64,000 nucleotides of DNA from Sterolibacterium sp. (GTDB lineage Bacteria > Pseudomonadota > Gammaproteobacteria > Burkholderiales > Rhodocyclaceae), in contig JAQTOA010000009.1 of NCBI GenBank assembly GCA_028713555.1, positions 62,001 through 126,000 of the forward strand, read 5' to 3'. The notes under the pieces were generated by a model. The model was given only the letters and a program-made list of their open reading frames with translations, was not told the origin of the DNA and made no database searches. A program made the translations under genes and the position numbers. Shown here piece by piece: positions 1 to 64,000 of the stretch (its first letter is position 1; the number at the start of each line of letters is the position of its first letter).

Positions 1-350
1 GCTGTCAATCCGGCCGGCAAGGTATGCAGCACACTACCGCAATAACACAAGCGGGTGACTCCCTTGCGGTTAAGCAGATGTGCATCGATACGCGCCACCT
101 GCGGCGCGATGTCGGCGCGAATACCCATGGTACGGCCTGACAATTGATCGACCAATTTAAAGGTGCGCAGATCGAGATCTCGACCGCTGCCGGTAAGCAG
201 CGATTCAAGGTACTCGAGCAACGGCGGGATCACATATTCATAGCCGTGACGGCGGAGCTCATCCAGCAGTCGTCGGCGCAGGGTTTCGACCTGCCACGCC
301 TCGGCAGGCAGAACATCTTCGATCGCTTCGGGAAGGAGCCAGCGACGCAT
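1..350 (-). CDS. hisZ: ATP phosphoribosyltransferase regulatory subunit HisZ (5' part only)
   Basis: Reading the minus strand from an ATG at 350 gives [20 protein letters not shown], a class II aminoacyl-tRNA-synthetase-like N-terminus typical of HisZ, continuing through a motif with [20 protein letters not shown]. The frame runs open off the left edge, so only about 116 residues are present. HisZ is a catalytically dead HisRS paralogue that activates the short-form HisG in histidine biosynthesis. It is the last visible gene of the hfl block, 7 bp after the DUF2065 gene. The place next to hflC and DUF2065 is common in betaproteobacteria, where purA usually follows. Confidence 0.9.
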
Positions 351-357
351 GGTGTGA

Positions 358-543
358 TTATTTAAAAACGACCAGCAGCAGCAACCCGACCAGCATCGAG
401 GACAGCCCAAGAAAGCGTAGCTGTCCATCGCTGAGTTCGGTCGCTCGGCGGAACCCTTCGCGCCACATGCGCGGGGCGAAGAAAGGCATCAGGCCTTCGA
501 GAATCAGCATCAGCGCAAATGCCAAAATGAGCGCGGGCCACAT
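358..543 (-). CDS. DUF2065 (YjeT-like) small inner-membrane protein
   Basis: A 61-residue protein with two hydrophobic segments, about residues 2-22 and 45-60, separated by a basic loop with [12 protein letters not shown]. Length and layout fit the DUF2065/YjeT family of two-TM proteins that sit directly after hflC in many proteobacteria. Its function is unknown; position suggests a link with the HflKC/FtsH membrane quality-control complex. It lies 7 bp downstream of hflC and upstream of hisZ in the same transcription unit. No unusual residues were seen. Confidence 0.85.
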
Positions 544-550
544 TGCAGCA

Positions 551-1429
551 TCACTTTCCGTTTTTTCCGCTGCCCTTCAAGTACTTGAAAAACTCCGAAC
601 TGGGGTCGACCACCAGCATGTCGCTCTTGTTCTTGAAGCTTTGGCGGTAAGCCTCCAAGCTGCGGTAAAAGCTGTAGAACTCGGGATTCTGCCCAAAAGA
701 CTGGGCGTAGATCGCAGACGCCTTGGCATCACCCTCACCCTTGGTTTTCTGCGCGTCACGGTATGCTTCAGCCACAATCACCTCACGCTGCCGATCGGCA
801 TCGGCTTTGATCTTTTCCGCATCCGCCGCACCCTGCGAGCGCAGCTCGTTGGCAACGCGCTTGCGTTCCGTCTCCATGCGGCGATACACCGAATCCGAAA
901 CTTCAGGCGGGAAATCGACCCGCTTCAAACGCACGTCGATAATTTGCACGCCCATGCTGCGGGCATCAGTATCGGCCTTGCGCTGCACCTCGGCCATGAT
1001 CTTTTCGCGTTCGCCGGAAACCACATCATGCACGGTACGCTTGCCAAACTCTTCACGCAAACCAGAATTCACGGTTTGCGCCAGCCGTGTCTTGGCCACC
1101 ATCTCATCGCCGCCGACGCTGATGTAATACTGCTTGACGTCGTCGATACGCCACTTGACGTAGGAATCCACCAGCACCGGTTTCTTCTCGGCGGTAAGAA
1201 AACGCTCCGGCTCGGGCGAATCCATGGTCAGAATGCGCTTTTCAAAAAACCGGGTGTTCTGGATCAGCGGCCACTTGAAAAACAGACCGGGGTCGCGAAT
1301 AACTTCCTTGACCTCACCAAGCTGGAAGACGATCGCATACTGGCGTTGATCGACGGTGAACAGAGTCATGGCCAATACCACCAGCGCGATAAACAACGCA
1401 GAAGCAATAAGCGGCAGATTGCGTATCAT
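551..1429 (-). CDS. hflC: HflC, SPFH-domain modulator of FtsH
   Basis: 292 residues: an N-terminal signal anchor (about 5-25), then an SPFH/band-7 domain beginning near VDQRQYAIVFQLGEVKEV and a long charged helical region around ADAEKIKADADRQREV. The C-terminus keeps the family pattern YRSLEAYRQSF and DPSSEFFKYL. HflC and HflK form a cage of alternating subunits around the FtsH protease on the periplasmic face. The ATG overlaps the hflK stop by one base (TGATG), implying translational coupling. Length is normal for the family. Confidence 0.97.
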   Translation of the reverse strand: MIRNLPLIASALFIALVVLAMTLFTVDQRQYAIVFQLGEVKEVIRDPGLFFKWPLIQNTRFFEKRILTMDSPEPERFLTAEKKPVLVDSYVKWRIDDVKQYYISVGGDEMVAKTRLAQTVNSGLREEFGKRTVHDVVSGEREKIMAEVQRKADTDARSMGVQIIDVRLKRVDFPPEVSDSVYRRMETERKRVANELRSQGAADAEKIKADADRQREVIVAEAYRDAQKTKGEGDAKASAIYAQSFGQNPEFYSFYRSLEAYRQSFKNKSDMLVVDPSSEFFKYLKGSGKNGK

Positions 1430-2685
1430 CAGCGTTCTCCTCTTTCACGCGAACGCAAGGCATCGCGCGAGCGGGCAACGTTGCCATCCTGTTTTTCCAA
1501 CTGCGGCGGCACTTCGTTGGGAACAACCTGAGTCGTTCGGGCAGGCACAACAGTCTCTGGCGCGGCGGCTCCGGCCGCCGTTGAGGTGGCAGCGGAGGCG
1601 CCTGCGGCCTGCATCAACTTGTCGAGCGGCAGGTAGAGTAGATTGTTGCCCCCTTTGGCATCGACCATCACTTTGCTGACGCTGGACATGACTTGCTGCA
1701 CCGTATCGAGATACAAGCGGCTGCGCATGACTTCCGGCGCTTTGTGATATTCGACCAGAATCTGCTTGAAACGGCTAGCCTCGCCCTCGGCGTTGGCGAT
1801 GACGCGGCTCTTGTAGCCATTGGCTTCCTCAGTTAGCCGCGAGGCGGCGCCACGTGCACGCGGGATCACATCGTTGGCATAAGCCTGGCCTTCGTTCTTG
1901 TGCCGCTCGCGATCCTGGCCCGCTTTGGTGGCATCATCAAAAGCGGCCTGGACCTGCTCGGGAGGCTGAGTGCTCTGCATGGTCACGGAACGAATTAACA
2001 CACCGGTTTCATAGCGGTCGAGAATATCCTGGATCAATTTGGCGGTATTGGCGGCAATTTGTTCGCGTCCTTCATAGAGCACGAAATCCATCTTGCTCTT
2101 GCCAACGATCTCGCGGATTGCCGTCTCGGCAGCTCCCATCACTGCATCATCCGGATGACGGTTCTTGAAGAGAAAGTTCTGCGGATCCTTAAGCAGATAC
2201 TGCACGGCGAACTGAACCATGACAATGTTCTCATCATCAGTCAGCATCAGTGCCTCTTTTAATACCTTATTCTTTTCCGCCCCCCGGTAACCGACCTCAA
2301 CCGTGCGAACACCGGAAAGATTGACGATTTCGTGGCTCTCGATCGGCCAGGGCAGGCGCATGTTCGCCCCCGAAGTAGTGATTCGCGTGAAGCTTCCAAA
2401 ACGCAGCACTACCCCACGTTGGCCCTCATCGACAATATAGAAGCCGCTTGCCAGCCAAACTACGACTACCAGCGCCATCAGCAGGCCGATGCCACCGCCA
2501 AATTGGCGCAAGTTGAGCGGGGGTCTTGCCCCGCCATTGCCGAAACCGCCGGGTCCGCCACTCTTCTTGCCAAATAGGGTGGAAAGGCGTCGATTGACAT
2601 CGCGCCAGAGTTCTTCCAGGTCGGGCGGCCCACCACCCTTGTTGCCGCCGGGATCAGGCTTGTTACCCCAGCCGTGGTCATTCAT
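1429..2685 (-). CDS. hflK: HflK, SPFH-domain modulator of FtsH
   Basis: 418 residues from the ATG at 2685, giving MNDHGWGNKPDPGG. The frame is open further up, with another ATG at 2691, and no clear Shine-Dalgarno distinguishes them. A Gly/Pro-rich cytoplasmic N-terminus with the typical PDLEELWRDVNRRL stretch precedes one TM segment (about residues 75-95), then the band-7 domain and a long helical tail. The C-terminus is Ala/Pro rich and ends with a charged RSRDALRSRERGER. It partners HflC. It follows hflX after 71 bp and overlaps hflC by one base. Confidence 0.96.
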   Translation of the reverse strand: MNDHGWGNKPDPGGNKGGGPPDLEELWRDVNRRLSTLFGKKSGGPGGFGNGGARPPLNLRQFGGGIGLLMALVVVVWLASGFYIVDEGQRGVVLRFGSFTRITTSGANMRLPWPIESHEIVNLSGVRTVEVGYRGAEKNKVLKEALMLTDDENIVMVQFAVQYLLKDPQNFLFKNRHPDDAVMGAAETAIREIVGKSKMDFVLYEGREQIAANTAKLIQDILDRYETGVLIRSVTMQSTQPPEQVQAAFDDATKAGQDRERHKNEGQAYANDVIPRARGAASRLTEEANGYKSRVIANAEGEASRFKQILVEYHKAPEVMRSRLYLDTVQQVMSSVSKVMVDAKGGNNLLYLPLDKLMQAAGASAATSTAAGAAAPETVVPARTTQVVPNEVPPQLEKQDGNVARSRDALRSRERGER

Positions 2686-2756
2686 TGACATAAGTATCGC
2701 GGCGATCACTTTAATAAACCCTGCTGTCAGGAGAAAAAATAGGTCAGGTCGTTTCG

Positions 2757-3899
2757 TTAGACGACTACACCAACCGGAGCAAGCATCTGATTCCGGGAAG
2801 AATGCTCGCGTGCCACTTCGGACAGCGCAGCACGGAGCAGATCGAGACCGGCACCGCTACGCGCACTCAAGCGAACGCGTGCGATTTTATCATACTCGTC
2901 GCGCTCCACCGCAGGCGATGCCGCAGTTGCATCAATCTTGTTCCAGACAAGGATCTGCGGTACGTCTGCCGCACCGATTTCAGCCAATACCAGGTTCACG
3001 GCAGCGATCTGCTGGTCACGATCGGAACTGGCTGAATCCACCACATGAAGCAACAGGTCGGATTCTGCGGTTTCTTCGAGTGTGGCGTGAAATGCGGCGA
3101 CCAGGGCATGCGGCAGATCGCGGATAAAGCCGACAGTATCTGAGATGACGATTTGCCCTGTTTCAGCCAGGAACAAGCGGCGCGAGGTGGTGTCGAGCGT
3201 GGCGAAAAGCTGGTCGGCGGCATATCTGTCGGCCTTGGTCAAAGCGTTGAACAGGGTCGTCTTGCCCGCATTGGTATAGCCCACCAGAGACACGGACAGC
3301 AAATCGCTTCTGGTTCGCGCTCTCCGCCTCACCGCACGTTGACGCTCAAGTTGTTTCAGCGCTTCCTTGAGTATCGCCACGCGCTTGCCCAGCAACCGTC
3401 GGTCGGTCTCCAGCTGTTTCTCGCCGGGGCCACGCAGGCCAATGCCGCCCTTCTGCCGTTCGAGGTGAGTCCAGCCGCGCACCAGGCGCGTAGCCAAATG
3501 CTGCAATTGCGCCAGTTCCACCTGCAGTTTGCCTTCATGGCTCTTGGCGCGCTGCGCGAAGATGTCGAGAATCAATGAACTCCGGTCAATGACACGGCAA
3601 TCGAGAGCATTTTCCAGATTGCGTTGCTGTCCGGCGCTAAGCTCATGGTTGAAAATGACGACACCCGCCTCATGCAGGCGGACGGCGGCAGCGATTTCTT
3701 CGAGCTTGCCCTTGCCGGCGAACGTCGAGGGTTCCGGCGCTTGACGCCTGCCGCGAATCACCGTCCGCGGCAGGGTACCAGCACTCTGTGAAAGTAATTC
3801 GAATTCAGCCAAGCGCTCGGCATAATCGCCTTCGCCGAAATCCAGCTGCACCAGGATCGCTCTGATGCCGCCTCCGTCACTGCCGGATCGTTCAGCCAC
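2757..3899 (-). CDS. hflX: HflX, ribosome-associated GTPase
   Basis: 380 residues. The N-terminal HflX domain carries GKGKLEEIA and NHELSAGQQRNLE, followed by a helical linker with GPGEKQLETDRR and a TRAFAC GTPase domain. G1 is GYTNAGKTT at about 207-215, the G3 region is DTVGFIRDLPH, and G4 is NKID. HflX splits stalled or stress-arrested 70S ribosomes. Its place between hfq and hflK is the classic gammaproteobacterial and betaproteobacterial order. The C-terminus is short and hydrophobic. The start ATG is preceded by no strong Shine-Dalgarno. Confidence 0.97.
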   Translation of the reverse strand: MAERSGSDGGGIRAILVQLDFGEGDYAERLAEFELLSQSAGTLPRTVIRGRRQAPEPSTFAGKGKLEEIAAAVRLHEAGVVIFNHELSAGQQRNLENALDCRVIDRSSLILDIFAQRAKSHEGKLQVELAQLQHLATRLVRGWTHLERQKGGIGLRGPGEKQLETDRRLLGKRVAILKEALKQLERQRAVRRRARTRSDLLSVSLVGYTNAGKTTLFNALTKADRYAADQLFATLDTTSRRLFLAETGQIVISDTVGFIRDLPHALVAAFHATLEETAESDLLLHVVDSASSDRDQQIAAVNLVLAEIGAADVPQILVWNKIDATAASPAVERDEYDKIARVRLSARSGAGLDLLRAALSEVAREHSSRNQMLAPVGVVV

Positions 3900-3957
3900 T
3901 GGGGAATAACCTACGTTCGGCTACGGACTGGCTGTCCATAGCCGGTGCCGACAGGCA

Positions 3958-4194
3958 TTATTCGTTGTCGCTGTCTAGTTCAAGGTTGACCGGACGAGCT
4001 GGCACAACAGTCGAGATAGCATGCTTGTAGACCATCTGGGTCAAGGTGTTTTTGAGTAACACCACGTACTGGTCGAAGGACTCGATTTGGCCCTGCAACT
4101 TAATTCCATTGACCAGGTAAATCGAGACTGGGACGTGCTCCTTACGCAACGCGTTCAGAAATGGGTCTTGTAAAAATTGCCCTTTATTGCTCAT
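3958..4194 (-). CDS. hfq: RNA chaperone Hfq
   Basis: 78 residues with the standard start [19 protein letters not shown]. The Sm1 motif includes [20 protein letters not shown] and the Sm2 motif YKHAIS. The hexameric ring binds small RNAs through Q8- and K56-type residues, which are present. The C-terminal tail is very short (NLELDSDNE), as in many betaproteobacteria. It is flanked by der (103 bp upstream) and hflX (58 bp downstream). The 103-bp gap before hfq is the longest in this part of the block and may hold its own promoter, but I saw no clear hexamers. Confidence 0.98.
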
Positions 4195-4297
4195 TGTACG
4201 GCCCTCTGTTCTAGTTTTAAGCGCTCACTGTAAAACATTTTTCGCTACCCTGCCAGCAGCATCGTTGAGTAGCACTCGATTTGATTGCGAATTACGG

Positions 4298-5626
4298 TCA
4301 ATCTTTCTTGTCATGGTACGGATTGCTTGAACTCTTGAATTGGACACGTAGTGGTGTACCTTGCAGCTTGAACACCTCCATGAAAGTCCGCTCCAGATAA
4401 CGTTGGTAGGAATCGGGAAGGTGGTCGAGCGCGTTACCGTGAATCACGATCAGCGGTGGATTTCGTCCGCCTTGGTGGGCATAGCGCAACTTGGGGCGAA
4501 AGAGTCCTTGGCGCGGTGGCGCCTGCTTGGTGACTGCCGCAATCAAGGCACGCGTTAATTGGGGTGTGGACAATTTGGCCGAGGCTGCCGACCATGCCTT
4601 ATCTACGGATGCGAGGACGCCACCGATCCCCTCGCCCTGCAAAGCTGAAATGTAATGAATGCGAGCAAAGCCAAGAAAGTTAAGCTTGCGCTCAATGTTC
4701 ATTTTGACGATCTCGCGAGCGTAATCGTCAACCGCATCCCATTTATTCACCGCCACCACCAAAGCTCGACCGGCCTCGATGGCAAAACCGGCGATATGCG
4801 CGTCCTGATCGGAAATCCCCTGGCTCGCATCGACCATCAGTACTACCACATTACTTTCTTCAATCGCCTGCAAGGTTTTGATGACCGAAAACTTCTCAAC
4901 GGCCTCGAACACCTTGCCACGCCGCCGCAAGCCAGCAGTATCAATCAGCGTGTAATTGCGGCCGTCACGGGAAAATGGCACTTCAATAGCATCACGTGTC
5001 GTGCCTGGCATATTGAAGGCGATGACGCGTTCCTCACCCAGCAGGGAATTGATGAACGTGCTTTTACCGACATTGGGACGGCCTGCCACGGCCACACGCG
5101 GACCTGCGCTTTCCTTAGGGTGCTCGCTTGCACGGGGAAAAGCTGCCAGCGCCTCATCAACCAGTTCATGCACACCGTCACCATGAGCAGCAGAAATGAC
5201 CAGCGGCGTTCCACAGCCGAGTTCGTGAAATTCGGCAGCAACCACCGGCCGATTCATCCCCTCGCCTTTGTTAACCACCAGCAGCAGCGGCCGGCCAGTC
5301 TTGCGCAGGCGGTCAGCGATGGCTTGGTCCTGGGACGTCAAGCCGGCACGACCGTCGACGACGAACAGCAGCATGTCGGCCTCGGCGATGGCGGCCTCGG
5401 CCTGTCGCGCCATCTCTTGCATGATGCCGTCTTTCGCCTCAGGCTCGAAGCCGCCGGTATCAACTACCAGATAGGGTTTGTCACCAAGGCGGCCACGACC
5501 GTAATGGCGGTCACGCGTCAAACCAGGCTGATCGGCCACCAGCGCGTCGCGTGACCTGGTAAGCCGGTTGAACAGGGTTGACTTGCCGACATTGGGACGG
5601 CCAACAATGACCAGTGTGGGATTCAT
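4298..5626 (-). CDS. der: Ribosome-assembly GTPase Der (EngA)
   Basis: 442 residues with two tandem Era-like GTPase domains, each with an intact P-loop GRPNVGKST (near residue 9 and residue 182), followed by a KH-like C-terminal domain with [19 protein letters not shown]. Der acts in 50S subunit assembly. G3 motifs DTGGFE and DTAGLRRRG and G4 motifs NKGE and NKWD are visible. The gene follows bamB by 18 bp, the usual order bamB-der. Length matches the family. Confidence 0.98.
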
Positions 5627-5644
5627 GCAGCCACAGCATTCAAC

Positions 5645-6814
5645 TCATTTCACGGATAGCGCGTAAATGCCGCCATTCAATGTCTGCACAACCAGCCCTT
5701 CCTTGAAGAGTTGGGGATCGGCCGCGACCTCGCCCCCGTCGCTGGCGAAGCGGGCAGCAAAACCGCCGTCCTCGCTGCGCAACAGATGCACTACGCCTTG
5801 ACTGTCCGCGACGGCGAGATATTTATTCGGCGCGCCGCCAAGCACCAGAGGCCGCGACAAGCCTCGTAAAAACAACTTGTCCTGCTTCCATAAACTTGAG
5901 CCATTGCTCCGGTCAAAGGCTAGCACCCCACCCTTTTCATCGCAGACATAAACGCTTTTCGCATCCATGTCGAGGCCGGCGCTACTGGATGCTTCGCGCG
6001 ACCAGAGCAGATTGCCGCTGCTCAAATCAAAGCAAGCGACACGTCCCTGGTAGGCAACGGCACAAACTTCACGACCGCCGATTACCGGTGAACTGGTGAC
6101 ATCCGCGACACGCTCAAGCTCAGTGGAACCCTTGGGCATTGCCACAGCGCTTTCCCAGAGCGCCGCACCATTGACGGTGCTCAACGCTACCAGTTTCCCC
6201 CCCGGGAAACCGGCCAGCAAAGTATGGCCTGCCAAGGCTAGTCCAGCGTGACTACGCAAAGATAATGCTGGCGTGCTGTGTTGATAGACCCAGCGCTTTT
6301 TGCCATCGGCCGCTTCGAAACCGAAAATGCGCGAATCGCCGCTGCGTACTAACACCAATCCATCACCAACCAATGGCGCAGAAAGAACCTCAGAGCTGAC
6401 ACGTGTCTTCCAAATTTCTTTACCGGTCGCCGCATCAAATGCCAATACTTCCCCCTTAGGTGTGCCAATCACCACCAGTTTGCCGTCGCTACCGACACCA
6501 CCAGACACCACTTGACCGGCGCCGATTCGCCATACCTGGCGCCCCTCATCAATACGCGCCAGCGCACCGTCACGCGCCGCCACGAAGACACTAACGCCAG
6601 CCACTGCCGGCGTGAACACATACTCGCCGCTTGTCCCAATCTTTGCCTGCCAAACGGCATGCAACTCGGCAGATGGCACAATCTTCGCCAATTCTGCCGG
6701 CTTGTTCTTGTTGATTGGAGCGCTCGAAAACGGATTGAGCTTGTCCAGCGTCGAACAACTGCACATCAATACGGCCAGAGCCGCCAGAAAACACAGCCGA
6801 AACCGTTTTCTCAT
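5645..6814 (-). CDS. bamB: Outer-membrane assembly lipoprotein BamB
   Basis: 389 residues with a lipoprotein-type signal (hydrophobic core then LMCSCSTLDKLNPF), followed by eight PQQ-like propeller repeats such as GKLVVIGTPKGEVLAFDAAT and GRVACFDLSSGNLLW. BamB scaffolds the BAM complex that folds beta-barrels. It overlaps the yfgM stop by four bases and precedes der. The lipid-attachment Cys is followed by Ser, which favours outer-membrane sorting. No truncation is seen. Confidence 0.96.
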   Translation of the reverse strand: MRKRFRLCFLAALAVLMCSCSTLDKLNPFSSAPINKNKPAELAKIVPSAELHAVWQAKIGTSGEYVFTPAVAGVSVFVAARDGALARIDEGRQVWRIGAGQVVSGGVGSDGKLVVIGTPKGEVLAFDAATGKEIWKTRVSSEVLSAPLVGDGLVLVRSGDSRIFGFEAADGKKRWVYQHSTPALSLRSHAGLALAGHTLLAGFPGGKLVALSTVNGAALWESAVAMPKGSTELERVADVTSSPVIGGREVCAVAYQGRVACFDLSSGNLLWSREASSSAGLDMDAKSVYVCDEKGGVLAFDRSNGSSLWKQDKLFLRGLSRPLVLGGAPNKYLAVADSQGVVHLLRSEDGGFAARFASDGGEVAADPQLFKEGLVVQTLNGGIYALSVK

Positions 6815-7482
6815 GGTTGCTTGCCTCCGAGCGATTCGAGTTTAACCTGTACCAGGTCGCGATATTGTCCGCGATGTTGATCGATGCCAGCGGTTTTCTG
6901 GATCTCATCAAGTTTATTCAGCGCTGCTTGATATGCCGTCTTGGCATCTGCCTGCTTTCCCTGCGCGGCAAAGATATCGCCCTTGAGCTCGGAATAGCGT
7001 GGGAAAAATGCCAGGGCGGGTTCACCGGCTAGTTGTTTCAAGGCCTCATCGTAGGCCTTCTCATCAAGCAGCACTGCCGCCAGACGAAGGCGCGCGAGAT
7101 CGCGCACTTCACTGTCACGCGCGTTGTCAGCGGCCCAACCCAGCTGCAATTTTGCGGTTTTAAGATCACCGCTGGTAACTTGCATTTTGGCTGAAAGAAG
7201 GGCTGCTAAAGAGGCGTAAGCGGTACCAGAGAACTTGTCGATCAATTCGCCAGTGGCTTCACGCGCCTTCTTGGCATCATGCTCGCCGGCCGCCCGTTCC
7301 ACCACAGCATATACCGCCGCCGCCTGTGTCGATTGGTCGCGCTGCCACCAGTTCCAGCCTTGCCAGCCAACCATGCCCACGGCCACGACGACAACCACAG
7401 CCGTCACCAGGTTGCCGTACTGTTTCCACCAAGTCTTGATTTCGTCGAGTTGTTCCTGTTCCTCGAGGTCATATACCGCCAT
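6811..7482 (-). CDS. yfgM: YfgM/PpiD-partner TPR membrane protein
   Basis: 223 residues from the ATG at 7482 ([19 protein letters not shown]). This start is preferred over the ATG six bases upstream because GGGAAG lies six bases before it. One TM segment (about 23-43, rich in Val) is followed by a periplasmic TPR_21 region. YfgM associates with PpiD and SecYEG in periplasmic chaperone transfer. The start lies inside the hisS stop region (14-bp overlap), and the stop overlaps bamB by four bases, so translation is probably coupled on both sides. Confidence 0.9.
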
Positions 7483-8764
7483 TTTCATCTTCCCATTCAA
7501 AAAGCAATGCGCCGATCGCATCGGCAAGTTGGTCATAAGCCACGCGATGCTGTTCGGCTGCCTCGCGTAGCGGCTTGAGCGTTACTTCTTCGGCCGCTGC
7601 CTCATCATCGCCGATGATCACTGCCAGCGTTGCGCCCGATGCATCGGCGCGTTTCATTTGCGCCTTGAAGCTGCTGCCACCGCAGTGCATCTGAACGGTG
7701 TAGCCATTATCGCGCATCCCTTCGGCAACCACGAAGGCGAAGCGTAACGCCTGATCGCCCTGATGCACGATATAAATATCAGGTACGTGACTGGCAGCCT
7801 TGCCCCCCCTCTCCCGCAACAACATCAGCAATCTCTCAATACCCATGGCGAAACCGCAGGCAGGCTGGGGCTTTCCGCCAAGCTGGGTGAACAAGCCGTC
7901 ATAGCGGCCGCCAGCACAGACCGTGCCTTGCGCACCAAGGCTATCGCTAACCCATTCAAAAACCGTGAGGTTATAGTAGTCAAGACCGCGCACCAAGCGC
8001 GGGTTGATTTGGTAGGATATGCCGGCATCCTTAAGCAACGCCTGCAAAGCTTCGAAATGCTTGAGCGAATCCGCGCCAAGGTAATCGAGCAGCTTCGGCG
8101 CTGCCTCAACCAAGTCGCGCATCTCCGGGTTCTTGCTATCGAGAATGCGCAGCGGATTGCTATGCAAACGCCGTTGCGCATCGGCATCGAGCCGCGCGGC
8201 ATGGCTTTCGAAATGGGCGATCAAGGCACCGCGATGCTGTTGCCGCTCTTCGATCTGGCCGAGCGAATTCAGCTCCAGGTGGATGCCTTCGAGGCCGAGG
8301 TCGTCCCACAATCGCCGACACATCAGGATCATTTCGGCGTCGATGTCCGGCCCGCTGAAGCCGAGCGCCTCCACCCCGATCTGATGAAACTGTCGATAAC
8401 GCCCCTTCTGCGGACGTTCATGGCGGAACATCGGCCCTTGGTACCACAGCCTTTTCGGTCCGTCATAGAGCAGGTTGTGCTGGAGCGCGGCGCGCACGCA
8501 GCCTGCCGTGCCTTCCGGGCGCAAGGTCAACTGCTCGCCATTGAGGCTGTCAGTGAAGGAATACATCTCCTTTTCGACAATATCGGTGACGGTGCCAATG
8601 GCGCGCGCAAACAATGGCGTCGGTTCAACCAGCGGCATGCGGATCGGGCGATAGCCATAGCCACGCAACCAGTCGCGCACGCTGTCCTCAAACCACTCCC
8701 AGAGTTCGGCTTCGTCTGGCAGGATGTCGTTCATCCCGCGGATGGCTTGGATAATTTGACTCAT
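7469..8764 (-). CDS. hisS: Histidyl-tRNA synthetase
   Basis: 431 residues, a class II aminoacyl-tRNA synthetase. Motif 2 appears as [16 protein letters not shown], the histidine-specific loops as [15 protein letters not shown] and CAGGRYDGL, and motif 3 as [11 protein letters not shown]-terminal anticodon-binding domain ends in [10 protein letters not shown]. It overlaps ispG by four bases (ATGA) and yfgM by 14 bases. A truncated paralogue, hisZ, lies at the left end of the same block. Confidence 0.98.
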
Positions 8765-10026
8765 TGATCTATTTCAGGGGTGCGTCGCGGAAATCTTTGC
8801 GTCACATAATTATTGATGATGGCACGAAATTCACTGGCGATATTGCTGCCTTTCAGCGTCACCGTATGTTCGCCGTCGACATACACCGGCGCTACCGGAG
8901 ACTCACCGCTGCCCGGCAGGCTAATGCCGATATTCGCGTGCTTGCTTTCGCCGGGGCCATTGACCACGCAGCCCATCACCGCCAATGTCATGTTCTCGAC
9001 CCCAAGATATTCCTGGCGCCAAACCGGCATCTGGTCACGAACAAAGGACTGAATGTCCTGCGCCAATTCCTGAAACACGCTGCTGGTGGTGCGACCGCAG
9101 CCGGGACAGGCAGCCACCAGCGGTGTGAACGCGCGCAATCCCATGGTCTGGAGGATTTCTTGGGCGACAATCACCTCGCGCGTGCGATCGCCGTTCGGTT
9201 CCGGCGTCAATGACACGCGGATGGTGTCGCCGATACCCTCCTGCAAAACCACCGCCAATGCCGCCGTAGAAGCAACGATACCCTTGGAACCCATGCCGGC
9301 TTCGGTCAAACCCAGATGCAACGGGTAATCGCAGCTTGCCGCCAAGTCACGGTAGATGGCGATCAGATCCTGCACACCAGAAACCTTGCAGGAAAGCACG
9401 ATCTTGTCGCCTGCCAAGCCAAGCTCTTCGGCCCTGACGGCACTCTCCAGGGCGGAAGCGACCATGGCCTGACGCATGATGGCGTTGGCAGCTTTCGGCT
9501 TGGTACACCTGGCATTCTCATCCATGATGCGCGCCAGCAAGGCCGGATCGAGACTGCCCCAGTTGACACCGATGCGGACCGGCTTGTTGTGGCGGCAGGC
9601 GATCTCGATCAGGCGCGCGAATTGTTCGTCGCGGCTCTTGCCCTTGCCCACATTGCCGGGGTTGATCCGCAACTTATCCAGTGTCGCCGCACATGCCGGC
9701 ACTTCTTCCAGGAGCTTGTGGCCATTGAAATGGAAATCGCCAACCAGCGGCACCTCCAGATTCATCTTCAGCAAGCGCTCGCGGATCCTCGGCACCGCCG
9801 CTGCCGCATCACGGTTATTCACTGTGATGCGAACCATCTCGGAACCGGCTCTCGCCAACTGCGCCACCTGCATGCTGGTAGTGAAAGCATCGACGGTATC
9901 GGTGTTGGTCATTGATTGCACCACAATCGGCGCACCGCCGCCGATAGCAATATCACCAACCATGACCCGGCGCGAGCAGCGCCGCAACTGCGCTGCGTTG
10001 GAAAATTGCCGATCGACTGCGTTCAT
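8761..10026 (-). CDS. ispG: 4-hydroxy-3-methylbut-2-enyl diphosphate synthase IspG (GcpE)
   Basis: 421 residues with an N-terminal TIM barrel ([16 protein letters not shown]) and a C-terminal [4Fe-4S] domain. Cluster ligands sit in CPGCGRTT and [11 protein letters not shown]. It performs the penultimate step of the MEP isoprenoid pathway, reducing MEcPP to HMBPP. The length of about 420 is typical of the proteobacterial form with an insert domain. It overlaps both rodZ and hisS by four bases. Confidence 0.98.
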
Positions 10027-10883
10027 TCGAGGGTAAGCCGGGCCACGTCGACCTTGGTATGTGGTCGCAAGTCAATTTGTTGCTCTTCAAACTGCAACTG
10101 TACCCGTGAAGCGTTGCCAATCACCAAGGCAAAAGGTGGCTTGCCATTAACCACCTGGCGCGTGCCCGGTTCATTGTTTTGAGCAAATATTACCCGTTGC
10201 GTGGCATCCTTGACCTCAACCCAGGACTTGTCCTCAAAGACAAAAATCAGCTGACGGATATCCGGGCCTGGCGATGGAGAAATCTGCGGAGCCGGCTGGT
10301 TCGGATCGACGCGCGTAGCGGCGGGTTGTTCAATATAGGCTAGGGGTGGTTGCACTGTCGGCACTGCATTGCTACTGGAAGATATGGATTTTTCGGTCTT
10401 ACCCGACCATTCGTGATAAATCGCAAAAGCCGCGACTAACGACATCAATATGGCCAGCACTATGAGCAAAGAATAATACTTGCGCTGCTCGCCCGCTTGC
10501 GGCAATGCCGCACCAGTATCTTGCGGTAACTGGATCTGGACATCCTCCTGAGGCGTCTGCCGATCCAGCATTGTCAATAGCGACTGCTCCTCAAGGTGTA
10601 GCAGTTTGGCATAGCTGCGGATAAAACCGCGCACAAAAGTGGCGCCGGGCAGCTTTGCATAATCGTCACGCTCAATCGTCTCGATTTGCCGTGGGCTGAA
10701 CTTGATTGATTGGGCCACATCCGCAATCGAAAGGCCACGAGCCTCGCGCGCCTCGCGCAAGCTGCGCCCCGGTGAATCCTCCGACAGCAAGGGCACAGCC
10801 AATAGTTGGCAGGGAACCGTATCGGTAATTTCAGAAAATTCCGACGCTTCAGACTGTTCCGGCAATTCCCGGTTATCACTCAC
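10023..10883 (-). CDS. rodZ: RodZ-like cytoskeletal protein (HTH, TM, DUF4115)
   Basis: 286 residues: a cytoplasmic HTH_25 domain with [20 protein letters not shown] and [16 protein letters not shown], a TM segment at about 143-163 ([20 protein letters not shown]), a Pro-rich linker and a periplasmic DUF4115 domain with [16 protein letters not shown]. RodZ links MreB to the elongasome and sets cell shape. Its place between pilW and ispG is conserved in proteobacteria. The stop and start overlap the neighbours by four bases. Confidence 0.93.
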
Positions 10884-11665
10884 TCGTACTGCCCCTGCAT
10901 CAGCTTCTGCAACTCCGGAGAACCGGCAAACTTGCGCCGCAATTGCGCGGCGAAGCGCGCCTCGGCTTCACGATCCCCTAGCCTGTGCTCGATGCGTACC
11001 GCCAGCCATAGCGACTCTGGGCTTGGCTCCGCAAGTCTGTGCAAATCAGCTAGGTACAGCCGCGCCGCAGGCAGTCTCCCCTGGCGATAAGTGATATCGG
11101 CAAGAAAGAAAAGCGCCCGGTCGTTGCTCCCGTCTAGTCGCAATGCCTTAGTAAAATAGTCCTCGGCCGCCTTGTCGTCCTTGAGCCGCAATGAGCAGAT
11201 GCCGGCATTGGTAAAGGGCATAGCGGGCGTTGCATAAAGCGGGCTCTTGATCGCCGTATGGAAATATTGCAAGGAACGTTGCTCCCGGCCAGTCTGGCAG
11301 AGGAACCAACCGAAACTGTTATTGGACTCCGCATCATTTGGGGCTAAAGCCAAGGCTTGTTCAAAGCTTTTTTCAGCATCACGATCTTCATGCAGCTGCA
11401 TGTAAACCAAGCCCATCAGGTTATACGCTGGAGCATAACTTGCATCAGCGGAAAGCGCTGTCCGAGCTTCTTCCAGGGCCACCCCCATGTTGCCTCGCTG
11501 CATGTAGAGCGCACCCAGTTCAGTATGCACTTTGGCGCGCTGACGCGTTTCGCTGGTGGCGGTTTGCTGAGACACCGGCTGTTCAGCCGAACGGGAGCCC
11601 CCCCCATTGCCCACGGCACAACCAGCGAGGAATACGACAGTGGCGATTGCGGCAATACCTCTCAT
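10880..11665 (-). CDS. pilW: Type IV pilus biogenesis/stability lipoprotein PilW (PilF)
   Basis: 261 residues with lipobox FLAGC near residue 16 and a run of TPR repeats ([42 protein letters not shown]). This is the PilF/PilW pilotin needed for PilQ secretin assembly in type IV pili. The gene overlaps rlmN and rodZ by four bases each. It is the only pilus-related gene in the window, so it says nothing about the presence of a full pilus apparatus here. Confidence 0.92.
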
Positions 11666-12765
11666 GGGGCAAGCTCCGCAATGGGTATCGATTTCGGAGC
11701 GAAGCTGGCGCGCTTCGAACGATCCAGAACCTGACCAACCAGTTGGCCGCAGGCAGCATCAATGTCTTCGCCGCGCGTCCGCCGGATCGTGGTAACTGTG
11801 CCAGCCGCCATTAGGATGTCCGCGAAGTGTCTCATTCGCACGGCAGTTGAACGGCGGAAACCGGAGTGCGGAAACGGGTTAAACGGGATCAGATTGAATT
11901 TACAAGGCACATCGCGTGTCAGCCCCAGCAGTTCATTGGCATCCACGTTTCGGTCGTTGATGCCATCGAGCATCACATATTCGAATGTGATGAAATCGCG
12001 TGGCGCCTTGGCCAGGTAGCGACGACAAGCCGCCATCAAATCAGCCAGCGGATATTTCCGATTAATCGGCACCAATCTGTCGCGCAATTCGTCGTTAGGC
12101 GCATGCAGTGACACCGCCAACGCCACCGGACATTCCTCGCCGAGTTGGTCCATCGCCGGCACGACACCGGAGGTTGACACCGTCACCCGCCGACGCGACA
12201 GGCCATAGGCATTATCATCGAGCATCAGGCGCAATGCCGCAACGACGTTATCGAAATTGGCAAGCGGCTCGCCCATGCCCATCAATACCACGTTCGAGAT
12301 GCCCCTCTCGCCGCCATGCGAGTCGCAGTCTAAAATACGGCACGCCTGCCACAACTGGCCGATGATTTCCGCCACGGTCAAATTGCGGTTGAAGCCCTGC
12401 TTGCCGGTAGAACAGAACGAGCAATCCAGTGCGCAACCTGCCTGTGTGGACACGCACAAGGTGCCACGATCGGTCTCTGGAATAAACACGGTCTCTATGA
12501 AATTGCCGGCACCAACGTCGAACAGGAACTTTCGCGTGCCGTCTTCGGACAATTTGTCACTGAACAGTTGCGGCGGCTGGATGCAAGCTGACGCTTCGAG
12601 TTTCATCCGCAACGACCTGGCGAGATCGGTCATCGCGTAAAAATCCCCCTTCCCGAAGCGGTGCAACCAGCGCAGGACTTGCTTGGCGCGGAACGGTTTT
12701 TCGCCCATGCGGGCGAATAAATCATTCAGGCCGGCAGCATCGAGGTTAAGGAGGTTAACAGTCAT
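11662..12765 (-). CDS. rlmN: Dual-specificity rRNA/tRNA methyltransferase RlmN
   Basis: 367 residues, a radical-SAM enzyme. The cluster motif is CALDCSFC (CX3CX2C) in [20 protein letters not shown]. Further family motifs include [13 protein letters not shown] and the C-terminal [21 protein letters not shown] stretch with the methyl-accepting Cys. RlmN makes m2A2503 in 23S rRNA and m2A37 in some tRNAs. It begins 3 bp after ndk and overlaps pilW by four bases. Confidence 0.97.
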
Positions 12766-12768
12766 TCA

Positions 12769-13194
12769 TTACCTGGAATAAATGTTCAGCGCCGGGAAAA
12801 AGTAGGCAATCTCGACGGCCGCAGTTTCAGGTGAATCCGATCCATGTACTGCATTGGCATCGATACTCGCCGCAAAATCCGCACGGATAGTGCCTTTCTC
12901 GGCTTTTTTCGGGTCAGTGGCACCCATCAAATCGCGGTTCTTGACGATTGCGTTTTCGCCTTCTAGAACCTGCACCATCACCGGACCTGAGATCATGAAT
13001 TCAACCAGATCCTTGAAGAATGGCCGCTCGCGATGAACAGCATAAAAACCCTCGGCCTCACGACGCGATAAATGAATCATGCGGGCGGCAACGATCTTCA
13101 AACCGTTAGTTTCGAAGCGGGAATAAATTTTCCCGATCACATTCTTGGCAACAGCATCCGGTTTAATGATAGACAGCGTGCGTTCAACAGCCAT
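12769..13194 (-). CDS. ndk: Nucleoside diphosphate kinase
   Basis: 141 residues from the ATG at 13194, chosen over the upstream in-frame ATG at 13206 because a GGAG lies about eight bases before it and because 141 is the standard length ([20 protein letters not shown]). The active-site region [10 protein letters not shown] contains the phospho-accepting His. It balances NTP and dNTP pools. It is the first gene of the minus-strand block, so the promoter should lie within 13195-13330. Confidence 0.97.
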
Positions 13195-13985
13195 TTTAAG
13201 CTCCAAACAAGGTTTAACGAATCGATTTAAGCCAACATTTTAACGCATTATCCAGGCATGTCCGCCGGTATTTCTGCGTGATTGATGCGGTTCGCTGGTT
13301 TTGCCTGGCAAAGAGAAGCCGATCGGGTAGGAGGCGGGATCTTCCCCGCCGTCCTCTCGCACTAGCGGACGTGCGGTCCTGCATCTGGCAGGTTCATTGA
13401 ACACGCTGGAATCGTCGCATCGTATCGAGCAGCGACACCAACCTAAACGATCAAAGATGGGCTTCGTGAAAGCATGGTTGATGTGGCTTGCGCCGCTGTT
13501 CCACCACGGCCCGCGTTGGTTGGAGGCCGAGCGGAACGCCCGTTCTTCCGTGACATTAGTTCTTGAGACTAAGCAAGCACCAGCCGCAGCTGGTGAGTCC
13601 GAATTGCGAGATGAGAATCCGGAAGCGCGTCGTGCGAATCACCCAGCAGACTCCATGACTGCCAGCCGAACTCAACTTATCTTCGACCTAAAACAGTATA
13701 ATTGACCTCGGGATTCAAGCGTCCTTCGCTGACCAGTGCAAACTGACTTTGCCCCTCTCCAGACGCTTCGCAGATTTCTGGTCAATCACCGGTTCATAAC
13801 ACAGGTTCCACCTTCACGCCAATTTCAAAGGCTTTCTCCGAGGTACCCCAACGCTTTGCGAGAAATTCAAACACGGATTCCAAGCCGCCTAAGTACTGGG
13901 TTATTCCCTTATAGCTCACTCTGAATGCCATTTCGAAATTTCCTGATAACCAAGTACCTGTATTACGACATGCAGAAAGAAAAAC
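13195..13985. other. Gene-poor gap of about 790 bp
   Basis: No gene can be supported here. The ndk ribosome-binding site and probably its promoter occupy the left end. A short hairpin GGCGGG/CCCGCC lies at 13333-13350. A 102-codon plus-strand frame at 13397-13705 and a 45-codon frame at 13925-14059 have no recognisable motif or good ribosome-binding site. The text around 13310-13400 has the look of a decayed mobile-element border, but I could not identify which element. Confidence 0.5.
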
Positions 13986-14843
13986 TTGAGAGTGGCTTCC
14001 CGACCGTCGATGGAAAACCCGTCCGAAACCATGTCAGAAATCAAGCCTGGCCAATCGATTGAGTTGCTAAAAGAACTGCACATTCTGACGCGCGACGGCA
14101 AGATGAATCAGGATAGCCGGCGCAAACTCAAGCAGATTTATCACCTCCATCAATTTATTGAACCCCTGTTGAAGGAAGTCCAGGCGAATCATCCCGACAT
14201 TCAACTGGTGGATCACGGCGCCGGCAAATCCTATCTGGGTTTCATCCTTTATGATCTGTTCTTCAAGAGTCTAAACAGCGGATCGCATATTTACGGTATC
14301 GAAGCACGCGACGAACTGGTGAACAAATCGAGGGACTTAGCCATAAGACTAGGATTTTCCCGCATGAGCTTCCTGAACTTGTCGGTGGCGGAATCCATCC
14401 AATCCGAACATCTGCCGGAAAGAATTGACTTGGTCACCGCACTACATGCCTGCGATACGGCCACAGACGATGCGATACACTTTGCCCTGAAGAAACGGGT
14501 AAAATTCGTCGTATTGGCGCCTTGCTGTCAGGCGGAAGTCGCGGCAGTCCTCAGAAAGAACAAGCTGCTGGCCAAGAATGCCTTGACCGAACTGTGGCGT
14601 CATCCGCTCCACACGCGGGAATTTGGCAGCTTGGCCACCAACGTATTGCGCTGTCTGCAACTGGAGGCGCACGGTTACCAGGTTAGCGTAACCGAGTTGG
14701 TAGGCTGGGAACACTCACTGAAAAACGAGCTCATCATCGCTCGTGACAAGAACCTGCCGCGCAGACGTCCGGCCGAGCGCTTGCAAGAGGTGCTTCAGAT
14801 GCTGGGGCTGGAAGAAATGCAGCAACGTTTTTACGTCGATTAG
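13986..14843 (+). CDS. Class I SAM-dependent methyltransferase (Methyltransf_32-like)
   Basis: 285 residues if the TTG at 13986 is used; ATGs at 14010 and 14031 are alternatives and none has a clear Shine-Dalgarno. The SAM-binding motif I region reads LVDHGAGKSYLGFILYDLFF, followed by IYGIEARDELVNKS and LVTALHACDTATDDAI, then LAPCCQAEVAA. The D-x-x-x-G-K-S/T-Y and HACDTATD-CCQ pattern matches the Methyltransf_32 group, some members of which modify RNA. The substrate is unknown. It stands alone on the plus strand, followed by a small Lys-rich gene. Confidence 0.75.
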   Translation: MRVASRPSMENPSETMSEIKPGQSIELLKELHILTRDGKMNQDSRRKLKQIYHLHQFIEPLLKEVQANHPDIQLVDHGAGKSYLGFILYDLFFKSLNSGSHIYGIEARDELVNKSRDLAIRLGFSRMSFLNLSVAESIQSEHLPERIDLVTALHACDTATDDAIHFALKKRVKFVVLAPCCQAEVAAVLRKNKLLAKNALTELWRHPLHTREFGSLATNVLRCLQLEAHGYQVSVTELVGWEHSLKNELIIARDKNLPRRRPAERLQEVLQMLGLEEMQQRFYVD

Positions 14844-14924
14844 TGTCTGCCGGAGGGCGAATGTTCCGCTCAACGATTAGGGACAATTCGCAATTTAAAA
14901 ATAATTATCGAAGGAGTGACAAAA

Positions 14925-15092
14925 TTGGCAAAACCAAATTTTCAGTTTGAAAAACGTCAGAAAGAAATCGCCAAAAAGAAAAAAAACGAGGAAAAGCTGA
15001 AACGCAAACTCGAAAAAAACACGCCTCAACCTGAAGCGAATCCCGATCAAGCTGGGACCGATCCAACCCCAACCACGCCTATCCCGGCATAG
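14925..15092 (+). CDS. Small Lys-rich conserved-type protein with TTG start
   Basis: A 55-codon frame starting at TTG 14925, with AAGGAG seven bases upstream, reads (M)AKPNFQFEKRQKEIAKKKKN, then EEKLKRKLEKN and a Pro/Thr tail ending TPIPA. The N-terminal half is a highly basic helix and the tail is disordered. I recall similar short proteins in betaproteobacteria without a known role. Basic character hints at nucleic-acid or ribosome binding, but that is a guess. The good ribosome-binding site is the main evidence that it is a real gene. Confidence 0.7.
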   Translation: MAKPNFQFEKRQKEIAKKKKNEEKLKRKLEKNTPQPEANPDQAGTDPTPTTPIPA

Positions 15093-15131
15093 CACGCAGC
15101 GGAGCAAAGTCGAAGTCACAGTGCGCTGCCG

Positions 15132-16439
15132 CTACGCTCGTTGTTTCCTAACGAAGCCTTGCTTCGCTGTCGACTCGGCTTCGATCCAGGCCATGACCCC
15201 CAAGCCAGCAGCGCGTCCGCTGGCAAAACAGGCCGTCAGCAGATATCCCCCGGTGGGCGCCTCCCAGTCCAACATCTCGCCGGCGCAAAACACGCCCGGC
15301 AGGGAACGCAACATCAGCCGCTCGTCGAGCGATTCAAAGACGACGCCGCCGGCGCTGCTGATGGCTTCGTCCAGCGGACGGGCAGCGTGAAGTCTAAGCG
15401 GCAGATGCTTAATCCCAGTCCCAAGGCACACGGGATCGACAAAGTCCTCTGCCGCCAGAAGCTCCCGCAGCAGACCGGTCTTCACGCCCTTGATGCCGAG
15501 CCGACTCTGCAGATGGCTGGAGATCGAACGGGAACCCCGCGGCCGCGACACCTCCTCGATGACGCGCGACAACGCCCAGCCGGGCGCTAGGTCGAGATGA
15601 ATTGTGGCGCAACCCGTTGCGGCAATCTCGTCACGCAGGCTTGCGGATAACGCGTAGATCAGACTGCCCTCGACACCCGTTGCCGTTACGACGAATTCGC
15701 CCTGTCTGTGCTGGGCTACACCCTTCGAATCGGTAAAACTCACGCTCACCGGCTTGACCGGCTGGCCGGCAAACCGTGCGCGGAAGTGTTCGCTCCAACC
15801 CGCCGCACTTACGTCAAACCCACAATTCGCTGGTAACAGCGGCGCAACCGGAATGCCGCGTTGGAGCAGCAACGGCACCCAGGCGCCATCGGAACCTAGC
15901 CGTGCCCAACTGCCACCCCCCAGCGCCAATACCACGACGTCGGCGAAAACCAGACATTCGCCACCCGGCGTACTAAAGCGCAGCCCATGGCCCACCTCCG
16001 ATTCGTCCCAGCCACACCAGCGATGACGGACATGAATCCTCAAGCCGGCCAAGCGCAAGCACTGCAACCATGCACGCAGCAATGGCGCCGCCTTCATGCC
16101 GGATGGGAATACCCGCCCGGAGCTTCCGACGAAGGTCTCGATGCCGAGTCCGCGCGCCCAGTCGCGCAGTGCTTCCGGGCCAAAAGTTGCCAGTAAAGGC
16201 GCGATCTGGTCACGGTGCGTGCCGTAGCGCGAAAGGAACAGATCGAACGGCTCGCTGTGAGTGAGGTTCAAGCCGCCCTTCCCTGCCTGTAGAAACTTGC
16301 GCGCTACGGAAGGCATGGCATCATACAGGTCAACCCGCAGGCCGCCCGCGATCAAGGTCTCCGCCGCCATCAGGCCAGCCGGTCCAGCGCCGATAACCGC
16401 TATCGAGGGAAGACGAACGCTATCTGAAATCAACTTCAA
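15132..16439 (-). CDS. HI0933-like flavoprotein (PP_4765-type NAD(P)/FAD oxidoreductase)
   Basis: 435 residues. An N-terminal Rossmann FAD motif VIGAGPAGLMAAE is followed by RKFLQAGKGGLNLTHSE, the second family signature, and near the C-terminus GVFCAGEMLDWEAPTGGYLL, the FAD-binding element of the HI0933/YhiN group. The sub-type with LQAGKGGLNLTHS is the PP_4765 group. The reaction is not known. It is divergent from folE across a 110-bp gap and convergent with the small Lys-rich gene. Confidence 0.85.
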   Translation of the reverse strand: MKLISDSVRLPSIAVIGAGPAGLMAAETLIAGGLRVDLYDAMPSVARKFLQAGKGGLNLTHSEPFDLFLSRYGTHRDQIAPLLATFGPEALRDWARGLGIETFVGSSGRVFPSGMKAAPLLRAWLQCLRLAGLRIHVRHRWCGWDESEVGHGLRFSTPGGECLVFADVVVLALGGGSWARLGSDGAWVPLLLQRGIPVAPLLPANCGFDVSAAGWSEHFRARFAGQPVKPVSVSFTDSKGVAQHRQGEFVVTATGVEGSLIYALSASLRDEIAATGCATIHLDLAPGWALSRVIEEVSRPRGSRSISSHLQSRLGIKGVKTGLLRELLAAEDFVDPVCLGTGIKHLPLRLHAARPLDEAISSAGGVVFESLDERLMLRSLPGVFCAGEMLDWEAPTGGYLLTACFASGRAAGLGVMAWIEAESTAKQGFVRKQRA

Positions 16440-16549
16440 TACCCAAGGTAATATGGCGACTCATTTGAAAGAGATTATCTTGCGTTTTGCGCCGCGTGTG
16501 AGCCATCGCGTGTATCATCTCGCGCTTCGCAATTATAGGAACACCCGTC

Positions 16550-17176
16550 ATGTCGGATTGTACCGATCACTCTCCCGCGCCAGGTACTCCTGCCGGCATC
16601 GGAATTGCCCGGCAGAAAGCCTTCGACCCGACGGCTTTTGAACAGGCAATAAGCGATCTGCTGCGTGCCTGCGGCATTGCACCGGACATGCGGCATATGG
16701 GCAGAACCACGGAGCGGGTTAGGGAACTCTGGCAAAAACGCCTGCTCGGCGGCTATGACATGGATCCGGCCGAAGCCTTGGGTGAAGGTTTCGCCGACCA
16801 GCGTACCGACATGGTGGTGATTCGCGGCATCGCGGTGCATGGTGTCTGTCCCCACCATCTCGTGCCGTTTCGCGGCCTGGCGCACGTCGCCTATGTGCCG
16901 GGCGGACGCCTGCATGGATTCGGCCGCATCGCCCGGCTGGTGGATGCGATCGGCCATCGTTTCACCTATCAGGAATGGATGACGCGCGACGTTGCCGAAG
17001 CACTCATGAATCATGGCAAAGCACAGGGTGCTGCCTGCATGATCGAAGCCGAACAGCTTTGCCTGTTGCTCGGAGAAGACAGACGCGGCGATGAGCGGGT
17101 AGTGACGCAAACCTACACAGGGGTATTCGAACATTCCGAACAACTGCGCAACGAGTTTTTGCGCGCGATCAATTAA
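16550..17176 (+). CDS. folE: GTP cyclohydrolase I (divergent FolE)
   Basis: 208 residues. The zinc/active-site region reads GVCPHHLVPFRGLAHVAYVP, matching the CEHH-LLPF motif of GTP cyclohydrolase I with Pro for Glu, and the second zinc Cys lies in IEAEQLCLL, where most family members have His before the Cys pair. ARLVDAIGHRFTYQEWMTRD corresponds to the ARLV-RR-Q-QERLT block. The enzyme opens GTP to dihydroneopterin triphosphate for folate or pterins. The N-terminal 50 residues match the family poorly. Substitutions suggest a divergent branch; activity is probable. Confidence 0.8.
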   Translation: MSDCTDHSPAPGTPAGIGIARQKAFDPTAFEQAISDLLRACGIAPDMRHMGRTTERVRELWQKRLLGGYDMDPAEALGEGFADQRTDMVVIRGIAVHGVCPHHLVPFRGLAHVAYVPGGRLHGFGRIARLVDAIGHRFTYQEWMTRDVAEALMNHGKAQGAACMIEAEQLCLLLGEDRRGDERVVTQTYTGVFEHSEQLRNEFLRAIN

Positions 17177-17209
17177 ATCAGAACAGCTACCACCTAAGGA
17201 ACTGACATT

Positions 17210-17734
17210 ATGCCAATCTATGCTCTGGGCGATCGCCAGCCCCAATGCGCCGCCGACACTTGGGTCGCCGACAATGCCACACTGATCGGCTCAGTTGTGC
17301 TCGAATCCGGCGCCAGCGCGTTTTTTGGCGTGGTGATTCGTGGTGACACCGATCTGATCACGATTGGCGCGGGATCCAATGTGCAGGATAACGCCGTATT
17401 GCATACCGATGCAGGCTTCCAACTCACTCTTGGCCGGGACGTCACCGTCGGCCATCAGGCCATGCTGCATGGTTGCAGCGTCGGCGATGGCACGCTGATC
17501 GGCATCGGCGCCATCATCCTGAATCGGGCGATTATCGGTAAGCATTGCCTGGTCGCGGCCGGCGCGGTGATCCCCGAAGGGAAAACCTACCCCGAGCGCT
17601 CGCTGATCCTCGGTTCTCCGGCCAAGGTCGCGCGCGAATTGAACGACCAGGAAGTGGAGCGAATTCGCCTGTCCGCCGTACATTATGCGGAACATTGGAA
17701 AAGCTATCTGAAACAACTCCGACGAATCAGCTAG
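17210..17734 (+). CDS. Gamma-carbonic-anhydrase family protein (YrdA/PaaY-like)
   Basis: 174 residues forming a left-handed parallel beta-helix of hexapeptide repeats, for example DNATLIGSVVLESGASAFFG and GDTDLITIGAGSNVQDNAVL. Metal-binding His residues are visible in NAVLHTD and VGHQAMLHGC. Many members bind zinc but are weak or inactive carbonic anhydrases. AAGGA precedes the ATG. It starts 33 bp after folE and is probably cotranscribed, ending convergently with ftsB. Confidence 0.88.
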   Translation: MPIYALGDRQPQCAADTWVADNATLIGSVVLESGASAFFGVVIRGDTDLITIGAGSNVQDNAVLHTDAGFQLTLGRDVTVGHQAMLHGCSVGDGTLIGIGAIILNRAIIGKHCLVAAGAVIPEGKTYPERSLILGSPAKVARELNDQEVERIRLSAVHYAEHWKSYLKQLRRIS

Positions 17735-17757
17735 TACCCCAGAGGCGAAGGCGGGCA

Positions 17758-18030
17758 CTAGCGTTGCGGCACCTGAACGAAAACCTCGTCTTGCTTGATC
17801 AGGCCGAGTTCGAAGCGGGCGCGTTCCTCGATCGCATCATAGCCGCTCTTGAGATCGCGGACTTCGGCATCAAGACCGGCATTGCGCTGTTCGAGTTTCT
17901 GATTGACTTCGCGCTGCGCCTGCAACTGCCGGTCCACCTCCCATACCCGGAGCCAACCGCCCTTGCCGAGCCACAGCGGATACTGCAACAGGGCGATCAG
18001 GGCAATCAGCACCAGCGCCGGCCAGCGCAT
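17758..18030 (-). CDS. ftsB: Cell-division protein FtsB
   Basis: 90 residues: a short TM segment ([17 protein letters not shown]) then a coiled coil with [19 protein letters not shown] and [17 protein letters not shown]. FtsB bridges FtsL and FtsQ at the divisome. It follows eno by 9 bp, the usual order pyrG-kdsA-eno-ftsB in betaproteobacteria. The size matches the family. Confidence 0.93.
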
Positions 18031-18039
18031 GCCAATGGT

Positions 18040-19347
<1,308 letters not shown>

Positions 19348-19357
19348 TCACAGCTAT

Positions 19358-21846
<2,489 letters not shown>

Positions 21847-21930
21847 TCATAGCCGAAATTACCTTGTCGCTCAATGCGCCCGCTAACCATCCGAGTAATA
21901 TTCCCTGCAATTGAAGCTCCTCGAGGATCG

Positions 21931-22473
21931 TCAGCGCAGATGGCTGGCGCTGATTTCCTTGAATAAGGGGGTGCCCGCCTGTTTCAGCCACTCGAAGGCA
22001 ACCATTTCGCGCGACACTACCTCCGCGCCATGTTGTCGCATGCGTTTCATGGCCAGCGCCTTGTTGTCGGGATCGCGCGAAGATACGGCATCGGCGACAA
22101 CAAACACTTCCTTGCCGTGTTCGCGCAATTCCAGCACCGTCTGCAGTACGCAGACATGAGACTCGATACCGCACACCACCACCTGGCGACGCGCGCTGAT
22201 AAGCAGGTTCTGGTCTAGGCCGGCGGCCACACAGGAAAAATGTAACTTCTCGACGATGCTTTGCTGCGGCAGCAAGTCGCGCAGTTCGGCATGCGTCTTG
22301 CCAAGGCCTTGCGGATACTGCTCGCTCGCCAGCACCGGCACGCCAAGCCGCTGCGCCACCTGCACCAGCCACATAACATTATCCAGCAGCCGCTGCCAGC
22401 CGTGAATTGCCGACAGCAGACGCTCCTGAACATCGACCACCAGCAGCACGGCCTCATCACGATGCATTAACAT
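21931..22473 (-). CDS. Isochorismatase-family cysteine hydrolase (YcaC-like)
   Basis: 180 residues with the family Asp in LLVVDVQERLLSAI, a Lys in SIVEKLHFSCVA and the nucleophile Cys in VVVCGIESHVCVLQTVLE (G-I-E-S-H-V-C). These form the Asp-Lys-Cys triad of YcaC/nicotinamidase-type hydrolases. The substrate cannot be named. The gene is on the same strand as pyrG but 111 bp away, so it may or may not be cotranscribed. Confidence 0.85.
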   Translation of the reverse strand: MLMHRDEAVLLVVDVQERLLSAIHGWQRLLDNVMWLVQVAQRLGVPVLASEQYPQGLGKTHAELRDLLPQQSIVEKLHFSCVAAGLDQNLLISARRQVVVCGIESHVCVLQTVLELREHGKEVFVVADAVSSRDPDNKALAMKRMRQHGAEVVSREMVAFEWLKQAGTPLFKEISASHLR

Positions 22474-22611
22474 GGCATCAATTCCTTAGCTCCGAACGAT
22501 TACAAAAACACCTGACTTCCCTGCTACGCCGATCTAATCGGGATGTAGGTAGTAGGAACCCGCTTGGGGGATAACCCATTCTGACTAAAAGCCGCCGCTC
22601 AGGTTTCCAAT

Positions 22612-22617
22612 TATAAT
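22612..22617 (+). promoter_or_regulatory. Candidate -10 box upstream of ETF-QO
   Basis: A perfect TATAAT sits about 100 bp upstream of the ETF-QO start, within an AT-rich ATTATAAT palindrome. No good -35 hexamer is found at 17 bp, so it is only a candidate. The 246-bp gap between the hydrolase gene and ETF-QO holds nothing else recognisable apart from the AGGGAA ribosome-binding site before the ATG at 22720. Confidence 0.35.
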
Positions 22618-22719
22618 GCGCAGGCCTAAAGCATGTCCGGGTTAAACAGGAATATCGGGGAGGGAACCAGCACTGAGCTGTCATCCTGATCGCCAACGAA
22701 CATTACCCAGGGAAAACAC

Positions 22720-24351
<1,632 letters not shown>

Positions 24352-24442
24352 TTATTCCCGTGTATCCGTTGTTTTTTGCTATTTGTTTACGGAAAGCAAA
24401 AAGCCTGCGCCTGCCGGTTTTTCATGCGGGGTACCCCGGGCA

Positions 24443-25438
24443 TCATTCGATGACGCCCATCCTCCCCGCGTGGCTGCCGACGTACCAATAGCGCCCCTCG
24501 GCGTCGATGGCGGCGTTGCGCACGCCGGTATCCCTGGTGGGCAGCTTGAATACCCGCATTGCCTCGCTGCGCGGATCGAACAGGACCACGTTGTTCGTCT
24601 GGATCTCGCTTACCCAGACGCGACCGGCCGCATCGGCGTTCACCGCGTAGGGACCGGCATTCGGGCCGCCGGGCAGTTCATATTCCTTCACTACCCGGTT
24701 TGCCGCTGGATCGATTTTCGCCAGTCTGCCCGCGCCGTACAAGGCAACCCACAGCATGCCGTCCGGCGTCATTGCGACCCGCCGCGGCTGCGCCCCCTTG
24801 CCGAACGACAGCTCGGTGACCTTGCCGGTCTTCGGATCGAACTTGACCAGCCGGTCGGCCGTCTTGCGCGTGATCCAGACGTTGCCAAGCCGGTCGAATA
24901 ACAGGGAATACGGATCGTCGCCGACCGGATATTCGGTAATCATGCCGCTGGCGCGCTCAAGCTTCCCCAATTTCCCGGCTTTTTTCTCCGTGAACCAGAT
25001 GTTGCCTTCCGCATCCGCTATCAGCGTGTAAGGATTGCTGTCATCGGAAGGAATCTTGTAGAGCGTCACCTTGCCGGTGGCGGTATTGAGTTCGCCGATG
25101 GCATTGTTGCCGGCGCCGCCGAAAAACACCTTGCCGTCGCGTGCAACCACCGGGCACCGCGGCCGCATTCCGGCGGGAACGTCCCACTCATGGAAATGCT
25201 TGCCTTTCGAGTCGAAACGGGCGATTTTGTCGCCCTCCTTGACCGCGAAATAGACATTGCCGCCAGATACGATCGCCGGGTCGCGCGGATATTTTGGCGT
25301 TGGCACCGCCCATTCGGAGATATTTCCCGCAATCGTCCGCGCACCGGGAGTAACGCCGCCGCTGAAGCTTTCCGCCATCGATTCGCAGGCGGCGAAGGCG
25401 ATTAGGGCAAGCAACCACAACCTTATTGAATGCACCAT
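24443..25438 (-). CDS. Secreted Vgb-type beta-propeller (virginiamycin B lyase family)
   Basis: 331 residues: a signal peptide (about 1-22, MVHSIRLWLLALIAFAACES), then repeated propeller blades such as FTEKKAGKLGKLERASGMIT, WITRKTADRLVKFDPKTGKV and WVSEIQTNNVVLFDPRSEAM. The blade spacing fits the Vgb/COG4257 family. Antibiotic lyase activity should not be assumed; most Vgb-like proteins in environmental bacteria have no assigned function. It follows the sigma54-type regulator on the same strand with a 129-bp gap that holds inverted repeats. Confidence 0.82.
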   Translation of the reverse strand: MVHSIRLWLLALIAFAACESMAESFSGGVTPGARTIAGNISEWAVPTPKYPRDPAIVSGGNVYFAVKEGDKIARFDSKGKHFHEWDVPAGMRPRCPVVARDGKVFFGGAGNNAIGELNTATGKVTLYKIPSDDSNPYTLIADAEGNIWFTEKKAGKLGKLERASGMITEYPVGDDPYSLLFDRLGNVWITRKTADRLVKFDPKTGKVTELSFGKGAQPRRVAMTPDGMLWVALYGAGRLAKIDPAANRVVKEYELPGGPNAGPYAVNADAAGRVWVSEIQTNNVVLFDPRSEAMRVFKLPTRDTGVRNAAIDAEGRYWYVGSHAGRMGVIE

Positions 25439-25470
25439 GCTTTATCGTGATCCGTACTGAAGGTAGAAGG

Positions 25471-25533
25471 TATATACCGTTTTCAACGTATATATTTTAC
25501 CCGCATGCCGATCAATCGGCGGTTTGATCGGCA
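25471..25533. promoter_or_regulatory. Two inverted repeats upstream of the Vgb gene
   Basis: TATATAC (25471-25477) and GTATATA (25488-25494) form a 7-bp inverted repeat, and TGCCGATCAA (25506-25515) pairs perfectly with TTGATCGGCA (25524-25533) across an 8-base loop. The second could be a terminator-like stem after the response-regulator gene or an operator. The first overlaps the region where a promoter for the minus-strand Vgb gene is expected. There is no poly-T tract. Confidence 0.4.
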
Positions 25534-25567
25534 GAATGGCTTGCCCGGTTGACATGCGTCAACCGAC

Positions 25568-26977
<1,410 letters not shown>

Positions 26978-26983
26978 GGCTGC

Positions 26984-28441
26984 TCAGGCTCCAGTAGGCT
27001 GCGTTAACGTTAAATGGATTCGCGCCGTGGCGCCGACGCCTGGCGTCGATTCCAGCTTGATGCGGTTGCCGCCGCCCTCGATCAGGGATTTGCACAAGAA
27101 CAGTCCGAGGCCGCGGCCCTTGTCCGGCGGCTTGGTGGTATAGGATTCCTCGAACGCCCGCGCGAGTACGGCGCTGTCCATGCCCTTGCCGTTATCCTTC
27201 ACTGTCAATACGACCTCGCCTGGCACCGCATGCGTCGCCACGCATATCGTCGGATTGCGATCCGCGATGCCCTCCAGCGCATCGGCCGCGTTGATCAACA
27301 AATTCATCAGCACTTGCGTCAGATGATCGGCGACGGCTTCGATCGCGGATATTTGGGAATCGAGATCAAGCACCAGTTCAATCTTGCGAAAGCGTTTGTC
27401 GTAACCGATAAAACCGCAGGTATTGCGCACCAGTTCATTCAGGTCGATCAACTCGGGCTCGGGCGAGTGAGGCGCAGTGAGATTGGCGATCTGGCGCGAA
27501 ATAGTGGTGATGCGTTTGGTCTGCTCAAGAATCATGTCGGACGGGTCGCCCCCCCCCTCGCCCAGCGGCGAATGCCGGTCGGCACTCTTCATGGATTGGG
27601 CGATCCCGGCAATCGCCGCAATCGGGTTGTTGATCTCGTGGGCAACGGCCGCGGCCAGCGAACCGATTGCCGCCATCTTTTCTTTATGAAAATGTTGCTC
27701 GCGCGAGATTTCCAGTTGCTGTTCCCTGTGGCGCAGTTCGGATTGCATGCGGTTGACTGCATTCATCAGATCGCCCACTTCATCGTGGCGCGTCACGGGT
27801 ACCGCCGGTCCGCGATAGCCGGAAACAATCTCCAGCGTGCGTTCCGCAAGCTGCTTGATATCCCAGGCCAGCCGCGTAAGGAAGAAGGTCATCAAAGCAC
27901 CAAAAAACACCGCCCCCAGGAGTCCCATGATCACTGCAATCACCGCTATGGAGTCATACACGTCGCGGTAGCGGTCCCACCACATGCCCCTGTGCATGCG
28001 CACCTGTCGGGTCACTTGATCCAGGTGCTCGTTCAGTTCTCGCCCATGGTCGCGCAACGAAATCATGCTGCTATGGGATGGTTCCGCGCGCAATCTGACC
28101 ACATCCCGGTTCAGGCGATCGATATCCTCCGCGAGTTGCGGATAATTTCCCGACAATCCCTGGATACCCGCTTGGGCCAGTTCAACATCGAGTGCAATCT
28201 GCTCTTCAAAAGCCGGGGGCAGGTTGGAGGAAAAGAACTTTTCCTGCCATTTGAGCATGGAATTCGATATGGCGTAGTTGGCCTTGGCGAGCGAGTTTTC
28301 CTCGCCATAAACTTTCTCCAATTCCATGGAGTAGTACATCAGCTTTGTCTGCTCGTGCGACAGTAGAACGCCGACCAGTCCCACGTAGGCCACCAGCGCC
28401 AGGAAAGCGGAAATGCCTTTCGCGCGAAGCGTAAACCTCAT
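26984..28441 (-). CDS. Membrane sensor histidine kinase (NtrB-like)
   Basis: 485 residues: TM1 about 10-29, a helical periplasmic region of about 130 residues, TM2 about 160-190, a HAMP-like linker, then H-box AVAHEINNPIAAI, N-box LLINAADAL, DNGKGM and GRGLGLFLCKSLIE. The periplasmic part is rich in helices and has no CXXCH, unlike the neighbouring sensors. It is cotranscribed with the NtrC-type regulator (6-bp gap), and a DUF3365 heme protein gene lies 158 bp upstream on the same strand, which may feed it a signal. Confidence 0.93.
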   Translation of the reverse strand: MRFTLRAKGISAFLALVAYVGLVGVLLSHEQTKLMYYSMELEKVYGEENSLAKANYAISNSMLKWQEKFFSSNLPPAFEEQIALDVELAQAGIQGLSGNYPQLAEDIDRLNRDVVRLRAEPSHSSMISLRDHGRELNEHLDQVTRQVRMHRGMWWDRYRDVYDSIAVIAVIMGLLGAVFFGALMTFFLTRLAWDIKQLAERTLEIVSGYRGPAVPVTRHDEVGDLMNAVNRMQSELRHREQQLEISREQHFHKEKMAAIGSLAAAVAHEINNPIAAIAGIAQSMKSADRHSPLGEGGGDPSDMILEQTKRITTISRQIANLTAPHSPEPELIDLNELVRNTCGFIGYDKRFRKIELVLDLDSQISAIEAVADHLTQVLMNLLINAADALEGIADRNPTICVATHAVPGEVVLTVKDNGKGMDSAVLARAFEESYTTKPPDKGRGLGLFLCKSLIEGGGNRIKLESTPGVGATARIHLTLTQPTGA

Positions 28442-28599
28442 CGCGGCCTGGGCAGGGCTAGATCCTGCTGGAATAACATCATGGATATGAGCGTATGGTG
28501 CTGCGCTGATATGAGTTCGCAGTCATTTGCCTTTTCCCGGCAATCACGCACTAAGAACCCCAGCAACTGAACCGGGCTGATGCGGCGTGGTGCGCCAGA

Positions 28600-29187
28600 T
28601 CAAAAGCCGCGTTTGATCGAAAGGATGCCATACACCTGGCCCACGCTGAAGTCGACTGCTTTATCGAACGGATAATCGACCGCCAACTGCGCTTTCACCG
28701 CTTCCGGCATTTTGTCGCGCGAGTTATGGCAGGGCAGGCACATCGGCTCCATCATCATCGCCCTGGCGTAGCGGAAATAGTTGGCTTGCGGCTCGTTCAC
28801 GATCTCGGCGAATTCCAGCGCATCCTCTCTTTCGCCTTTGGCCGCGCGGCGCGCGAAATCGGCGAGAACTTTCTGTTCCCAAGCATCGGGCATGCCAAGC
28901 GATGAATTTCGCGGCTTCAGGCTTACCGCCACAACTCGCCAACCGGTCTTGCGCGACTGCGAGGAAAGTATCTCCGGGCAGGTGTACTTGCACACCAGGA
29001 GCGAACGGACCGGACCGCTCAATTGCATTTCCCGGATCAACTGGGATTTCAGTTCCTGAGACACCTGCAGCGCCACTTTGCGGCTTTCCTCAGTCGATTT
29101 TAGTAGCGTATTTTCCTGCACTGGCGCGGCCATGACCAAAGCCGACAAGCTCAATGTAAAACCTGCTGCAATAAAAAAACGCATCAT
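28600..29187 (-). CDS. Periplasmic c-heme protein, DUF3365 (Tll0287-like)
   Basis: 195 residues from the ATG at 29187 (an ATG at 29211 is also in frame). Signal peptide ends around LVMAAPVQ. One CXXCH motif, CLPCH, lies about 45 residues from the C-terminus in MMMEPMCLPCHNSRD, followed by VDYPFDKAVDFSVGQVYGILS, the usual ending of Tll0287-like (DUF3365) domains. Two other Cys in CKYTC lie in the middle. Members are monoheme c-type PAS-like proteins used as redox or gas sensors. It stands just before a histidine kinase/sigma54 regulator pair. Confidence 0.88.
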   Translation of the reverse strand: MMRFFIAAGFTLSLSALVMAAPVQENTLLKSTEESRKVALQVSQELKSQLIREMQLSGPVRSLLVCKYTCPEILSSQSRKTGWRVVAVSLKPRNSSLGMPDAWEQKVLADFARRAAKGEREDALEFAEIVNEPQANYFRYARAMMMEPMCLPCHNSRDKMPEAVKAQLAVDYPFDKAVDFSVGQVYGILSIKRGF

Positions 29188-29293
29188 CAAGTTCGGCTCG
29201 ATTCCACTCATCTGCGGGCACAGGTATTAAATCTGGTTTGTCACCGCATCATCGCCACTGTCTGGCCCCAAGTTCCCGATATTGGGAGTTGAG

Positions 29294-29309
29294 CGCAAAA
29301 TCAATACCA
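29294..29309 (-). promoter_or_regulatory. Possible sigma54 promoter before DUF3365 gene
   Basis: The minus strand reads TGGTATTGATTTTGCG, with GG and GC ten bases apart and TTTTGC at -12. This is 107 bp upstream of the ATG at 29187. It is weaker than the cytochrome-gene sites because the -24 half is TGGTAT instead of TGGCAC. If real, the heme sensor would be autoregulated by the adjacent NtrC-type regulator. Confidence 0.3.
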
Positions 29310-29373
29310 AAACCGGGAAAGTGGATGGGGTTAAAAGTCGGCGATTTAATCATGGGGGTTACCCCCAGTCAAG

Positions 29374-29760
29374 TTAACTCAGGCGGATTGAGTGTATTTG
29401 AAAGTGTGGAGATCTCCGGTCGCGCTGTTGCCTCCGGTCGTGGTGTTGGGATCGCCGATCATGCTGTTGTCTCCGTTCGTGCCGTTGCCTCCGTTCGGGG
29501 TGGGCTTGTCGCATCATGAACGGCGCTGCAAGCTGTCCTGCGACAAGCTCAGGGCGACCGGTGGGATAGATTTGACTAACATTTCCAGACGCACTCCGGG
29601 AGAATGTTCGCCAACCCAGATGTCCGATGATCGAGCGCTTTCTGAGTAACAGCAGCACGATTTCGACCAGCATCAGCACCGGCACCAGCAGATACGAGCC
29701 CCAAACATGAAAGGCATAGCCCCCCATTTGCAGGAACTCCAGCCATTGGTGCCAATTCAT
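29374..29760 (-). CDS. ccmD: CcmD heme-exporter subunit with abnormal repeat tail
   Basis: Residues 1-50 are a clear CcmD: MNWHQWLEFLQMGGYAFHVW followed by a TM segment rich in Leu/Val and a basic end (LLRKRS). CcmD is normally 45-70 residues, but this frame runs on to 128. The tail contains five imperfect six-residue units of the type (E/D)RR(Q/S)Q(H/R) at about 89-117, encoded by a tandem DNA repeat. The stretch between them is likely junk brought in by repeat insertion. The start overlaps the ccmC stop by four bases. CcmD helps release holo-CcmE from CcmC. Confidence 0.8.
   Translation of the reverse strand: MNWHQWLEFLQMGGYAFHVWGSYLLVPVLMLVEIVLLLLRKRSIIGHLGWRTFSRSASGNVSQIYPTGRPELVAGQLAAPFMMRQAHPERRQRHERRQQHDRRSQHHDRRQQRDRRSPHFQIHSIRLS
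29410..29496. repeat. Degenerate ~18-bp tandem repeat in the ccmD tail
   Basis: About five copies of a unit close to TCCGTTCGTGCTGTTGCC on the plus strand, drifting in sequence and slightly in length. On the minus strand it encodes the Arg/His/Gln hexapeptide tail of CcmD. A REP-like stretch with GCGACAAGCTCAGGGCGACC follows at about 29540-29559; I recall similar CAAGCTCAGG repeats scattered in many proteobacterial genomes. Confidence 0.7.
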
Positions 29761-30536
29761 GGTGCGTTTCTCCTGAATCCGGACACCCAGTCGCTTTGGC
29801 GCTCTCTTTCCAGAATGACACAGCGTAAACGCAGCAAGGCCGCAACTCCGCTGTACAACAGGAACCCCAGACTCACCGCCAGCAGGCTCGTCAGTTCACC
29901 CCCGCTCAGGCCCACCGGGCCGGGTAGCTTCTCCTGATGCCAAGCCGTCCAGGACTGCACCGCCGCAAGGTTGACCGGGATGCTGAGAACGCCGACCAGC
30001 AGGAGCAAGGCGCCGGCTTTGTTGGCGCGCCCCATATCCTCCAACGCCACATGCAGTGCGATGAAGCCGATATAGAGAAATGTCAGGGCCAATTCCGAAT
30101 ACGTTCGCAGATCCCACACCCACCAGTCTCCCCAAATCGGTTTGCCCCAGAGGCAACCCGACCATAGGCCAAGAAAGGCAAACATCAACCCGGTCGGGGC
30201 AAGCGCCTGCGCCGCCATCGCCGCCAACCGCACATTGCATGCCCAGCCGATGCCAGCCAATGCCGCTGTGACCAGATAGAGCAGCATCGCCACCCATGAA
30301 GCGGGAACGTGAATAAAAACGATGCGCGCGATTTCCCGCTGATGCGGATCGACGGGCGCGACAAATAACCCCAAGTACAGCCCCGCGCCGCAAGCGGTCA
30401 ACGCCGCTGCGGCGAGCCAGGGAATCAGCGCAAGTGCCAGTGGATAGAACCCCTGAGGCGAACAATACTTGTACCAAGCCTTGTATTCGAGATTCCTGAA
30501 AATCCCATGAACCAGGGGTTTTTCGATCAAGAACAT
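29757..30536 (-). CDS. ccmC: Heme exporter CcmC (no ccmA/ccmB alongside)
   Basis: 259 residues from the ATG at 30536; the frame is open further up to a GTG at 30629, but that extra segment does not look like CcmC. The tryptophan-rich heme-handling motif WGDWWVWDLRTYSE is intact, and the conserved His residues are in FIHVPASW and IALHVALE. Six TM segments can be traced. CcmC loads heme onto CcmE in cytochrome c maturation system I. Only ccmD follows; ccmA, B, E, F, G and H are absent here. It lies near a region demanding many c-type hemes. Confidence 0.9.
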   Translation of the reverse strand: MFLIEKPLVHGIFRNLEYKAWYKYCSPQGFYPLALALIPWLAAAALTACGAGLYLGLFVAPVDPHQREIARIVFIHVPASWVAMLLYLVTAALAGIGWACNVRLAAMAAQALAPTGLMFAFLGLWSGCLWGKPIWGDWWVWDLRTYSELALTFLYIGFIALHVALEDMGRANKAGALLLLVGVLSIPVNLAAVQSWTAWHQEKLPGPVGLSGGELTSLLAVSLGFLLYSGVAALLRLRCVILERERQSDWVSGFRRNAP

Positions 30537-30740
30537 GGTTGCGGGCTGGCGATAGGGAGAATACAGGAGTAGAGCAATTCCTATGCCATTTGGGCACGAC
30601 GCATGGCGCATAAATTGCGTATACGGCACTGCGTGCCCAGCCGCGCCAAATTTCCGTCTTGCTTCGATCCTGGCTTAGCTTATCCGGAGTTGGTTATGGC
30701 ACAGCGCTTGGAAATTAATAGAACGTCTTGAAGAAATATC

Positions 30741-33278
30741 ATGAAAACGCGAATTGTCGCTTCTCTGGCCCTGCTATTCGTGCTTTTTTCCAGCGGGTCC
30801 GTTCTCGCCCTGCTTACTTTCGGAAGCGCCACCGACCTTTACGGCCACGCGCTCATGCTGCATCAGATCAAAGAACTCAGGGACCAACTTCGGGCAACGG
30901 TATTCAAGGTTCAAACCGACCTGCTGACTTTCAGTACCGCGAATCGGGCGGATTTGGCCGCCATTGTTGGCGATGCCAACGATCTGAAAACCATCACCGG
31001 CGTATGCGGCGGTTGCCATCACACGCCCGTGATAACTACGCGTCTCCAAGATCTCCGGCAGGGCATCGACGATTTTCAGAATGGACTGAGTCATTACCTG
31101 AAGGCCTCCGAGGACAAGGCAAGCGCGGACCGATTGAAGCAGGGAACCGCCGTGCTCGGCAACTCGGTACTGTCGAAAATCGAGACCATGTCCTCGGCGG
31201 GCACAGCGAACCTGTCGCAGATAAGCGCCCTGGCCGGGACCGAAGCGCGGCAGGGCAAAATCCTGCTCGCCGCGACGTTCCTGCTAACCTGCCTCGCCGG
31301 CATGTTGGTCGCGGCGCACCTGGCGCACACCATCACGCGACCGGTGAATGACATCGTCGCTGCCACCAGGGTCATTGCCGACGGCAAGCTGGGCTATACC
31401 ATAGCGCGATCCTACCAGGCCGAATTCGGCGAACTTGCGCGCGCTTTCAACTCGATGAGCTTGTCGTTGAAAACCGACCAGGACAAACTGCTGCAGGAGA
31501 TGGCCGAACGCCGCAGGATCGAAACGGCGCTGAGCGAGAGCGAGGAACGCTACGCCTTGGCCGAGCGTGGCGCAAACGATGGGTTATGGGACTGGGATAT
31601 CGGCGTCGACAGGATATACTTCTCGCCGCGCTGGAAATCCATGCTCGGCTATGCCGACCAGGCGCTGGGCTCGACAGCGACAAACTGGTTCGACCTGGTG
31701 CATGCCGAGGATCTCGCCGTGCTGCGCGGACATCTGGCGGCGCATTTCAGCGAGGAAACCGAACATTTTTCGGCCGAACACCGCATGCGGCATAAAGACG
31801 GAACCTATCGCTGGGTGCTGACGCGGGGCATCGCGATCCGTGACGCCTCAGGAAAGGCCATTCGGATGGCCGGCTCCCAGACCGACATCACGGATCGCAA
31901 GCAGGCGGAACAGCAGTTGTTCCACGATGCATTTCACGACCCGCTCACCGATCTGCCGAATCGTGCGCTTTTCGTCAACCGCTTGCAGCACGCATTTAGC
32001 GCCGCGCCGAGGCACAAAACCGAGACATTTGCGGTGCTGTTCCTCGACTTGGATCGCTTCAAGTTCGTTAATGACAGCTTCGGCCACGCGGCGGGTGACC
32101 AGCTCCTGCGCGCCTTCGCCTTGCGCTTGGCCGAGTCGCTACGTCCCGGCGATACCGTTGCCCGCTTTGGCGGCGACGAATTCGCCATTCTGCTGAGTCG
32201 GGTCGGTGATGTCTCGGATGCCCTGCTGGTGGCTGAACGCGTGCTGGAGGGCATGCGGCTGCCTTTCCGCATCGACCAGCAGGAGCTTTTCGCCAGTGCC
32301 AGCGTGGGTATCGTCCTCGCCTCCCAGCAACACGACGAACCCGATCAGCTCCTGCGCGACGCCGATCTCGCGCTCTACCAGGCCAAGGCGAACGGCAAGG
32401 CACGCTACGAAGTGTTCGATGACTACATGCGTTCCCGCACCCTCGAACAGATGCACCTGGAAGCCGATTTGCGCGGCGCGCTGGCTCGCGGCGAACTGCG
32501 GGTGTATTACCAGCCGATTTTCGACTTGCATAAGAATTCGGTCAGCGGCTTCGAGGCTTTGCTGCGCTGGCTACATCCGGAACGCGGTTTGATTTCTCCG
32601 GAGGAGTTCATCCCGATCGCGGAGGAATGCGGGATGATCGGCCGCATCGGCGAATGGGTTCTGCACGAGGCTTGCGCAAAGTTGAGTCATTACATGGCCA
32701 GCAACGCCTCTGGTCCCGCGCTGACCATGAACGTCAATATCTCCGTCAAGCAGCTTACCCCGTTGCTGATCGAGCAGGTCAGGGAAGTTCTCCTCGCCAC
32801 CGGCATAGCGCCGCAAAGCCTGGGACTGGAGATCACCGAGAGTGTCATTCTGACCGAGGCCGGCGCCCCCGAGGCGTTGCTTCAGGAGCTCAGAGGGCTC
32901 GGCGTCAGTTTACATATCGATGACTTCGGCACGGGTTACTCGTCCCTGAGCTACCTGCACCGTTTCCCGATGGACGCGCTGAAGATCGACAAGAGCTTTG
33001 TCAGTTCCGCCGCCATAAGCCAGGAAAATCGCGAAATTGTCAGGGCCATCATGGGGCTGGCGAAGATTCTGAATATGGAGGTGATCGCCGAGGGCGTCGA
33101 ATCACATGAGCAAATGGTCATGTTGCGGGAACTGGATTGCCGCTACGTTCAAGGATACCTGATCTCGAAACCTGTGGAGATGGCGGACATTCTCGATACC
33201 CAGTGTGCCTTCACGCTAGTCCGCAAAACGGACGTTGCTCAGGTTGTCCAGGGCGAACTTGTTCTGGTGTTCGCCTAG
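30741..33278 (+). CDS. Periplasmic c-heme sensor with HAMP, PAS, GGDEF and EAL domains
   Basis: 845 residues. TM1 at about 7-27, a periplasmic helical domain carrying one heme-c motif CGGCH (89-93, followed by a second His), TM2 at about 173-193, HAMP, a PAS domain (about 270-385), GGDEF with RFGGDEF and an intact RPGD inhibitory site, then EAL with GFEALLRW and DDFGTGYSSL. Both catalytic signatures look intact, so the protein may make or degrade c-di-GMP in response to redox state or a heme ligand. It is divergent from ccmC. Confidence 0.93.
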   Translation: MKTRIVASLALLFVLFSSGSVLALLTFGSATDLYGHALMLHQIKELRDQLRATVFKVQTDLLTFSTANRADLAAIVGDANDLKTITGVCGGCHHTPVITTRLQDLRQGIDDFQNGLSHYLKASEDKASADRLKQGTAVLGNSVLSKIETMSSAGTANLSQISALAGTEARQGKILLAATFLLTCLAGMLVAAHLAHTITRPVNDIVAATRVIADGKLGYTIARSYQAEFGELARAFNSMSLSLKTDQDKLLQEMAERRRIETALSESEERYALAERGANDGLWDWDIGVDRIYFSPRWKSMLGYADQALGSTATNWFDLVHAEDLAVLRGHLAAHFSEETEHFSAEHRMRHKDGTYRWVLTRGIAIRDASGKAIRMAGSQTDITDRKQAEQQLFHDAFHDPLTDLPNRALFVNRLQHAFSAAPRHKTETFAVLFLDLDRFKFVNDSFGHAAGDQLLRAFALRLAESLRPGDTVARFGGDEFAILLSRVGDVSDALLVAERVLEGMRLPFRIDQQELFASASVGIVLASQQHDEPDQLLRDADLALYQAKANGKARYEVFDDYMRSRTLEQMHLEADLRGALARGELRVYYQPIFDLHKNSVSGFEALLRWLHPERGLISPEEFIPIAEECGMIGRIGEWVLHEACAKLSHYMASNASGPALTMNVNISVKQLTPLLIEQVREVLLATGIAPQSLGLEITESVILTEAGAPEALLQELRGLGVSLHIDDFGTGYSSLSYLHRFPMDALKIDKSFVSSAAISQENREIVRAIMGLAKILNMEVIAEGVESHEQMVMLRELDCRYVQGYLISKPVEMADILDTQCAFTLVRKTDVAQVVQGELVLVFA

Positions 33279-33310
33279 TGGTCAGTCATGCGAAAGTTGA
33301 TGAATAAATG

Positions 33311-33338
33311 CGTCATCCCGGCGAAAGCCGGGATGACG
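33311..33338. repeat. Perfect 12-bp inverted repeat, dispersed-repeat type
   Basis: CGTCATCCCGGC, loop GAAA, GCCGGGATGACG. This exact hairpin type (GTCATCCCGGCGAAAGCCGG) is a familiar dispersed repeat in proteobacterial genomes. It sits between the GGDEF-EAL gene stop (33278) and the convergent CZB gene stop (33379), where it can end transcription from both sides, although no T-tract follows. Confidence 0.75.
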
Positions 33339-33378
33339 AGGCAACGGTTTGATCCATCATTATTTTGATGACTATGTA

Positions 33379-33726
33379 CTAGGCTGCTTCCTTCTTCAGA
33401 TCCATGATGGCGGTGACGGTTTCCTTCGAGGCCGCTGCGAAAGGCCCGTCCAACAACGACTTGGCGCTGTTCTTGTCGCCGCCCTCGACTTTCTTTACCA
33501 CCTCGCCGGCGCAGACGTGGAAGTTAGCGTGCTTCTTCACCAGGTCCTGGTAATGGGGCAGCGGCTTGAACTTCATACCTTCACCATAAATCCATTTGCC
33601 AAGGTCACACAGATTGTCTTTGCAGACTGTGGCGCTTTGTAGCTTTTCGGTGCTGGCGCCGTCGATGAACATCTTCAGTCGGACTTTCCACTTGATGTGG
33701 GCGGCAATAGCGTCGTCGAAATTCAT
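33379..33726 (-). CDS. Stand-alone CZB (chemoreceptor zinc-binding) domain protein
   Basis: 115 residues made entirely of a CZB-like helical bundle. The putative zinc ligands are the His in AIAAHIKWKVRL, the Cys in NLCDLGKWIYGEG and two His in HYQDLVKKHANFH. AAGGAG precedes the ATG. It is 27 bp downstream of the chemoreceptor gene, which itself has no CZB domain at its C-terminus, so the two may work together in trans. CZB domains sense zinc or hypochlorous acid and control receptors or diguanylate cyclases. Confidence 0.85.
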   Translation of the reverse strand: MNFDDAIAAHIKWKVRLKMFIDGASTEKLQSATVCKDNLCDLGKWIYGEGMKFKPLPHYQDLVKKHANFHVCAGEVVKKVEGGDKNSAKSLLDGPFAAASKETVTAIMDLKKEAA

Positions 33727-33753
33727 GATATCTCCTTCTTAGTTGTCAAAAAG

Positions 33754-35382
33754 CTAAGTCCTGAAGCGCCCCACCAGACTACCCAGGTTGTGGGCCAGTT
33801 CATTGATATGCTGCACCGTTTTGGCTGTTTCATGAAAGGCGGTGCTGTTTTCTTCCGCCAGGCGAGCGATGCTTTCCGCCTTATGCGCGCTTTCGCTGTT
33901 GGATAGTGCCTGCTCCTTCAGTGACGATGCAATCTCATTGACCGCGCTGGCAACATGGCTGGCGTCGGACTTGATCTGGTTGATCGCTTCGCCCGCCTGC
34001 TCGGCCTTCGCCGCACCTTCGCCGACTCTGGCGACGGCAGCTTCCATGCTCTGGATCGCCAGGCGGGTACCGGTAAGGATATGCCCGATCACGATCGTGA
34101 TTTCCTGCGTCGAGTTGCTGGTGCGCTCAGCGAGCTTGCGCACCTCGCTGGCAACCACGGCAAAGCCACGGCCCTGTTCGCCGGCACGCGCCGCCTCGAT
34201 GGCGGCATTCAAGGCCAGGAGGTTGGTCTGATCGGCGATTTCCTTGATGACATTGACGATCTGCGAAATCTGGCTTGACTGCTGGCCGAGGTCCTGGATG
34301 ATGTGCGAGGATTCTTTGACGGCGGTGGCAATATGGACCATCTCGGTGGCGGCGGCATTGATGACTTCGCCGCCAATAGTCGAGTGCTCGCTCGATTCGG
34401 CAGATATCCGCTGCACCTCTTCGGCCTGGCTGGCCAGACCATCGAGCGTGTAAGTCAATATCTCGGTCTGCGCCCCCATCGAGCAGGCCTCGGTACTGGT
34501 CTGCGTCGAATTGGCGGCCACACGCACCGAGATTACTGCGAGTTCGTCGACAGAGTGCGACACCTGCTCGGCGCCGGATTTCACATCGTGGATGATGCCT
34601 TGCAATTTCTCCATGAATGCGTTGAATACTTCGGCAACATAACCGATTTCATCGCGGCTCTTTACCTCCAGCCGGCGCGTCAAATCACCTTCTCCGGAGG
34701 CGATGTCGCGCAGACCGGCGCTCATGAGCTCAATCGGGGCAGTCACCACTTTGCGGATGAAGAACCAGATGAATACCACCAGGGGCAAACCCACCAGGAT
34801 GGCAACGATGAAGGAATTGAGGCGTTGGCTGAAAAGTGCGGCATCGACCTTGTCCAGAGATATTTTCATGCTGATGACACCGAGTACATTGTTCTCCGGG
34901 GCACTGTGACATGACATGCAGTTCTTGCCCAGATAGTTTCTGAGGTTGGGCGTGGGACGAACCGCCAGAAGATAGGCACCCTTTTCGTCTGAGAGGACTT
35001 CGACGACTTCCTTGCCGGATTGCAACACCTGCAACTCAATCGTGTCGGGGGATAACCTGGCTTTTTTGAACTTGGCGTCAGTAGCCACGCCTTCCAAAGC
35101 GCGCTCACCGGGAACGTAACGCAGATCGCGGATAATCGAGAGATGTTTGATCTGATCGAGGAACAAATGGTCCTGTGCCCCGCTGTCGGCCAGCATCATG
35201 GCGGTAAGTCCGGCCATGGTGGCGTCATGCATGCTTAGTGAGAAATCACGCGCCTGGTCGATTGCGGTCTGGCGTTTAACCGAATCCTCCCAGATCAGCC
35301 ACCCCGCTCCCGCGACCACAAGAATGAGCGATATGAAGAGCGTCAGTCGGATCCATATCTTGGTTTTAACAAATTTAAACAT
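33754..35382 (-). CDS. Methyl-accepting chemotaxis protein with c-heme sensor domain
   Basis: 542 residues. TM1 about 11-31; periplasmic domain 32-190 with a heme-c motif CMSCH at 155-159, followed by [13 protein letters not shown] as in DUF3365/heme-PAS sensors; TM2 about 191-209; HAMP; a signalling domain with the hairpin tip [20 protein letters not shown]. The CheA/CheW contact is therefore intact. Similar c-heme chemoreceptors are known in Geobacter. AAGGAA precedes the ATG. It is cotranscribed with the CZB gene. No NWETF-type CheR tether is present at the C-terminus. Confidence 0.94.
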
Positions 35383-35427
35383 CGGGAATTCCTTAGCTAT
35401 CGGGGTTTGGGATAGATAATCATTGTG

Positions 35428-37928
35428 CCGGGAATTGCCGCTACGTGGTCCCTATGAAGCCTTCGCTCTGGCCATGAACCACCCGGTTGCGGCCCCCTTC
35501 CTTGGCGGTATAGAGCAACTCGTCGACGCGGTTGAGCGTGACCTCGATAGCTTCTCCCGGTTCATATTCGGTTACCCCGACGCAGGTGCTGAGTTGGACG
35601 AGGTCGCCGTTAGGCGCGGTCACTCGCGCGGCATAGCAGCTCTCGCGAATGCGCTCCGCCACCGCGGTCGCCTCCTCGCTTCCGCAATCGGGCAGCACGG
35701 CGACAAACTCCTCGCCGCCGAAGCGGGCAACGATGTCGCATTGACGCAATCCTTCTCGAAGAAGGGTCGCGGCGGTTTTCAGCACCTTGTCGCCCATGAG
35801 ATGGCCATAGTTGTCATTGACGCGTTTGAAACGGTCGAGATCGAACATCAGAATGCAGAAAGTGGTCTTGCCTTCGCCAATGCGTTCGATTTCCGCCACC
35901 AGGCGCTTCATCAATACGCGCCGGTTGATCATGCCCGTCAGCGGATCCTGGGTGGACTCGCGGTAAAGCTTGAGCAGCATCAGCAGTTGGCCCGACTGGA
36001 TCCACAGCGAAACGCCTCCCAGCATCACGAACACCCAGAGCATGTTGGCGGTTTCTATCGTCAGCAACTTGCCCAGCGAGAATTCCAGGCACAGGTAGGC
36101 GCTCGTGATCAGCGCGATCATCGCCGCGCCATAGGTCATCGTGAGGGGAAACACCCCCAGCATCGAAACCATCAGGAAAGGCATCAGGGCGTAGCCAGCC
36201 AACGTCGCTTCGGGAACGCCCTGGTTGAAAATCCACATCGACGCCATGTAGAACAGGCTGGGCGCCAGGAAGGCCAGCGCAAGAAGAATATCCACCTGTT
36301 TGCTGCTGAGTCTGCGCAGCGTGAGGAACCCCAGCGGCAACAGAAAGGCCGACAGCAGAAACTTGGGGATCAGCAAGGCAGTGAAGTGCTCGGGACGCAC
36401 CAGCAGGTAATCGACCGGAGCCCACAAGGGAATCGCGACCGCATAGAAAAATGCCATGAAGCGCAAACGCAAGGCGAGATATTCGGCGCGGGTCTCCTTG
36501 AAATCGTCCGAATGGCGCCGTGTCGAGCAGATGTCCTGGAGATTGAATCCGGCGATATTGGCCAAGATGGAATCGAACAGGGAGCGCTTGTTCGGGGAGT
36601 CCTCGGCAGGAACGGGGGTGGATTGGCGCCTGTTTATCGAAAGCTGCCCGGATGACATGGATGACAAGAAAAACTCCTTTGTAAGATTATTTGCCCCGAC
36701 AGCGACGCTACGGGAGCCTGTGTCGGGAATCGCCGCTACGCGATCCCCCCGAAGCCTTCAGTCTGGCCATGAACCACCCGGTTGCGGCCCCCTTCCTTGG
36801 CGGTATAGAGCAACTCGTCGACGCGGTTGAGCGTGACCTCGATAGCTTCTCCCGGTTCATATTCGGTTACCCCGACGCAGGTGCTGAGTTGGACGAGGTC
36901 GCCGTTAGGCGCGGTCACTCGCGCGGCATAGCAGCTCTCGCGAATGCGCTCCGCCACCGCGGTCGCCTCCTCGCTTCCGCAATCGGGCAGCACGGCGACA
37001 AACTCCTCGCCGCCGAAGCGGGCAACGATGTCGCATTGACGCAATCCTTCTCGAAGAAGGGTCGCGGCGGTTTTCAGCACCTTGTCGCCCATGAGATGGC
37101 CATAGTTGTCATTGACGCGTTTGAAACGGTCGAGATCGAACATCAGAATGCAGAAAGTGGTCTTGCCTTCGCCAATGCGTTCGATTTCCGCCACCAGGCG
37201 CTTCATCAATACGCGCCGGTTGATCATGCCCGTCAGCGGATCCTGGGTGGACTCGCGGTAAAGCTTGAGCAGCATCAGCAGTTGGCCCGACTGGATCCAC
37301 AGCGAAACGCCTCCCAGCATCACGAACACCCAGAGCATGTTGGCGGTTTCTATCGTCAGCAACTTGCCCAGCGAGAATTCCAGGCACAGGTAGGCGCTCG
37401 TGATCAGCGCGATCATCGCCGCGCCATAGGTCATCGTGAGGGGAAACACCCCCAGCATCGAAACCATCAGGAAAGGCATCAGGGCGTAGCCAGCCAACGT
37501 CGCTTCGGGAACGCCCTGGTTGAAAATCCACATCGACGCCATGTAGAACAGGCTGGGCGCCAGGAAGGCCAGCGCAAGAAGAATATCCACCTGTTTGCTG
37601 CTGAGTCTGCGCAGCGTGAGGAACCCCAGCGGCAACAGAAAGGCCGACAGCAGAAACTTGGGGATCAGCAAGGCAGTGAAGTGCTCGGGACGCACCAGCA
37701 GGTAATCGACCGGAGCCCACAAGGGAATCGCGACCGCATAGAAAAATGCCATGAAGCGCAAACGCAAGGCGAGATATTCGGCGCGGGTCTCCTTGAAATC
37801 GTCCGAGTGGCGCCGTGTCGAGCAGATGTCCTGGAAATTGAATCCGGCGATATTGGCCAAGATGGAATCGAGCAGGGAGCGCTTGTTCGAGGAGTCTCCG
37901 GCAGGAACGGGGATGGATTGACGCCTGT
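35428..37928. repeat. Near-identical 1.2-kb tandem duplication (two GGDEF genes)
   Basis: Bases 35428-36633 recur at 36723-37928 with a constant offset of 1295 bp. From the [10 protein letters not shown] stretch to the RVVHGQ stretch the two encoded proteins look identical; only the ends differ. This means a recent duplication, continuing gene conversion, or an assembly artefact. Confidence 0.93.
35441..36667 (-). CDS. Membrane diguanylate cyclase, copy 1
   Basis: 408 residues from the TTG at 36667, chosen because AAAGGAG lies six bases upstream; the ATG three codons in has too long a spacing. Five or six TM segments (about 60-240) form a MASE-like membrane sensor, followed by GGDEF with RFGGEEF and an upstream RQCD inhibitory site. 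It should make c-di-GMP. It is almost identical to the upstream neighbour and ends 58 bp before the chemoreceptor start on the same strand. Confidence 0.93.
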
Positions 37929-37977
37929 CTTGGAAAGGCGGATTCACTAAGGCGACTTCGGGTTGCATGGACGACAC
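36736..37977 (-). CDS. Membrane diguanylate cyclase, copy 2
   Basis: 413 residues from the GTG at 37977. The frame opens at an ATG at 37989, but GGAGG five bases before the GTG and alignment with copy 1 (TTG in the same place) favour the GTG. The MASE-like membrane region, RFGGEEF active site and RQCD inhibitory site match copy 1. The N-terminal 40 residues and the last seven differ (RVVHGQTEGFGGIA versus [14 protein letters not shown]). The close identity suggests similar activity with possibly different expression. Confidence 0.92.
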   Translation of the reverse strand: MSSMQPEVALVNPPFQDRRQSIPVPAGDSSNKRSLLDSILANIAGFNFQDICSTRRHSDDFKETRAEYLALRLRFMAFFYAVAIPLWAPVDYLLVRPEHFTALLIPKFLLSAFLLPLGFLTLRRLSSKQVDILLALAFLAPSLFYMASMWIFNQGVPEATLAGYALMPFLMVSMLGVFPLTMTYGAAMIALITSAYLCLEFSLGKLLTIETANMLWVFVMLGGVSLWIQSGQLLMLLKLYRESTQDPLTGMINRRVLMKRLVAEIERIGEGKTTFCILMFDLDRFKRVNDNYGHLMGDKVLKTAATLLREGLRQCDIVARFGGEEFVAVLPDCGSEEATAVAERIRESCYAARVTAPNGDLVQLSTCVGVTEYEPGEAIEVTLNRVDELLYTAKEGGRNRVVHGQTEGFGGIA

Positions 37978-38103
37978 AGAAACCTCCATTGTGAGATTCT
38001 AGTTTGTGCTCTCGGCGACATGACCTGCTTTATGATAGATATTCAAGAAGGTGATGCGCCATACTTGAAACGCTCGTTCTGCGTTCGCTCTTGTGTCAAT
38101 GGC

Positions 38104-40710
38104 TCATGCGCAGATGACCTGGTTGCGACCGGCGTGCTTGGCCGCATAGAGGGCCTGATCGGCGCGGATCATCAGATGATCGAGGGTTTCGGCCTTGCGC
38201 AACTGGCAGATGCCGACACTAATCGTTACGCTGACTTCAAAAGTCTCGACAGCCTTGACGCGGGTCTGTGCGATATCCTCGCGCAACCGATCGGCTACCT
38301 GGCGGGCCGCCGCCAGATCGGTATCGGGTAGCAGGGCAACGAATTCTTCTCCGCCGAGACGCCCGCAAACGTCGACAGTGCGTATCGACTGGGCCAGCAG
38401 GGATGCCGTCCGCTTCAACACCTCATCGCCGACCGCATGGCCATGAGTGTCGTTAACCACCTTGAATCTGTCGATATCTATCATGCAGAGCGTCAGCGGC
38501 TGGCCAGAACGACTGCCTCGCTCGACTTCGCGACGGCCCATCGACAGGAAATGCCGCCGGTTTGGAATGCTGGTCAACTGGTCGATCGTGGCCATGTGAT
38601 GGAGTTTCTCTGTGGAGCGTGCTCTATCGATCGCGATCGCGGCCAGGGAGGTGACGTTATCGATCAATTCGATTTCATGGGCATTTGGGCGCCGCGGCGT
38701 GCGATAGTAAAGTGCGAAGGTGCCGAGCGTCTTGTTGTCCGCCGCCAGGATGGGAGACGACCAGCAGGCGCGCAGACCATGACGCACGGCAAGGTCGCGA
38801 AAGGATTCCCAGCGCGGGTCGACTGTGACATCCTCGACGATTACCCGCTGCCTGGTATAGGCCGCTGTGCCACAAGAACCGGCGCTGATCCCGATCTCGA
38901 GGCCGTCAATTGCCTCGTTATAGGTAGACGCCATGCCGGGCGCTGCGCCATGGCGCAGATGGAGGCCATCGTCATCGAGCAGCAGAACCGATGCCAGTCC
39001 GCCATGCAGGTAGCGTTCGACGCGCACGCAGATGGTGTCGAGAATCTCCGTCAGCGCATCGCAGCGGGCAATCATGTGAAGAATGAAACGATCATCCTCC
39101 AAGCGCTGCTCGATGCGTTTCCGCTCGGTAATATCGACCGAAGCGCCGATGACATAATTGGCGCCCTGAATGTTGACGGCGCGCTTGTTGACCAGGAGAA
39201 AATGCTCCGCGCCGCGATGAAGCATGCGGACCTCCTTGCTCATGGCGCTCCCGGATTGCAATACCTGCCGATCGTCCGAGCGCAGGTTCTCGGCCGTTTC
39301 GAACGAGAATATCTCGAGATCGGATCGGCCGATCAGGTCTTTCCTGGAGAAGCCAAAAAACTCGGCGGCGCGATCATTGATGGCCTTGTAGCGGCCATTG
39401 GCGTCCTTGATAAAGGCATGGATAGGCAACGTTTCGAGCATCAGACGATTCATATCCTCCTGCTCGTCGAGCTTGCTGCGAACCGTCTGCAAGTCTTGCT
39501 GGTAACGGCGTTGTTCGGTCAGGTCGGCGAAGACACCCACGTAGTTCGCCACCTCGCCAGCGTCGCCGCGCACGACAGTGATCATCAGCTGCGCCGGACA
39601 AATTTCGCCGTCCTTGCGGCGATGCCAGATTTCCCCGTGCCACAACCCGTGGAGGTTCAACAGTGAATAAATCTGCCTGTAGAAGGCAGCGTCATGGCGG
39701 TCAGACTCGAACAAGCCCGGGTTCTTGCCGATCACTTCCTGCGGAGAATAGCCGGTGATGGCAGTGAATGCGGGATTGACCGATTCCAGAATGCCGCTGC
39801 CGTCGGTGATCACGATGCCCTGAAGGGAAGACTCGGCGACCTTTTGCGCCAGTGCCAACATCCGCCGCGAGGAAAACAGTTCGCGGGTCTGGGCGCCGAG
39901 CACCTGTTGCAGCTCGCGCACATAGGCTTTTTCCACGCTGAGCATGATATCGGCGTAAGACAGCAGTCCAACCATCTTTTCGCCATCCACAACGCCGAGA
40001 TGGCGCACCTGGTTCTCCGAAAAAATGCTGCGCGCCTTGTAAAGGTTGGTATCCAGTGACGCGGTGACTAGAGGAAACGAGGCGATCTGCCAGGCCAAGC
40101 TGGTCGTCTTGCGCTCACCGATCAGGCGCAGCGCATCGGTTTGGGTAAAGATGCCGTAACGCCCACGGTCGACAACGATGATTGCGTCCTGACAGGAGCG
40201 ACGCATCAGGGCGGACATCTCCGCGACGCTGGTATCGCCGGCAATCATCAGAGGGTCGGGTCTCATGACCGAGGCGACGTTGCGCAATTGGATGAAGAAC
40301 TCGATGTTTTGGTTGTTAACCACGTCGGTTTGCGAAACGACGCCGACGCGGTTGCCAGAGTGGTCGAGCACCAGAAGGTGGCGGATTCCTTCGCTCTCGA
40401 AGAAGAAGGTCAGCGTCTGGATGGACTCGGATTCTAGAATGGTCTTGACAGGGGTCGACATATGCAGCGACACCGGCGAATCAAGCATGGCATTGTTGGA
40501 ATAATCCAGGTCGAGTGCGTCACGCTCGGTCCAGATGCCGACTGTCTGGCCGTGATCGACGACGATGATCGACCCATGCCGGATCTCGTGCATCCGTCGC
40601 GCGGCTTCTGACACCGTTGTTTCGGGAGAGCACTCCAGAATGGAACGTCGCGCCAGGCTCCCAACTTTCTGTCGGTTGGTCATTCCGGCCACAACGTCAT
40701 TCAGAATCAT
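38104..40710 (-). CDS. CBS-PAS-PAS-GAF-GGDEF diguanylate cyclase
   Basis: 868 residues without TM segments. Four CBS repeats at about 15-270 (for example HGSIIVVDHGQTVGIWTERD and RHLLVLDHSGNRVGVVSQTD), a PAS at about 295-410, a second PAS at about 430-540, a GAF at about 550-690 with GSCGTAAYTRQRVIV, and GGDEF with RLGGEEF and an RTVD inhibitory site. CBS pairs commonly bind adenine nucleotides, so the protein may join energy charge with c-di-GMP production. AAGGGGG precedes the ATG. It is on the same strand as the hemerythrin gene, 153 bp away. Confidence 0.94.
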   Translation of the reverse strand: MILNDVVAGMTNRQKVGSLARRSILECSPETTVSEAARRMHEIRHGSIIVVDHGQTVGIWTERDALDLDYSNNAMLDSPVSLHMSTPVKTILESESIQTLTFFFESEGIRHLLVLDHSGNRVGVVSQTDVVNNQNIEFFIQLRNVASVMRPDPLMIAGDTSVAEMSALMRRSCQDAIIVVDRGRYGIFTQTDALRLIGERKTTSLAWQIASFPLVTASLDTNLYKARSIFSENQVRHLGVVDGEKMVGLLSYADIMLSVEKAYVRELQQVLGAQTRELFSSRRMLALAQKVAESSLQGIVITDGSGILESVNPAFTAITGYSPQEVIGKNPGLFESDRHDAAFYRQIYSLLNLHGLWHGEIWHRRKDGEICPAQLMITVVRGDAGEVANYVGVFADLTEQRRYQQDLQTVRSKLDEQEDMNRLMLETLPIHAFIKDANGRYKAINDRAAEFFGFSRKDLIGRSDLEIFSFETAENLRSDDRQVLQSGSAMSKEVRMLHRGAEHFLLVNKRAVNIQGANYVIGASVDITERKRIEQRLEDDRFILHMIARCDALTEILDTICVRVERYLHGGLASVLLLDDDGLHLRHGAAPGMASTYNEAIDGLEIGISAGSCGTAAYTRQRVIVEDVTVDPRWESFRDLAVRHGLRACWSSPILAADNKTLGTFALYYRTPRRPNAHEIELIDNVTSLAAIAIDRARSTEKLHHMATIDQLTSIPNRRHFLSMGRREVERGSRSGQPLTLCMIDIDRFKVVNDTHGHAVGDEVLKRTASLLAQSIRTVDVCGRLGGEEFVALLPDTDLAAARQVADRLREDIAQTRVKAVETFEVSVTISVGICQLRKAETLDHLMIRADQALYAAKHAGRNQVICA

Positions 40711-40863
40711 TGCACCCCCTTGGATTGGAGAATTGTCACGGATAATCTAACCGGCAGTCTGGCTTGCCAATGCAGAAAGCAGCGGAAACTCCATACTGAC
40801 GCTAGCCCAGAAGAATGTCGAGGTAGGTGGAATCGAAGAATAAGTCTGCGACAACAGGCAGGC

Positions 40864-41277
40864 CTAATTCGGGACGAAACTCGGCGAATACTTTCTTAGC
40901 GCGGCATTCATCAGCAAATCTTCCTTGACAATATGTTTTAACATATCTGTCATAAATTTGTTGAGCTGTTCAGCCTGCGAATCCGCCCACTCCACACTGC
41001 TTTCCTGTTTCAACTGATTCAGCTTGATGAGCAATTCCGCGTGAGACTCTCCCAGTTGTGAAACCCGCTCATGGCGCACAGCTTGGGCAATCTTTTCTTC
41101 TCTGGAAAAATGCACTATCAGGAACGTGTACAAACTTTCGATTGAGGGCATTAACTTGCTCCGATCATTTACCTTCAAACAGTGTCTTATTTGATTGATG
41201 ATCTCCAAGAGATGCTTGTGGTCGGCATCGATCGCGTCATTCCCGACGCTTAACTGCTTCCGCCATTCCAGGCTCAT
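40864..41277 (-). CDS. Bacteriohemerythrin
   Basis: 137 residues from the ATG at 41277, set by GGAGAG five bases upstream. The open frame extends up to 41373, but that part overlaps the cytochrome gene and is not homologous. Di-iron ligands are visible: His in DADHKHLLEII, His and Glu in HFSREEKIA, His in RHERVSQLGESHAELL, and His/Asp in HIVKED. Bacteriohemerythrins bind O2 and may store, carry or sense it. The gene is 71 bp downstream of the heptaheme cytochrome, a natural partner for oxygen protection or sensing. Confidence 0.9.
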   Translation of the reverse strand: MSLEWRKQLSVGNDAIDADHKHLLEIINQIRHCLKVNDRSKLMPSIESLYTFLIVHFSREEKIAQAVRHERVSQLGESHAELLIKLNQLKQESSVEWADSQAEQLNKFMTDMLKHIVKEDLLMNAALRKYSPSFVPN

Positions 41278-41348
41278 ACGACTCTCCAGTACTTCGCACA
41301 AAACATGGTATTCACAATGCAGTAAAGTCATGTGGCAGCGCTTGCAGG

Positions 41349-41969
41349 TCACATCTTGTGACAATTCTGGCAAATCATCATGCCCTTGATGGAGAAACGG
41401 CTCAGTTTGGTAAATTCCGAACGGTGGGGTTCATGGCAGGAGCCGCAGTAGAATTTCTTGCCCGGCCGCAGCGGGTCTTGCGCTTCCTTCTTGTCATTGC
41501 CCAGCGGATGCCCGCTGCGCGAGATCCCCGAAATAACGTGCGGCCCTTTCTTGACGTCGGGGTGACAGTCCAGGCACAGCAGGGCCGGTTCATTTTTCAG
41601 CAGGCCGAGGTATTCGGAAGAATGCGGATCGTGGCAGCCGAGGCACATGCCGGCCTCGACCGGGGCGTGCACGAACTTGCCCTTGAAAATTTTATTGTCA
41701 TGGCAGTGGGCACACAGGGCGGGACCCTCGGCCGAAAGACCCTTGGCGAACTTGCCCTTGGATTTGTGCGGCACGACGCTGGCGTCGAGTTGGGCATGGC
41801 AACTGTTGCAGCCCATATGCACCGCCGCATGCACCTCCTTTTTCTCCGCGAGCTTGGCGTGGCACTTGAGGCAGGGATTATCCTCTGCTGCCTGAGCCGG
41901 CAGCGCGCCGATCAGCGCAAGGACCAGCGCGTAGGCCAGAGTCGCCAATAGGTTTCGTTCAGTTTTCAT
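41349..41969 (-). CDS. Periplasmic heptaheme cytochrome c
   Basis: 206 residues from the ATG at 41969 (GGAG seven bases upstream). Signal peptide ends ALPAQA. Seven CXXCH motifs: CLKCH, CNSCH, CAHCH, CLGCH, CLDCH, CGSCH and CQNCH. Paired CXXCH spacing resembles the doubled-CXXCH (cytochrome c7/c3-like) families. Extra His residues for bis-His ligation are present. No lipobox or TM segment follows the signal, so it is probably a soluble periplasmic electron carrier. It follows the dodecaheme gene by 81 bp. Confidence 0.93.
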   Translation of the reverse strand: MKTERNLLATLAYALVLALIGALPAQAAEDNPCLKCHAKLAEKKEVHAAVHMGCNSCHAQLDASVVPHKSKGKFAKGLSAEGPALCAHCHDNKIFKGKFVHAPVEAGMCLGCHDPHSSEYLGLLKNEPALLCLDCHPDVKKGPHVISGISRSGHPLGNDKKEAQDPLRPGKKFYCGSCHEPHRSEFTKLSRFSIKGMMICQNCHKM

Positions 41970-42050
41970 ATTGTTTCTCCGATTTGGTGATCCTGAGTTT
42001 GTACCCAACTACGTCCTGCGTTGGCACTGGATTTCCATTCCTGCTACGCA

Positions 42051-43838
42051 TCAGTAAGAATAGCCGTTGTGGTTCTCCCCATGGCAGGTCATGTAGCATT
42101 TCCCGCCGGTAGTACCGACGCGCTCCCAGCGGATGGCCTGGGTGCCGCTCTTGGTGACGACGTCGGTCCGGAAGTTGAGCAAGCGGCTGTTGCTCAGCGT
42201 GGTGCCCTGGGTGCTGCTGATGCCATGCGGATCGTGGCAGACGCTGCACGGCGCCCTCTCGCCGACGATATGTTTGTTATGTTCCTTGAAGCTGTTGGTC
42301 CCCGTGCCAATGATGCTGGTTCGGTTGTGGCATTTGTAGCAAAGCGCATAGTTGGCCGCGCTTTCCGCGGTGTTGTCGGTAGTCACGTATTGGCGCTCGA
42401 GCAAATTCGGATAAGTCGAGCCGTGCGGGCCGTTCGGCCCCGTTCCGGTCGGCGCCGACGGGGTGCCGCTGCTATATCGTCCGGTGTTGTTGTTGTGACA
42501 ATCGGTGCATTTGACCCGGCTCGCCGTGGTCCAGCCGGTGAGGAGAGAGGGAACCGTTGCGCTCCTGCCCGCACCCGCGACCGCATGATGCGACGGATTC
42601 GTGGTCTGGAACTCCAGCCGCTTGTTGTTCTGCGCGATCACGCGCGCGAAGCTCGGCGAAGGCGTGTTGGCGGCGCCGTCGGCGTGGCAGCGGAAGCAGA
42701 TTTCATATTCGGTCGTGGCCGGATTAACTTCGGTGCCGCTGATGCTGATGCCACGCACTCCGACCTGCGAACCGGGCAGCGTGGGCGCAACGCTGCCGCC
42801 GGGAACCGAACCGGCCGTTGCATTGACCGCGTGAGGGTTGTGGCAATCCTGGCATTCGACATGCGCGGTCGCCACAGAAGCCGCTTCGGCCGGATCGTGG
42901 ACGCCGGTGCGGGTAGCGACTTTGTGACCGTAGGTCTTGTTGAGTTCGGTCTGGATGTTTTTCGCCGCCACGTTGCCGTTATGGCAGTTCATGCAGTTGG
43001 TTTCCTCGGCCGCATAGTTGAGCAGCCGCGGGCCGCCCCCGGCGGTATGCGGCCGGTGGCAGTTTTCGCAGGCGTTGGCAGCGACGGTGGTACCGGTGGT
43101 ATGCGGCCAGGGCGTGGTGCCTGCGCCGTTCCAGGTCTTGGTGGAGTTCTTGTGGTCGCTTACGCTCCAGTAGTTCTTGAGGTGGCAGACATTGCACAGC
43201 GCGGAGGAGGTATTGGCGATCGCCAGGAACTTGGTGTTGGTATTGTCGTGCGGATTGTGGCAGGAAGTGCATTGCATCTGGCTGCTGCCGTCGAGTCGCA
43301 CCTTGCTGGGCGGCGCGAGCGCTGTCGGAGCGGCCAGTTCGCCGCGCACGGCCACCAGCGACGCGTCATACACGAAGGACACCGGATGGTCGTCGGACAG
43401 GTTGGTTCCCAGATTGGTGTTTCCGGCGGGTAGGGTGGTGACGCCGCCGGTCATGGAGATATTCGTGGTGCGGTTGCGCACTTCGCCGAGGGCGATGGTG
43501 CCGTCATGGCAACTCAGGCACAGCAGCGATGCGCCGTTGGGCTGCCCAGCCACGCTCTTGCGCGTGGAACTGGTGTAGGGCGTATAACTGGTGCCCACGC
43601 GCCGGTTCCACAACTGCCCGCTCGGATAGTTATTGTGCGGCGCGTGGCAGAACACGCAGATCTGGTTCTCGCTGGTGGCCTTGACAGTGCCCGTTCCGCT
43701 TACCGAGAGGTTGTGCTTGGTGGTGGCGACCGCCGCGTCTGCAGGCGCCACCGTCAAGGACACCGGCAGAACAATAAGTGCAAGGACTCCCGCGACGGCA
43801 ACCGCCTTGAAATGGGGAAAAGAGATGCAGCGCCTCAT
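42051..43838 (-). CDS. Large dodecaheme cytochrome c with terminal CX3CH site
   Basis: 595 residues; the signal peptide ends near PADA-A. Eleven CXXCH motifs (CVFCH, CLSCH, CTSCH, CNVCH, CENCH, CMNCH, CQDCH, CFRCH, CTDCH, CYKCH, CSVCH) and one CX3CH (CYMTCH) near the C-terminus. The first 110 residues (KHNLS, CHAPHNN, GQLWN, CLSCHDGTIAL) match the small cytochromes of this cluster. GGAGG lies six bases before the ATG, and it overlaps the NHL lipoprotein gene by four bases. It may be the periplasmic or surface cytochrome of the beta-barrel conduit. No lipobox is present. Confidence 0.94.
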   Translation of the reverse strand: MRRCISFPHFKAVAVAGVLALIVLPVSLTVAPADAAVATTKHNLSVSGTGTVKATSENQICVFCHAPHNNYPSGQLWNRRVGTSYTPYTSSTRKSVAGQPNGASLLCLSCHDGTIALGEVRNRTTNISMTGGVTTLPAGNTNLGTNLSDDHPVSFVYDASLVAVRGELAAPTALAPPSKVRLDGSSQMQCTSCHNPHDNTNTKFLAIANTSSALCNVCHLKNYWSVSDHKNSTKTWNGAGTTPWPHTTGTTVAANACENCHRPHTAGGGPRLLNYAAEETNCMNCHNGNVAAKNIQTELNKTYGHKVATRTGVHDPAEAASVATAHVECQDCHNPHAVNATAGSVPGGSVAPTLPGSQVGVRGISISGTEVNPATTEYEICFRCHADGAANTPSPSFARVIAQNNKRLEFQTTNPSHHAVAGAGRSATVPSLLTGWTTASRVKCTDCHNNNTGRYSSGTPSAPTGTGPNGPHGSTYPNLLERQYVTTDNTAESAANYALCYKCHNRTSIIGTGTNSFKEHNKHIVGERAPCSVCHDPHGISSTQGTTLSNSRLLNFRTDVVTKSGTQAIRWERVGTTGGKCYMTCHGENHNGYSY

Positions 43839-44869
43839 GTCGGGCCTCCGATGTAACTCAATATCTGGATACGCTGGTTGTAGGAATCGGCGATGTAGAT
43901 CATGTCGTCCGAGTCGATGAAAATGCCCACGGGCAGCCAGAACTCTCCCCGGTCGCTGCCGAGAGCGCCAACGGAGAGCAGCAATTGCCCGCTTGAATTG
44001 AAAATCTGCAAGGCATTGAACAGCGCATCGAGGATATAGACATGCCCGTAACTGTCGGTCGCGACGCCTTTCTGGCGCATATTGTCGCCGCTGCCGTCGC
44101 CCAGTTGTCCGAATTTTCTGAGGAACCTGCCCTGCGCGTCGAAAACCTGGATGCGGAAATTTAGAGAATCGGTGACATACAGCCGCCCCTCGGCATCGCG
44201 CCAGATCATGGTTGGATAGTTGAACTCGCCTTCTCCCGCACCGCGCTGGCCGAAGCTGGAGTGCAGCGTGCCGTCCGGATTGAACACCTTGACGCGATGC
44301 TCTGCGGTATCGACGACGATCAAGCGGCCGCTGTCGGGGTCAAAGGCGATGCCGGTCGGCTGGCTCAGCGGCGGCAAGGCCAGCGGCACCGCCGTTTTGG
44401 CGCCGGGCCGAATGACCAGCACCTGGGCGAGTTCCGAATCGGTGACATAGACTTCACCCACCTTGCCGCGCGCCAAACCCACCGGGGAAGGCAGCCCGAC
44501 CTCGTCTCCGGCCGCGATCAGGGCGTAGTCTTTGGCCACCGGGTCGAAGCGATGCACGCCTTTTGCGCCGGTGTCCGCGACATACACCACGCCACCCACC
44601 GCCACCACGGCCATCGGCCGGATCAGGCGGGATTCGCTGGCGCCGAAAATCACTTCCGCCACGCGCTGGAAAAATCCCTTGGCGATGCCGAACTCGGTGG
44701 GAGTCTTGAAAGCCTTGACGAAGTGGATGCGCGGCGCCACGTCGATTTCGTCCGGCCAGAACAACTGCGGCTGATCCTCGGGCTTGATCGGCGCCGGCGC
44801 GCACCCTCCCAGGACAAGAACCGCCAGCGCAAGTCCCAGCAGGGCAACGAAACGGCAGCGGCGCGCCAT
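43835..44869 (-). CDS. NHL-repeat beta-propeller lipoprotein A
   Basis: 344 residues from the ATG at 44869, which lies two bases after the beta-barrel stop and has a GGAGG ten bases upstream. Lipobox VLVLGGC at about residues 17-23. NHL repeats such as LYVTDSLNFRIQVFDAQGRF and IYIADSYNQRIQILSYI form a six-bladed propeller. It is translationally tied to both the beta-barrel gene and the dodecaheme gene, so it probably belongs to the same outer-membrane complex. Propeller proteins have been tied to nanowire folding or morphology in Geobacter. Confidence 0.93.
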   Translation of the reverse strand: MARRCRFVALLGLALAVLVLGGCAPAPIKPEDQPQLFWPDEIDVAPRIHFVKAFKTPTEFGIAKGFFQRVAEVIFGASESRLIRPMAVVAVGGVVYVADTGAKGVHRFDPVAKDYALIAAGDEVGLPSPVGLARGKVGEVYVTDSELAQVLVIRPGAKTAVPLALPPLSQPTGIAFDPDSGRLIVVDTAEHRVKVFNPDGTLHSSFGQRGAGEGEFNYPTMIWRDAEGRLYVTDSLNFRIQVFDAQGRFLRKFGQLGDGSGDNMRQKGVATDSYGHVYILDALFNALQIFNSSGQLLLSVGALGSDRGEFWLPVGIFIDSDDMIYIADSYNQRIQILSYIGGPT

Positions 44870-44871
44870 GA

Positions 44872-47133
44872 TCAGAAATCCCTCCGCAAGGTAAACTGGC
44901 CGAAGGTGCGCAACCTGTCGGCCTTGCCCTGCGATTCGCGTACCCGGTTCACGTCGAAAGACGCACTGAGCTTGCGTATGCGCCATTTCGCCTTGATCGA
45001 TGCTACCGAGTATTCGCGCGCCAGCGGGGTGCCGGTATCGCGCATGCGGCTGGCATCGGCAAACAGCGTGAGGCCAAATCCCGGGCTCATCCCCAGGCGA
45101 AGATCGTAGGAGATCTGGTTGATGCCCTGGGTCGGGTTGAAGTCGTAATCTATCCGCAAGCCGCGTTTGCTGAGCCGCACGAAACCCCGCCTGATCCAGG
45201 GCAAGTCCGTCTGGGCGTAGGTTTCAAAGCTGGCGCGTTTGCTGGGCAAGATGGCCTCGCGCCGGTCTTCCCGCTCCAGGTTGCCGCCCACCTGGAATTC
45301 CTGATTGAGCAGATTGAACGGCAGATCGGTCTGGGCGCCGCGGACCGTGCTTCTGGCCGGGTTGAGCGGTGTCGTGCTGACGCCGGAGATGAGTTGGGGT
45401 GTCGAAACCATGTAACGCTGAAATACCTTAAGGTAATTCTTCAGCGCCCAGCTCAGGTTAATTGTGTTGTCGAGCTGGCTGAGCGCATAAGTGCCCCCGG
45501 TTGCATAGATATAATCGATCAAAACTTCCTGCCCGTCGAGAATGTTCCCGCCGATCACCCGCTGTATGCGCAGATTCAGGCCAATCGGCGAAAACTGATA
45601 ATCGGATCCTTGAACAAAAGTCTGGGTGCGAGTCAGATTGCTGACCACCACGCTCGTAACCGCGACCTGTTCCCTGCTTAGTGAAGCAAGAGTTGTACCG
45701 CTCAACGTCACATGTTCACCGATCATCTTGGCTTCAGGTGCCATTGCCTCCTGCTCGTTTTGGCGGTAGCCGAAATTGTAGTTCAGCGTCGCGCGGCCGA
45801 GCGGCAGGGGCTGCTGGTATTGGACGGAACCGTTGAGTCCGTATGATGATGAGCTGACTTGGGGGGACTTGGCGCTTTCTGCTTGCGCCGCCAGGTTGCC
45901 TGTCAGGTCGGGGGAGAAGTTGTAATTCACTCCTCCGCTGGCCGCATTCACGGTCGTCTTCTGGTCGCCTTGCTGGAAAGTGTTGAGATGGTAGCGCCCG
46001 TTGGTCTGCAAGTCCTCGGAGTGCCTGCCGTACATATCGAGTCCGAAACTGAAGTTCTTCATTTCTGTCAGATGACCTTGGCCGGCCGTGTATTTGTTGC
46101 TCGTCAGGCTGATCGCATTGACGAGTTCATATTCCCTTTTGTCGCCAATATCCAGATGTGTATCCAGGCTCAGCCGGTCATCGGTGTTGCTGTTGGCCTG
46201 GATAGACAGGCCGGTGCTGCCACTGATCGAGTCCTGGCGCTTGGTCTCGAACTGGAAGGTTGATTCGCCTTTCACATCTTCGAAAGGAATCCAGCCTTGT
46301 CGGCCCAGGTCGGCCTCCAGTTTTAGACGCAACTGGTCGCTGCGGTCTTCGATGATCTGCTCCGAGCCTCTGCCCAGCCTTTCCGAATGGACGAGATTCA
46401 CCTCCAGCGGGGTACGGATCACTGGATTACGCAAGTTGAAATTGAGGCCGTACAGCGTATTTTCGGTGAGCATCTCCATGGCGGGGCCGATGCTCTGGTT
46501 CTCGTTCTTGCGGTCGAAAAAAACTGCGCCGCTATATGGCTTCTCGCGCAGCACCGTGGCTCTCGCATGAAGATTGTACAACTGCCTCTTGCCATCGGTC
46601 GCCACCCCGTTCTGGTCATAGCTGGCTTTGTCGATCAGCGGGCCACCGCCCAGGTCGAAGGAAATCAGGCTCGGGTGATAGATGTAGCCGTGGGTCAGCA
46701 GGTTAACTTCGTAAATCAGGTTCGACTGCTTGGTGCGCACGCCGCTCTTGCCCCCCGGAGCGGAAGCGCCACCCTCCAGGCCTGCCGGCGGCAAACCGGA
46801 ATCGTTGTTGGCATCGCTCAAAACACGCGCTTCAACGAAGCTCTCGATGCTGGTGATGCGGAACGGCGCAATTTCCTGTGATTTCTTCAAACGTAGTGGA
46901 GGCAAGGGCGGCGAGGACGTCGCGGGAGAGGCGGAGGGCGCGCCCTCTTGCGCCCAGCATTGGCTGGCGCCCAACGCCAGGGTTAGCAGCGCATGCACCA
47001 GCGCTGCCGCCTGACGCCTGGCTCCGATCACGGAGCGATGGGCTGACGGCTTGGGCTGGTCTGCGGGTGCACGCGAGGTGATCCATGTTTCCTGCCTGGC
47101 AATTATTGCTTTTCTCAATTGACTCTTGCGCAA
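44872..47133 (-). CDS. Large outer-membrane beta-barrel protein (porin of a cytochrome conduit)
   Basis: 753 residues from TTG 47133. A second TTG at 47118 sits in a 15-bp direct repeat with the same upstream context, and a GTG at 47031 would give a compact signal peptide ending ASQCWAQ, so the start is uncertain. The mature part has alternating amphipathic strands, for example YHLNTFQQGDQKTTVNAASG, and ends in a C-terminal Phe (TLRRDF), the BAM signal. There is no plug domain. Position between two NHL lipoproteins and beside multiheme cytochromes suggests the sheath of a porin-cytochrome conduit. Confidence 0.85.
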   Translation of the reverse strand: MRKSQLRKAIIARQETWITSRAPADQPKPSAHRSVIGARRQAAALVHALLTLALGASQCWAQEGAPSASPATSSPPLPPLRLKKSQEIAPFRITSIESFVEARVLSDANNDSGLPPAGLEGGASAPGGKSGVRTKQSNLIYEVNLLTHGYIYHPSLISFDLGGGPLIDKASYDQNGVATDGKRQLYNLHARATVLREKPYSGAVFFDRKNENQSIGPAMEMLTENTLYGLNFNLRNPVIRTPLEVNLVHSERLGRGSEQIIEDRSDQLRLKLEADLGRQGWIPFEDVKGESTFQFETKRQDSISGSTGLSIQANSNTDDRLSLDTHLDIGDKREYELVNAISLTSNKYTAGQGHLTEMKNFSFGLDMYGRHSEDLQTNGRYHLNTFQQGDQKTTVNAASGGVNYNFSPDLTGNLAAQAESAKSPQVSSSSYGLNGSVQYQQPLPLGRATLNYNFGYRQNEQEAMAPEAKMIGEHVTLSGTTLASLSREQVAVTSVVVSNLTRTQTFVQGSDYQFSPIGLNLRIQRVIGGNILDGQEVLIDYIYATGGTYALSQLDNTINLSWALKNYLKVFQRYMVSTPQLISGVSTTPLNPARSTVRGAQTDLPFNLLNQEFQVGGNLEREDRREAILPSKRASFETYAQTDLPWIRRGFVRLSKRGLRIDYDFNPTQGINQISYDLRLGMSPGFGLTLFADASRMRDTGTPLAREYSVASIKAKWRIRKLSASFDVNRVRESQGKADRLRTFGQFTLRRDF

Positions 47134-47165
47134 TTGACTCTCTCACAGCATGGAACGCAGGCGCG

Positions 47166-48296
47166 TCATTTTGCCGGCTTTTCTTCGCTTTTCTCCTCGC
47201 GGGGATAGTCGACACCCGCCTTTTTGCCGAAACCGAACACATCGACTTTGTTCGGTCCGAACTGGCTGACGACCAGGATCAGGTACTCGATCGCGAATTT
47301 GGGATCGGCCTTGTCGCGAAACAGGGCAACATTATCGTAATCGATGGAAACGCCGGCCGGCAGGTTGAGCATGCCAGGCAAGCCGTCCTTGGGCTGACCG
47401 AAAGCCATCAGCGGCCGTCCGCTGTTATCGAAGATCTGCACATTCTGGAAGGCCGCGTCGCCGACATAGATCAGGCCGTTGCGATCGACGGCGATCCCCT
47501 TGGGACGCGCGAAATGCCCTGCGCCCTGGCCGGCTTCACCGAAGCTGCGGACGAACTTGCCTTCGGAAGTAAAACGCGAGACGCGGAAGTTGCTGGTCTC
47601 GACGACGAAAACGTCATTGTCCGGACCGATGGCGATGTTGGTCGGATGATAAAGTTCTCCTTCGCCAGACCCCGCTTTGCCGAACTTGAACAGCAATTTC
47701 CCGCTGCGCTTGTCCATCACCCGCACTTCGTGGTGCTCGATATCGACCATGTACAGGCGGTCGCCCAGGATGGCGGTATCGACGGGCTTGAATTCGCCCT
47801 TGACGCCCAGGGTGGTGACAAAATTATCTTTGTCGTCAAACACCAGCACCTGCTGACGCCCGGAATCGGTGACGTAGCGGGTGCCGTCCTTGTCGATCTT
47901 GATCGTGAGCGGGCGCTGCATGCGGCCACCGCCCGAACCCGAAAGAACCGAAAACTGCTTCGCCTTCAAATCGAAAATGGCCAGCCCGCCGAGCTGGTTG
48001 TCGGCAACATAGATTTTGCCTTCGCGTATGGTCGCGCCATAAGGACGCTTGAGATCCTCGCCGCTGTCTTCGCCGGCGACAAAGTCCGCCAGCGCGCTGC
48101 GCTCGCCTTCCAGGTCCTTGAGTCCGGCGAAGGTCGCCAGATACTGGATGCGCGGCGGATCGGGCGGCGACGGATAGAACACCGCTTCTGTTTCGACCGG
48201 CGCTTTGACAGGCGCCGAGACACAGCCGGCCAGGACGACAAACGCAAGCAGAAGCGCACCCGTTAAGGACGCCGAAAGAATTTTGGTCGGGCTCAT
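47166..48296 (-). CDS. NHL-repeat beta-propeller lipoprotein B
   Basis: 376 residues from the ATG at 48296 (AGGGAA upstream). Lipobox VVLAGC, then a Pro-rich linker and NHL repeats, for example IYVADNQLGGLAIFDLKAKQ and IYVGDAAFQNVQIFDNSGRP. The C-terminus is Lys/Glu rich. It is a distant paralogue of lipoprotein A and shares the start of the mature region (Pro-Pro-Asp/Ile-type motif RIQYLATF versus RIHFVKAF). It is first of a four- or five-gene run into the barrel, and a terminator lies just upstream. Confidence 0.92.
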   Translation of the reverse strand: MSPTKILSASLTGALLLAFVVLAGCVSAPVKAPVETEAVFYPSPPDPPRIQYLATFAGLKDLEGERSALADFVAGEDSGEDLKRPYGATIREGKIYVADNQLGGLAIFDLKAKQFSVLSGSGGGRMQRPLTIKIDKDGTRYVTDSGRQQVLVFDDKDNFVTTLGVKGEFKPVDTAILGDRLYMVDIEHHEVRVMDKRSGKLLFKFGKAGSGEGELYHPTNIAIGPDNDVFVVETSNFRVSRFTSEGKFVRSFGEAGQGAGHFARPKGIAVDRNGLIYVGDAAFQNVQIFDNSGRPLMAFGQPKDGLPGMLNLPAGVSIDYDNVALFRDKADPKFAIEYLILVVSQFGPNKVDVFGFGKKAGVDYPREEKSEEKPAK

Positions 48297-48406
48297 AGCG
48301 AAATTCCCTATGGAAATTATGACAGCGCGTAGGATGGCGCATACGCCAAAACCCGTCAAGTTACCGTTGGCCTCGGCGCATCTAGCCGCCACAACCTGAC
48401 GGCCCC

Positions 48407-48439
48407 AAAAGCAACGCGGCGGGAACACCGCCGCGTTGC
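48407..48439 (-). terminator. Rho-independent terminator after the tetraheme gene
   Basis: GCAACGCGGCGG (48411-48422) and CCGCCGCGTTGC (48428-48439) make a perfect 12-bp stem with a 5-base loop, followed on the minus strand by TTTTGGGG. It lies 22 bp after the tetraheme stop at 48462 and upstream of NHL lipoprotein B, separating abundant cytochrome expression from the barrel operon. Confidence 0.85.
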
Positions 48440-48461
48440 CAGGGTACAACTCAAAGATCGA

Positions 48462-49064
48462 TTACTTGGTGTGGCACTTCAGGCACAAGGCACTGCCGGC
48501 GTTCGATACGCGCAGGAAGGCGCCATTGGTGGGGCTATGCACATCATGGCAAGAACCGCATTCAACGTTGGTGCCGTACAGGGGAATGCCCGCGACGACC
48601 AAGGCTGCAGAAGCCGGAGTCACCAGGCTGCCGTCGGCAGTTGCCAAAGCCGCAGTGTAAGCAAAGCTGATCGGGTGATCGTTGCTCAGATCGGTGCCCA
48701 GTTTTGCGCTGTTATTAGCGATGAAGTTCGTCCCGGTGGCGCCGCCGAAGCTATCCAGGGCCACAGTACCGTCATGACAGGACAGGCAGAGCTTGGACAC
48801 GCCGGTCGGCTGCCCCGGAGCGGCATTCAACGTGCTGCTTGCATACAACGTGAAGGTTGCGGCGGTCAGCGCGTGATTCCAGAGTTGCCCAGCAGCCTGA
48901 TTGGCGTTGTGGGGGGTATGGCAAACGTTACAGATTTGTGTGCCACTCCATGCACTCGCGCTGAAGTCATGCTTGCTGCCGGCGATCCCGGCTGCGCTGG
49001 CGCTATTTGCTGCAAAGAACAGAACGGCTGTTACGGCCGCCGCTACGATTTTTCCAAATCTCAT
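48462..49064 (-). CDS. Small tetraheme cytochrome c (OmcE-like candidate)
   Basis: 200 residues. Signal peptide ends NSASAAG. Four CXXCH motifs: CNVCH, CLSCH, CGSCH, CLKCH. Other His residues number five (KHD near the mature N-terminus, TPHN, LWNH, NDHP, DVHS), one more than four hemes need for bis-His ligation. Segments GSKHDFSAS, GTDLSNDHPISF and SALCLKCHTK recur in the two pentaheme neighbours. From memory the pattern matches the tetraheme, filament-forming OmcE family; not verified by search. GAGGAAC precedes the ATG; a sigma54-like site lies about 80 bp upstream and a strong terminator follows. Confidence 0.9.
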   Translation of the reverse strand: MRFGKIVAAAVTAVLFFAANSASAAGIAGSKHDFSASAWSGTQICNVCHTPHNANQAAGQLWNHALTAATFTLYASSTLNAAPGQPTGVSKLCLSCHDGTVALDSFGGATGTNFIANNSAKLGTDLSNDHPISFAYTAALATADGSLVTPASAALVVAGIPLYGTNVECGSCHDVHSPTNGAFLRVSNAGSALCLKCHTK

Positions 49065-49502
49065 TTTGTGTTCCTCTTCTTTCCCTGGTTAATAAATTTA
49101 CTTCTCTTATCTACGGCCATATAACGTCTTGCTGCCTCTTATTAAGCACAGGGTATGCCAGTGGATCGATACAACTCGGATCAAAATCACCATCGATATT
49201 AAAATTCGACAAAACAACGGGTTGCATTCTAATCCGGCGGTTGTCGCGATTGCGGTTCAGCTTGTCTTGGCGGGCGATAGCTGGGATCGCCAAGTTTTAT
49301 TCCCGCGCTTGAAAACACGCGCCTCCTCGCTTCTCAATTACGGGAATGCGCGATCATTCCCGAGCGAAGTTGTCAAGTGAATCTCCCGCTGGATGCGCAT
49401 GCCCCCCCCCAACATCTCAAGACATTCGGCAATAGCGCGCGACCTTATACCGGTGCCAAGCGCGGTGGAGGTTTGCGCGCGCTGCCTATGAGATTCCCTT
49501 GG
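49065..49502. other. 438-bp intergenic region between two small cytochrome genes
   Basis: Holds the sigma54-like promoter of the tetraheme gene (49145-49160), a nine-C homopolymer run at 49402-49410, and no credible ORF. A weak FNR-like half-pair GGATCAAAATCA at about 49192-49203 has only 7 of 10 consensus bases. The long leader could hold activator sites for the sigma54 promoter. Confidence 0.5.
49145..49160 (-). promoter_or_regulatory. Sigma54-type promoter of the tetraheme gene
   Basis: Minus strand TGGCATACCCTGTGCT with GG and GC exactly ten bases apart. It shares TGGCAT...TGTGCT with the site upstream of the first pentaheme gene (53220-53235). The GC lies about 82 bp upstream of the ATG at 49064. 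The consensus TGGCAC-N5-TTGC is matched at the invariant positions. Confidence 0.6.
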
Positions 49503-50171
49503 CTATTTCTTGTGGCAGGTCAGGCACAGCGCGCTGGCAACATTCGTTTTACGCAGGAAAGGTGCGATGTCAGGGTTATGCACATTGTGGCAGGAACCGC
49601 ACTCGACATATCCCCCGTACAGCTTGATTTCGTTGGGCGATGCGCCGCCCCACCCCTTCTGCGTATCGGTGGGCGTATTGAAGGCCGGGTCCAGCGCCGG
49701 TGTCGGATAGGGCATGGAGACGGGGTGGTCGTTGTTCAGATTAGTGCCAATTTTCAGGGTCTGCTTCGTGAAACCCCGCGCGTGGCAGCTGTTGCAATTT
49801 GCTGGAACCGAGGAATTGACCAGGCTGTGCTTTGTGCTCACACTGGCGCCATGCACCACGGTGCTGGCGTTCACGCCATCGTGGCAGCTCAGGCACAGAC
49901 GCGTGGCTACCCGTGGCTGCTCGACGGCTACGCTCATCGACGCGCTGCCATAGAGTGTGAAGGTCTGCGTGGTTTCGGCGCGATTCCAGAGTGGCGCTCC
50001 GGCGATTGCGGTGTTGTCGTTTGCGTTGTGCGGCGTATGACAGAACTTGCACACCTGAGGACTGGTGGAAGTGCTCAAATCATGCTTGGAACCCATGACA
50101 GTGCCGCCGTAAAGCGGCGTTGACAAGAGCGAAAGCAAGAGTATGGCGACGATTGCAAGATATTTTCTCAT
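49503..50171 (-). CDS. Small pentaheme cytochrome c (paralogue A)
   Basis: 222 residues. Signal peptide ends near PLYGG. Five CXXCH motifs: CKFCH, CLSCH, CNSCH, CGSCH, CLTCH. Six further His residues (KHD, TPHN, VVHG, KHSL, NDHP, NVHN) leave one spare over the five hemes. It is closely related at DNA level to the gene at 52455-53150 and shares with the tetraheme protein the GSKHDLS start and CLTCHKK end. GGAGGG precedes the ATG; a sigma54-like site is 71 bp upstream. It is probably exported and possibly polymeric. Confidence 0.92.
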   Translation of the reverse strand: MRKYLAIVAILLLSLLSTPLYGGTVMGSKHDLSTSTSPQVCKFCHTPHNANDNTAIAGAPLWNRAETTQTFTLYGSASMSVAVEQPRVATRLCLSCHDGVNASTVVHGASVSTKHSLVNSSVPANCNSCHARGFTKQTLKIGTNLNNDHPVSMPYPTPALDPAFNTPTDTQKGWGGASPNEIKLYGGYVECGSCHNVHNPDIAPFLRKTNVASALCLTCHKK

Positions 50172-50241
50172 TTAATCGCCCTCCAGCACCCGAACGATTG
50201 GCGATTACCAAGTCATTAGCGCCAAGAGGCAACGATAGTCA

Positions 50242-50257
50242 CGCATGAATCATGCCA
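50242..50257 (-). promoter_or_regulatory. Sigma54-type promoter of pentaheme gene A
   Basis: Minus strand TGGCATGATTCATGCG: an intact -24 TGGCATG and a GC ten bases later. The -12 half is ATGCG, weaker than TTGCW. It lies about 71 bp before the ATG at 50171, the same spacing as the sites at the other two small cytochrome genes. Confidence 0.5.
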
Positions 50258-50338
50258 CCAGTAGGCAAAATATGCGTTTCCGGTTTCCGTCAAGATTGCA
50301 AAGAATGGTCGCCCGAACCTACCAGCGCGTTATTGACG

Positions 50339-51202
50339 TCACTGCGCGGGCTTGCAGCGCGACAGGCCTTCCTTGGCGGAGAGGTTGGCGGCATCAATGG
50401 TCAACGCCTGGTTATAGGCCGGGATTGCCTCGGTGCAGTTCCCCTGGGCGGACAATATCTCGCCCAGCAGCGCGTGGGCGGGCGCGAGCTGCGAATCCTT
50501 GTCCAGGCTTTTACGCACGTTTTCCAGCGCTTTGTCGTAATTCTTGTCCTTGAACAGCGCTTCAGCAAAGGCGCGATAGCGCTTTGCGACCTGATCGCTA
50601 CCGCCTTGGGTGGATTTGGCGGGTGCCAGGACGCTGTTCAATTGGTCGTCAGTGATCTCGCCCAGCAAATGGCGGATGCGCGCACCGACAATCGAACAGA
50701 AGTCCACCGCACGAAATGGTTCGAACGCCGCCAGATTTTGCTCGCGGTCAACAATCACCACCACCGGATGCAGCGCCAGGCCCAAACTGCCGTATAGCGC
50801 ATCCTCGCGATCCACCAGCAGCGGTGCGACGAAACCGGAGTCGCGCAGTAGCGTAGCGGCGCTCTCGGCCGGAGCCGAACTCGAGACGATGGCAACCCAA
50901 TGCACGGATTTTCCGGTAAATCCGCTCTGGCATTGCGCCAGTTCGCGCAATGCCCCCAGCGAGCGCTCCTGGTTCGGGCGGAAGAAAACCAGCACATTCG
51001 CCTCGACCTTTCTCAAAGCAACGGTTTTGCCACCCTCCAGCGTGGGCATTTCCGCATTGCTTACCGGCGTGCCGATCGCGGCATGCGACGCTGAAGCGAG
51101 ATGAAAGCTGGTGGTGCTGATAACCAGCGCGATCAACAAAATGAGGCGCGCGACAGGAGAAGGAATCAAGATAAGCAGGCTAGTCTTCGGTGAGTGTGGC
51201 AT
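50339..51202 (-). CDS. Secreted redoxin-fold/TPR protein lacking CXXC
   Basis: 287 residues. Signal sequence about 14-42. A redoxin-like thioredoxin fold (IGTPVSNAEMPTLEGGKTVA, ALHPVVVIVDREQNLAAF) has FFRPNQERSLGAL where the CXXC would be, so it cannot be a disulfide oxidoreductase of the usual kind. A C-terminal TPR region (FKDKNYDKALENVRKSLDKD) follows. It sits among cytochrome genes, 68 bp after the decaheme gene, and could be a periplasmic chaperone for apo-cytochromes or secreted filament subunits. The true start is unsure; no Shine-Dalgarno precedes the ATG. Confidence 0.82.
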   Translation of the reverse strand: MPHSPKTSLLILIPSPVARLILLIALVISTTSFHLASASHAAIGTPVSNAEMPTLEGGKTVALRKVEANVLVFFRPNQERSLGALRELAQCQSGFTGKSVHWVAIVSSSAPAESAATLLRDSGFVAPLLVDREDALYGSLGLALHPVVVIVDREQNLAAFEPFRAVDFCSIVGARIRHLLGEITDDQLNSVLAPAKSTQGGSDQVAKRYRAFAEALFKDKNYDKALENVRKSLDKDSQLAPAHALLGEILSAQGNCTEAIPAYNQALTIDAANLSAKEGLSRCKPAQ

Positions 51203-51243
51203 TCGGGGTTTGTGCAGACGTCGGGAATGGGGATGCTAAGCGA

Positions 51244-51264
51244 GCCTGAATCGCGGGTTCAGGC
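51244..51264. terminator. Stem-loop after the decaheme gene
   Basis: GCCTGAA (51244-51250) pairs with TTCAGGC (51258-51264) around a 7-base loop, in the gap between the decaheme stop (51271) and the redoxin/TPR start (51202). No T-run follows on the minus strand, so it may stabilise the upstream mRNA rather than end transcription. Confidence 0.4.
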
Positions 51265-51270
51265 CCGAAT

Positions 51271-52374
51271 CTAGCGAGCATTCTTGTTGACGTAGGTCTT
51301 TTCAGAATGGCAGGTCTTCTCGCACGATCCGCCAGTCGCGGATTTCTTGTAGAACAGCTTGAGCATCCAGCCACCCGATCCGTAGGGTACACCTTCGCGA
51401 ATATGGTGTTTCTGCTGCGATGCATGGACTTCATGGCAGGCGCGGCAGGTGCGGCCGCGGCCGGATTGCTGAAGATGGAGATAATGCAGATTGGTGCCGC
51501 CGTTGCGAAAACTGGTGAGAGTGGTCGTCTGCGCGGTGGAAAAGGCTTTTTCCTGATGACAGGAAAAACACAGCTCATAATTCCGGGCGTCGTAGGGCGC
51601 ATAAAATTCCTGTGGGTAATCCGCGTTGAGCAAACGAAAATGCTCGCCGCCGTGGGGTTCGTGGCAAGCGCTGCAATCTTTGGCGGCCACCGGACCGTGT
51701 TGCTCCTTATTCTTCTCCAACCAGCCCTTAATATTTTGCAGCTTTTTGCCCTTGGCATCGACCATGGTATCCACATTGTGGCAGTTCACACACAGGTCGA
51801 AGGGGAGTTGCACCAGGAGTTTTTCCACCGCGCTGCCGTGCGGGTTATGGCAGTTGGAGCATTGCGCGCCGGTGCTCAACGCCTTGTGCGGCACTGAGGC
51901 AGAGCTGGCCAGCTTGCCGATCTTGTCGTGGCAGCCTGTGCATAGTGCTAAAGGTTCCTGCACCAGCAACTTGCGGGAATTCGAGTTGTGCGGGTTATGA
52001 CAACTGGTGCAAGCGGTGCGGGCCGGTGGATGGGTGTGCGGCCGCTTCATTATGCCCGCGAACTCTTCGTGACATTCGAGGCACATGGCCGGACCCTGCT
52101 TGGTCACCGGGCCGGGCTGCTTCGGGTCCGAGTTCTGATGGCAGATCTTGCAGTCGCCCGATTCGAAAGGCGCATGGCTGGAAGCCGGCGTTGGCTTGCT
52201 CGGCAGTGGCGCCAGCGACCCCGGGGATGCGCTCTTGCGGACGCTTGGCGCGGAGGCCGGGGCAGCTTTCTTGGCGGATGCTTCGACGGCCTCGACAGGA
52301 TTGCTGCGTGCGCAAAGCACACTGGCAATCGTCAATAGGAGAATAACCGGGAAAGAACCTCGTAGGGATGTCAT
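51271..52374 (-). CDS. Decaheme cytochrome c with terminal CX3CH site
   Basis: 367 residues from the ATG at 52374, set by GAGGAGA four bases upstream (the longer open frame to 52479 overlaps the neighbour). Signal peptide, then a Pro/Ala/Ser linker and nine CXXCH motifs: CKICH, CLECH, CTSCH, CTGCH, CSNCH, CVNCH, CSACH, CFSCH, CRACH. A tenth site, CEKTCH (CX3CH), is near the C-terminus. Repeats such as NPHNSNSRKLLVQEPLALC and NPHGSAVEKLLVQLPFDLC show internal duplication of doubled-CXXCH units. It is cotranscribed with the pentaheme gene upstream. Confidence 0.93.
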   Translation of the reverse strand: MTSLRGSFPVILLLTIASVLCARSNPVEAVEASAKKAAPASAPSVRKSASPGSLAPLPSKPTPASSHAPFESGDCKICHQNSDPKQPGPVTKQGPAMCLECHEEFAGIMKRPHTHPPARTACTSCHNPHNSNSRKLLVQEPLALCTGCHDKIGKLASSASVPHKALSTGAQCSNCHNPHGSAVEKLLVQLPFDLCVNCHNVDTMVDAKGKKLQNIKGWLEKNKEQHGPVAAKDCSACHEPHGGEHFRLLNADYPQEFYAPYDARNYELCFSCHQEKAFSTAQTTTLTSFRNGGTNLHYLHLQQSGRGRTCRACHEVHASQQKHHIREGVPYGSGGWMLKLFYKKSATGGSCEKTCHSEKTYVNKNAR

Positions 52375-52454
52375 TGAATCTCCTCGTGAACGAGCGAATG
52401 CCCCCAATCGAGGCAGTCGCAGCAGCAACAGCAATATACTGCTACTTCTTGTTG

Positions 52455-53150
52455 CTACTTCTTGTGGCAGGTCAAGCACAGCGCGCTGGCAGCATTCGAC
52501 TTGCGCAGGAAAGGCGCGGTGTCGGGGTTATGCACATTGTGGCAGGAACCGCATTCGATATAGCCCGCGTAGAGCTTGATTTCACTCTGCGAGGTTCCGC
52601 CCCAGCCTTTCTGCGCATCGGCGGGCGTATAGAAGTCAGGATCCTGCGCCGCCGTGGGATAGGCGATGGAGATCGGGTGGTCGTTGCTGAGGTCGGTGCC
52701 GAGCACCAGCGTCCGCCTCTTCCCGGTGTACATATCCGAGTGGCAGCGTTCGCAATTCGGACTCGATGTCATGTCGGGTGCGTCATGTCCGGGAGGCTTG
52801 ACCAGGTCGTGTTTGGTGCTTACCGCGTTGCCATGCACCGTTACAGAAGCATTCACGCCATCATGACAGCTCAGGCACAGCTTCGAGGCCAGCTTGGGTT
52901 GCGAGGTCGCGACGTTCATGGTCGGACTGCCATAGAGCGTGAAAGTCTGCGTCGTCTCGGCGCGATTCCACAATGGCGCACCCGAAATGGCGCTGTTGCT
53001 GTTCGCCGCGTGGGGCGTGTGGCAAAACTCGCACACTTGAGAAGTACCCGCAGTGCTCAGGTCATGGCGCGATCCGATCACGCTGCCGGCAAGCGCCGTC
53101 GAAGTTATCGAGAATAACAACAAACCAGTGATTAAATTGATATTTTTCAT
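52455..53150 (-). CDS. Small pentaheme cytochrome c (paralogue B), first gene of the cluster
   Basis: 231 residues from the ATG at 53150 (AAGG upstream; the frame is open to 53240). Signal peptide ends STALAGS. Five CXXCH motifs: CEFCH, CLSCH, CERCH, CGSCH, CLTCH, and seven other His residues. The C-terminal region (ECGSCHNVHNPD, APFLRK, SALCLTCHKK) is nearly the same as in paralogue A, and the two DNA sequences are visibly similar over long runs. A good sigma54-like promoter lies about 70 bp upstream. The decaheme gene follows by 80 bp. Confidence 0.92.
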   Translation of the reverse strand: MKNINLITGLLLFSITSTALAGSVIGSRHDLSTAGTSQVCEFCHTPHAANSNSAISGAPLWNRAETTQTFTLYGSPTMNVATSQPKLASKLCLSCHDGVNASVTVHGNAVSTKHDLVKPPGHDAPDMTSSPNCERCHSDMYTGKRRTLVLGTDLSNDHPISIAYPTAAQDPDFYTPADAQKGWGGTSQSEIKLYAGYIECGSCHNVHNPDTAPFLRKSNAASALCLTCHKK

Positions 53151-53219
53151 AACAAAGCCTTGCGGCGGAAAATTGCGGTGATGCGCAGGTTCACGATTGC
53201 AGTCGACGACAAGCTTCCT

Positions 53220-53235
53220 AGCACAATACATGCCA
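53220..53235 (-). promoter_or_regulatory. Sigma54-type promoter of pentaheme gene B
   Basis: Minus strand TGGCATGTATTGTGCT: -24 TGGCATG, -12 GTGCT, with GG and GC ten bases apart. It lies about 70 bp upstream of the ATG at 53150 and is the best of the three minus-strand cytochrome sites. Confidence 0.65.
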
Positions 53236-53714
53236 GGCATTTTGGCGGCTGGATCACGCTATCTGAGGAGTCAAACTTGAGTTTTGAAACTCTCTTCCCC
53301 GGAAAAGAGAATGCCGCTCTTAAGTTATGGAAATTCGCTGCTCGCCGTGGGTGACGAGGGCAAAACAACCTTCAGGTACGGAAAATATTGTTCATTCCCA
53401 ACTCCGGGCAATCCCGCGCACGGAAAGCCTCTTTCGACCTGTTGTCAGTGCAAGATGCCGCTCCAAGTTCAGCCCGACCCGTTCGCCAAGCCGGAATATT
53501 TGTTCTTTGTTTGGAGCCGTATGATTAATGGAATGATTCTTCGTCGGCAAAGAATTCATGCAATTTCCCGCTGCCCAGCTTGATTTCGGGGAATAACTTC
53601 TTGCGGTTTTATCGGGCCTGAATGAGGGCCTTCCTTTCCCGGATACGGGAAACCGCTCTCAGGAAAAGGAATGCCTTGCTACGTATCGACTGAGATTCTT
53701 GCAGATTACTGCTC

Positions 53715-53730
53715 AGGCAAGCTTATTGCT
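53715..53730 (+). promoter_or_regulatory. Possible sigma54 promoter for the plus-strand operon
   Basis: Plus strand AGGCAAGCTTATTGCT has the GG-N10-GC spacing and a perfect TTGCT at -12. It lies 131 bp before the ATG at 53862. An FNR-like box is downstream of it, so both may not act together. Confidence 0.4.
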
Positions 53731-53813
53731 TTGGGTCGCTTGCCCCTCCGGACCGGAGTTCTCATGCACTCCCAATGCGCGCTAATGGGTTCTCCGGTCC
53801 ACTTTGAATGCTT

Positions 53814-53827
53814 ATGATCCAAATCAA
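53814..53827 (+). promoter_or_regulatory. FNR/ANR-like box
   Basis: ATGATCCAAATCAA matches TTGAT-N4-ATCAA at nine of ten positions. It is centred 41 bp upstream of the ATG at 53862, close enough to be a promoter-proximal site and consistent with anaerobic induction. Confidence 0.5.
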
Positions 53828-53861
53828 TTCCACTGCCACATGAGCTGTCAGAATTCCGCCA

Positions 53862-54404
53862 ATGAGCAAGCCTCACGTGCCAGTCCCCCTGGATTTCAAA
53901 CTGGTGGCAAAAATCGGCTTATGCGTGGCGGTTGTTTCCTGCCTGGGCTTGTTGCTGACACTTCTTCTGGTTGGCGAAGAGAAAGCCACCGGTTACCGGC
54001 AGATCGTCAGCGCCTATGGCATGGTCAGGCAAAGCCTGGGACCGGCGATGCTGGTCTTTGGGCTGGCGATGGTCGCTTTCGCCGGCATAGTCACCTGGCT
54101 CTTTTCGCTTTACACGAGTTTCCGCATCGCTGGGCCCTTGTGCCGGATTTCCCGCAATCTGGAGCAGCAAATCAAGCACGGAACGGTCGCGCCTGTACCG
54201 TTGCGCTCCGCAGACAGCCTGCAAAGCGAATGGCAGGAACTCGAAGCCAGTGTGGATGCTTTGCGCGTACAGCACGAGGAACTGAGGCAGGCGTTGAGCG
54301 AAGTCGAGACAGCGATACGGGAATATACGCGGACTGGAAGCGCGGCAGTGCTCGAGCTGGCGTTGGCCCGCTTGAAACAGGCGGAACGGCGTGTGCGCTT
54401 TTAG
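53862..54404 (+). CDS. Two-TM membrane protein with HAMP-like region
   Basis: 180 residues: TM1 about 18-38, TM2 about 60-84, then a cytoplasmic HAMP-like stretch (FRIAGPLCRISRNLEQQIKH, then LRSADSLQSEWQELEASVD) and a coiled-coil tail. There are no output domains and no heme motif. It overlaps the following heptaheme gene by up to 14 bases (GTG start) or lies just before it (TTG start). It could be a membrane tether or signal relay for the heptaheme cytochrome. No characterised homologue is known to me. Confidence 0.75.
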   Translation: MSKPHVPVPLDFKLVAKIGLCVAVVSCLGLLLTLLLVGEEKATGYRQIVSAYGMVRQSLGPAMLVFGLAMVAFAGIVTWLFSLYTSFRIAGPLCRISRNLEQQIKHGTVAPVPLRSADSLQSEWQELEASVDALRVQHEELRQALSEVETAIREYTRTGSAAVLELALARLKQAERRVRF

Positions 54405-55182
54405 GTTGATCATTGCGCTTGTTGGCGCCTTATTCCTCTACACACCGGGAGCGCTCAATGCCGCGCCAGGAATTGGCGGCGCCCATCCCTCGGCAACCAG
54501 TTGCGGTTCCTGCCATCTCGTCGGGGCGGATGTCGACCCAGTCCAGGCCGCGAAGCTGGTCGCCTCCCAAGAAGTCTTGTGCGCGAGGTGCCACGCACAC
54601 GCCTTGGAGTTCAGCCATCCCAGCGGCTTTTCGCCCAGGCGCCGCCTGCCGGCGGCCTACCCGCTTGACTGGAAAGGCGACCTGACCTGCAGCACCTGTC
54701 ATTTGACCCACGGTCAGGAACCGGGGCTGCTTCGCGGGAAAAAACGCGCCAGAGAATTCTGCCTGGACTGTCATGACCAGGCATTCTTCAGCACCATGAA
54801 AGACTCGGGAACCTCGCTGGTGATTTCCGGGCATCTGGATATCGGCCGCGGACGGGGCACCATCGACATCGATGCGCATTCCCTGCATTGTCTGGGCTGC
54901 CATGCCGGCGGGCACGCTCCCGGAGGGAGCGTCAGCGTGAGTCGCAACGGCGTCCTGCGCCACGCCAGCGGCTCTGCGCCACACCCGATCGGGCGCAGCT
55001 TCCGGGAAGCAAGCAGCAGAGGCCGTTTCCATCCGGAAAGCCAGCTTGCGCAAAAGAAAATCAAGCTTTCCGACGGGAAAATCAGTTGCATTTCCTGCCA
55101 TGAAGCCTACAAAAAAGATCATGGCAAGCTGGTCGTATCCCTGGATCGCTCGGGATTGTGTCTTTCCTGCCACGCAAAATGA
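54391..55182 (+). CDS. Periplasmic heptaheme cytochrome c (plus-strand operon)
   Basis: 263 residues from GTG 54391; TTG 54406 is an alternative two bases after the upstream stop. A signal peptide ends near GALNAAP. Seven CXXCH motifs: CGSCH, CARCH, CSTCH, CLDCH, CLGCH, CISCH, CLSCH. The long gap between the fifth and sixth motifs holds a Ser/Gly/Arg-rich loop. It is flanked on both sides by two-TM membrane genes and overlaps the next by four bases (ATGA), suggesting a membrane-bound electron-transfer or sensing complex. Confidence 0.92.
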   Translation: MCAFRLIIALVGALFLYTPGALNAAPGIGGAHPSATSCGSCHLVGADVDPVQAAKLVASQEVLCARCHAHALEFSHPSGFSPRRRLPAAYPLDWKGDLTCSTCHLTHGQEPGLLRGKKRAREFCLDCHDQAFFSTMKDSGTSLVISGHLDIGRGRGTIDIDAHSLHCLGCHAGGHAPGGSVSVSRNGVLRHASGSAPHPIGRSFREASSRGRFHPESQLAQKKIKLSDGKISCISCHEAYKKDHGKLVVSLDRSGLCLSCHAK

Positions 55183-55754
55183 CTTCGCCCCTTGCCGGAG
55201 CACCTTCCCTTACCCCGCGCCCCCCCCACCGGCGTCGCAGGCTTTATGTGGACAGCACCATCCAGCGCTCGTTGCTGGTGGCTATGGTAGTGCTTGAAGT
55301 GACTCTGGTGGCGGCAGCCATTTGGTTCGCATACGGGCACCTGATCGAAGTAATCAACGCCAACATGTATCGCATGAAAGTGGTCCAAACCGGCCCCACT
55401 ATGATGCTGTTCGCTAAGGAAGGGCTCTGGGTATTGGGCGTGTTCGCGGTGGCCAACCTGGTCGCCTTGATGGTTGCCGCAGGAATCTGGAGCCGCCACG
55501 AGAATCTTGTGGTGCAGGATTTGGACCTTCTGACCGGAAAAACGAAGGAACTGGATTTTTCCAGCGACGCTAACATTCTCCCAAAGCATGAAGTGCTGGC
55601 ACTGACCCTGACTTGGAGAGAGCAGGAACGCATCCGCTTCTCCGCAATTCGCGATCGGGTGGCGAAACTGGAAGCCGCCTTGTCGAGCGGGGAACCCCCA
55701 GGGGACATACAAGGCATGGTGGATAACCTGAACCGGCTCTTGCCCCAGACCTAG
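55179..55754 (+). CDS. Two-TM membrane protein with coiled-coil tail
   Basis: 191 residues from the ATG at 55179, which overlaps the heptaheme stop (ATGA). A basic N-terminus (PPHRRRRLYVDSTIQRS), TM1 about 34-54, a short loop, TM2 about 83-103, then a cytoplasmic region with helical repeats (REQERIRFSAIRDRVAKLEA). It has the same architecture as the protein encoded at 53862 but little sequence similarity. Likely the second membrane partner of the heptaheme cytochrome. Function unknown. Confidence 0.75.
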   Translation: MTSPLAGAPSLTPRPPHRRRRLYVDSTIQRSLLVAMVVLEVTLVAAAIWFAYGHLIEVINANMYRMKVVQTGPTMMLFAKEGLWVLGVFAVANLVALMVAAGIWSRHENLVVQDLDLLTGKTKELDFSSDANILPKHEVLALTLTWREQERIRFSAIRDRVAKLEAALSSGEPPGDIQGMVDNLNRLLPQT

Positions 55755-55899
55755 CCGGAGATCGTTGCCCAAGGCGCCTGGTCGCCGGATCGGGTAACGA
55801 AGCTAACTTCCCCACCGGCCAATCAAGTCGCATAATTTTCCAGAATAAACTTACGTATAATCCTCAAACCAATTTACCCATCCGGAAAGCCCCCCCTCC

Positions 55900-56271
55900 A
55901 TGAAGATCCATTCCGCCCTGCTGCTTGTCCTGACCGTATTTTCCGCTTCCGCAATCGCTGCCGATGCGCTTCCGGCAAACCATCCCGCCATGGATGCGAA
56001 AAAACCGGCCCAGGGCGCACCAACAACCCAGTTGCCGCAAAAGGGCAAGGTCATCAGCGCCATCGACGTGCCCAACTATACTTATCTGGAGGTGATGCAG
56101 AACATGAAGACCTTCTGGATCGCAGCTCCCAGCGTGGCGGTAAAAAAGGGCGATGTGGTGCGCTTCGACCAAGGCATGGCCATGACCAACTTCCAAAGCA
56201 AAACGCTAAATCGCAATTTCCCCAGCATTACCTTCGTCGGCAAAGCGATCGTCACGAAGGAAAAGGAATAG
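55900..56271 (+). CDS. Small secreted NrfJ-like protein
   Basis: 123 residues with a signal peptide (ends SASAIAADA) and a compact domain reading GKVISAIDVPNYTYLEVMQN, then WIAAPSVAVKKGDVVRFDQ and MTNFQSKTLNRNFPSITFVG. I recall this Tyr-Thr-Tyr and W-A-A-P pattern from NrfJ-type accessory proteins linked with nitrite reductase or cytochromes. No CXXCH. It lies 145 bp downstream of the two-TM gene and its stop overlaps the convergent GGDEF gene by 20 bases. Confidence 0.7.
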   Translation: MKIHSALLLVLTVFSASAIAADALPANHPAMDAKKPAQGAPTTQLPQKGKVISAIDVPNYTYLEVMQNMKTFWIAAPSVAVKKGDVVRFDQGMAMTNFQSKTLNRNFPSITFVGKAIVTKEKE

Positions 56272-58315
56272 CTTCCGCCACTTCGACTCGGTTACGGCCG
56301 CTTTCCTTGGCACGGTACATGGCGGCATCGGCGCTCTTGAGCAAGAAACTTTCGTCTTTGCCATGTTCTGGAAATATGGCAATGCCGATGCTGGATGAAA
56401 TGTGGATAATGTGTTCGCCTATTTCAAAAGTCCGGTCGAGGCTGTGAAGGATTTTTTCCGCGACGATCATGGCATCCTTTGCCGTTTCAATTTCCGGCAG
56501 CATGACCACGAATTCGTCGCCACCCATCCGCCCGACAGTGTCCGATTCGCGCCGCAAGCATTCGGACAGGCGGTCGGCGACCTGTTTCAACAGCAGGTCG
56601 CCGACATGATGACCGAGTTCGTCATTGACGGGCTTGAATCTGTCGAGATCGATGAACATCAGCGCCATCCGCGTTTTGTCGCGCCGCGCCTTGGCGATGT
56701 TTTGGTGCAGACGGTCGGAAAACAACGCGCGATTGGGTAGTCCGGTGAGTACGTCGAAATGCGCCAGGTGATGCATGCGCTCCTCGACGGCCTTGCGTTC
56801 GGAAATATCCGAGAACACCGCCACATAGTGCGTAAGCAATCCCTTGTCATTGCGCACTTGCTTGATGGAAAGCCATTCGACATAGACGTTTCCATTTTTG
56901 CTGCGATTGCGGATTTCGCCATTCCAGCTGCCGACACTGGTCAGTTTCCCCCACATTTCCTTGTAGAACTCCGGCGTATGCGTCCCTGAAGCCAACAGCT
57001 TGGGATTCTTGCCGATCACTTCGCTCGGCTGGTAGCCGGTGATGACAGTGAATGCCGGATTGACCGAGACGATCTCATTCTTCATGTTGGTGACTGTCAC
57101 GGCCTCATCCATGGTAAGAAAAACGGTTGAGGCAAGCCGCAACGCTTCCTCGCGCTCATGCCGTTCGGTGATATCAGTATGCGTCCCGATCATGCGCAAC
57201 GGTTTTCCTTGCGCATCGCGCGCCACCACCATGCCGCGCGAAAGTATCCATTTCCAACTGCCATCCTTGCATCGCATGCGCCGCTCGCTGGCATAGGCTT
57301 GCTTCTTGCCGGAGAAATAAGCTTCCCGGTCTGCCAACACCTGCGGCAAATCATCGGGGTGCACGCGCTCGTCCCAGGTTTCTTGATAATTCGCCAGTTC
57401 ATCTTCGGCAAAGCCGTAGATTTCCTTGTAGCGTTTTGAATACACAACCTCGCCGGTCTGCTGGTTGCGATCCCAGACGCCGTCACCGGCTCCTTCGAGG
57501 GCGAACTTCCAGCGTTCCTCACTCAGGCTCAGGGCTTCCTGAGCTTTTTCCCGCTCCTGGTTCTGCTGGATAATCAGGTCCTGGGCTTTTTTTACGATGA
57601 TAGAAAGCGCCAGGTAGAGTAACGCCAACAGCGCAATCACAGACAAGACGACATACCATTGCCGCTTGTCGATTTCGGCCAGTCCCGCGGTAGCATCTCC
57701 GTAGATTTCGAACACGCCGCTCACCTTGCCGGTCGCGGGATCGTAGCGGGGAACATAGCTCTCGACCAGGTCGCGGTTCTGCACCTCACCCTCGAATGCA
57801 CTGAACTGATTCCTGTGTACCAATTTGGAACTGCTCAGCCCCCGCAAACCAGCAATGACACCGGCATTATTGCTCTTGTCCTCGCCTATCTGCTTGAGTT
57901 CAGTCGAGAAGATCGTCTTCCCTTTCAAGTCATAGACCTTGATCTTGAAAATTTTGGTGCCATTCAGAAGCATCAGCATTTCCCTGTACAACTCGGGAAG
58001 CTGCGGCGCAGCCTGGAGTTCTGCTACTGATTTGCCCGCCATCGCCTGGACAAAAGGTGCGAAGTCACCCTCCCACATCTCGTTGGCGACCACCTTGGCA
58101 AGACTGACGTGTTCGCTCTCATACCCACTCAGCAGGCCGTCAATGGCTAGTGTCCGGAATATGTAACCCAGCAAAGCCGCAACAACCACAAATGCGACTA
58201 AGCTTGCGGTAGTGAAAAAACGCAATAACCTGAAGTTGGGTTTTCCGCTGAACCCTGCTGCACCGGCCTCGCTGACATCCTGGACCAACCTGAGCCGCGA
58301 TTTCCAGGGTTGCAT
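56252..58315 (-). CDS. Membrane PAS-PAS-GGDEF diguanylate cyclase
   Basis: 687 residues from the ATG at 58315; the open frame reaches 58384 but that part overlaps the acyl-CoA dehydrogenase. A basic N-terminus precedes TM1 (about 32-54), a periplasmic single-Cache-like domain (about 55-215), TM2, two PAS domains (DGVWDRNQQTGEVVYSKR; VNPAFTVITGYQPSEVIGKN) and GGDEF with RMGGDEF plus RESD inhibitory site. It is a fifth GGDEF protein in the window and has no heme motif. The 3' end overlaps the convergent NrfJ-like gene by 20 bases. Confidence 0.93.
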   Translation of the reverse strand: MQPWKSRLRLVQDVSEAGAAGFSGKPNFRLLRFFTTASLVAFVVVAALLGYIFRTLAIDGLLSGYESEHVSLAKVVANEMWEGDFAPFVQAMAGKSVAELQAAPQLPELYREMLMLLNGTKIFKIKVYDLKGKTIFSTELKQIGEDKSNNAGVIAGLRGLSSSKLVHRNQFSAFEGEVQNRDLVESYVPRYDPATGKVSGVFEIYGDATAGLAEIDKRQWYVVLSVIALLALLYLALSIIVKKAQDLIIQQNQEREKAQEALSLSEERWKFALEGAGDGVWDRNQQTGEVVYSKRYKEIYGFAEDELANYQETWDERVHPDDLPQVLADREAYFSGKKQAYASERRMRCKDGSWKWILSRGMVVARDAQGKPLRMIGTHTDITERHEREEALRLASTVFLTMDEAVTVTNMKNEIVSVNPAFTVITGYQPSEVIGKNPKLLASGTHTPEFYKEMWGKLTSVGSWNGEIRNRSKNGNVYVEWLSIKQVRNDKGLLTHYVAVFSDISERKAVEERMHHLAHFDVLTGLPNRALFSDRLHQNIAKARRDKTRMALMFIDLDRFKPVNDELGHHVGDLLLKQVADRLSECLRRESDTVGRMGGDEFVVMLPEIETAKDAMIVAEKILHSLDRTFEIGEHIIHISSSIGIAIFPEHGKDESFLLKSADAAMYRAKESGRNRVEVAEAIPFPS

Positions 58316-58340
58316 TTTCACAGTTACCGATGAATTGGTC

Positions 58341-60134
58341 TCATAAGATCGAGACATCCAGTGCCATCGCACCCGCACCGCCATGCGTCACGATCTGGGC
58401 CAGGCCGGGCGCTGTAGCTAGCAGATGATCGGCGTAAAAGCGAGCGGTAGTAATCTTGGCTGGATAGAAGGGATCGCCGTGGCTTCCACCGGAGATTTTC
58501 GCCTGCGCCGCCAGCGCTGCCCGTGCCATCTGCCAACCGCCCGAGACGATACCCATCAGCTTGAGGAAAGGCACGGCACCAACCGACACTGTCCTGATGT
58601 CGTTGCCATAGTTGGCGACGATGTATTCGACCGCCTCAGAAACGGCCGTAATGCCCTTGCCCAGTGCGAATTTGATGGCCGCGAACTCCGGGCCGGCCTG
58701 CTGGGCCAATTCCGCTTCGGTCCGCTGCATTAATGCGATTACGGCTTTGACCGTGGCGCCACCCTCGCGCGCAATCTTGCGACCGATCAAGTCGTTCGCC
58801 TGGATGCCGGTCGTGCCTTCATAGATGGTGATAATGCGAGCATCGCGCAGATATTGCGCGGCGCCGGTTTCCTCGACAAAGCCCATACCGCCATGCACTT
58901 GTACGCCCAGGTGAGTCAACTCATTGCCGGTCTCGGTCAACCAGCCCTTGACCACCGGGATCATCAGATCGACGTAAGCCTGACTGCGCTTGCGCTCGGC
59001 GGCGTCCGGATGGCGTGCGGCGGTATCATTCGCAGCAGCGACCGTGTAAGCCAGCGCGCGCATCGCCTCGATCTGCGCTTTCATCAGCATCAGCATGCGC
59101 CGCACGTCGGGATGATGCACAATCGCCACGCCGTCGCTGCTACCGGCAATATCGCGGCCCTGAACACGATCCTTGGCGTAAGCCAGCGCCAGTTGGTAGG
59201 CGCATTCGCCGAGCGCCACGCCTTCTATGCCAACCCCAAAACGCGCGGCGTTCATCATGATGAACATGTATTTCAAACCGTCGTTTTCCTTGCCGACCAA
59301 TTCGCCAACGGCTCCGCCATCGTCTCCGAAAGCCATCACGCAGGTCGGGCTGGCGTGGATGCCAAGCTTGTGTTCGATCGACACGCAGCAGACGTCGTTG
59401 CGCGCTCCCAAACTGCCATCGGCATTTACCATGAATTTGGGCACCACGAACAGGGATAGCCCTTTTACCCCCTCCGGTGCGCCTGACGTGCGCGCCAGCA
59501 CCAGATGGACGATGTTATCTGCCAAGTCGTGTTCACCGTAGGTGATAAATATTTTCTGGCCGAAGATCTTGTAACGACCATCTCCCTGCGGCTCGGCACG
59601 GGTGCGGATAGCCGCCAAGTCGGAACCAGCCTGCGGTTCGGTAATGTTCATGGTCCCGGTCCACTTGCCGGCGATCAGTTTCGGCAAATAGGTGGTTTTT
59701 TGCTGCGCCGAACCGCAAAGTAGCAAAGCCTCGGTAGCACCGAGTGTCAGCAGCGGGCACAGCGAAAAAGACATGTTGGATGCAGTCCACATTTCCTGCA
59801 CTGCCGCCGAAACCAGTTTAGGTAGGCCCTGGCCGCCATATTCCACATCGCCGGAAAGACCAATCCAGCCGGCTTCGGCGAATTGTGCGAAGGCTTCCTT
59901 GAAACCGGCCGGCGTGGTCACCGCTTTGTCGTGAAACCGAGCGCCTTCCTGGTCGCCACTCCAATTCAGCGGCGCCAAAACGCCGCTGGCGAACTTGCCC
60001 GCCTCTTCAAGAATCGCTTCGACCAGATCGGGCGCCGCATCTTCGTAGCCGGGAAGCTGCGCAACATGTTCGATGCCAGCCAATTCGCGCAGCACGAATT
60101 GCATGTCCTTCAACGGTGGGGTATAGGTACTCAT
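58341..60134 (-). CDS. Acyl-CoA dehydrogenase (DmdC/AidB-like long type)
   Basis: 597 residues from the ATG at 60134 (MSTYTPPLKDMQFVLRELAG); the longer open frame to 60248 overlaps etfA. Flavin and substrate motifs include TGTMNITEPQAGSDLAAIRT, the catalytic Glu in ITIYEGTTGIQANDLIG, and a C-terminal extension typical of the 600-residue family that includes 3-methylmercaptopropionyl-CoA dehydrogenase. The substrate cannot be told from sequence. It follows etfA by 22 bp, delivering electrons to EtfAB. Confidence 0.93.
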   Translation of the reverse strand: MSTYTPPLKDMQFVLRELAGIEHVAQLPGYEDAAPDLVEAILEEAGKFASGVLAPLNWSGDQEGARFHDKAVTTPAGFKEAFAQFAEAGWIGLSGDVEYGGQGLPKLVSAAVQEMWTASNMSFSLCPLLTLGATEALLLCGSAQQKTTYLPKLIAGKWTGTMNITEPQAGSDLAAIRTRAEPQGDGRYKIFGQKIFITYGEHDLADNIVHLVLARTSGAPEGVKGLSLFVVPKFMVNADGSLGARNDVCCVSIEHKLGIHASPTCVMAFGDDGGAVGELVGKENDGLKYMFIMMNAARFGVGIEGVALGECAYQLALAYAKDRVQGRDIAGSSDGVAIVHHPDVRRMLMLMKAQIEAMRALAYTVAAANDTAARHPDAAERKRSQAYVDLMIPVVKGWLTETGNELTHLGVQVHGGMGFVEETGAAQYLRDARIITIYEGTTGIQANDLIGRKIAREGGATVKAVIALMQRTEAELAQQAGPEFAAIKFALGKGITAVSEAVEYIVANYGNDIRTVSVGAVPFLKLMGIVSGGWQMARAALAAQAKISGGSHGDPFYPAKITTARFYADHLLATAPGLAQIVTHGGAGAMALDVSIL

Positions 60135-60156
60135 GGTATTTTCAGGTGAGCTCGCT

Positions 60157-61095
60157 TCAGCCCAATTCCGCAACCAGTTCCGGCACCGCCTGGAACAGAT
60201 CGGCGACCAGGCCGTAATCGGCAACCTGGAAGATCGGCGCATCTTCATCCTTGTTGATGGCCACGATTACTTTGCTGTCCTTCATGCCGGCAAGATGCTG
60301 GATGGCGCCCGAGATACCGATTGCAAAGTAAAGTTGTGGTGCCACAATTTTGCCGGTTTGGCCGACCTGGTAATCATTTGGCACAAAGCCGGCATCCACC
60401 GCCGCGCGCGAAGCGCCCAGCGCCGCATTGAATTTGTCGGCAAGCGGTTCCAGCACTTGATGATATTTCTCGCCGGAGCCCAAGCCGCGACCACCGGAAA
60501 CGATCACCTTGGCGGCACCGAGTTCGGGGCGCGCGCTCTTGGTGATTTCACGGCCAATCAGCTTGGTCAGGCCCAGATCCGCAGCGGCTGCAATGGGTTC
60601 GATCGCGGCGCTACCGCCCTCGCCTGCCGCTGGATCAAAGCCGGTAGTGCGCACGGTGATGACTTTCACGGCGTCAGCCGACTTGACCGTGGCCATGGCG
60701 TTGCCCGCATAGGTCGGACGAACGAATGTGTCCTGACTTTCCACCGCGGTGATTTCTGAAATTTGCGCCACATCCAGCAAGGCGGCGACCCGGGGCAGCA
60801 TATTCTTGCCGGGCCCGGTAGCCGCAGCCAGAATATGGCTATAACCGGCCGCTTGAGAAACCACCAGCGCGGCAACATTCTCCGCGGTTTGATCAGCATA
60901 GTGCGCGGCATCGGCGAGTTTGATCTTGGCCACACCGGCGATTTTTGCGGCGGCAGCGGCGACGGACGCGCAACCGCTGCCAGCCACCAGGACATGAATC
61001 TCGCCACCGATCTTCTGGGCAGCAGCCACGGTATTCAGGGTCGCAGCCTTGAGGCTGGCGTTGTCGTGTTCGGCAATAACAAGTAGTTGAGTCAT
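60157..61095 (-). CDS. etfA: Electron-transfer flavoprotein alpha subunit
   Basis: 312 residues from the ATG at 61095 ([20 protein letters not shown]). The C-terminal FAD-binding domain has [53 protein letters not shown], and ends in the [20 protein letters not shown] region. It accepts electrons from the acyl-CoA dehydrogenase and hands them to ETF-QO. The ATG shares one base with the etfB stop. Confidence 0.97.
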
Positions 61096-61844
61096 CAAAT
61101 CACCTTCGCTTCGTTTTTGAGTTTGGCGACGAGTTCCTTGACATCGGCCACCTTGACCCCAGCGCCGCGCTTGGGCGGATCCATCACTTTCAAGGTAGTC
61201 AGACGCGGCGTCACGTCCACGCCGAGATCGGCCGGCTTGAGGGTATCGAGCTGCTTTTTCTTGGCTTTCATGATGTTCGGCAAGGTTGCATAGCGCGGCT
61301 CGTTCAGCCGCAGATCGGTCGTGACGACCACCGGCAGCTTGAATTCGAGTGTTTCAGCACCGCCGTCGATTTCGCGCGTTACCGTCGCCATGCCGTTTGC
61401 AACCACCACCTTGGAAGCAAACGTAGCTTGCGGCCAGCCCGTCAGCGCGGCAAACATCTGGCCGGTCTGGTTGGCATCATCGTCGATGGCCTGCTTGCCG
61501 AAGATGACCATTTGCGGTTGTTCCTTCGCGGCGACAGCCTTGATCAGCTTGGCCACGGCCAGAGGCTGCAGGTCGACATCCGATTCGACCAGAATGGCGC
61601 GATCAGCGCCGATGGCCATAGCCGTGCGCAGGGTTTCCTGGCAGGCGGCAAGGCCGCAACTGACGGCGATGACCTCTGTGGCGATGCCGGCCTCCCTGAG
61701 TCGCACGGCTTCTTCGATAGCGATTTCGTCGAAGGGGTTCATCGACATTTTGACGTTGGCCAGATCAACGCCGGTGCCGTCAGCCTTGACGCGCACCTTG
61801 ACGTTGTAATCCACCACTCGCTTAATGGGTACCAGGATCTTCAA
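61095..61844 (-). CDS. etfB: Electron-transfer flavoprotein beta subunit
   Basis: 249 residues from TTG 61844 (with AAAGGAAA upstream): [23 protein letters not shown]-binding loops [20 protein letters not shown] and [20 protein letters not shown] are visible, and the C-terminal signature [20 protein letters not shown]. It forms the heterodimer with EtfA. First gene of the etfB-etfA-acyl-CoA dehydrogenase run. Confidence 0.97.
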
Positions 61845-61939
61845 GTCAGGTTTCCTTTCACAATTACATTAAAAATAAGCTGCGAATTATGCTCTTATTT
61901 GTACCAGCGAGGTGCGCAAACGGCCGACTGCCACTGGAT

Positions 61940-62749
61940 TCAGCATCCCTTCCACTCTGGCTTGCGTTTCTGCATGAAGGCATCAATGCCTTCACCGGCA
62001 TCGGCAGCCATCATATTGCAGGCCATGGTTTCCGAGGCCAGTTGGTAGGCGCCTGCCAAGCCCATTTCCAGCTGTTTGTAGAACAGTTGCTTGCCTAGGG
62101 CAATTGCCACCGACGATTTTTCGCAAATTGAGTCGGCCAGCTTCCGCACTTCGGTATCAAGCTGGTCGAGCGCCACCACGCGGTTCACCAGTCCGCGTCG
62201 TTGCGCCTCGGCCGCGTCGATAAAATCACCGGTGAGCAACATCTCCATCGCCTGCTTGCGCCCCATGTTACGGGCCAGCGCCACGGCTGGGGTCGAACAG
62301 AATAGTCCGAGATTGATGCCGGATACGGCGAATCTGGCTGCGTCCGCCGCCACCGCCAGATCGCACGCCGCGACCAATTGGCAGCCCGCCGCAGTCGCAG
62401 TGCCATGCACGCGGGCAACCACCGGTTGGGGGATTTCGGCAATGCTCTGCATCAATTTCCCACATTGTCGGAAAAGCTGTTGCATGTATTCCTTGCTGTG
62501 GTTGGCACGCATCTGCTTAAGATCATGGCCGGAGCAAAATGCCCTACCGGCGCCGGCAATCACCACGACACGTACCCCGGCATCACTGGCAATAGCATCG
62601 AGCGCCGCTTGCAGCCCAACCATCAGTTCTGCGGAAAGCGCGTTGAACCGGCTTGGCCGATTCAATGTCAGCGTCGCCACGCCAGCTTTATCATGGCGAA
62701 GCAGAATGGGTTGGTTCTCGGATTGCGGCGCGGCACTGATGGCATTCAC
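61940..62749 (-). CDS. Enoyl-CoA hydratase/isomerase family protein
   Basis: 269 residues from GTG 62749 (AGACAGG upstream). Crotonase motifs: LNRPSRFNALSAELMVGLQA, the oxyanion region VVIAGAGRAFCSGHDLKQMR, and HGTATAAGCQLVAACDLAVA. One of the two usual catalytic Glu positions appears to be replaced (G-C-Q-L in place of G-G-G-x-E), so the reaction may be an isomerisation or hydrolysis. It lies 95 bp upstream of etfB and 30 bp after the acyl-CoA synthetase. Confidence 0.85.
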   Translation of the reverse strand: MNAISAAPQSENQPILLRHDKAGVATLTLNRPSRFNALSAELMVGLQAALDAIASDAGVRVVVIAGAGRAFCSGHDLKQMRANHSKEYMQQLFRQCGKLMQSIAEIPQPVVARVHGTATAAGCQLVAACDLAVAADAARFAVSGINLGLFCSTPAVALARNMGRKQAMEMLLTGDFIDAAEAQRRGLVNRVVALDQLDTEVRKLADSICEKSSVAIALGKQLFYKQLEMGLAGAYQLASETMACNMMAADAGEGIDAFMQKRKPEWKGC

Positions 62750-62779
62750 CCTGTCTCAGCATAATCCAGCAAGCTGGCG

Positions 62780-64000
62780 TCATTCTAACGCTGCGACCGA
62801 CTTGGCCCGTTGACGCAAGACAAACTTCTGAATCTTGCCGGTCGAAGTTTTCGGCAGCGCCTCGAAAATGAATTTTTTCGGCACTTTGAAATGTGCCATG
62901 CGCTCGCGGCAGAACAGGGCAAGTTCCCCGGCAGTGGTGGTGACGCCTTCCTTGGTCTCGACAAAGGCACACGGCACTTCGCCCCACTTCGGATCCGGCG
63001 TCGCCACCACCGCCACCGCCATCACCGCCGGATGGCGATAAAGCGTGTCCTCGATTTCCACCGAGGAAATATTCTCGCCGCCGGAGATAATGACGTCCTT
63101 GGAACGGTCCTTGATCTTGACGTATCCGTCGGGTTGCATCACGGCCAGGTCGCCGGTGTGATACCAACCGCCTGAGAATGACTCCTCACTTGCCTGCGGG
63201 TTTTTCAGATAGCCTTTCATGACAATGTTGCCGCGGAACATGATTTCGCCAATGGTTTCACCGTCCCAAGGAACCGGCTGCATAGTGAGCGTATCCATCA
63301 CGGTGATGCCTTCCTGCAGGTGATAGCGCACGCCCTGGCGACCGTTGCGCTCGGTACGCTGATCAATACTCAACTGGTCCCAGTCAATCTGCTTTGCGCA
63401 GACAGCTGCTGGGCCATAGGTTTCGGTGAGGCCATACACATGGGTGATATCAAAGCCGATATTCTCCATACCCTCGATCACCGCCGCCGGCGGTGGTGCG
63501 GCGGCGACCAGCGCACTGACTTTGTGGTTTATACCCGCCCGCCATTCAGCCGACGCATTCACCAGCAGCGAATGCACAATGGGCGCACCGCAGTAATGGC
63601 TGACCTTATGCTCGCGTATGGCGTCAAGTACCAACTTGGCATCGATTCGGCGCAGACAGACATTGGTGCCCGCATTGGCAGCCATGGTCCACGGGAAACA
63701 CCAGCCGTTGCAATGAAACATCGGCAGCGTCCACAGATACACCGAATGCGGCGGCATGCCCCAGGAAACGATGTTGGACACTGCATTCAGGTAGGCGCCG
63801 CGATGGTGATAAACCACTCCCTTGGGATTTCCGGTGGTGCCGGAAGTGTAGTTTAGCGAGATGGCGTTCCATTCATCGGATGGATTCTGCCAGGCATAGT
63901 GCGGATCGCCACCGGCAAGAAACGCTTCATACTCGAGGTCACTGAGGCGCTCGCCGGGACCGTCGTATTCGGGATCGTCGACGTCGATGAGAATGATCTG
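62780..64000 (-). CDS. Acyl-CoA synthetase (AMP-forming), 5' end beyond window
   Basis: The frame is open from the right edge (64000) to the stop at 62780, giving 406 codons of a longer protein. Adenylation motifs: YTSGTTGNPKGVVYHH (P-loop), WYHTGDLAVMQPDGYVKIKD, RSKDVIISGGENISSVEIED and the catalytic Lys in TSTGKIQKFVLRQRA. The sequence MFHCNGWCFPWTMAANAGTN is typical of the DmdB-like medium-chain or methylmercaptopropionate ligase group. Substrate not resolvable. It activates the acid for the acyl-CoA dehydrogenase and hydratase next to it. Confidence 0.93.
   Translation of the reverse strand, partial: QIILIDVDDPEYDGPGERLSDLEYEAFLAGGDPHYAWQNPSDEWNAISLNYTSGTTGNPKGVVYHHRGAYLNAVSNIVSWGMPPHSVYLWTLPMFHCNGWCFPWTMAANAGTNVCLRRIDAKLVLDAIREHKVSHYCGAPIVHSLLVNASAEWRAGINHKVSALVAAAPPPAAVIEGMENIGFDITHVYGLTETYGPAAVCAKQIDWDQLSIDQRTERNGRQGVRYHLQEGITVMDTLTMQPVPWDGETIGEIMFRGNIVMKGYLKNPQASEESFSGGWYHTGDLAVMQPDGYVKIKDRSKDVIISGGENISSVEIEDTLYRHPAVMAVAVVATPDPKWGEVPCAFVETKEGVTTTAGELALFCRERMAHFKVPKKFIFEALPKTSTGKIQKFVLRQRAKSVAALE

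Follow-up and report, generated by a model that had tools for sequence, protein, structure and literature searches.

A Uet-like multiheme cytochrome cluster in Sterolibacterium sp., a predicted outer-membrane electron conduit and candidate root of an OmcE-type nanowire

A gene cluster in Sterolibacterium sp. (positions 41349..56271 of the window, the whole 64,000-nucleotide stretch of DNA that we analysed) is predicted to encode an outer-membrane electron conduit resembling Uet (undecaheme electron transfer), and our preferred, still tentative explanation is that this conduit may root a nanowire of the adjacent tetraheme cytochrome. Rooting is suggested by sequence kinship with the Geobacter OmcE filament subunit, shown by the tetraheme and also by the dodecaheme cytochrome in its N-terminal third. 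Judged by composition, the core of five genes (4-heme, NHL, barrel, NHL, 12-heme) appears to have the make-up of Uet, a named but little-tested system. A sequence-only reading of the window had proposed seven multiheme cytochromes (12, 10, 7, 7, 5, 5 and 4 hemes), a large barrel, two flanking NHL propellers and a redoxin/TPR protein; open-reading-frame and CXXCH counts recovered these genes at the same positions with a total of 50 heme motifs. The start codons of five open-reading frames probably lie further inside, and the features are as follows.

41349..41969, minus strand: heptaheme c-type cytochrome, paired-CXXCH Pfam (206 aa from an inner start, open-reading frame to 42008; 7 CXXCH)
42051..43838, minus strand: UetJ-like dodecaheme cytochrome, an OmcE-like 4-heme N-terminal module (approximately residues 36-221) plus eight more hemes (11 CXXCH and one CXXXCH)
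43835..44869, minus strand: downstream NHL-propeller protein with a lipobox (344 aa, open-reading frame to 44986; NHL E 5e-28)
44872..47133, minus strand: large outer-membrane beta-barrel, predicted from its modelled structure, in a UetC-like position
47166..48296, minus strand: upstream NHL-propeller protein with lipobox LAGC (376 aa, open-reading frame to 48449; NHL E 1e-17)
48462..49064, minus strand: tetraheme cytochrome, OmcE homologue (7tfs match) in a UetA-like position, candidate filament subunit (4 CXXCH)
49503..50171, minus strand: pentaheme cytochrome, OmcE-like with one extra heme (5 CXXCH; 7tfs E 7.5e-26)
50339..51202, minus strand: redoxin-like/TPR protein without CXXC (AhpC/TSA match weak, under the Pfam cut-off)
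51271..52374, minus strand: decaheme cytochrome, partly MtrA-like (367 aa from an inner start, open-reading frame to 52479; 9 CXXCH and one CXXXCH)
52455..53150, minus strand: pentaheme cytochrome, OmcE-like (231 aa from an inner start, open-reading frame to 53240; 5 CXXCH; 7tfs E 2.9e-25)
53862..54404, plus strand: 180-aa protein whose translation has two hydrophobic, likely membrane-spanning stretches; gene absent from the earlier list
54391..55182, plus strand: divergently transcribed heptaheme cytochrome, paired-CXXCH (7 CXXCH)
55158..55754, plus strand: 198-aa likely membrane protein of no family (no Pfam or NCBIfam match)
55900..56271, plus strand: small, likely exported protein (123 aa) whose paralogue adjoins an MtrC-like gene in the same genome

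Pfam identified NHL repeats in both propellers and TPR with weak AhpC/TSA in the redoxin protein, and had no match for the large barrel. The host's own genome (3.07 Mb) holds 18 paired-CXXCH family matches, 15 in the cluster and three in a single MtrA-like gene, so the clustering of heme motifs is not due to chance. The role in extracellular electron transfer assigned by the sequence-only reading is well supported: the barrel lies nearest to MtrB (by a small margin), several cytochromes are related to OmcE, PCC3-type genes stand near relatives of the cluster, and a paralogue of the 123-aa protein sits between MtrB and MtrC. Elsewhere the host genome encodes MtrA and MtrB above cut-off, and searches of this metagenome-assembled genome (80% complete) found neither a NapC/NirT protein nor a homologue of the PCC3-type membrane protein of a relative.

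The link to nanowires lies in kinship with OmcE. Residues 7-200 of the 200-residue tetraheme match OmcE (7tfs, E 8.6e-35), as do residues 19-221 of the dodecaheme (E 4.6e-33), whilst dodecaheme residues 222-595 matched no solved chain at E<=1. Another chain of known structure, 9yuq (16 chains in the entry), matches the same four proteins, namely the tetraheme (E 6.1e-23), the dodecaheme and both pentahemes, which are paralogues with 64% identity. The earlier nanowire link stands through OmcE (E 3e-25 to 9e-35) and falls for OmcS, as the OmcE-like proteins matched only 7tfs and 9yuq and no OmcS chain (E<=1 for the dodecaheme, E<=0.01 for the others). The CXXCH histidines of OmcE and four further histidines align with histidines in both the tetraheme and the dodecaheme module; OmcE ligands were taken from the alignment, on which its inter-subunit ligand is not mappable, and the four further aligned histidines of the tetraheme are probably heme ligands. 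Dodecaheme histidines 65, 111, 194 and 219 and 42, 68, 151 and 197 are invariant in 25 dodecahemes, which conserve 12 proximal and 16 other histidines, and across 31 tetrahemes four proximal and five others are kept at 97-100%. His 64, conserved in the tetraheme, and the excess of conserved dodecaheme histidines (16 for 12 hemes) do not yet have an explanation. A tree of 50 modules places all 25 dodecaheme modules in one group (support 100/99), compatible with one origin for them, and across 21 loci mean identity to the window falls from the dodecaheme module (64%) through the tetraheme (53%) to the barrel (37%).

Structure prediction, proposed earlier for the barrel together with the dodecaheme, was informative for the barrel (pLDDT 86, MtrB the best structural match), whilst confidence in the predicted dodecaheme was too low for use (pLDDT 50). 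The MtrB fold match is not specific, because its lead over the other listed barrels is only 1-2.7 Z units and the Foldseek TM-score to MtrB is 0.39; the barrel also had no hit to the MtrB/PioB model (TIGR03509) at E<=0.01, where the other barrel of the genome scores 389 bits. The downstream NHL protein starts at MARRCRF and has lipobox LGGC, and a simple lipobox pattern is present in only 18 of 26 downstream-NHL and 23 of 31 upstream-NHL homologues.

The synteny search proposed in the sequence-only reading bore out a conserved unit: all five core genes are present in 22 of 31 named loci, including the named strain Aromatoleum toluvorans Td21 (L026), and eight of the nine loci without a complete core are cut by contig ends. 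In a same-genus genome, the stretch compared (L004) runs as far as the divergent heptaheme gene and carries this gene set in identical order apart from the pentaheme at 49503-50171, which it lacks. Among 369 class genomes, the barrel was found in 11 (E<=1e-20), all of which also have the dodecaheme (E<=1e-60, 13 genomes in total); the two lie within 2 kb in ten of the 11 and far apart in G345. Separate tetraheme-like open-reading frames (E<=1e-15) occur in eight of the 11 barrel genomes, and also in G257, G272 and G373 where the barrel is absent; in the latter two the dodecaheme was matched over residues 15-509 and 35-513. One locus (L025) has the barrel and one NHL gene with the dodecaheme absent.

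The sequence-only reading knew of no such betaproteobacterial system, a claim that no longer holds, since Uet, named in Tenderiales, has been reported in Gallionella (PMC10734462), and UetJ with its porin in the Leptothrix/Sphaerotilus group (PMC13386937). The parts given for Uet are UetJ (11-12 hemes), tetraheme UetA, barrel UetC and two NHL proteins, UetHI (PMC10734462), together with three triheme periplasmic cytochromes (UetDEG) and the peptidyl-prolyl isomerase UetB. The 11 CXXCH and one CXXXCH of our dodecaheme fit the 11 and 12 motifs listed for UetJ in the available text of that account, and the barrel, two NHL proteins and tetraheme likewise share one cluster, a likeness drawn from composition and predicted structure. 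Unlike Uet, the window has no three-CXXCH open-reading frame and the 14 cluster proteins scanned include no peptidyl-prolyl isomerase domain; in place of UetDEG and UetB stand two OmcE-like pentahemes, an MtrA-like decaheme, two heptahemes and the redoxin/TPR protein. The OmcE kinship of the tetraheme and dodecaheme found here is not stated for Uet in the available portions of either report (PMC10734462, PMC13386937).

Under our preferred explanation, the dodecaheme would pass through the barrel with its eight C-terminal hemes, a placement suggested by its being the only large cytochrome common to the core loci, and its OmcE-like N-terminal module would protrude to form the first rung. On this module the tetraheme would assemble into a polymer in the manner of OmcE, judging from homology and conserved histidines. 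Incoming subunits would dock at the N-terminal, heme-1 end, because the module runs on into the rest of the dodecaheme at its C-terminal, heme-4 end; this would fix filament polarity, assuming that hemes follow sequence order along the wire. From gene order, the NHL propellers may sit at the two barrel mouths or act as assembly helpers. The MtrA-like decaheme, heptahemes and pentahemes may carry electrons across the periplasm or lengthen the wire at the surface; many relatives may instead use a PCC3-type 18-27-heme cytochrome and a cytochrome-b-like membrane protein for this. The dodecaheme might then be a self-priming nanowire root, combining a trans-outer-membrane heme wire in an MtrB-like barrel with a built-in first OmcE-type subunit that sets filament polarity and solves nanowire anchoring, the module occurring across Beta- and Gammaproteobacteria and connecting to differing electron feeds of the inner membrane and periplasm (MtrA-like decaheme and heptahemes here, PCC3-type cytochrome b and 18-27-heme wire elsewhere); as a whole we regard this extended proposal as rather doubtful. 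We know of no counterpart to the 12-heme fusion in Geobacter OmcE.

An ordinary porin-cytochrome conduit without a filament is a serious contender at somewhat less than even chances: the barrel would house the dodecaheme, with the tetra- and pentahemes as monomeric surface or periplasmic carriers sharing the OmcE fold. The barrel is closest to MtrB, and for Gallionella Uet the available text describes a porin-cytochrome complex whose tetraheme is extracellular and mentions no filament (PMC10734462). The OmcE fold is also not filament-specific, because OmcE-like stretches occur within long cytochromes of many class genomes (the tetraheme was matched at E<=1e-15 in 47 of 369, many over ~70-110 residues of ~800-960-aa open-reading frames). 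No separate tetraheme was found at that threshold in three of the 11 barrel genomes, two of them 72-73% complete but the third, G310, 100% complete with barrel and dodecaheme. Against this, the OmcE match spans almost the entire tetraheme and retains every aligned histidine, and the cluster encodes several OmcE-type proteins. It is improbable that the barrel and propellers instead form a machine that exports and shapes the tetraheme filament, with the dodecaheme as tip or cap rather than conduit. Analogous roles have been proposed for OscE/F/G and OscD with OmcS (PMC13194489), the structural matches listed for the barrel include the ushers FimD and PapC, and the propeller genes flank the barrel gene on both sides; yet first rank goes to MtrB rather than to an usher, conservation within the core is highest for the dodecaheme, which is present in every barrel genome, and neither a peptidyl-prolyl isomerase nor an OmcS-like protein was found among the cluster proteins.

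Electron uptake from Fe(II) or a cathode concerns direction and is compatible with any of these readings. It is proposed for Uet in Tenderiales and Gallionella, iron and cathode oxidisers (PMC10734462, PMC13386937), but we consider it unlikely here. Export from this host is likelier because acyl-CoA dehydrogenase and ETF genes lie near the cluster, two MtrC/OmcA-family genes are present elsewhere and RuBisCO was not found in the host genome (80% complete); relatives moreover include Aromatoleum and Azonexus, genera of organotrophs. The direction may be reversible.

The preferred reading, a conduit rooting a wire, bears on nanowire anchoring and the electron entry point, both of which a 2025 review counts among the unsettled questions (PMC12307469). 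The cluster likely makes an OmcE-like wire, as its genes suggest, and would hold it to the cell, and the conserved five-gene module, an OmcE-like subunit fused to eight more hemes plus a barrel, would offer a concrete anchor that lends itself to genetic tests and ties together three separately described systems, Uet, PCC3 and OmcE. The wire of the cluster is a predicted counterpart of the Geobacter OmcE nanowire (PDB 7TFS). Speaking against this reading, OmcS and OmcE filaments have been argued to be unnecessary for current in Geobacter (PMC13194489).

MtrCAB, MtoAB and PioAB likewise combine a barrel with multiheme cytochromes, but the cluster decaheme, although it matches chain 6r2q_A of the Mtr complex (E 2.1e-13), falls under the DmsE/MtrA family cut-off (84.7 vs 192.2 bits). 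PCC3 is characterised by WX3HX13H motifs and SGXXG in a membrane protein and by very large extracellular and periplasmic multiheme cytochromes (He et al. 2017, PMC5566968). In 12 of the 31 named loci a protein carrying SGXXG and two WX3HX13H motifs lies ~3.2 kb or less from the core, beside an 18-27-heme cytochrome, whereas the window has no such membrane protein or cytochrome, its largest having 12 hemes. PCC4, with a porin and 4-, 5- and 10-heme cytochromes and said to lack an extracellular cytochrome (He et al. 2017, PMC5566968), shares these parts with the cluster, whose two small membrane proteins tested have no HX13H. The osc analogy drawn by the sequence-only reading proved weak. The osc operon, likened by description rather than sequence, also groups secretion and shape genes (whose products we take to be propellers and channels) with a filament cytochrome, but its OmcS is hexaheme, and no six-CXXCH open-reading frame was found in the cluster. 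OscE/F/G and OscD are proposed to act in secretion and shape of the OmcS filament (PMC13194489).

The first heptaheme (41349..41969) weakly matches 6r2q_A (E 5.5e-05), and its homologue immediately follows the dodecaheme in six of 31 named loci. CXXC is absent from the redoxin/TPR protein, as from four of its five homologues. The 180-aa protein has homologues in L004, L022, L025 and L017, adjoining the heptaheme gene in all but L025, and the 198-aa protein has one adjoining the heptaheme in L022. The paralogue of the 123-aa protein between MtrB and MtrC (L006:10971-11489) matched with a phmmer E of 3.3e-51, and homologues directly follow the dodecaheme gene in L012 and L014.

The sequence-only reading had placed seven multiheme cytochromes, an outer-membrane barrel, two NHL proteins and a redoxin/TPR protein in the cluster at 41349..56271, all of which we found, and its total of 50 heme motifs was borne out, two of these being CXXXCH motifs at the C-termini of the 12-heme and 10-heme proteins. 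The minus-strand open-reading frames from 41349 to 53240 overlap or are spaced by <170 bases, with a single exception of 438, and an extra plus-strand gene (53862-54404) has homologues in L004, L022, L017 and L025, four loci that bear relatives of the cluster. The window is part of contig C9 of a 3.07 Mb genome which is 80% complete, and the dodecaheme finds its nearest named matches in Betaproteobacteria and Burkholderiales MAGs.

Features of the cluster used in the comparisons
42051..43838, minus strand, dodecaheme cytochrome
48462..49064, minus strand, tetraheme cytochrome
49503..50171, minus strand, pentaheme cytochrome
51271..52374, minus strand, decaheme cytochrome
52455..53150, minus strand, pentaheme cytochrome
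53862-54404, plus strand, extra gene directly preceding that of the divergent heptaheme, its 180 aa product having two stretches likely to span the membrane

A scan of genome contigs returned 31 such loci, 22 of which hold the complete five-gene core of tetraheme, NHL protein, predicted barrel, NHL protein and dodecaheme. Compared by script, the order is identical and on one strand in 21 loci, the 22nd complete locus (L033) carrying extra tetraheme copies, one at the usual position; in this Lake Pavin MAG three tetraheme OmcE-like genes lie around the core (1851-2522, 8696-9502 and 9554-10207). One complete core, L026, belongs to the strain Aromatoleum toluvorans Td21. Eight of the nine incomplete loci are truncated by contig ends, and L025 is without the dodecaheme. 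Locus titles include Rhodocyclales, Rhodoferax, Rubrivivax, Azonexus and Aromatoleum toluvorans, and further Chromatiales, Acidiferrobacteraceae and one Rokubacteria MAG, the assignment of which may be a binning error; its core (L032) sits on a contig labelled Candidatus Rokuibacteriota, with transfer or mis-binning as candidate causes. The accessory genes are rarer than the core, the pentaheme being found in 3, the decaheme in 4, the redoxin/TPR protein in 4, the downstream heptaheme in 6 and the divergent heptaheme in 3 of the 31 loci, and the same-genus locus L004 holds all five.

The core equals in composition that of the undecaheme electron transfer complex (Uet) of Tenderiales and Gallionella, as described in an excerpt of PMC10734462. 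Because Uet's trihemes and isomerase were not found in the cluster, and the likeness was judged by composition, we call the cluster Uet-like rather than assign it to Uet. UetJ and its porin are reported for the Leptothrix/Sphaerotilus group (excerpt of PMC13386937), and an undecaheme cytochrome is mentioned for Candidatus Dechloromonas occultata (excerpt of PMC13264449).

An OmcE-type module is present in four cluster proteins. Against 7tfs, the solved Geobacter filament chain given as OmcE in part of PMC12954529, the tetraheme aligns over residues 7-200 of 200 (E 8.6e-35), the dodecaheme over its residues 19-221 (E 4.6e-33) and the pentahemes with E 7.5e-26 and 2.9e-25, while the remaining eight-heme part of the dodecaheme matched no solved chain at E<=1. 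For the OmcE filament, PMC12954529 gives a rise of about 34 A. The same OmcE-like proteins are matched by a second solved multiheme cytochrome, PDB 9yuq (16 chains in the entry). Across 25 dodecahemes, the module has invariant histidines at exactly eight sites, four of them proximal, and the tetraheme retains four proximal and five other histidines at >=97% (31 sequences). In a tree of 50 modules, all 25 dodecaheme modules share one side of a branch (support 100/99), six penta/hexahemes are set apart by another (100/100) and the tetraheme group is weakly supported (50/78); this fits, without proving, a descent of the dodecaheme modules from one old fusion.

The barrel occurs in 3 of 61 close relatives (own genome counted), all of the own genus, and was not found in that genus's fourth genome. 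Among 369 genomes of the class, own included, with up to three candidates scored per genome in each search, 13 had the dodecaheme and 11 the barrel, all 11 being among the 13. A separate tetraheme-like open-reading frame at E<=1e-15 accompanies the barrel in eight of these 11; none was found at this threshold in G159 and G345 (72-73% complete) or in G310, which is 100% complete and carries barrel and dodecaheme on one contig (G310:C9). In two genomes without the barrel (G272 and G373), the searches gave a dodecaheme-like match and tetraheme-like frames, and in a third, G257, a tetraheme-like frame alone.

The analysis establishes homology, histidine conservation, gene order and co-occurrence, and the barrel is a prediction. 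We tentatively favour, at somewhat less than an even chance, a Uet-like conduit that would likely root a tetraheme nanowire, for which we infer the localisation of the proteins, the threading of the barrel, the rooting of the filament and the direction of electron flow. That the dodecaheme itself is a self-priming nanowire root, a trans-outer-membrane wire with a built-in first OmcE-type subunit, is possible though doubtful, and our confidence in both proposals was lowered slightly because G310 yielded no separate tetraheme, that in the two rivals below being raised slightly. A plain conduit with monomeric tetrahemes is a serious contender, and we rank it the strongest non-filament rival because, in the 369-genome survey, many of the long cytochromes in this class contain OmcE-like stretches. 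It is improbable that the barrel and NHL propellers instead form an assembly or secretion machine which exports and shapes a tetraheme filament.

The decaheme is MtrA-like in part (6r2q_A, E 2.1e-13) and falls under the curated cut-off of the MtrA/DmsE family profile, and contig C1 of the window's own genome encodes MtrA and MtrB above cut-off with two MtrC/OmcA-family genes. The small protein at 55900-56271 (plus strand), which may resemble NrfJ, has a paralogue in the own genome (L006:10971-11489) between MtrB and the first MtrC; in L012 and L014, a member of this family immediately follows the dodecaheme gene.

Twelve of the 31 loci have, near the core, both an 18-27-heme cytochrome and a membrane protein bearing SGXXG and a pair of WX3HX13H motifs, the closer one no more than about 3.2 kb away; the same motif and heme filter gave the membrane protein alone in L018 and L033 and the cytochrome alone in L010 and L027. 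These motifs are given for PCC3, the periplasmic cytochrome of which has 21-27 hemes (excerpts of PMC5566968 and PMC10734462); an 18-heme cytochrome falls outside that range. Several gammaproteobacterial loci have further cytochromes instead of the PCC3-type pair, and the one scanned, L008, encodes an additional NHL protein along with one that is cytochrome b561-like. After the dodecaheme in L007, L008, L017 and L030 (gammaproteobacterial or unclassified proteobacterial) come two octaheme-like cytochromes, a ~310-320-aa protein (the b561-like one in L008) and a 2-3-heme cytochrome, then, contig permitting, one more NHL protein and a cytochrome of at least 13 hemes.

GGDEF/EAL/PAS proteins flank the cluster on both sides (30741-33278, 36736-37989, 38104-40710 and 56252-58384) and a hemerythrin-family protein lies immediately downstream (40864-41373), which suggests c-di-GMP and oxygen or iron sensing nearby. 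A cytochrome c assembly protein (PF01578) is encoded on the minus strand at 29757-30629, some 11 kb away from the cluster.
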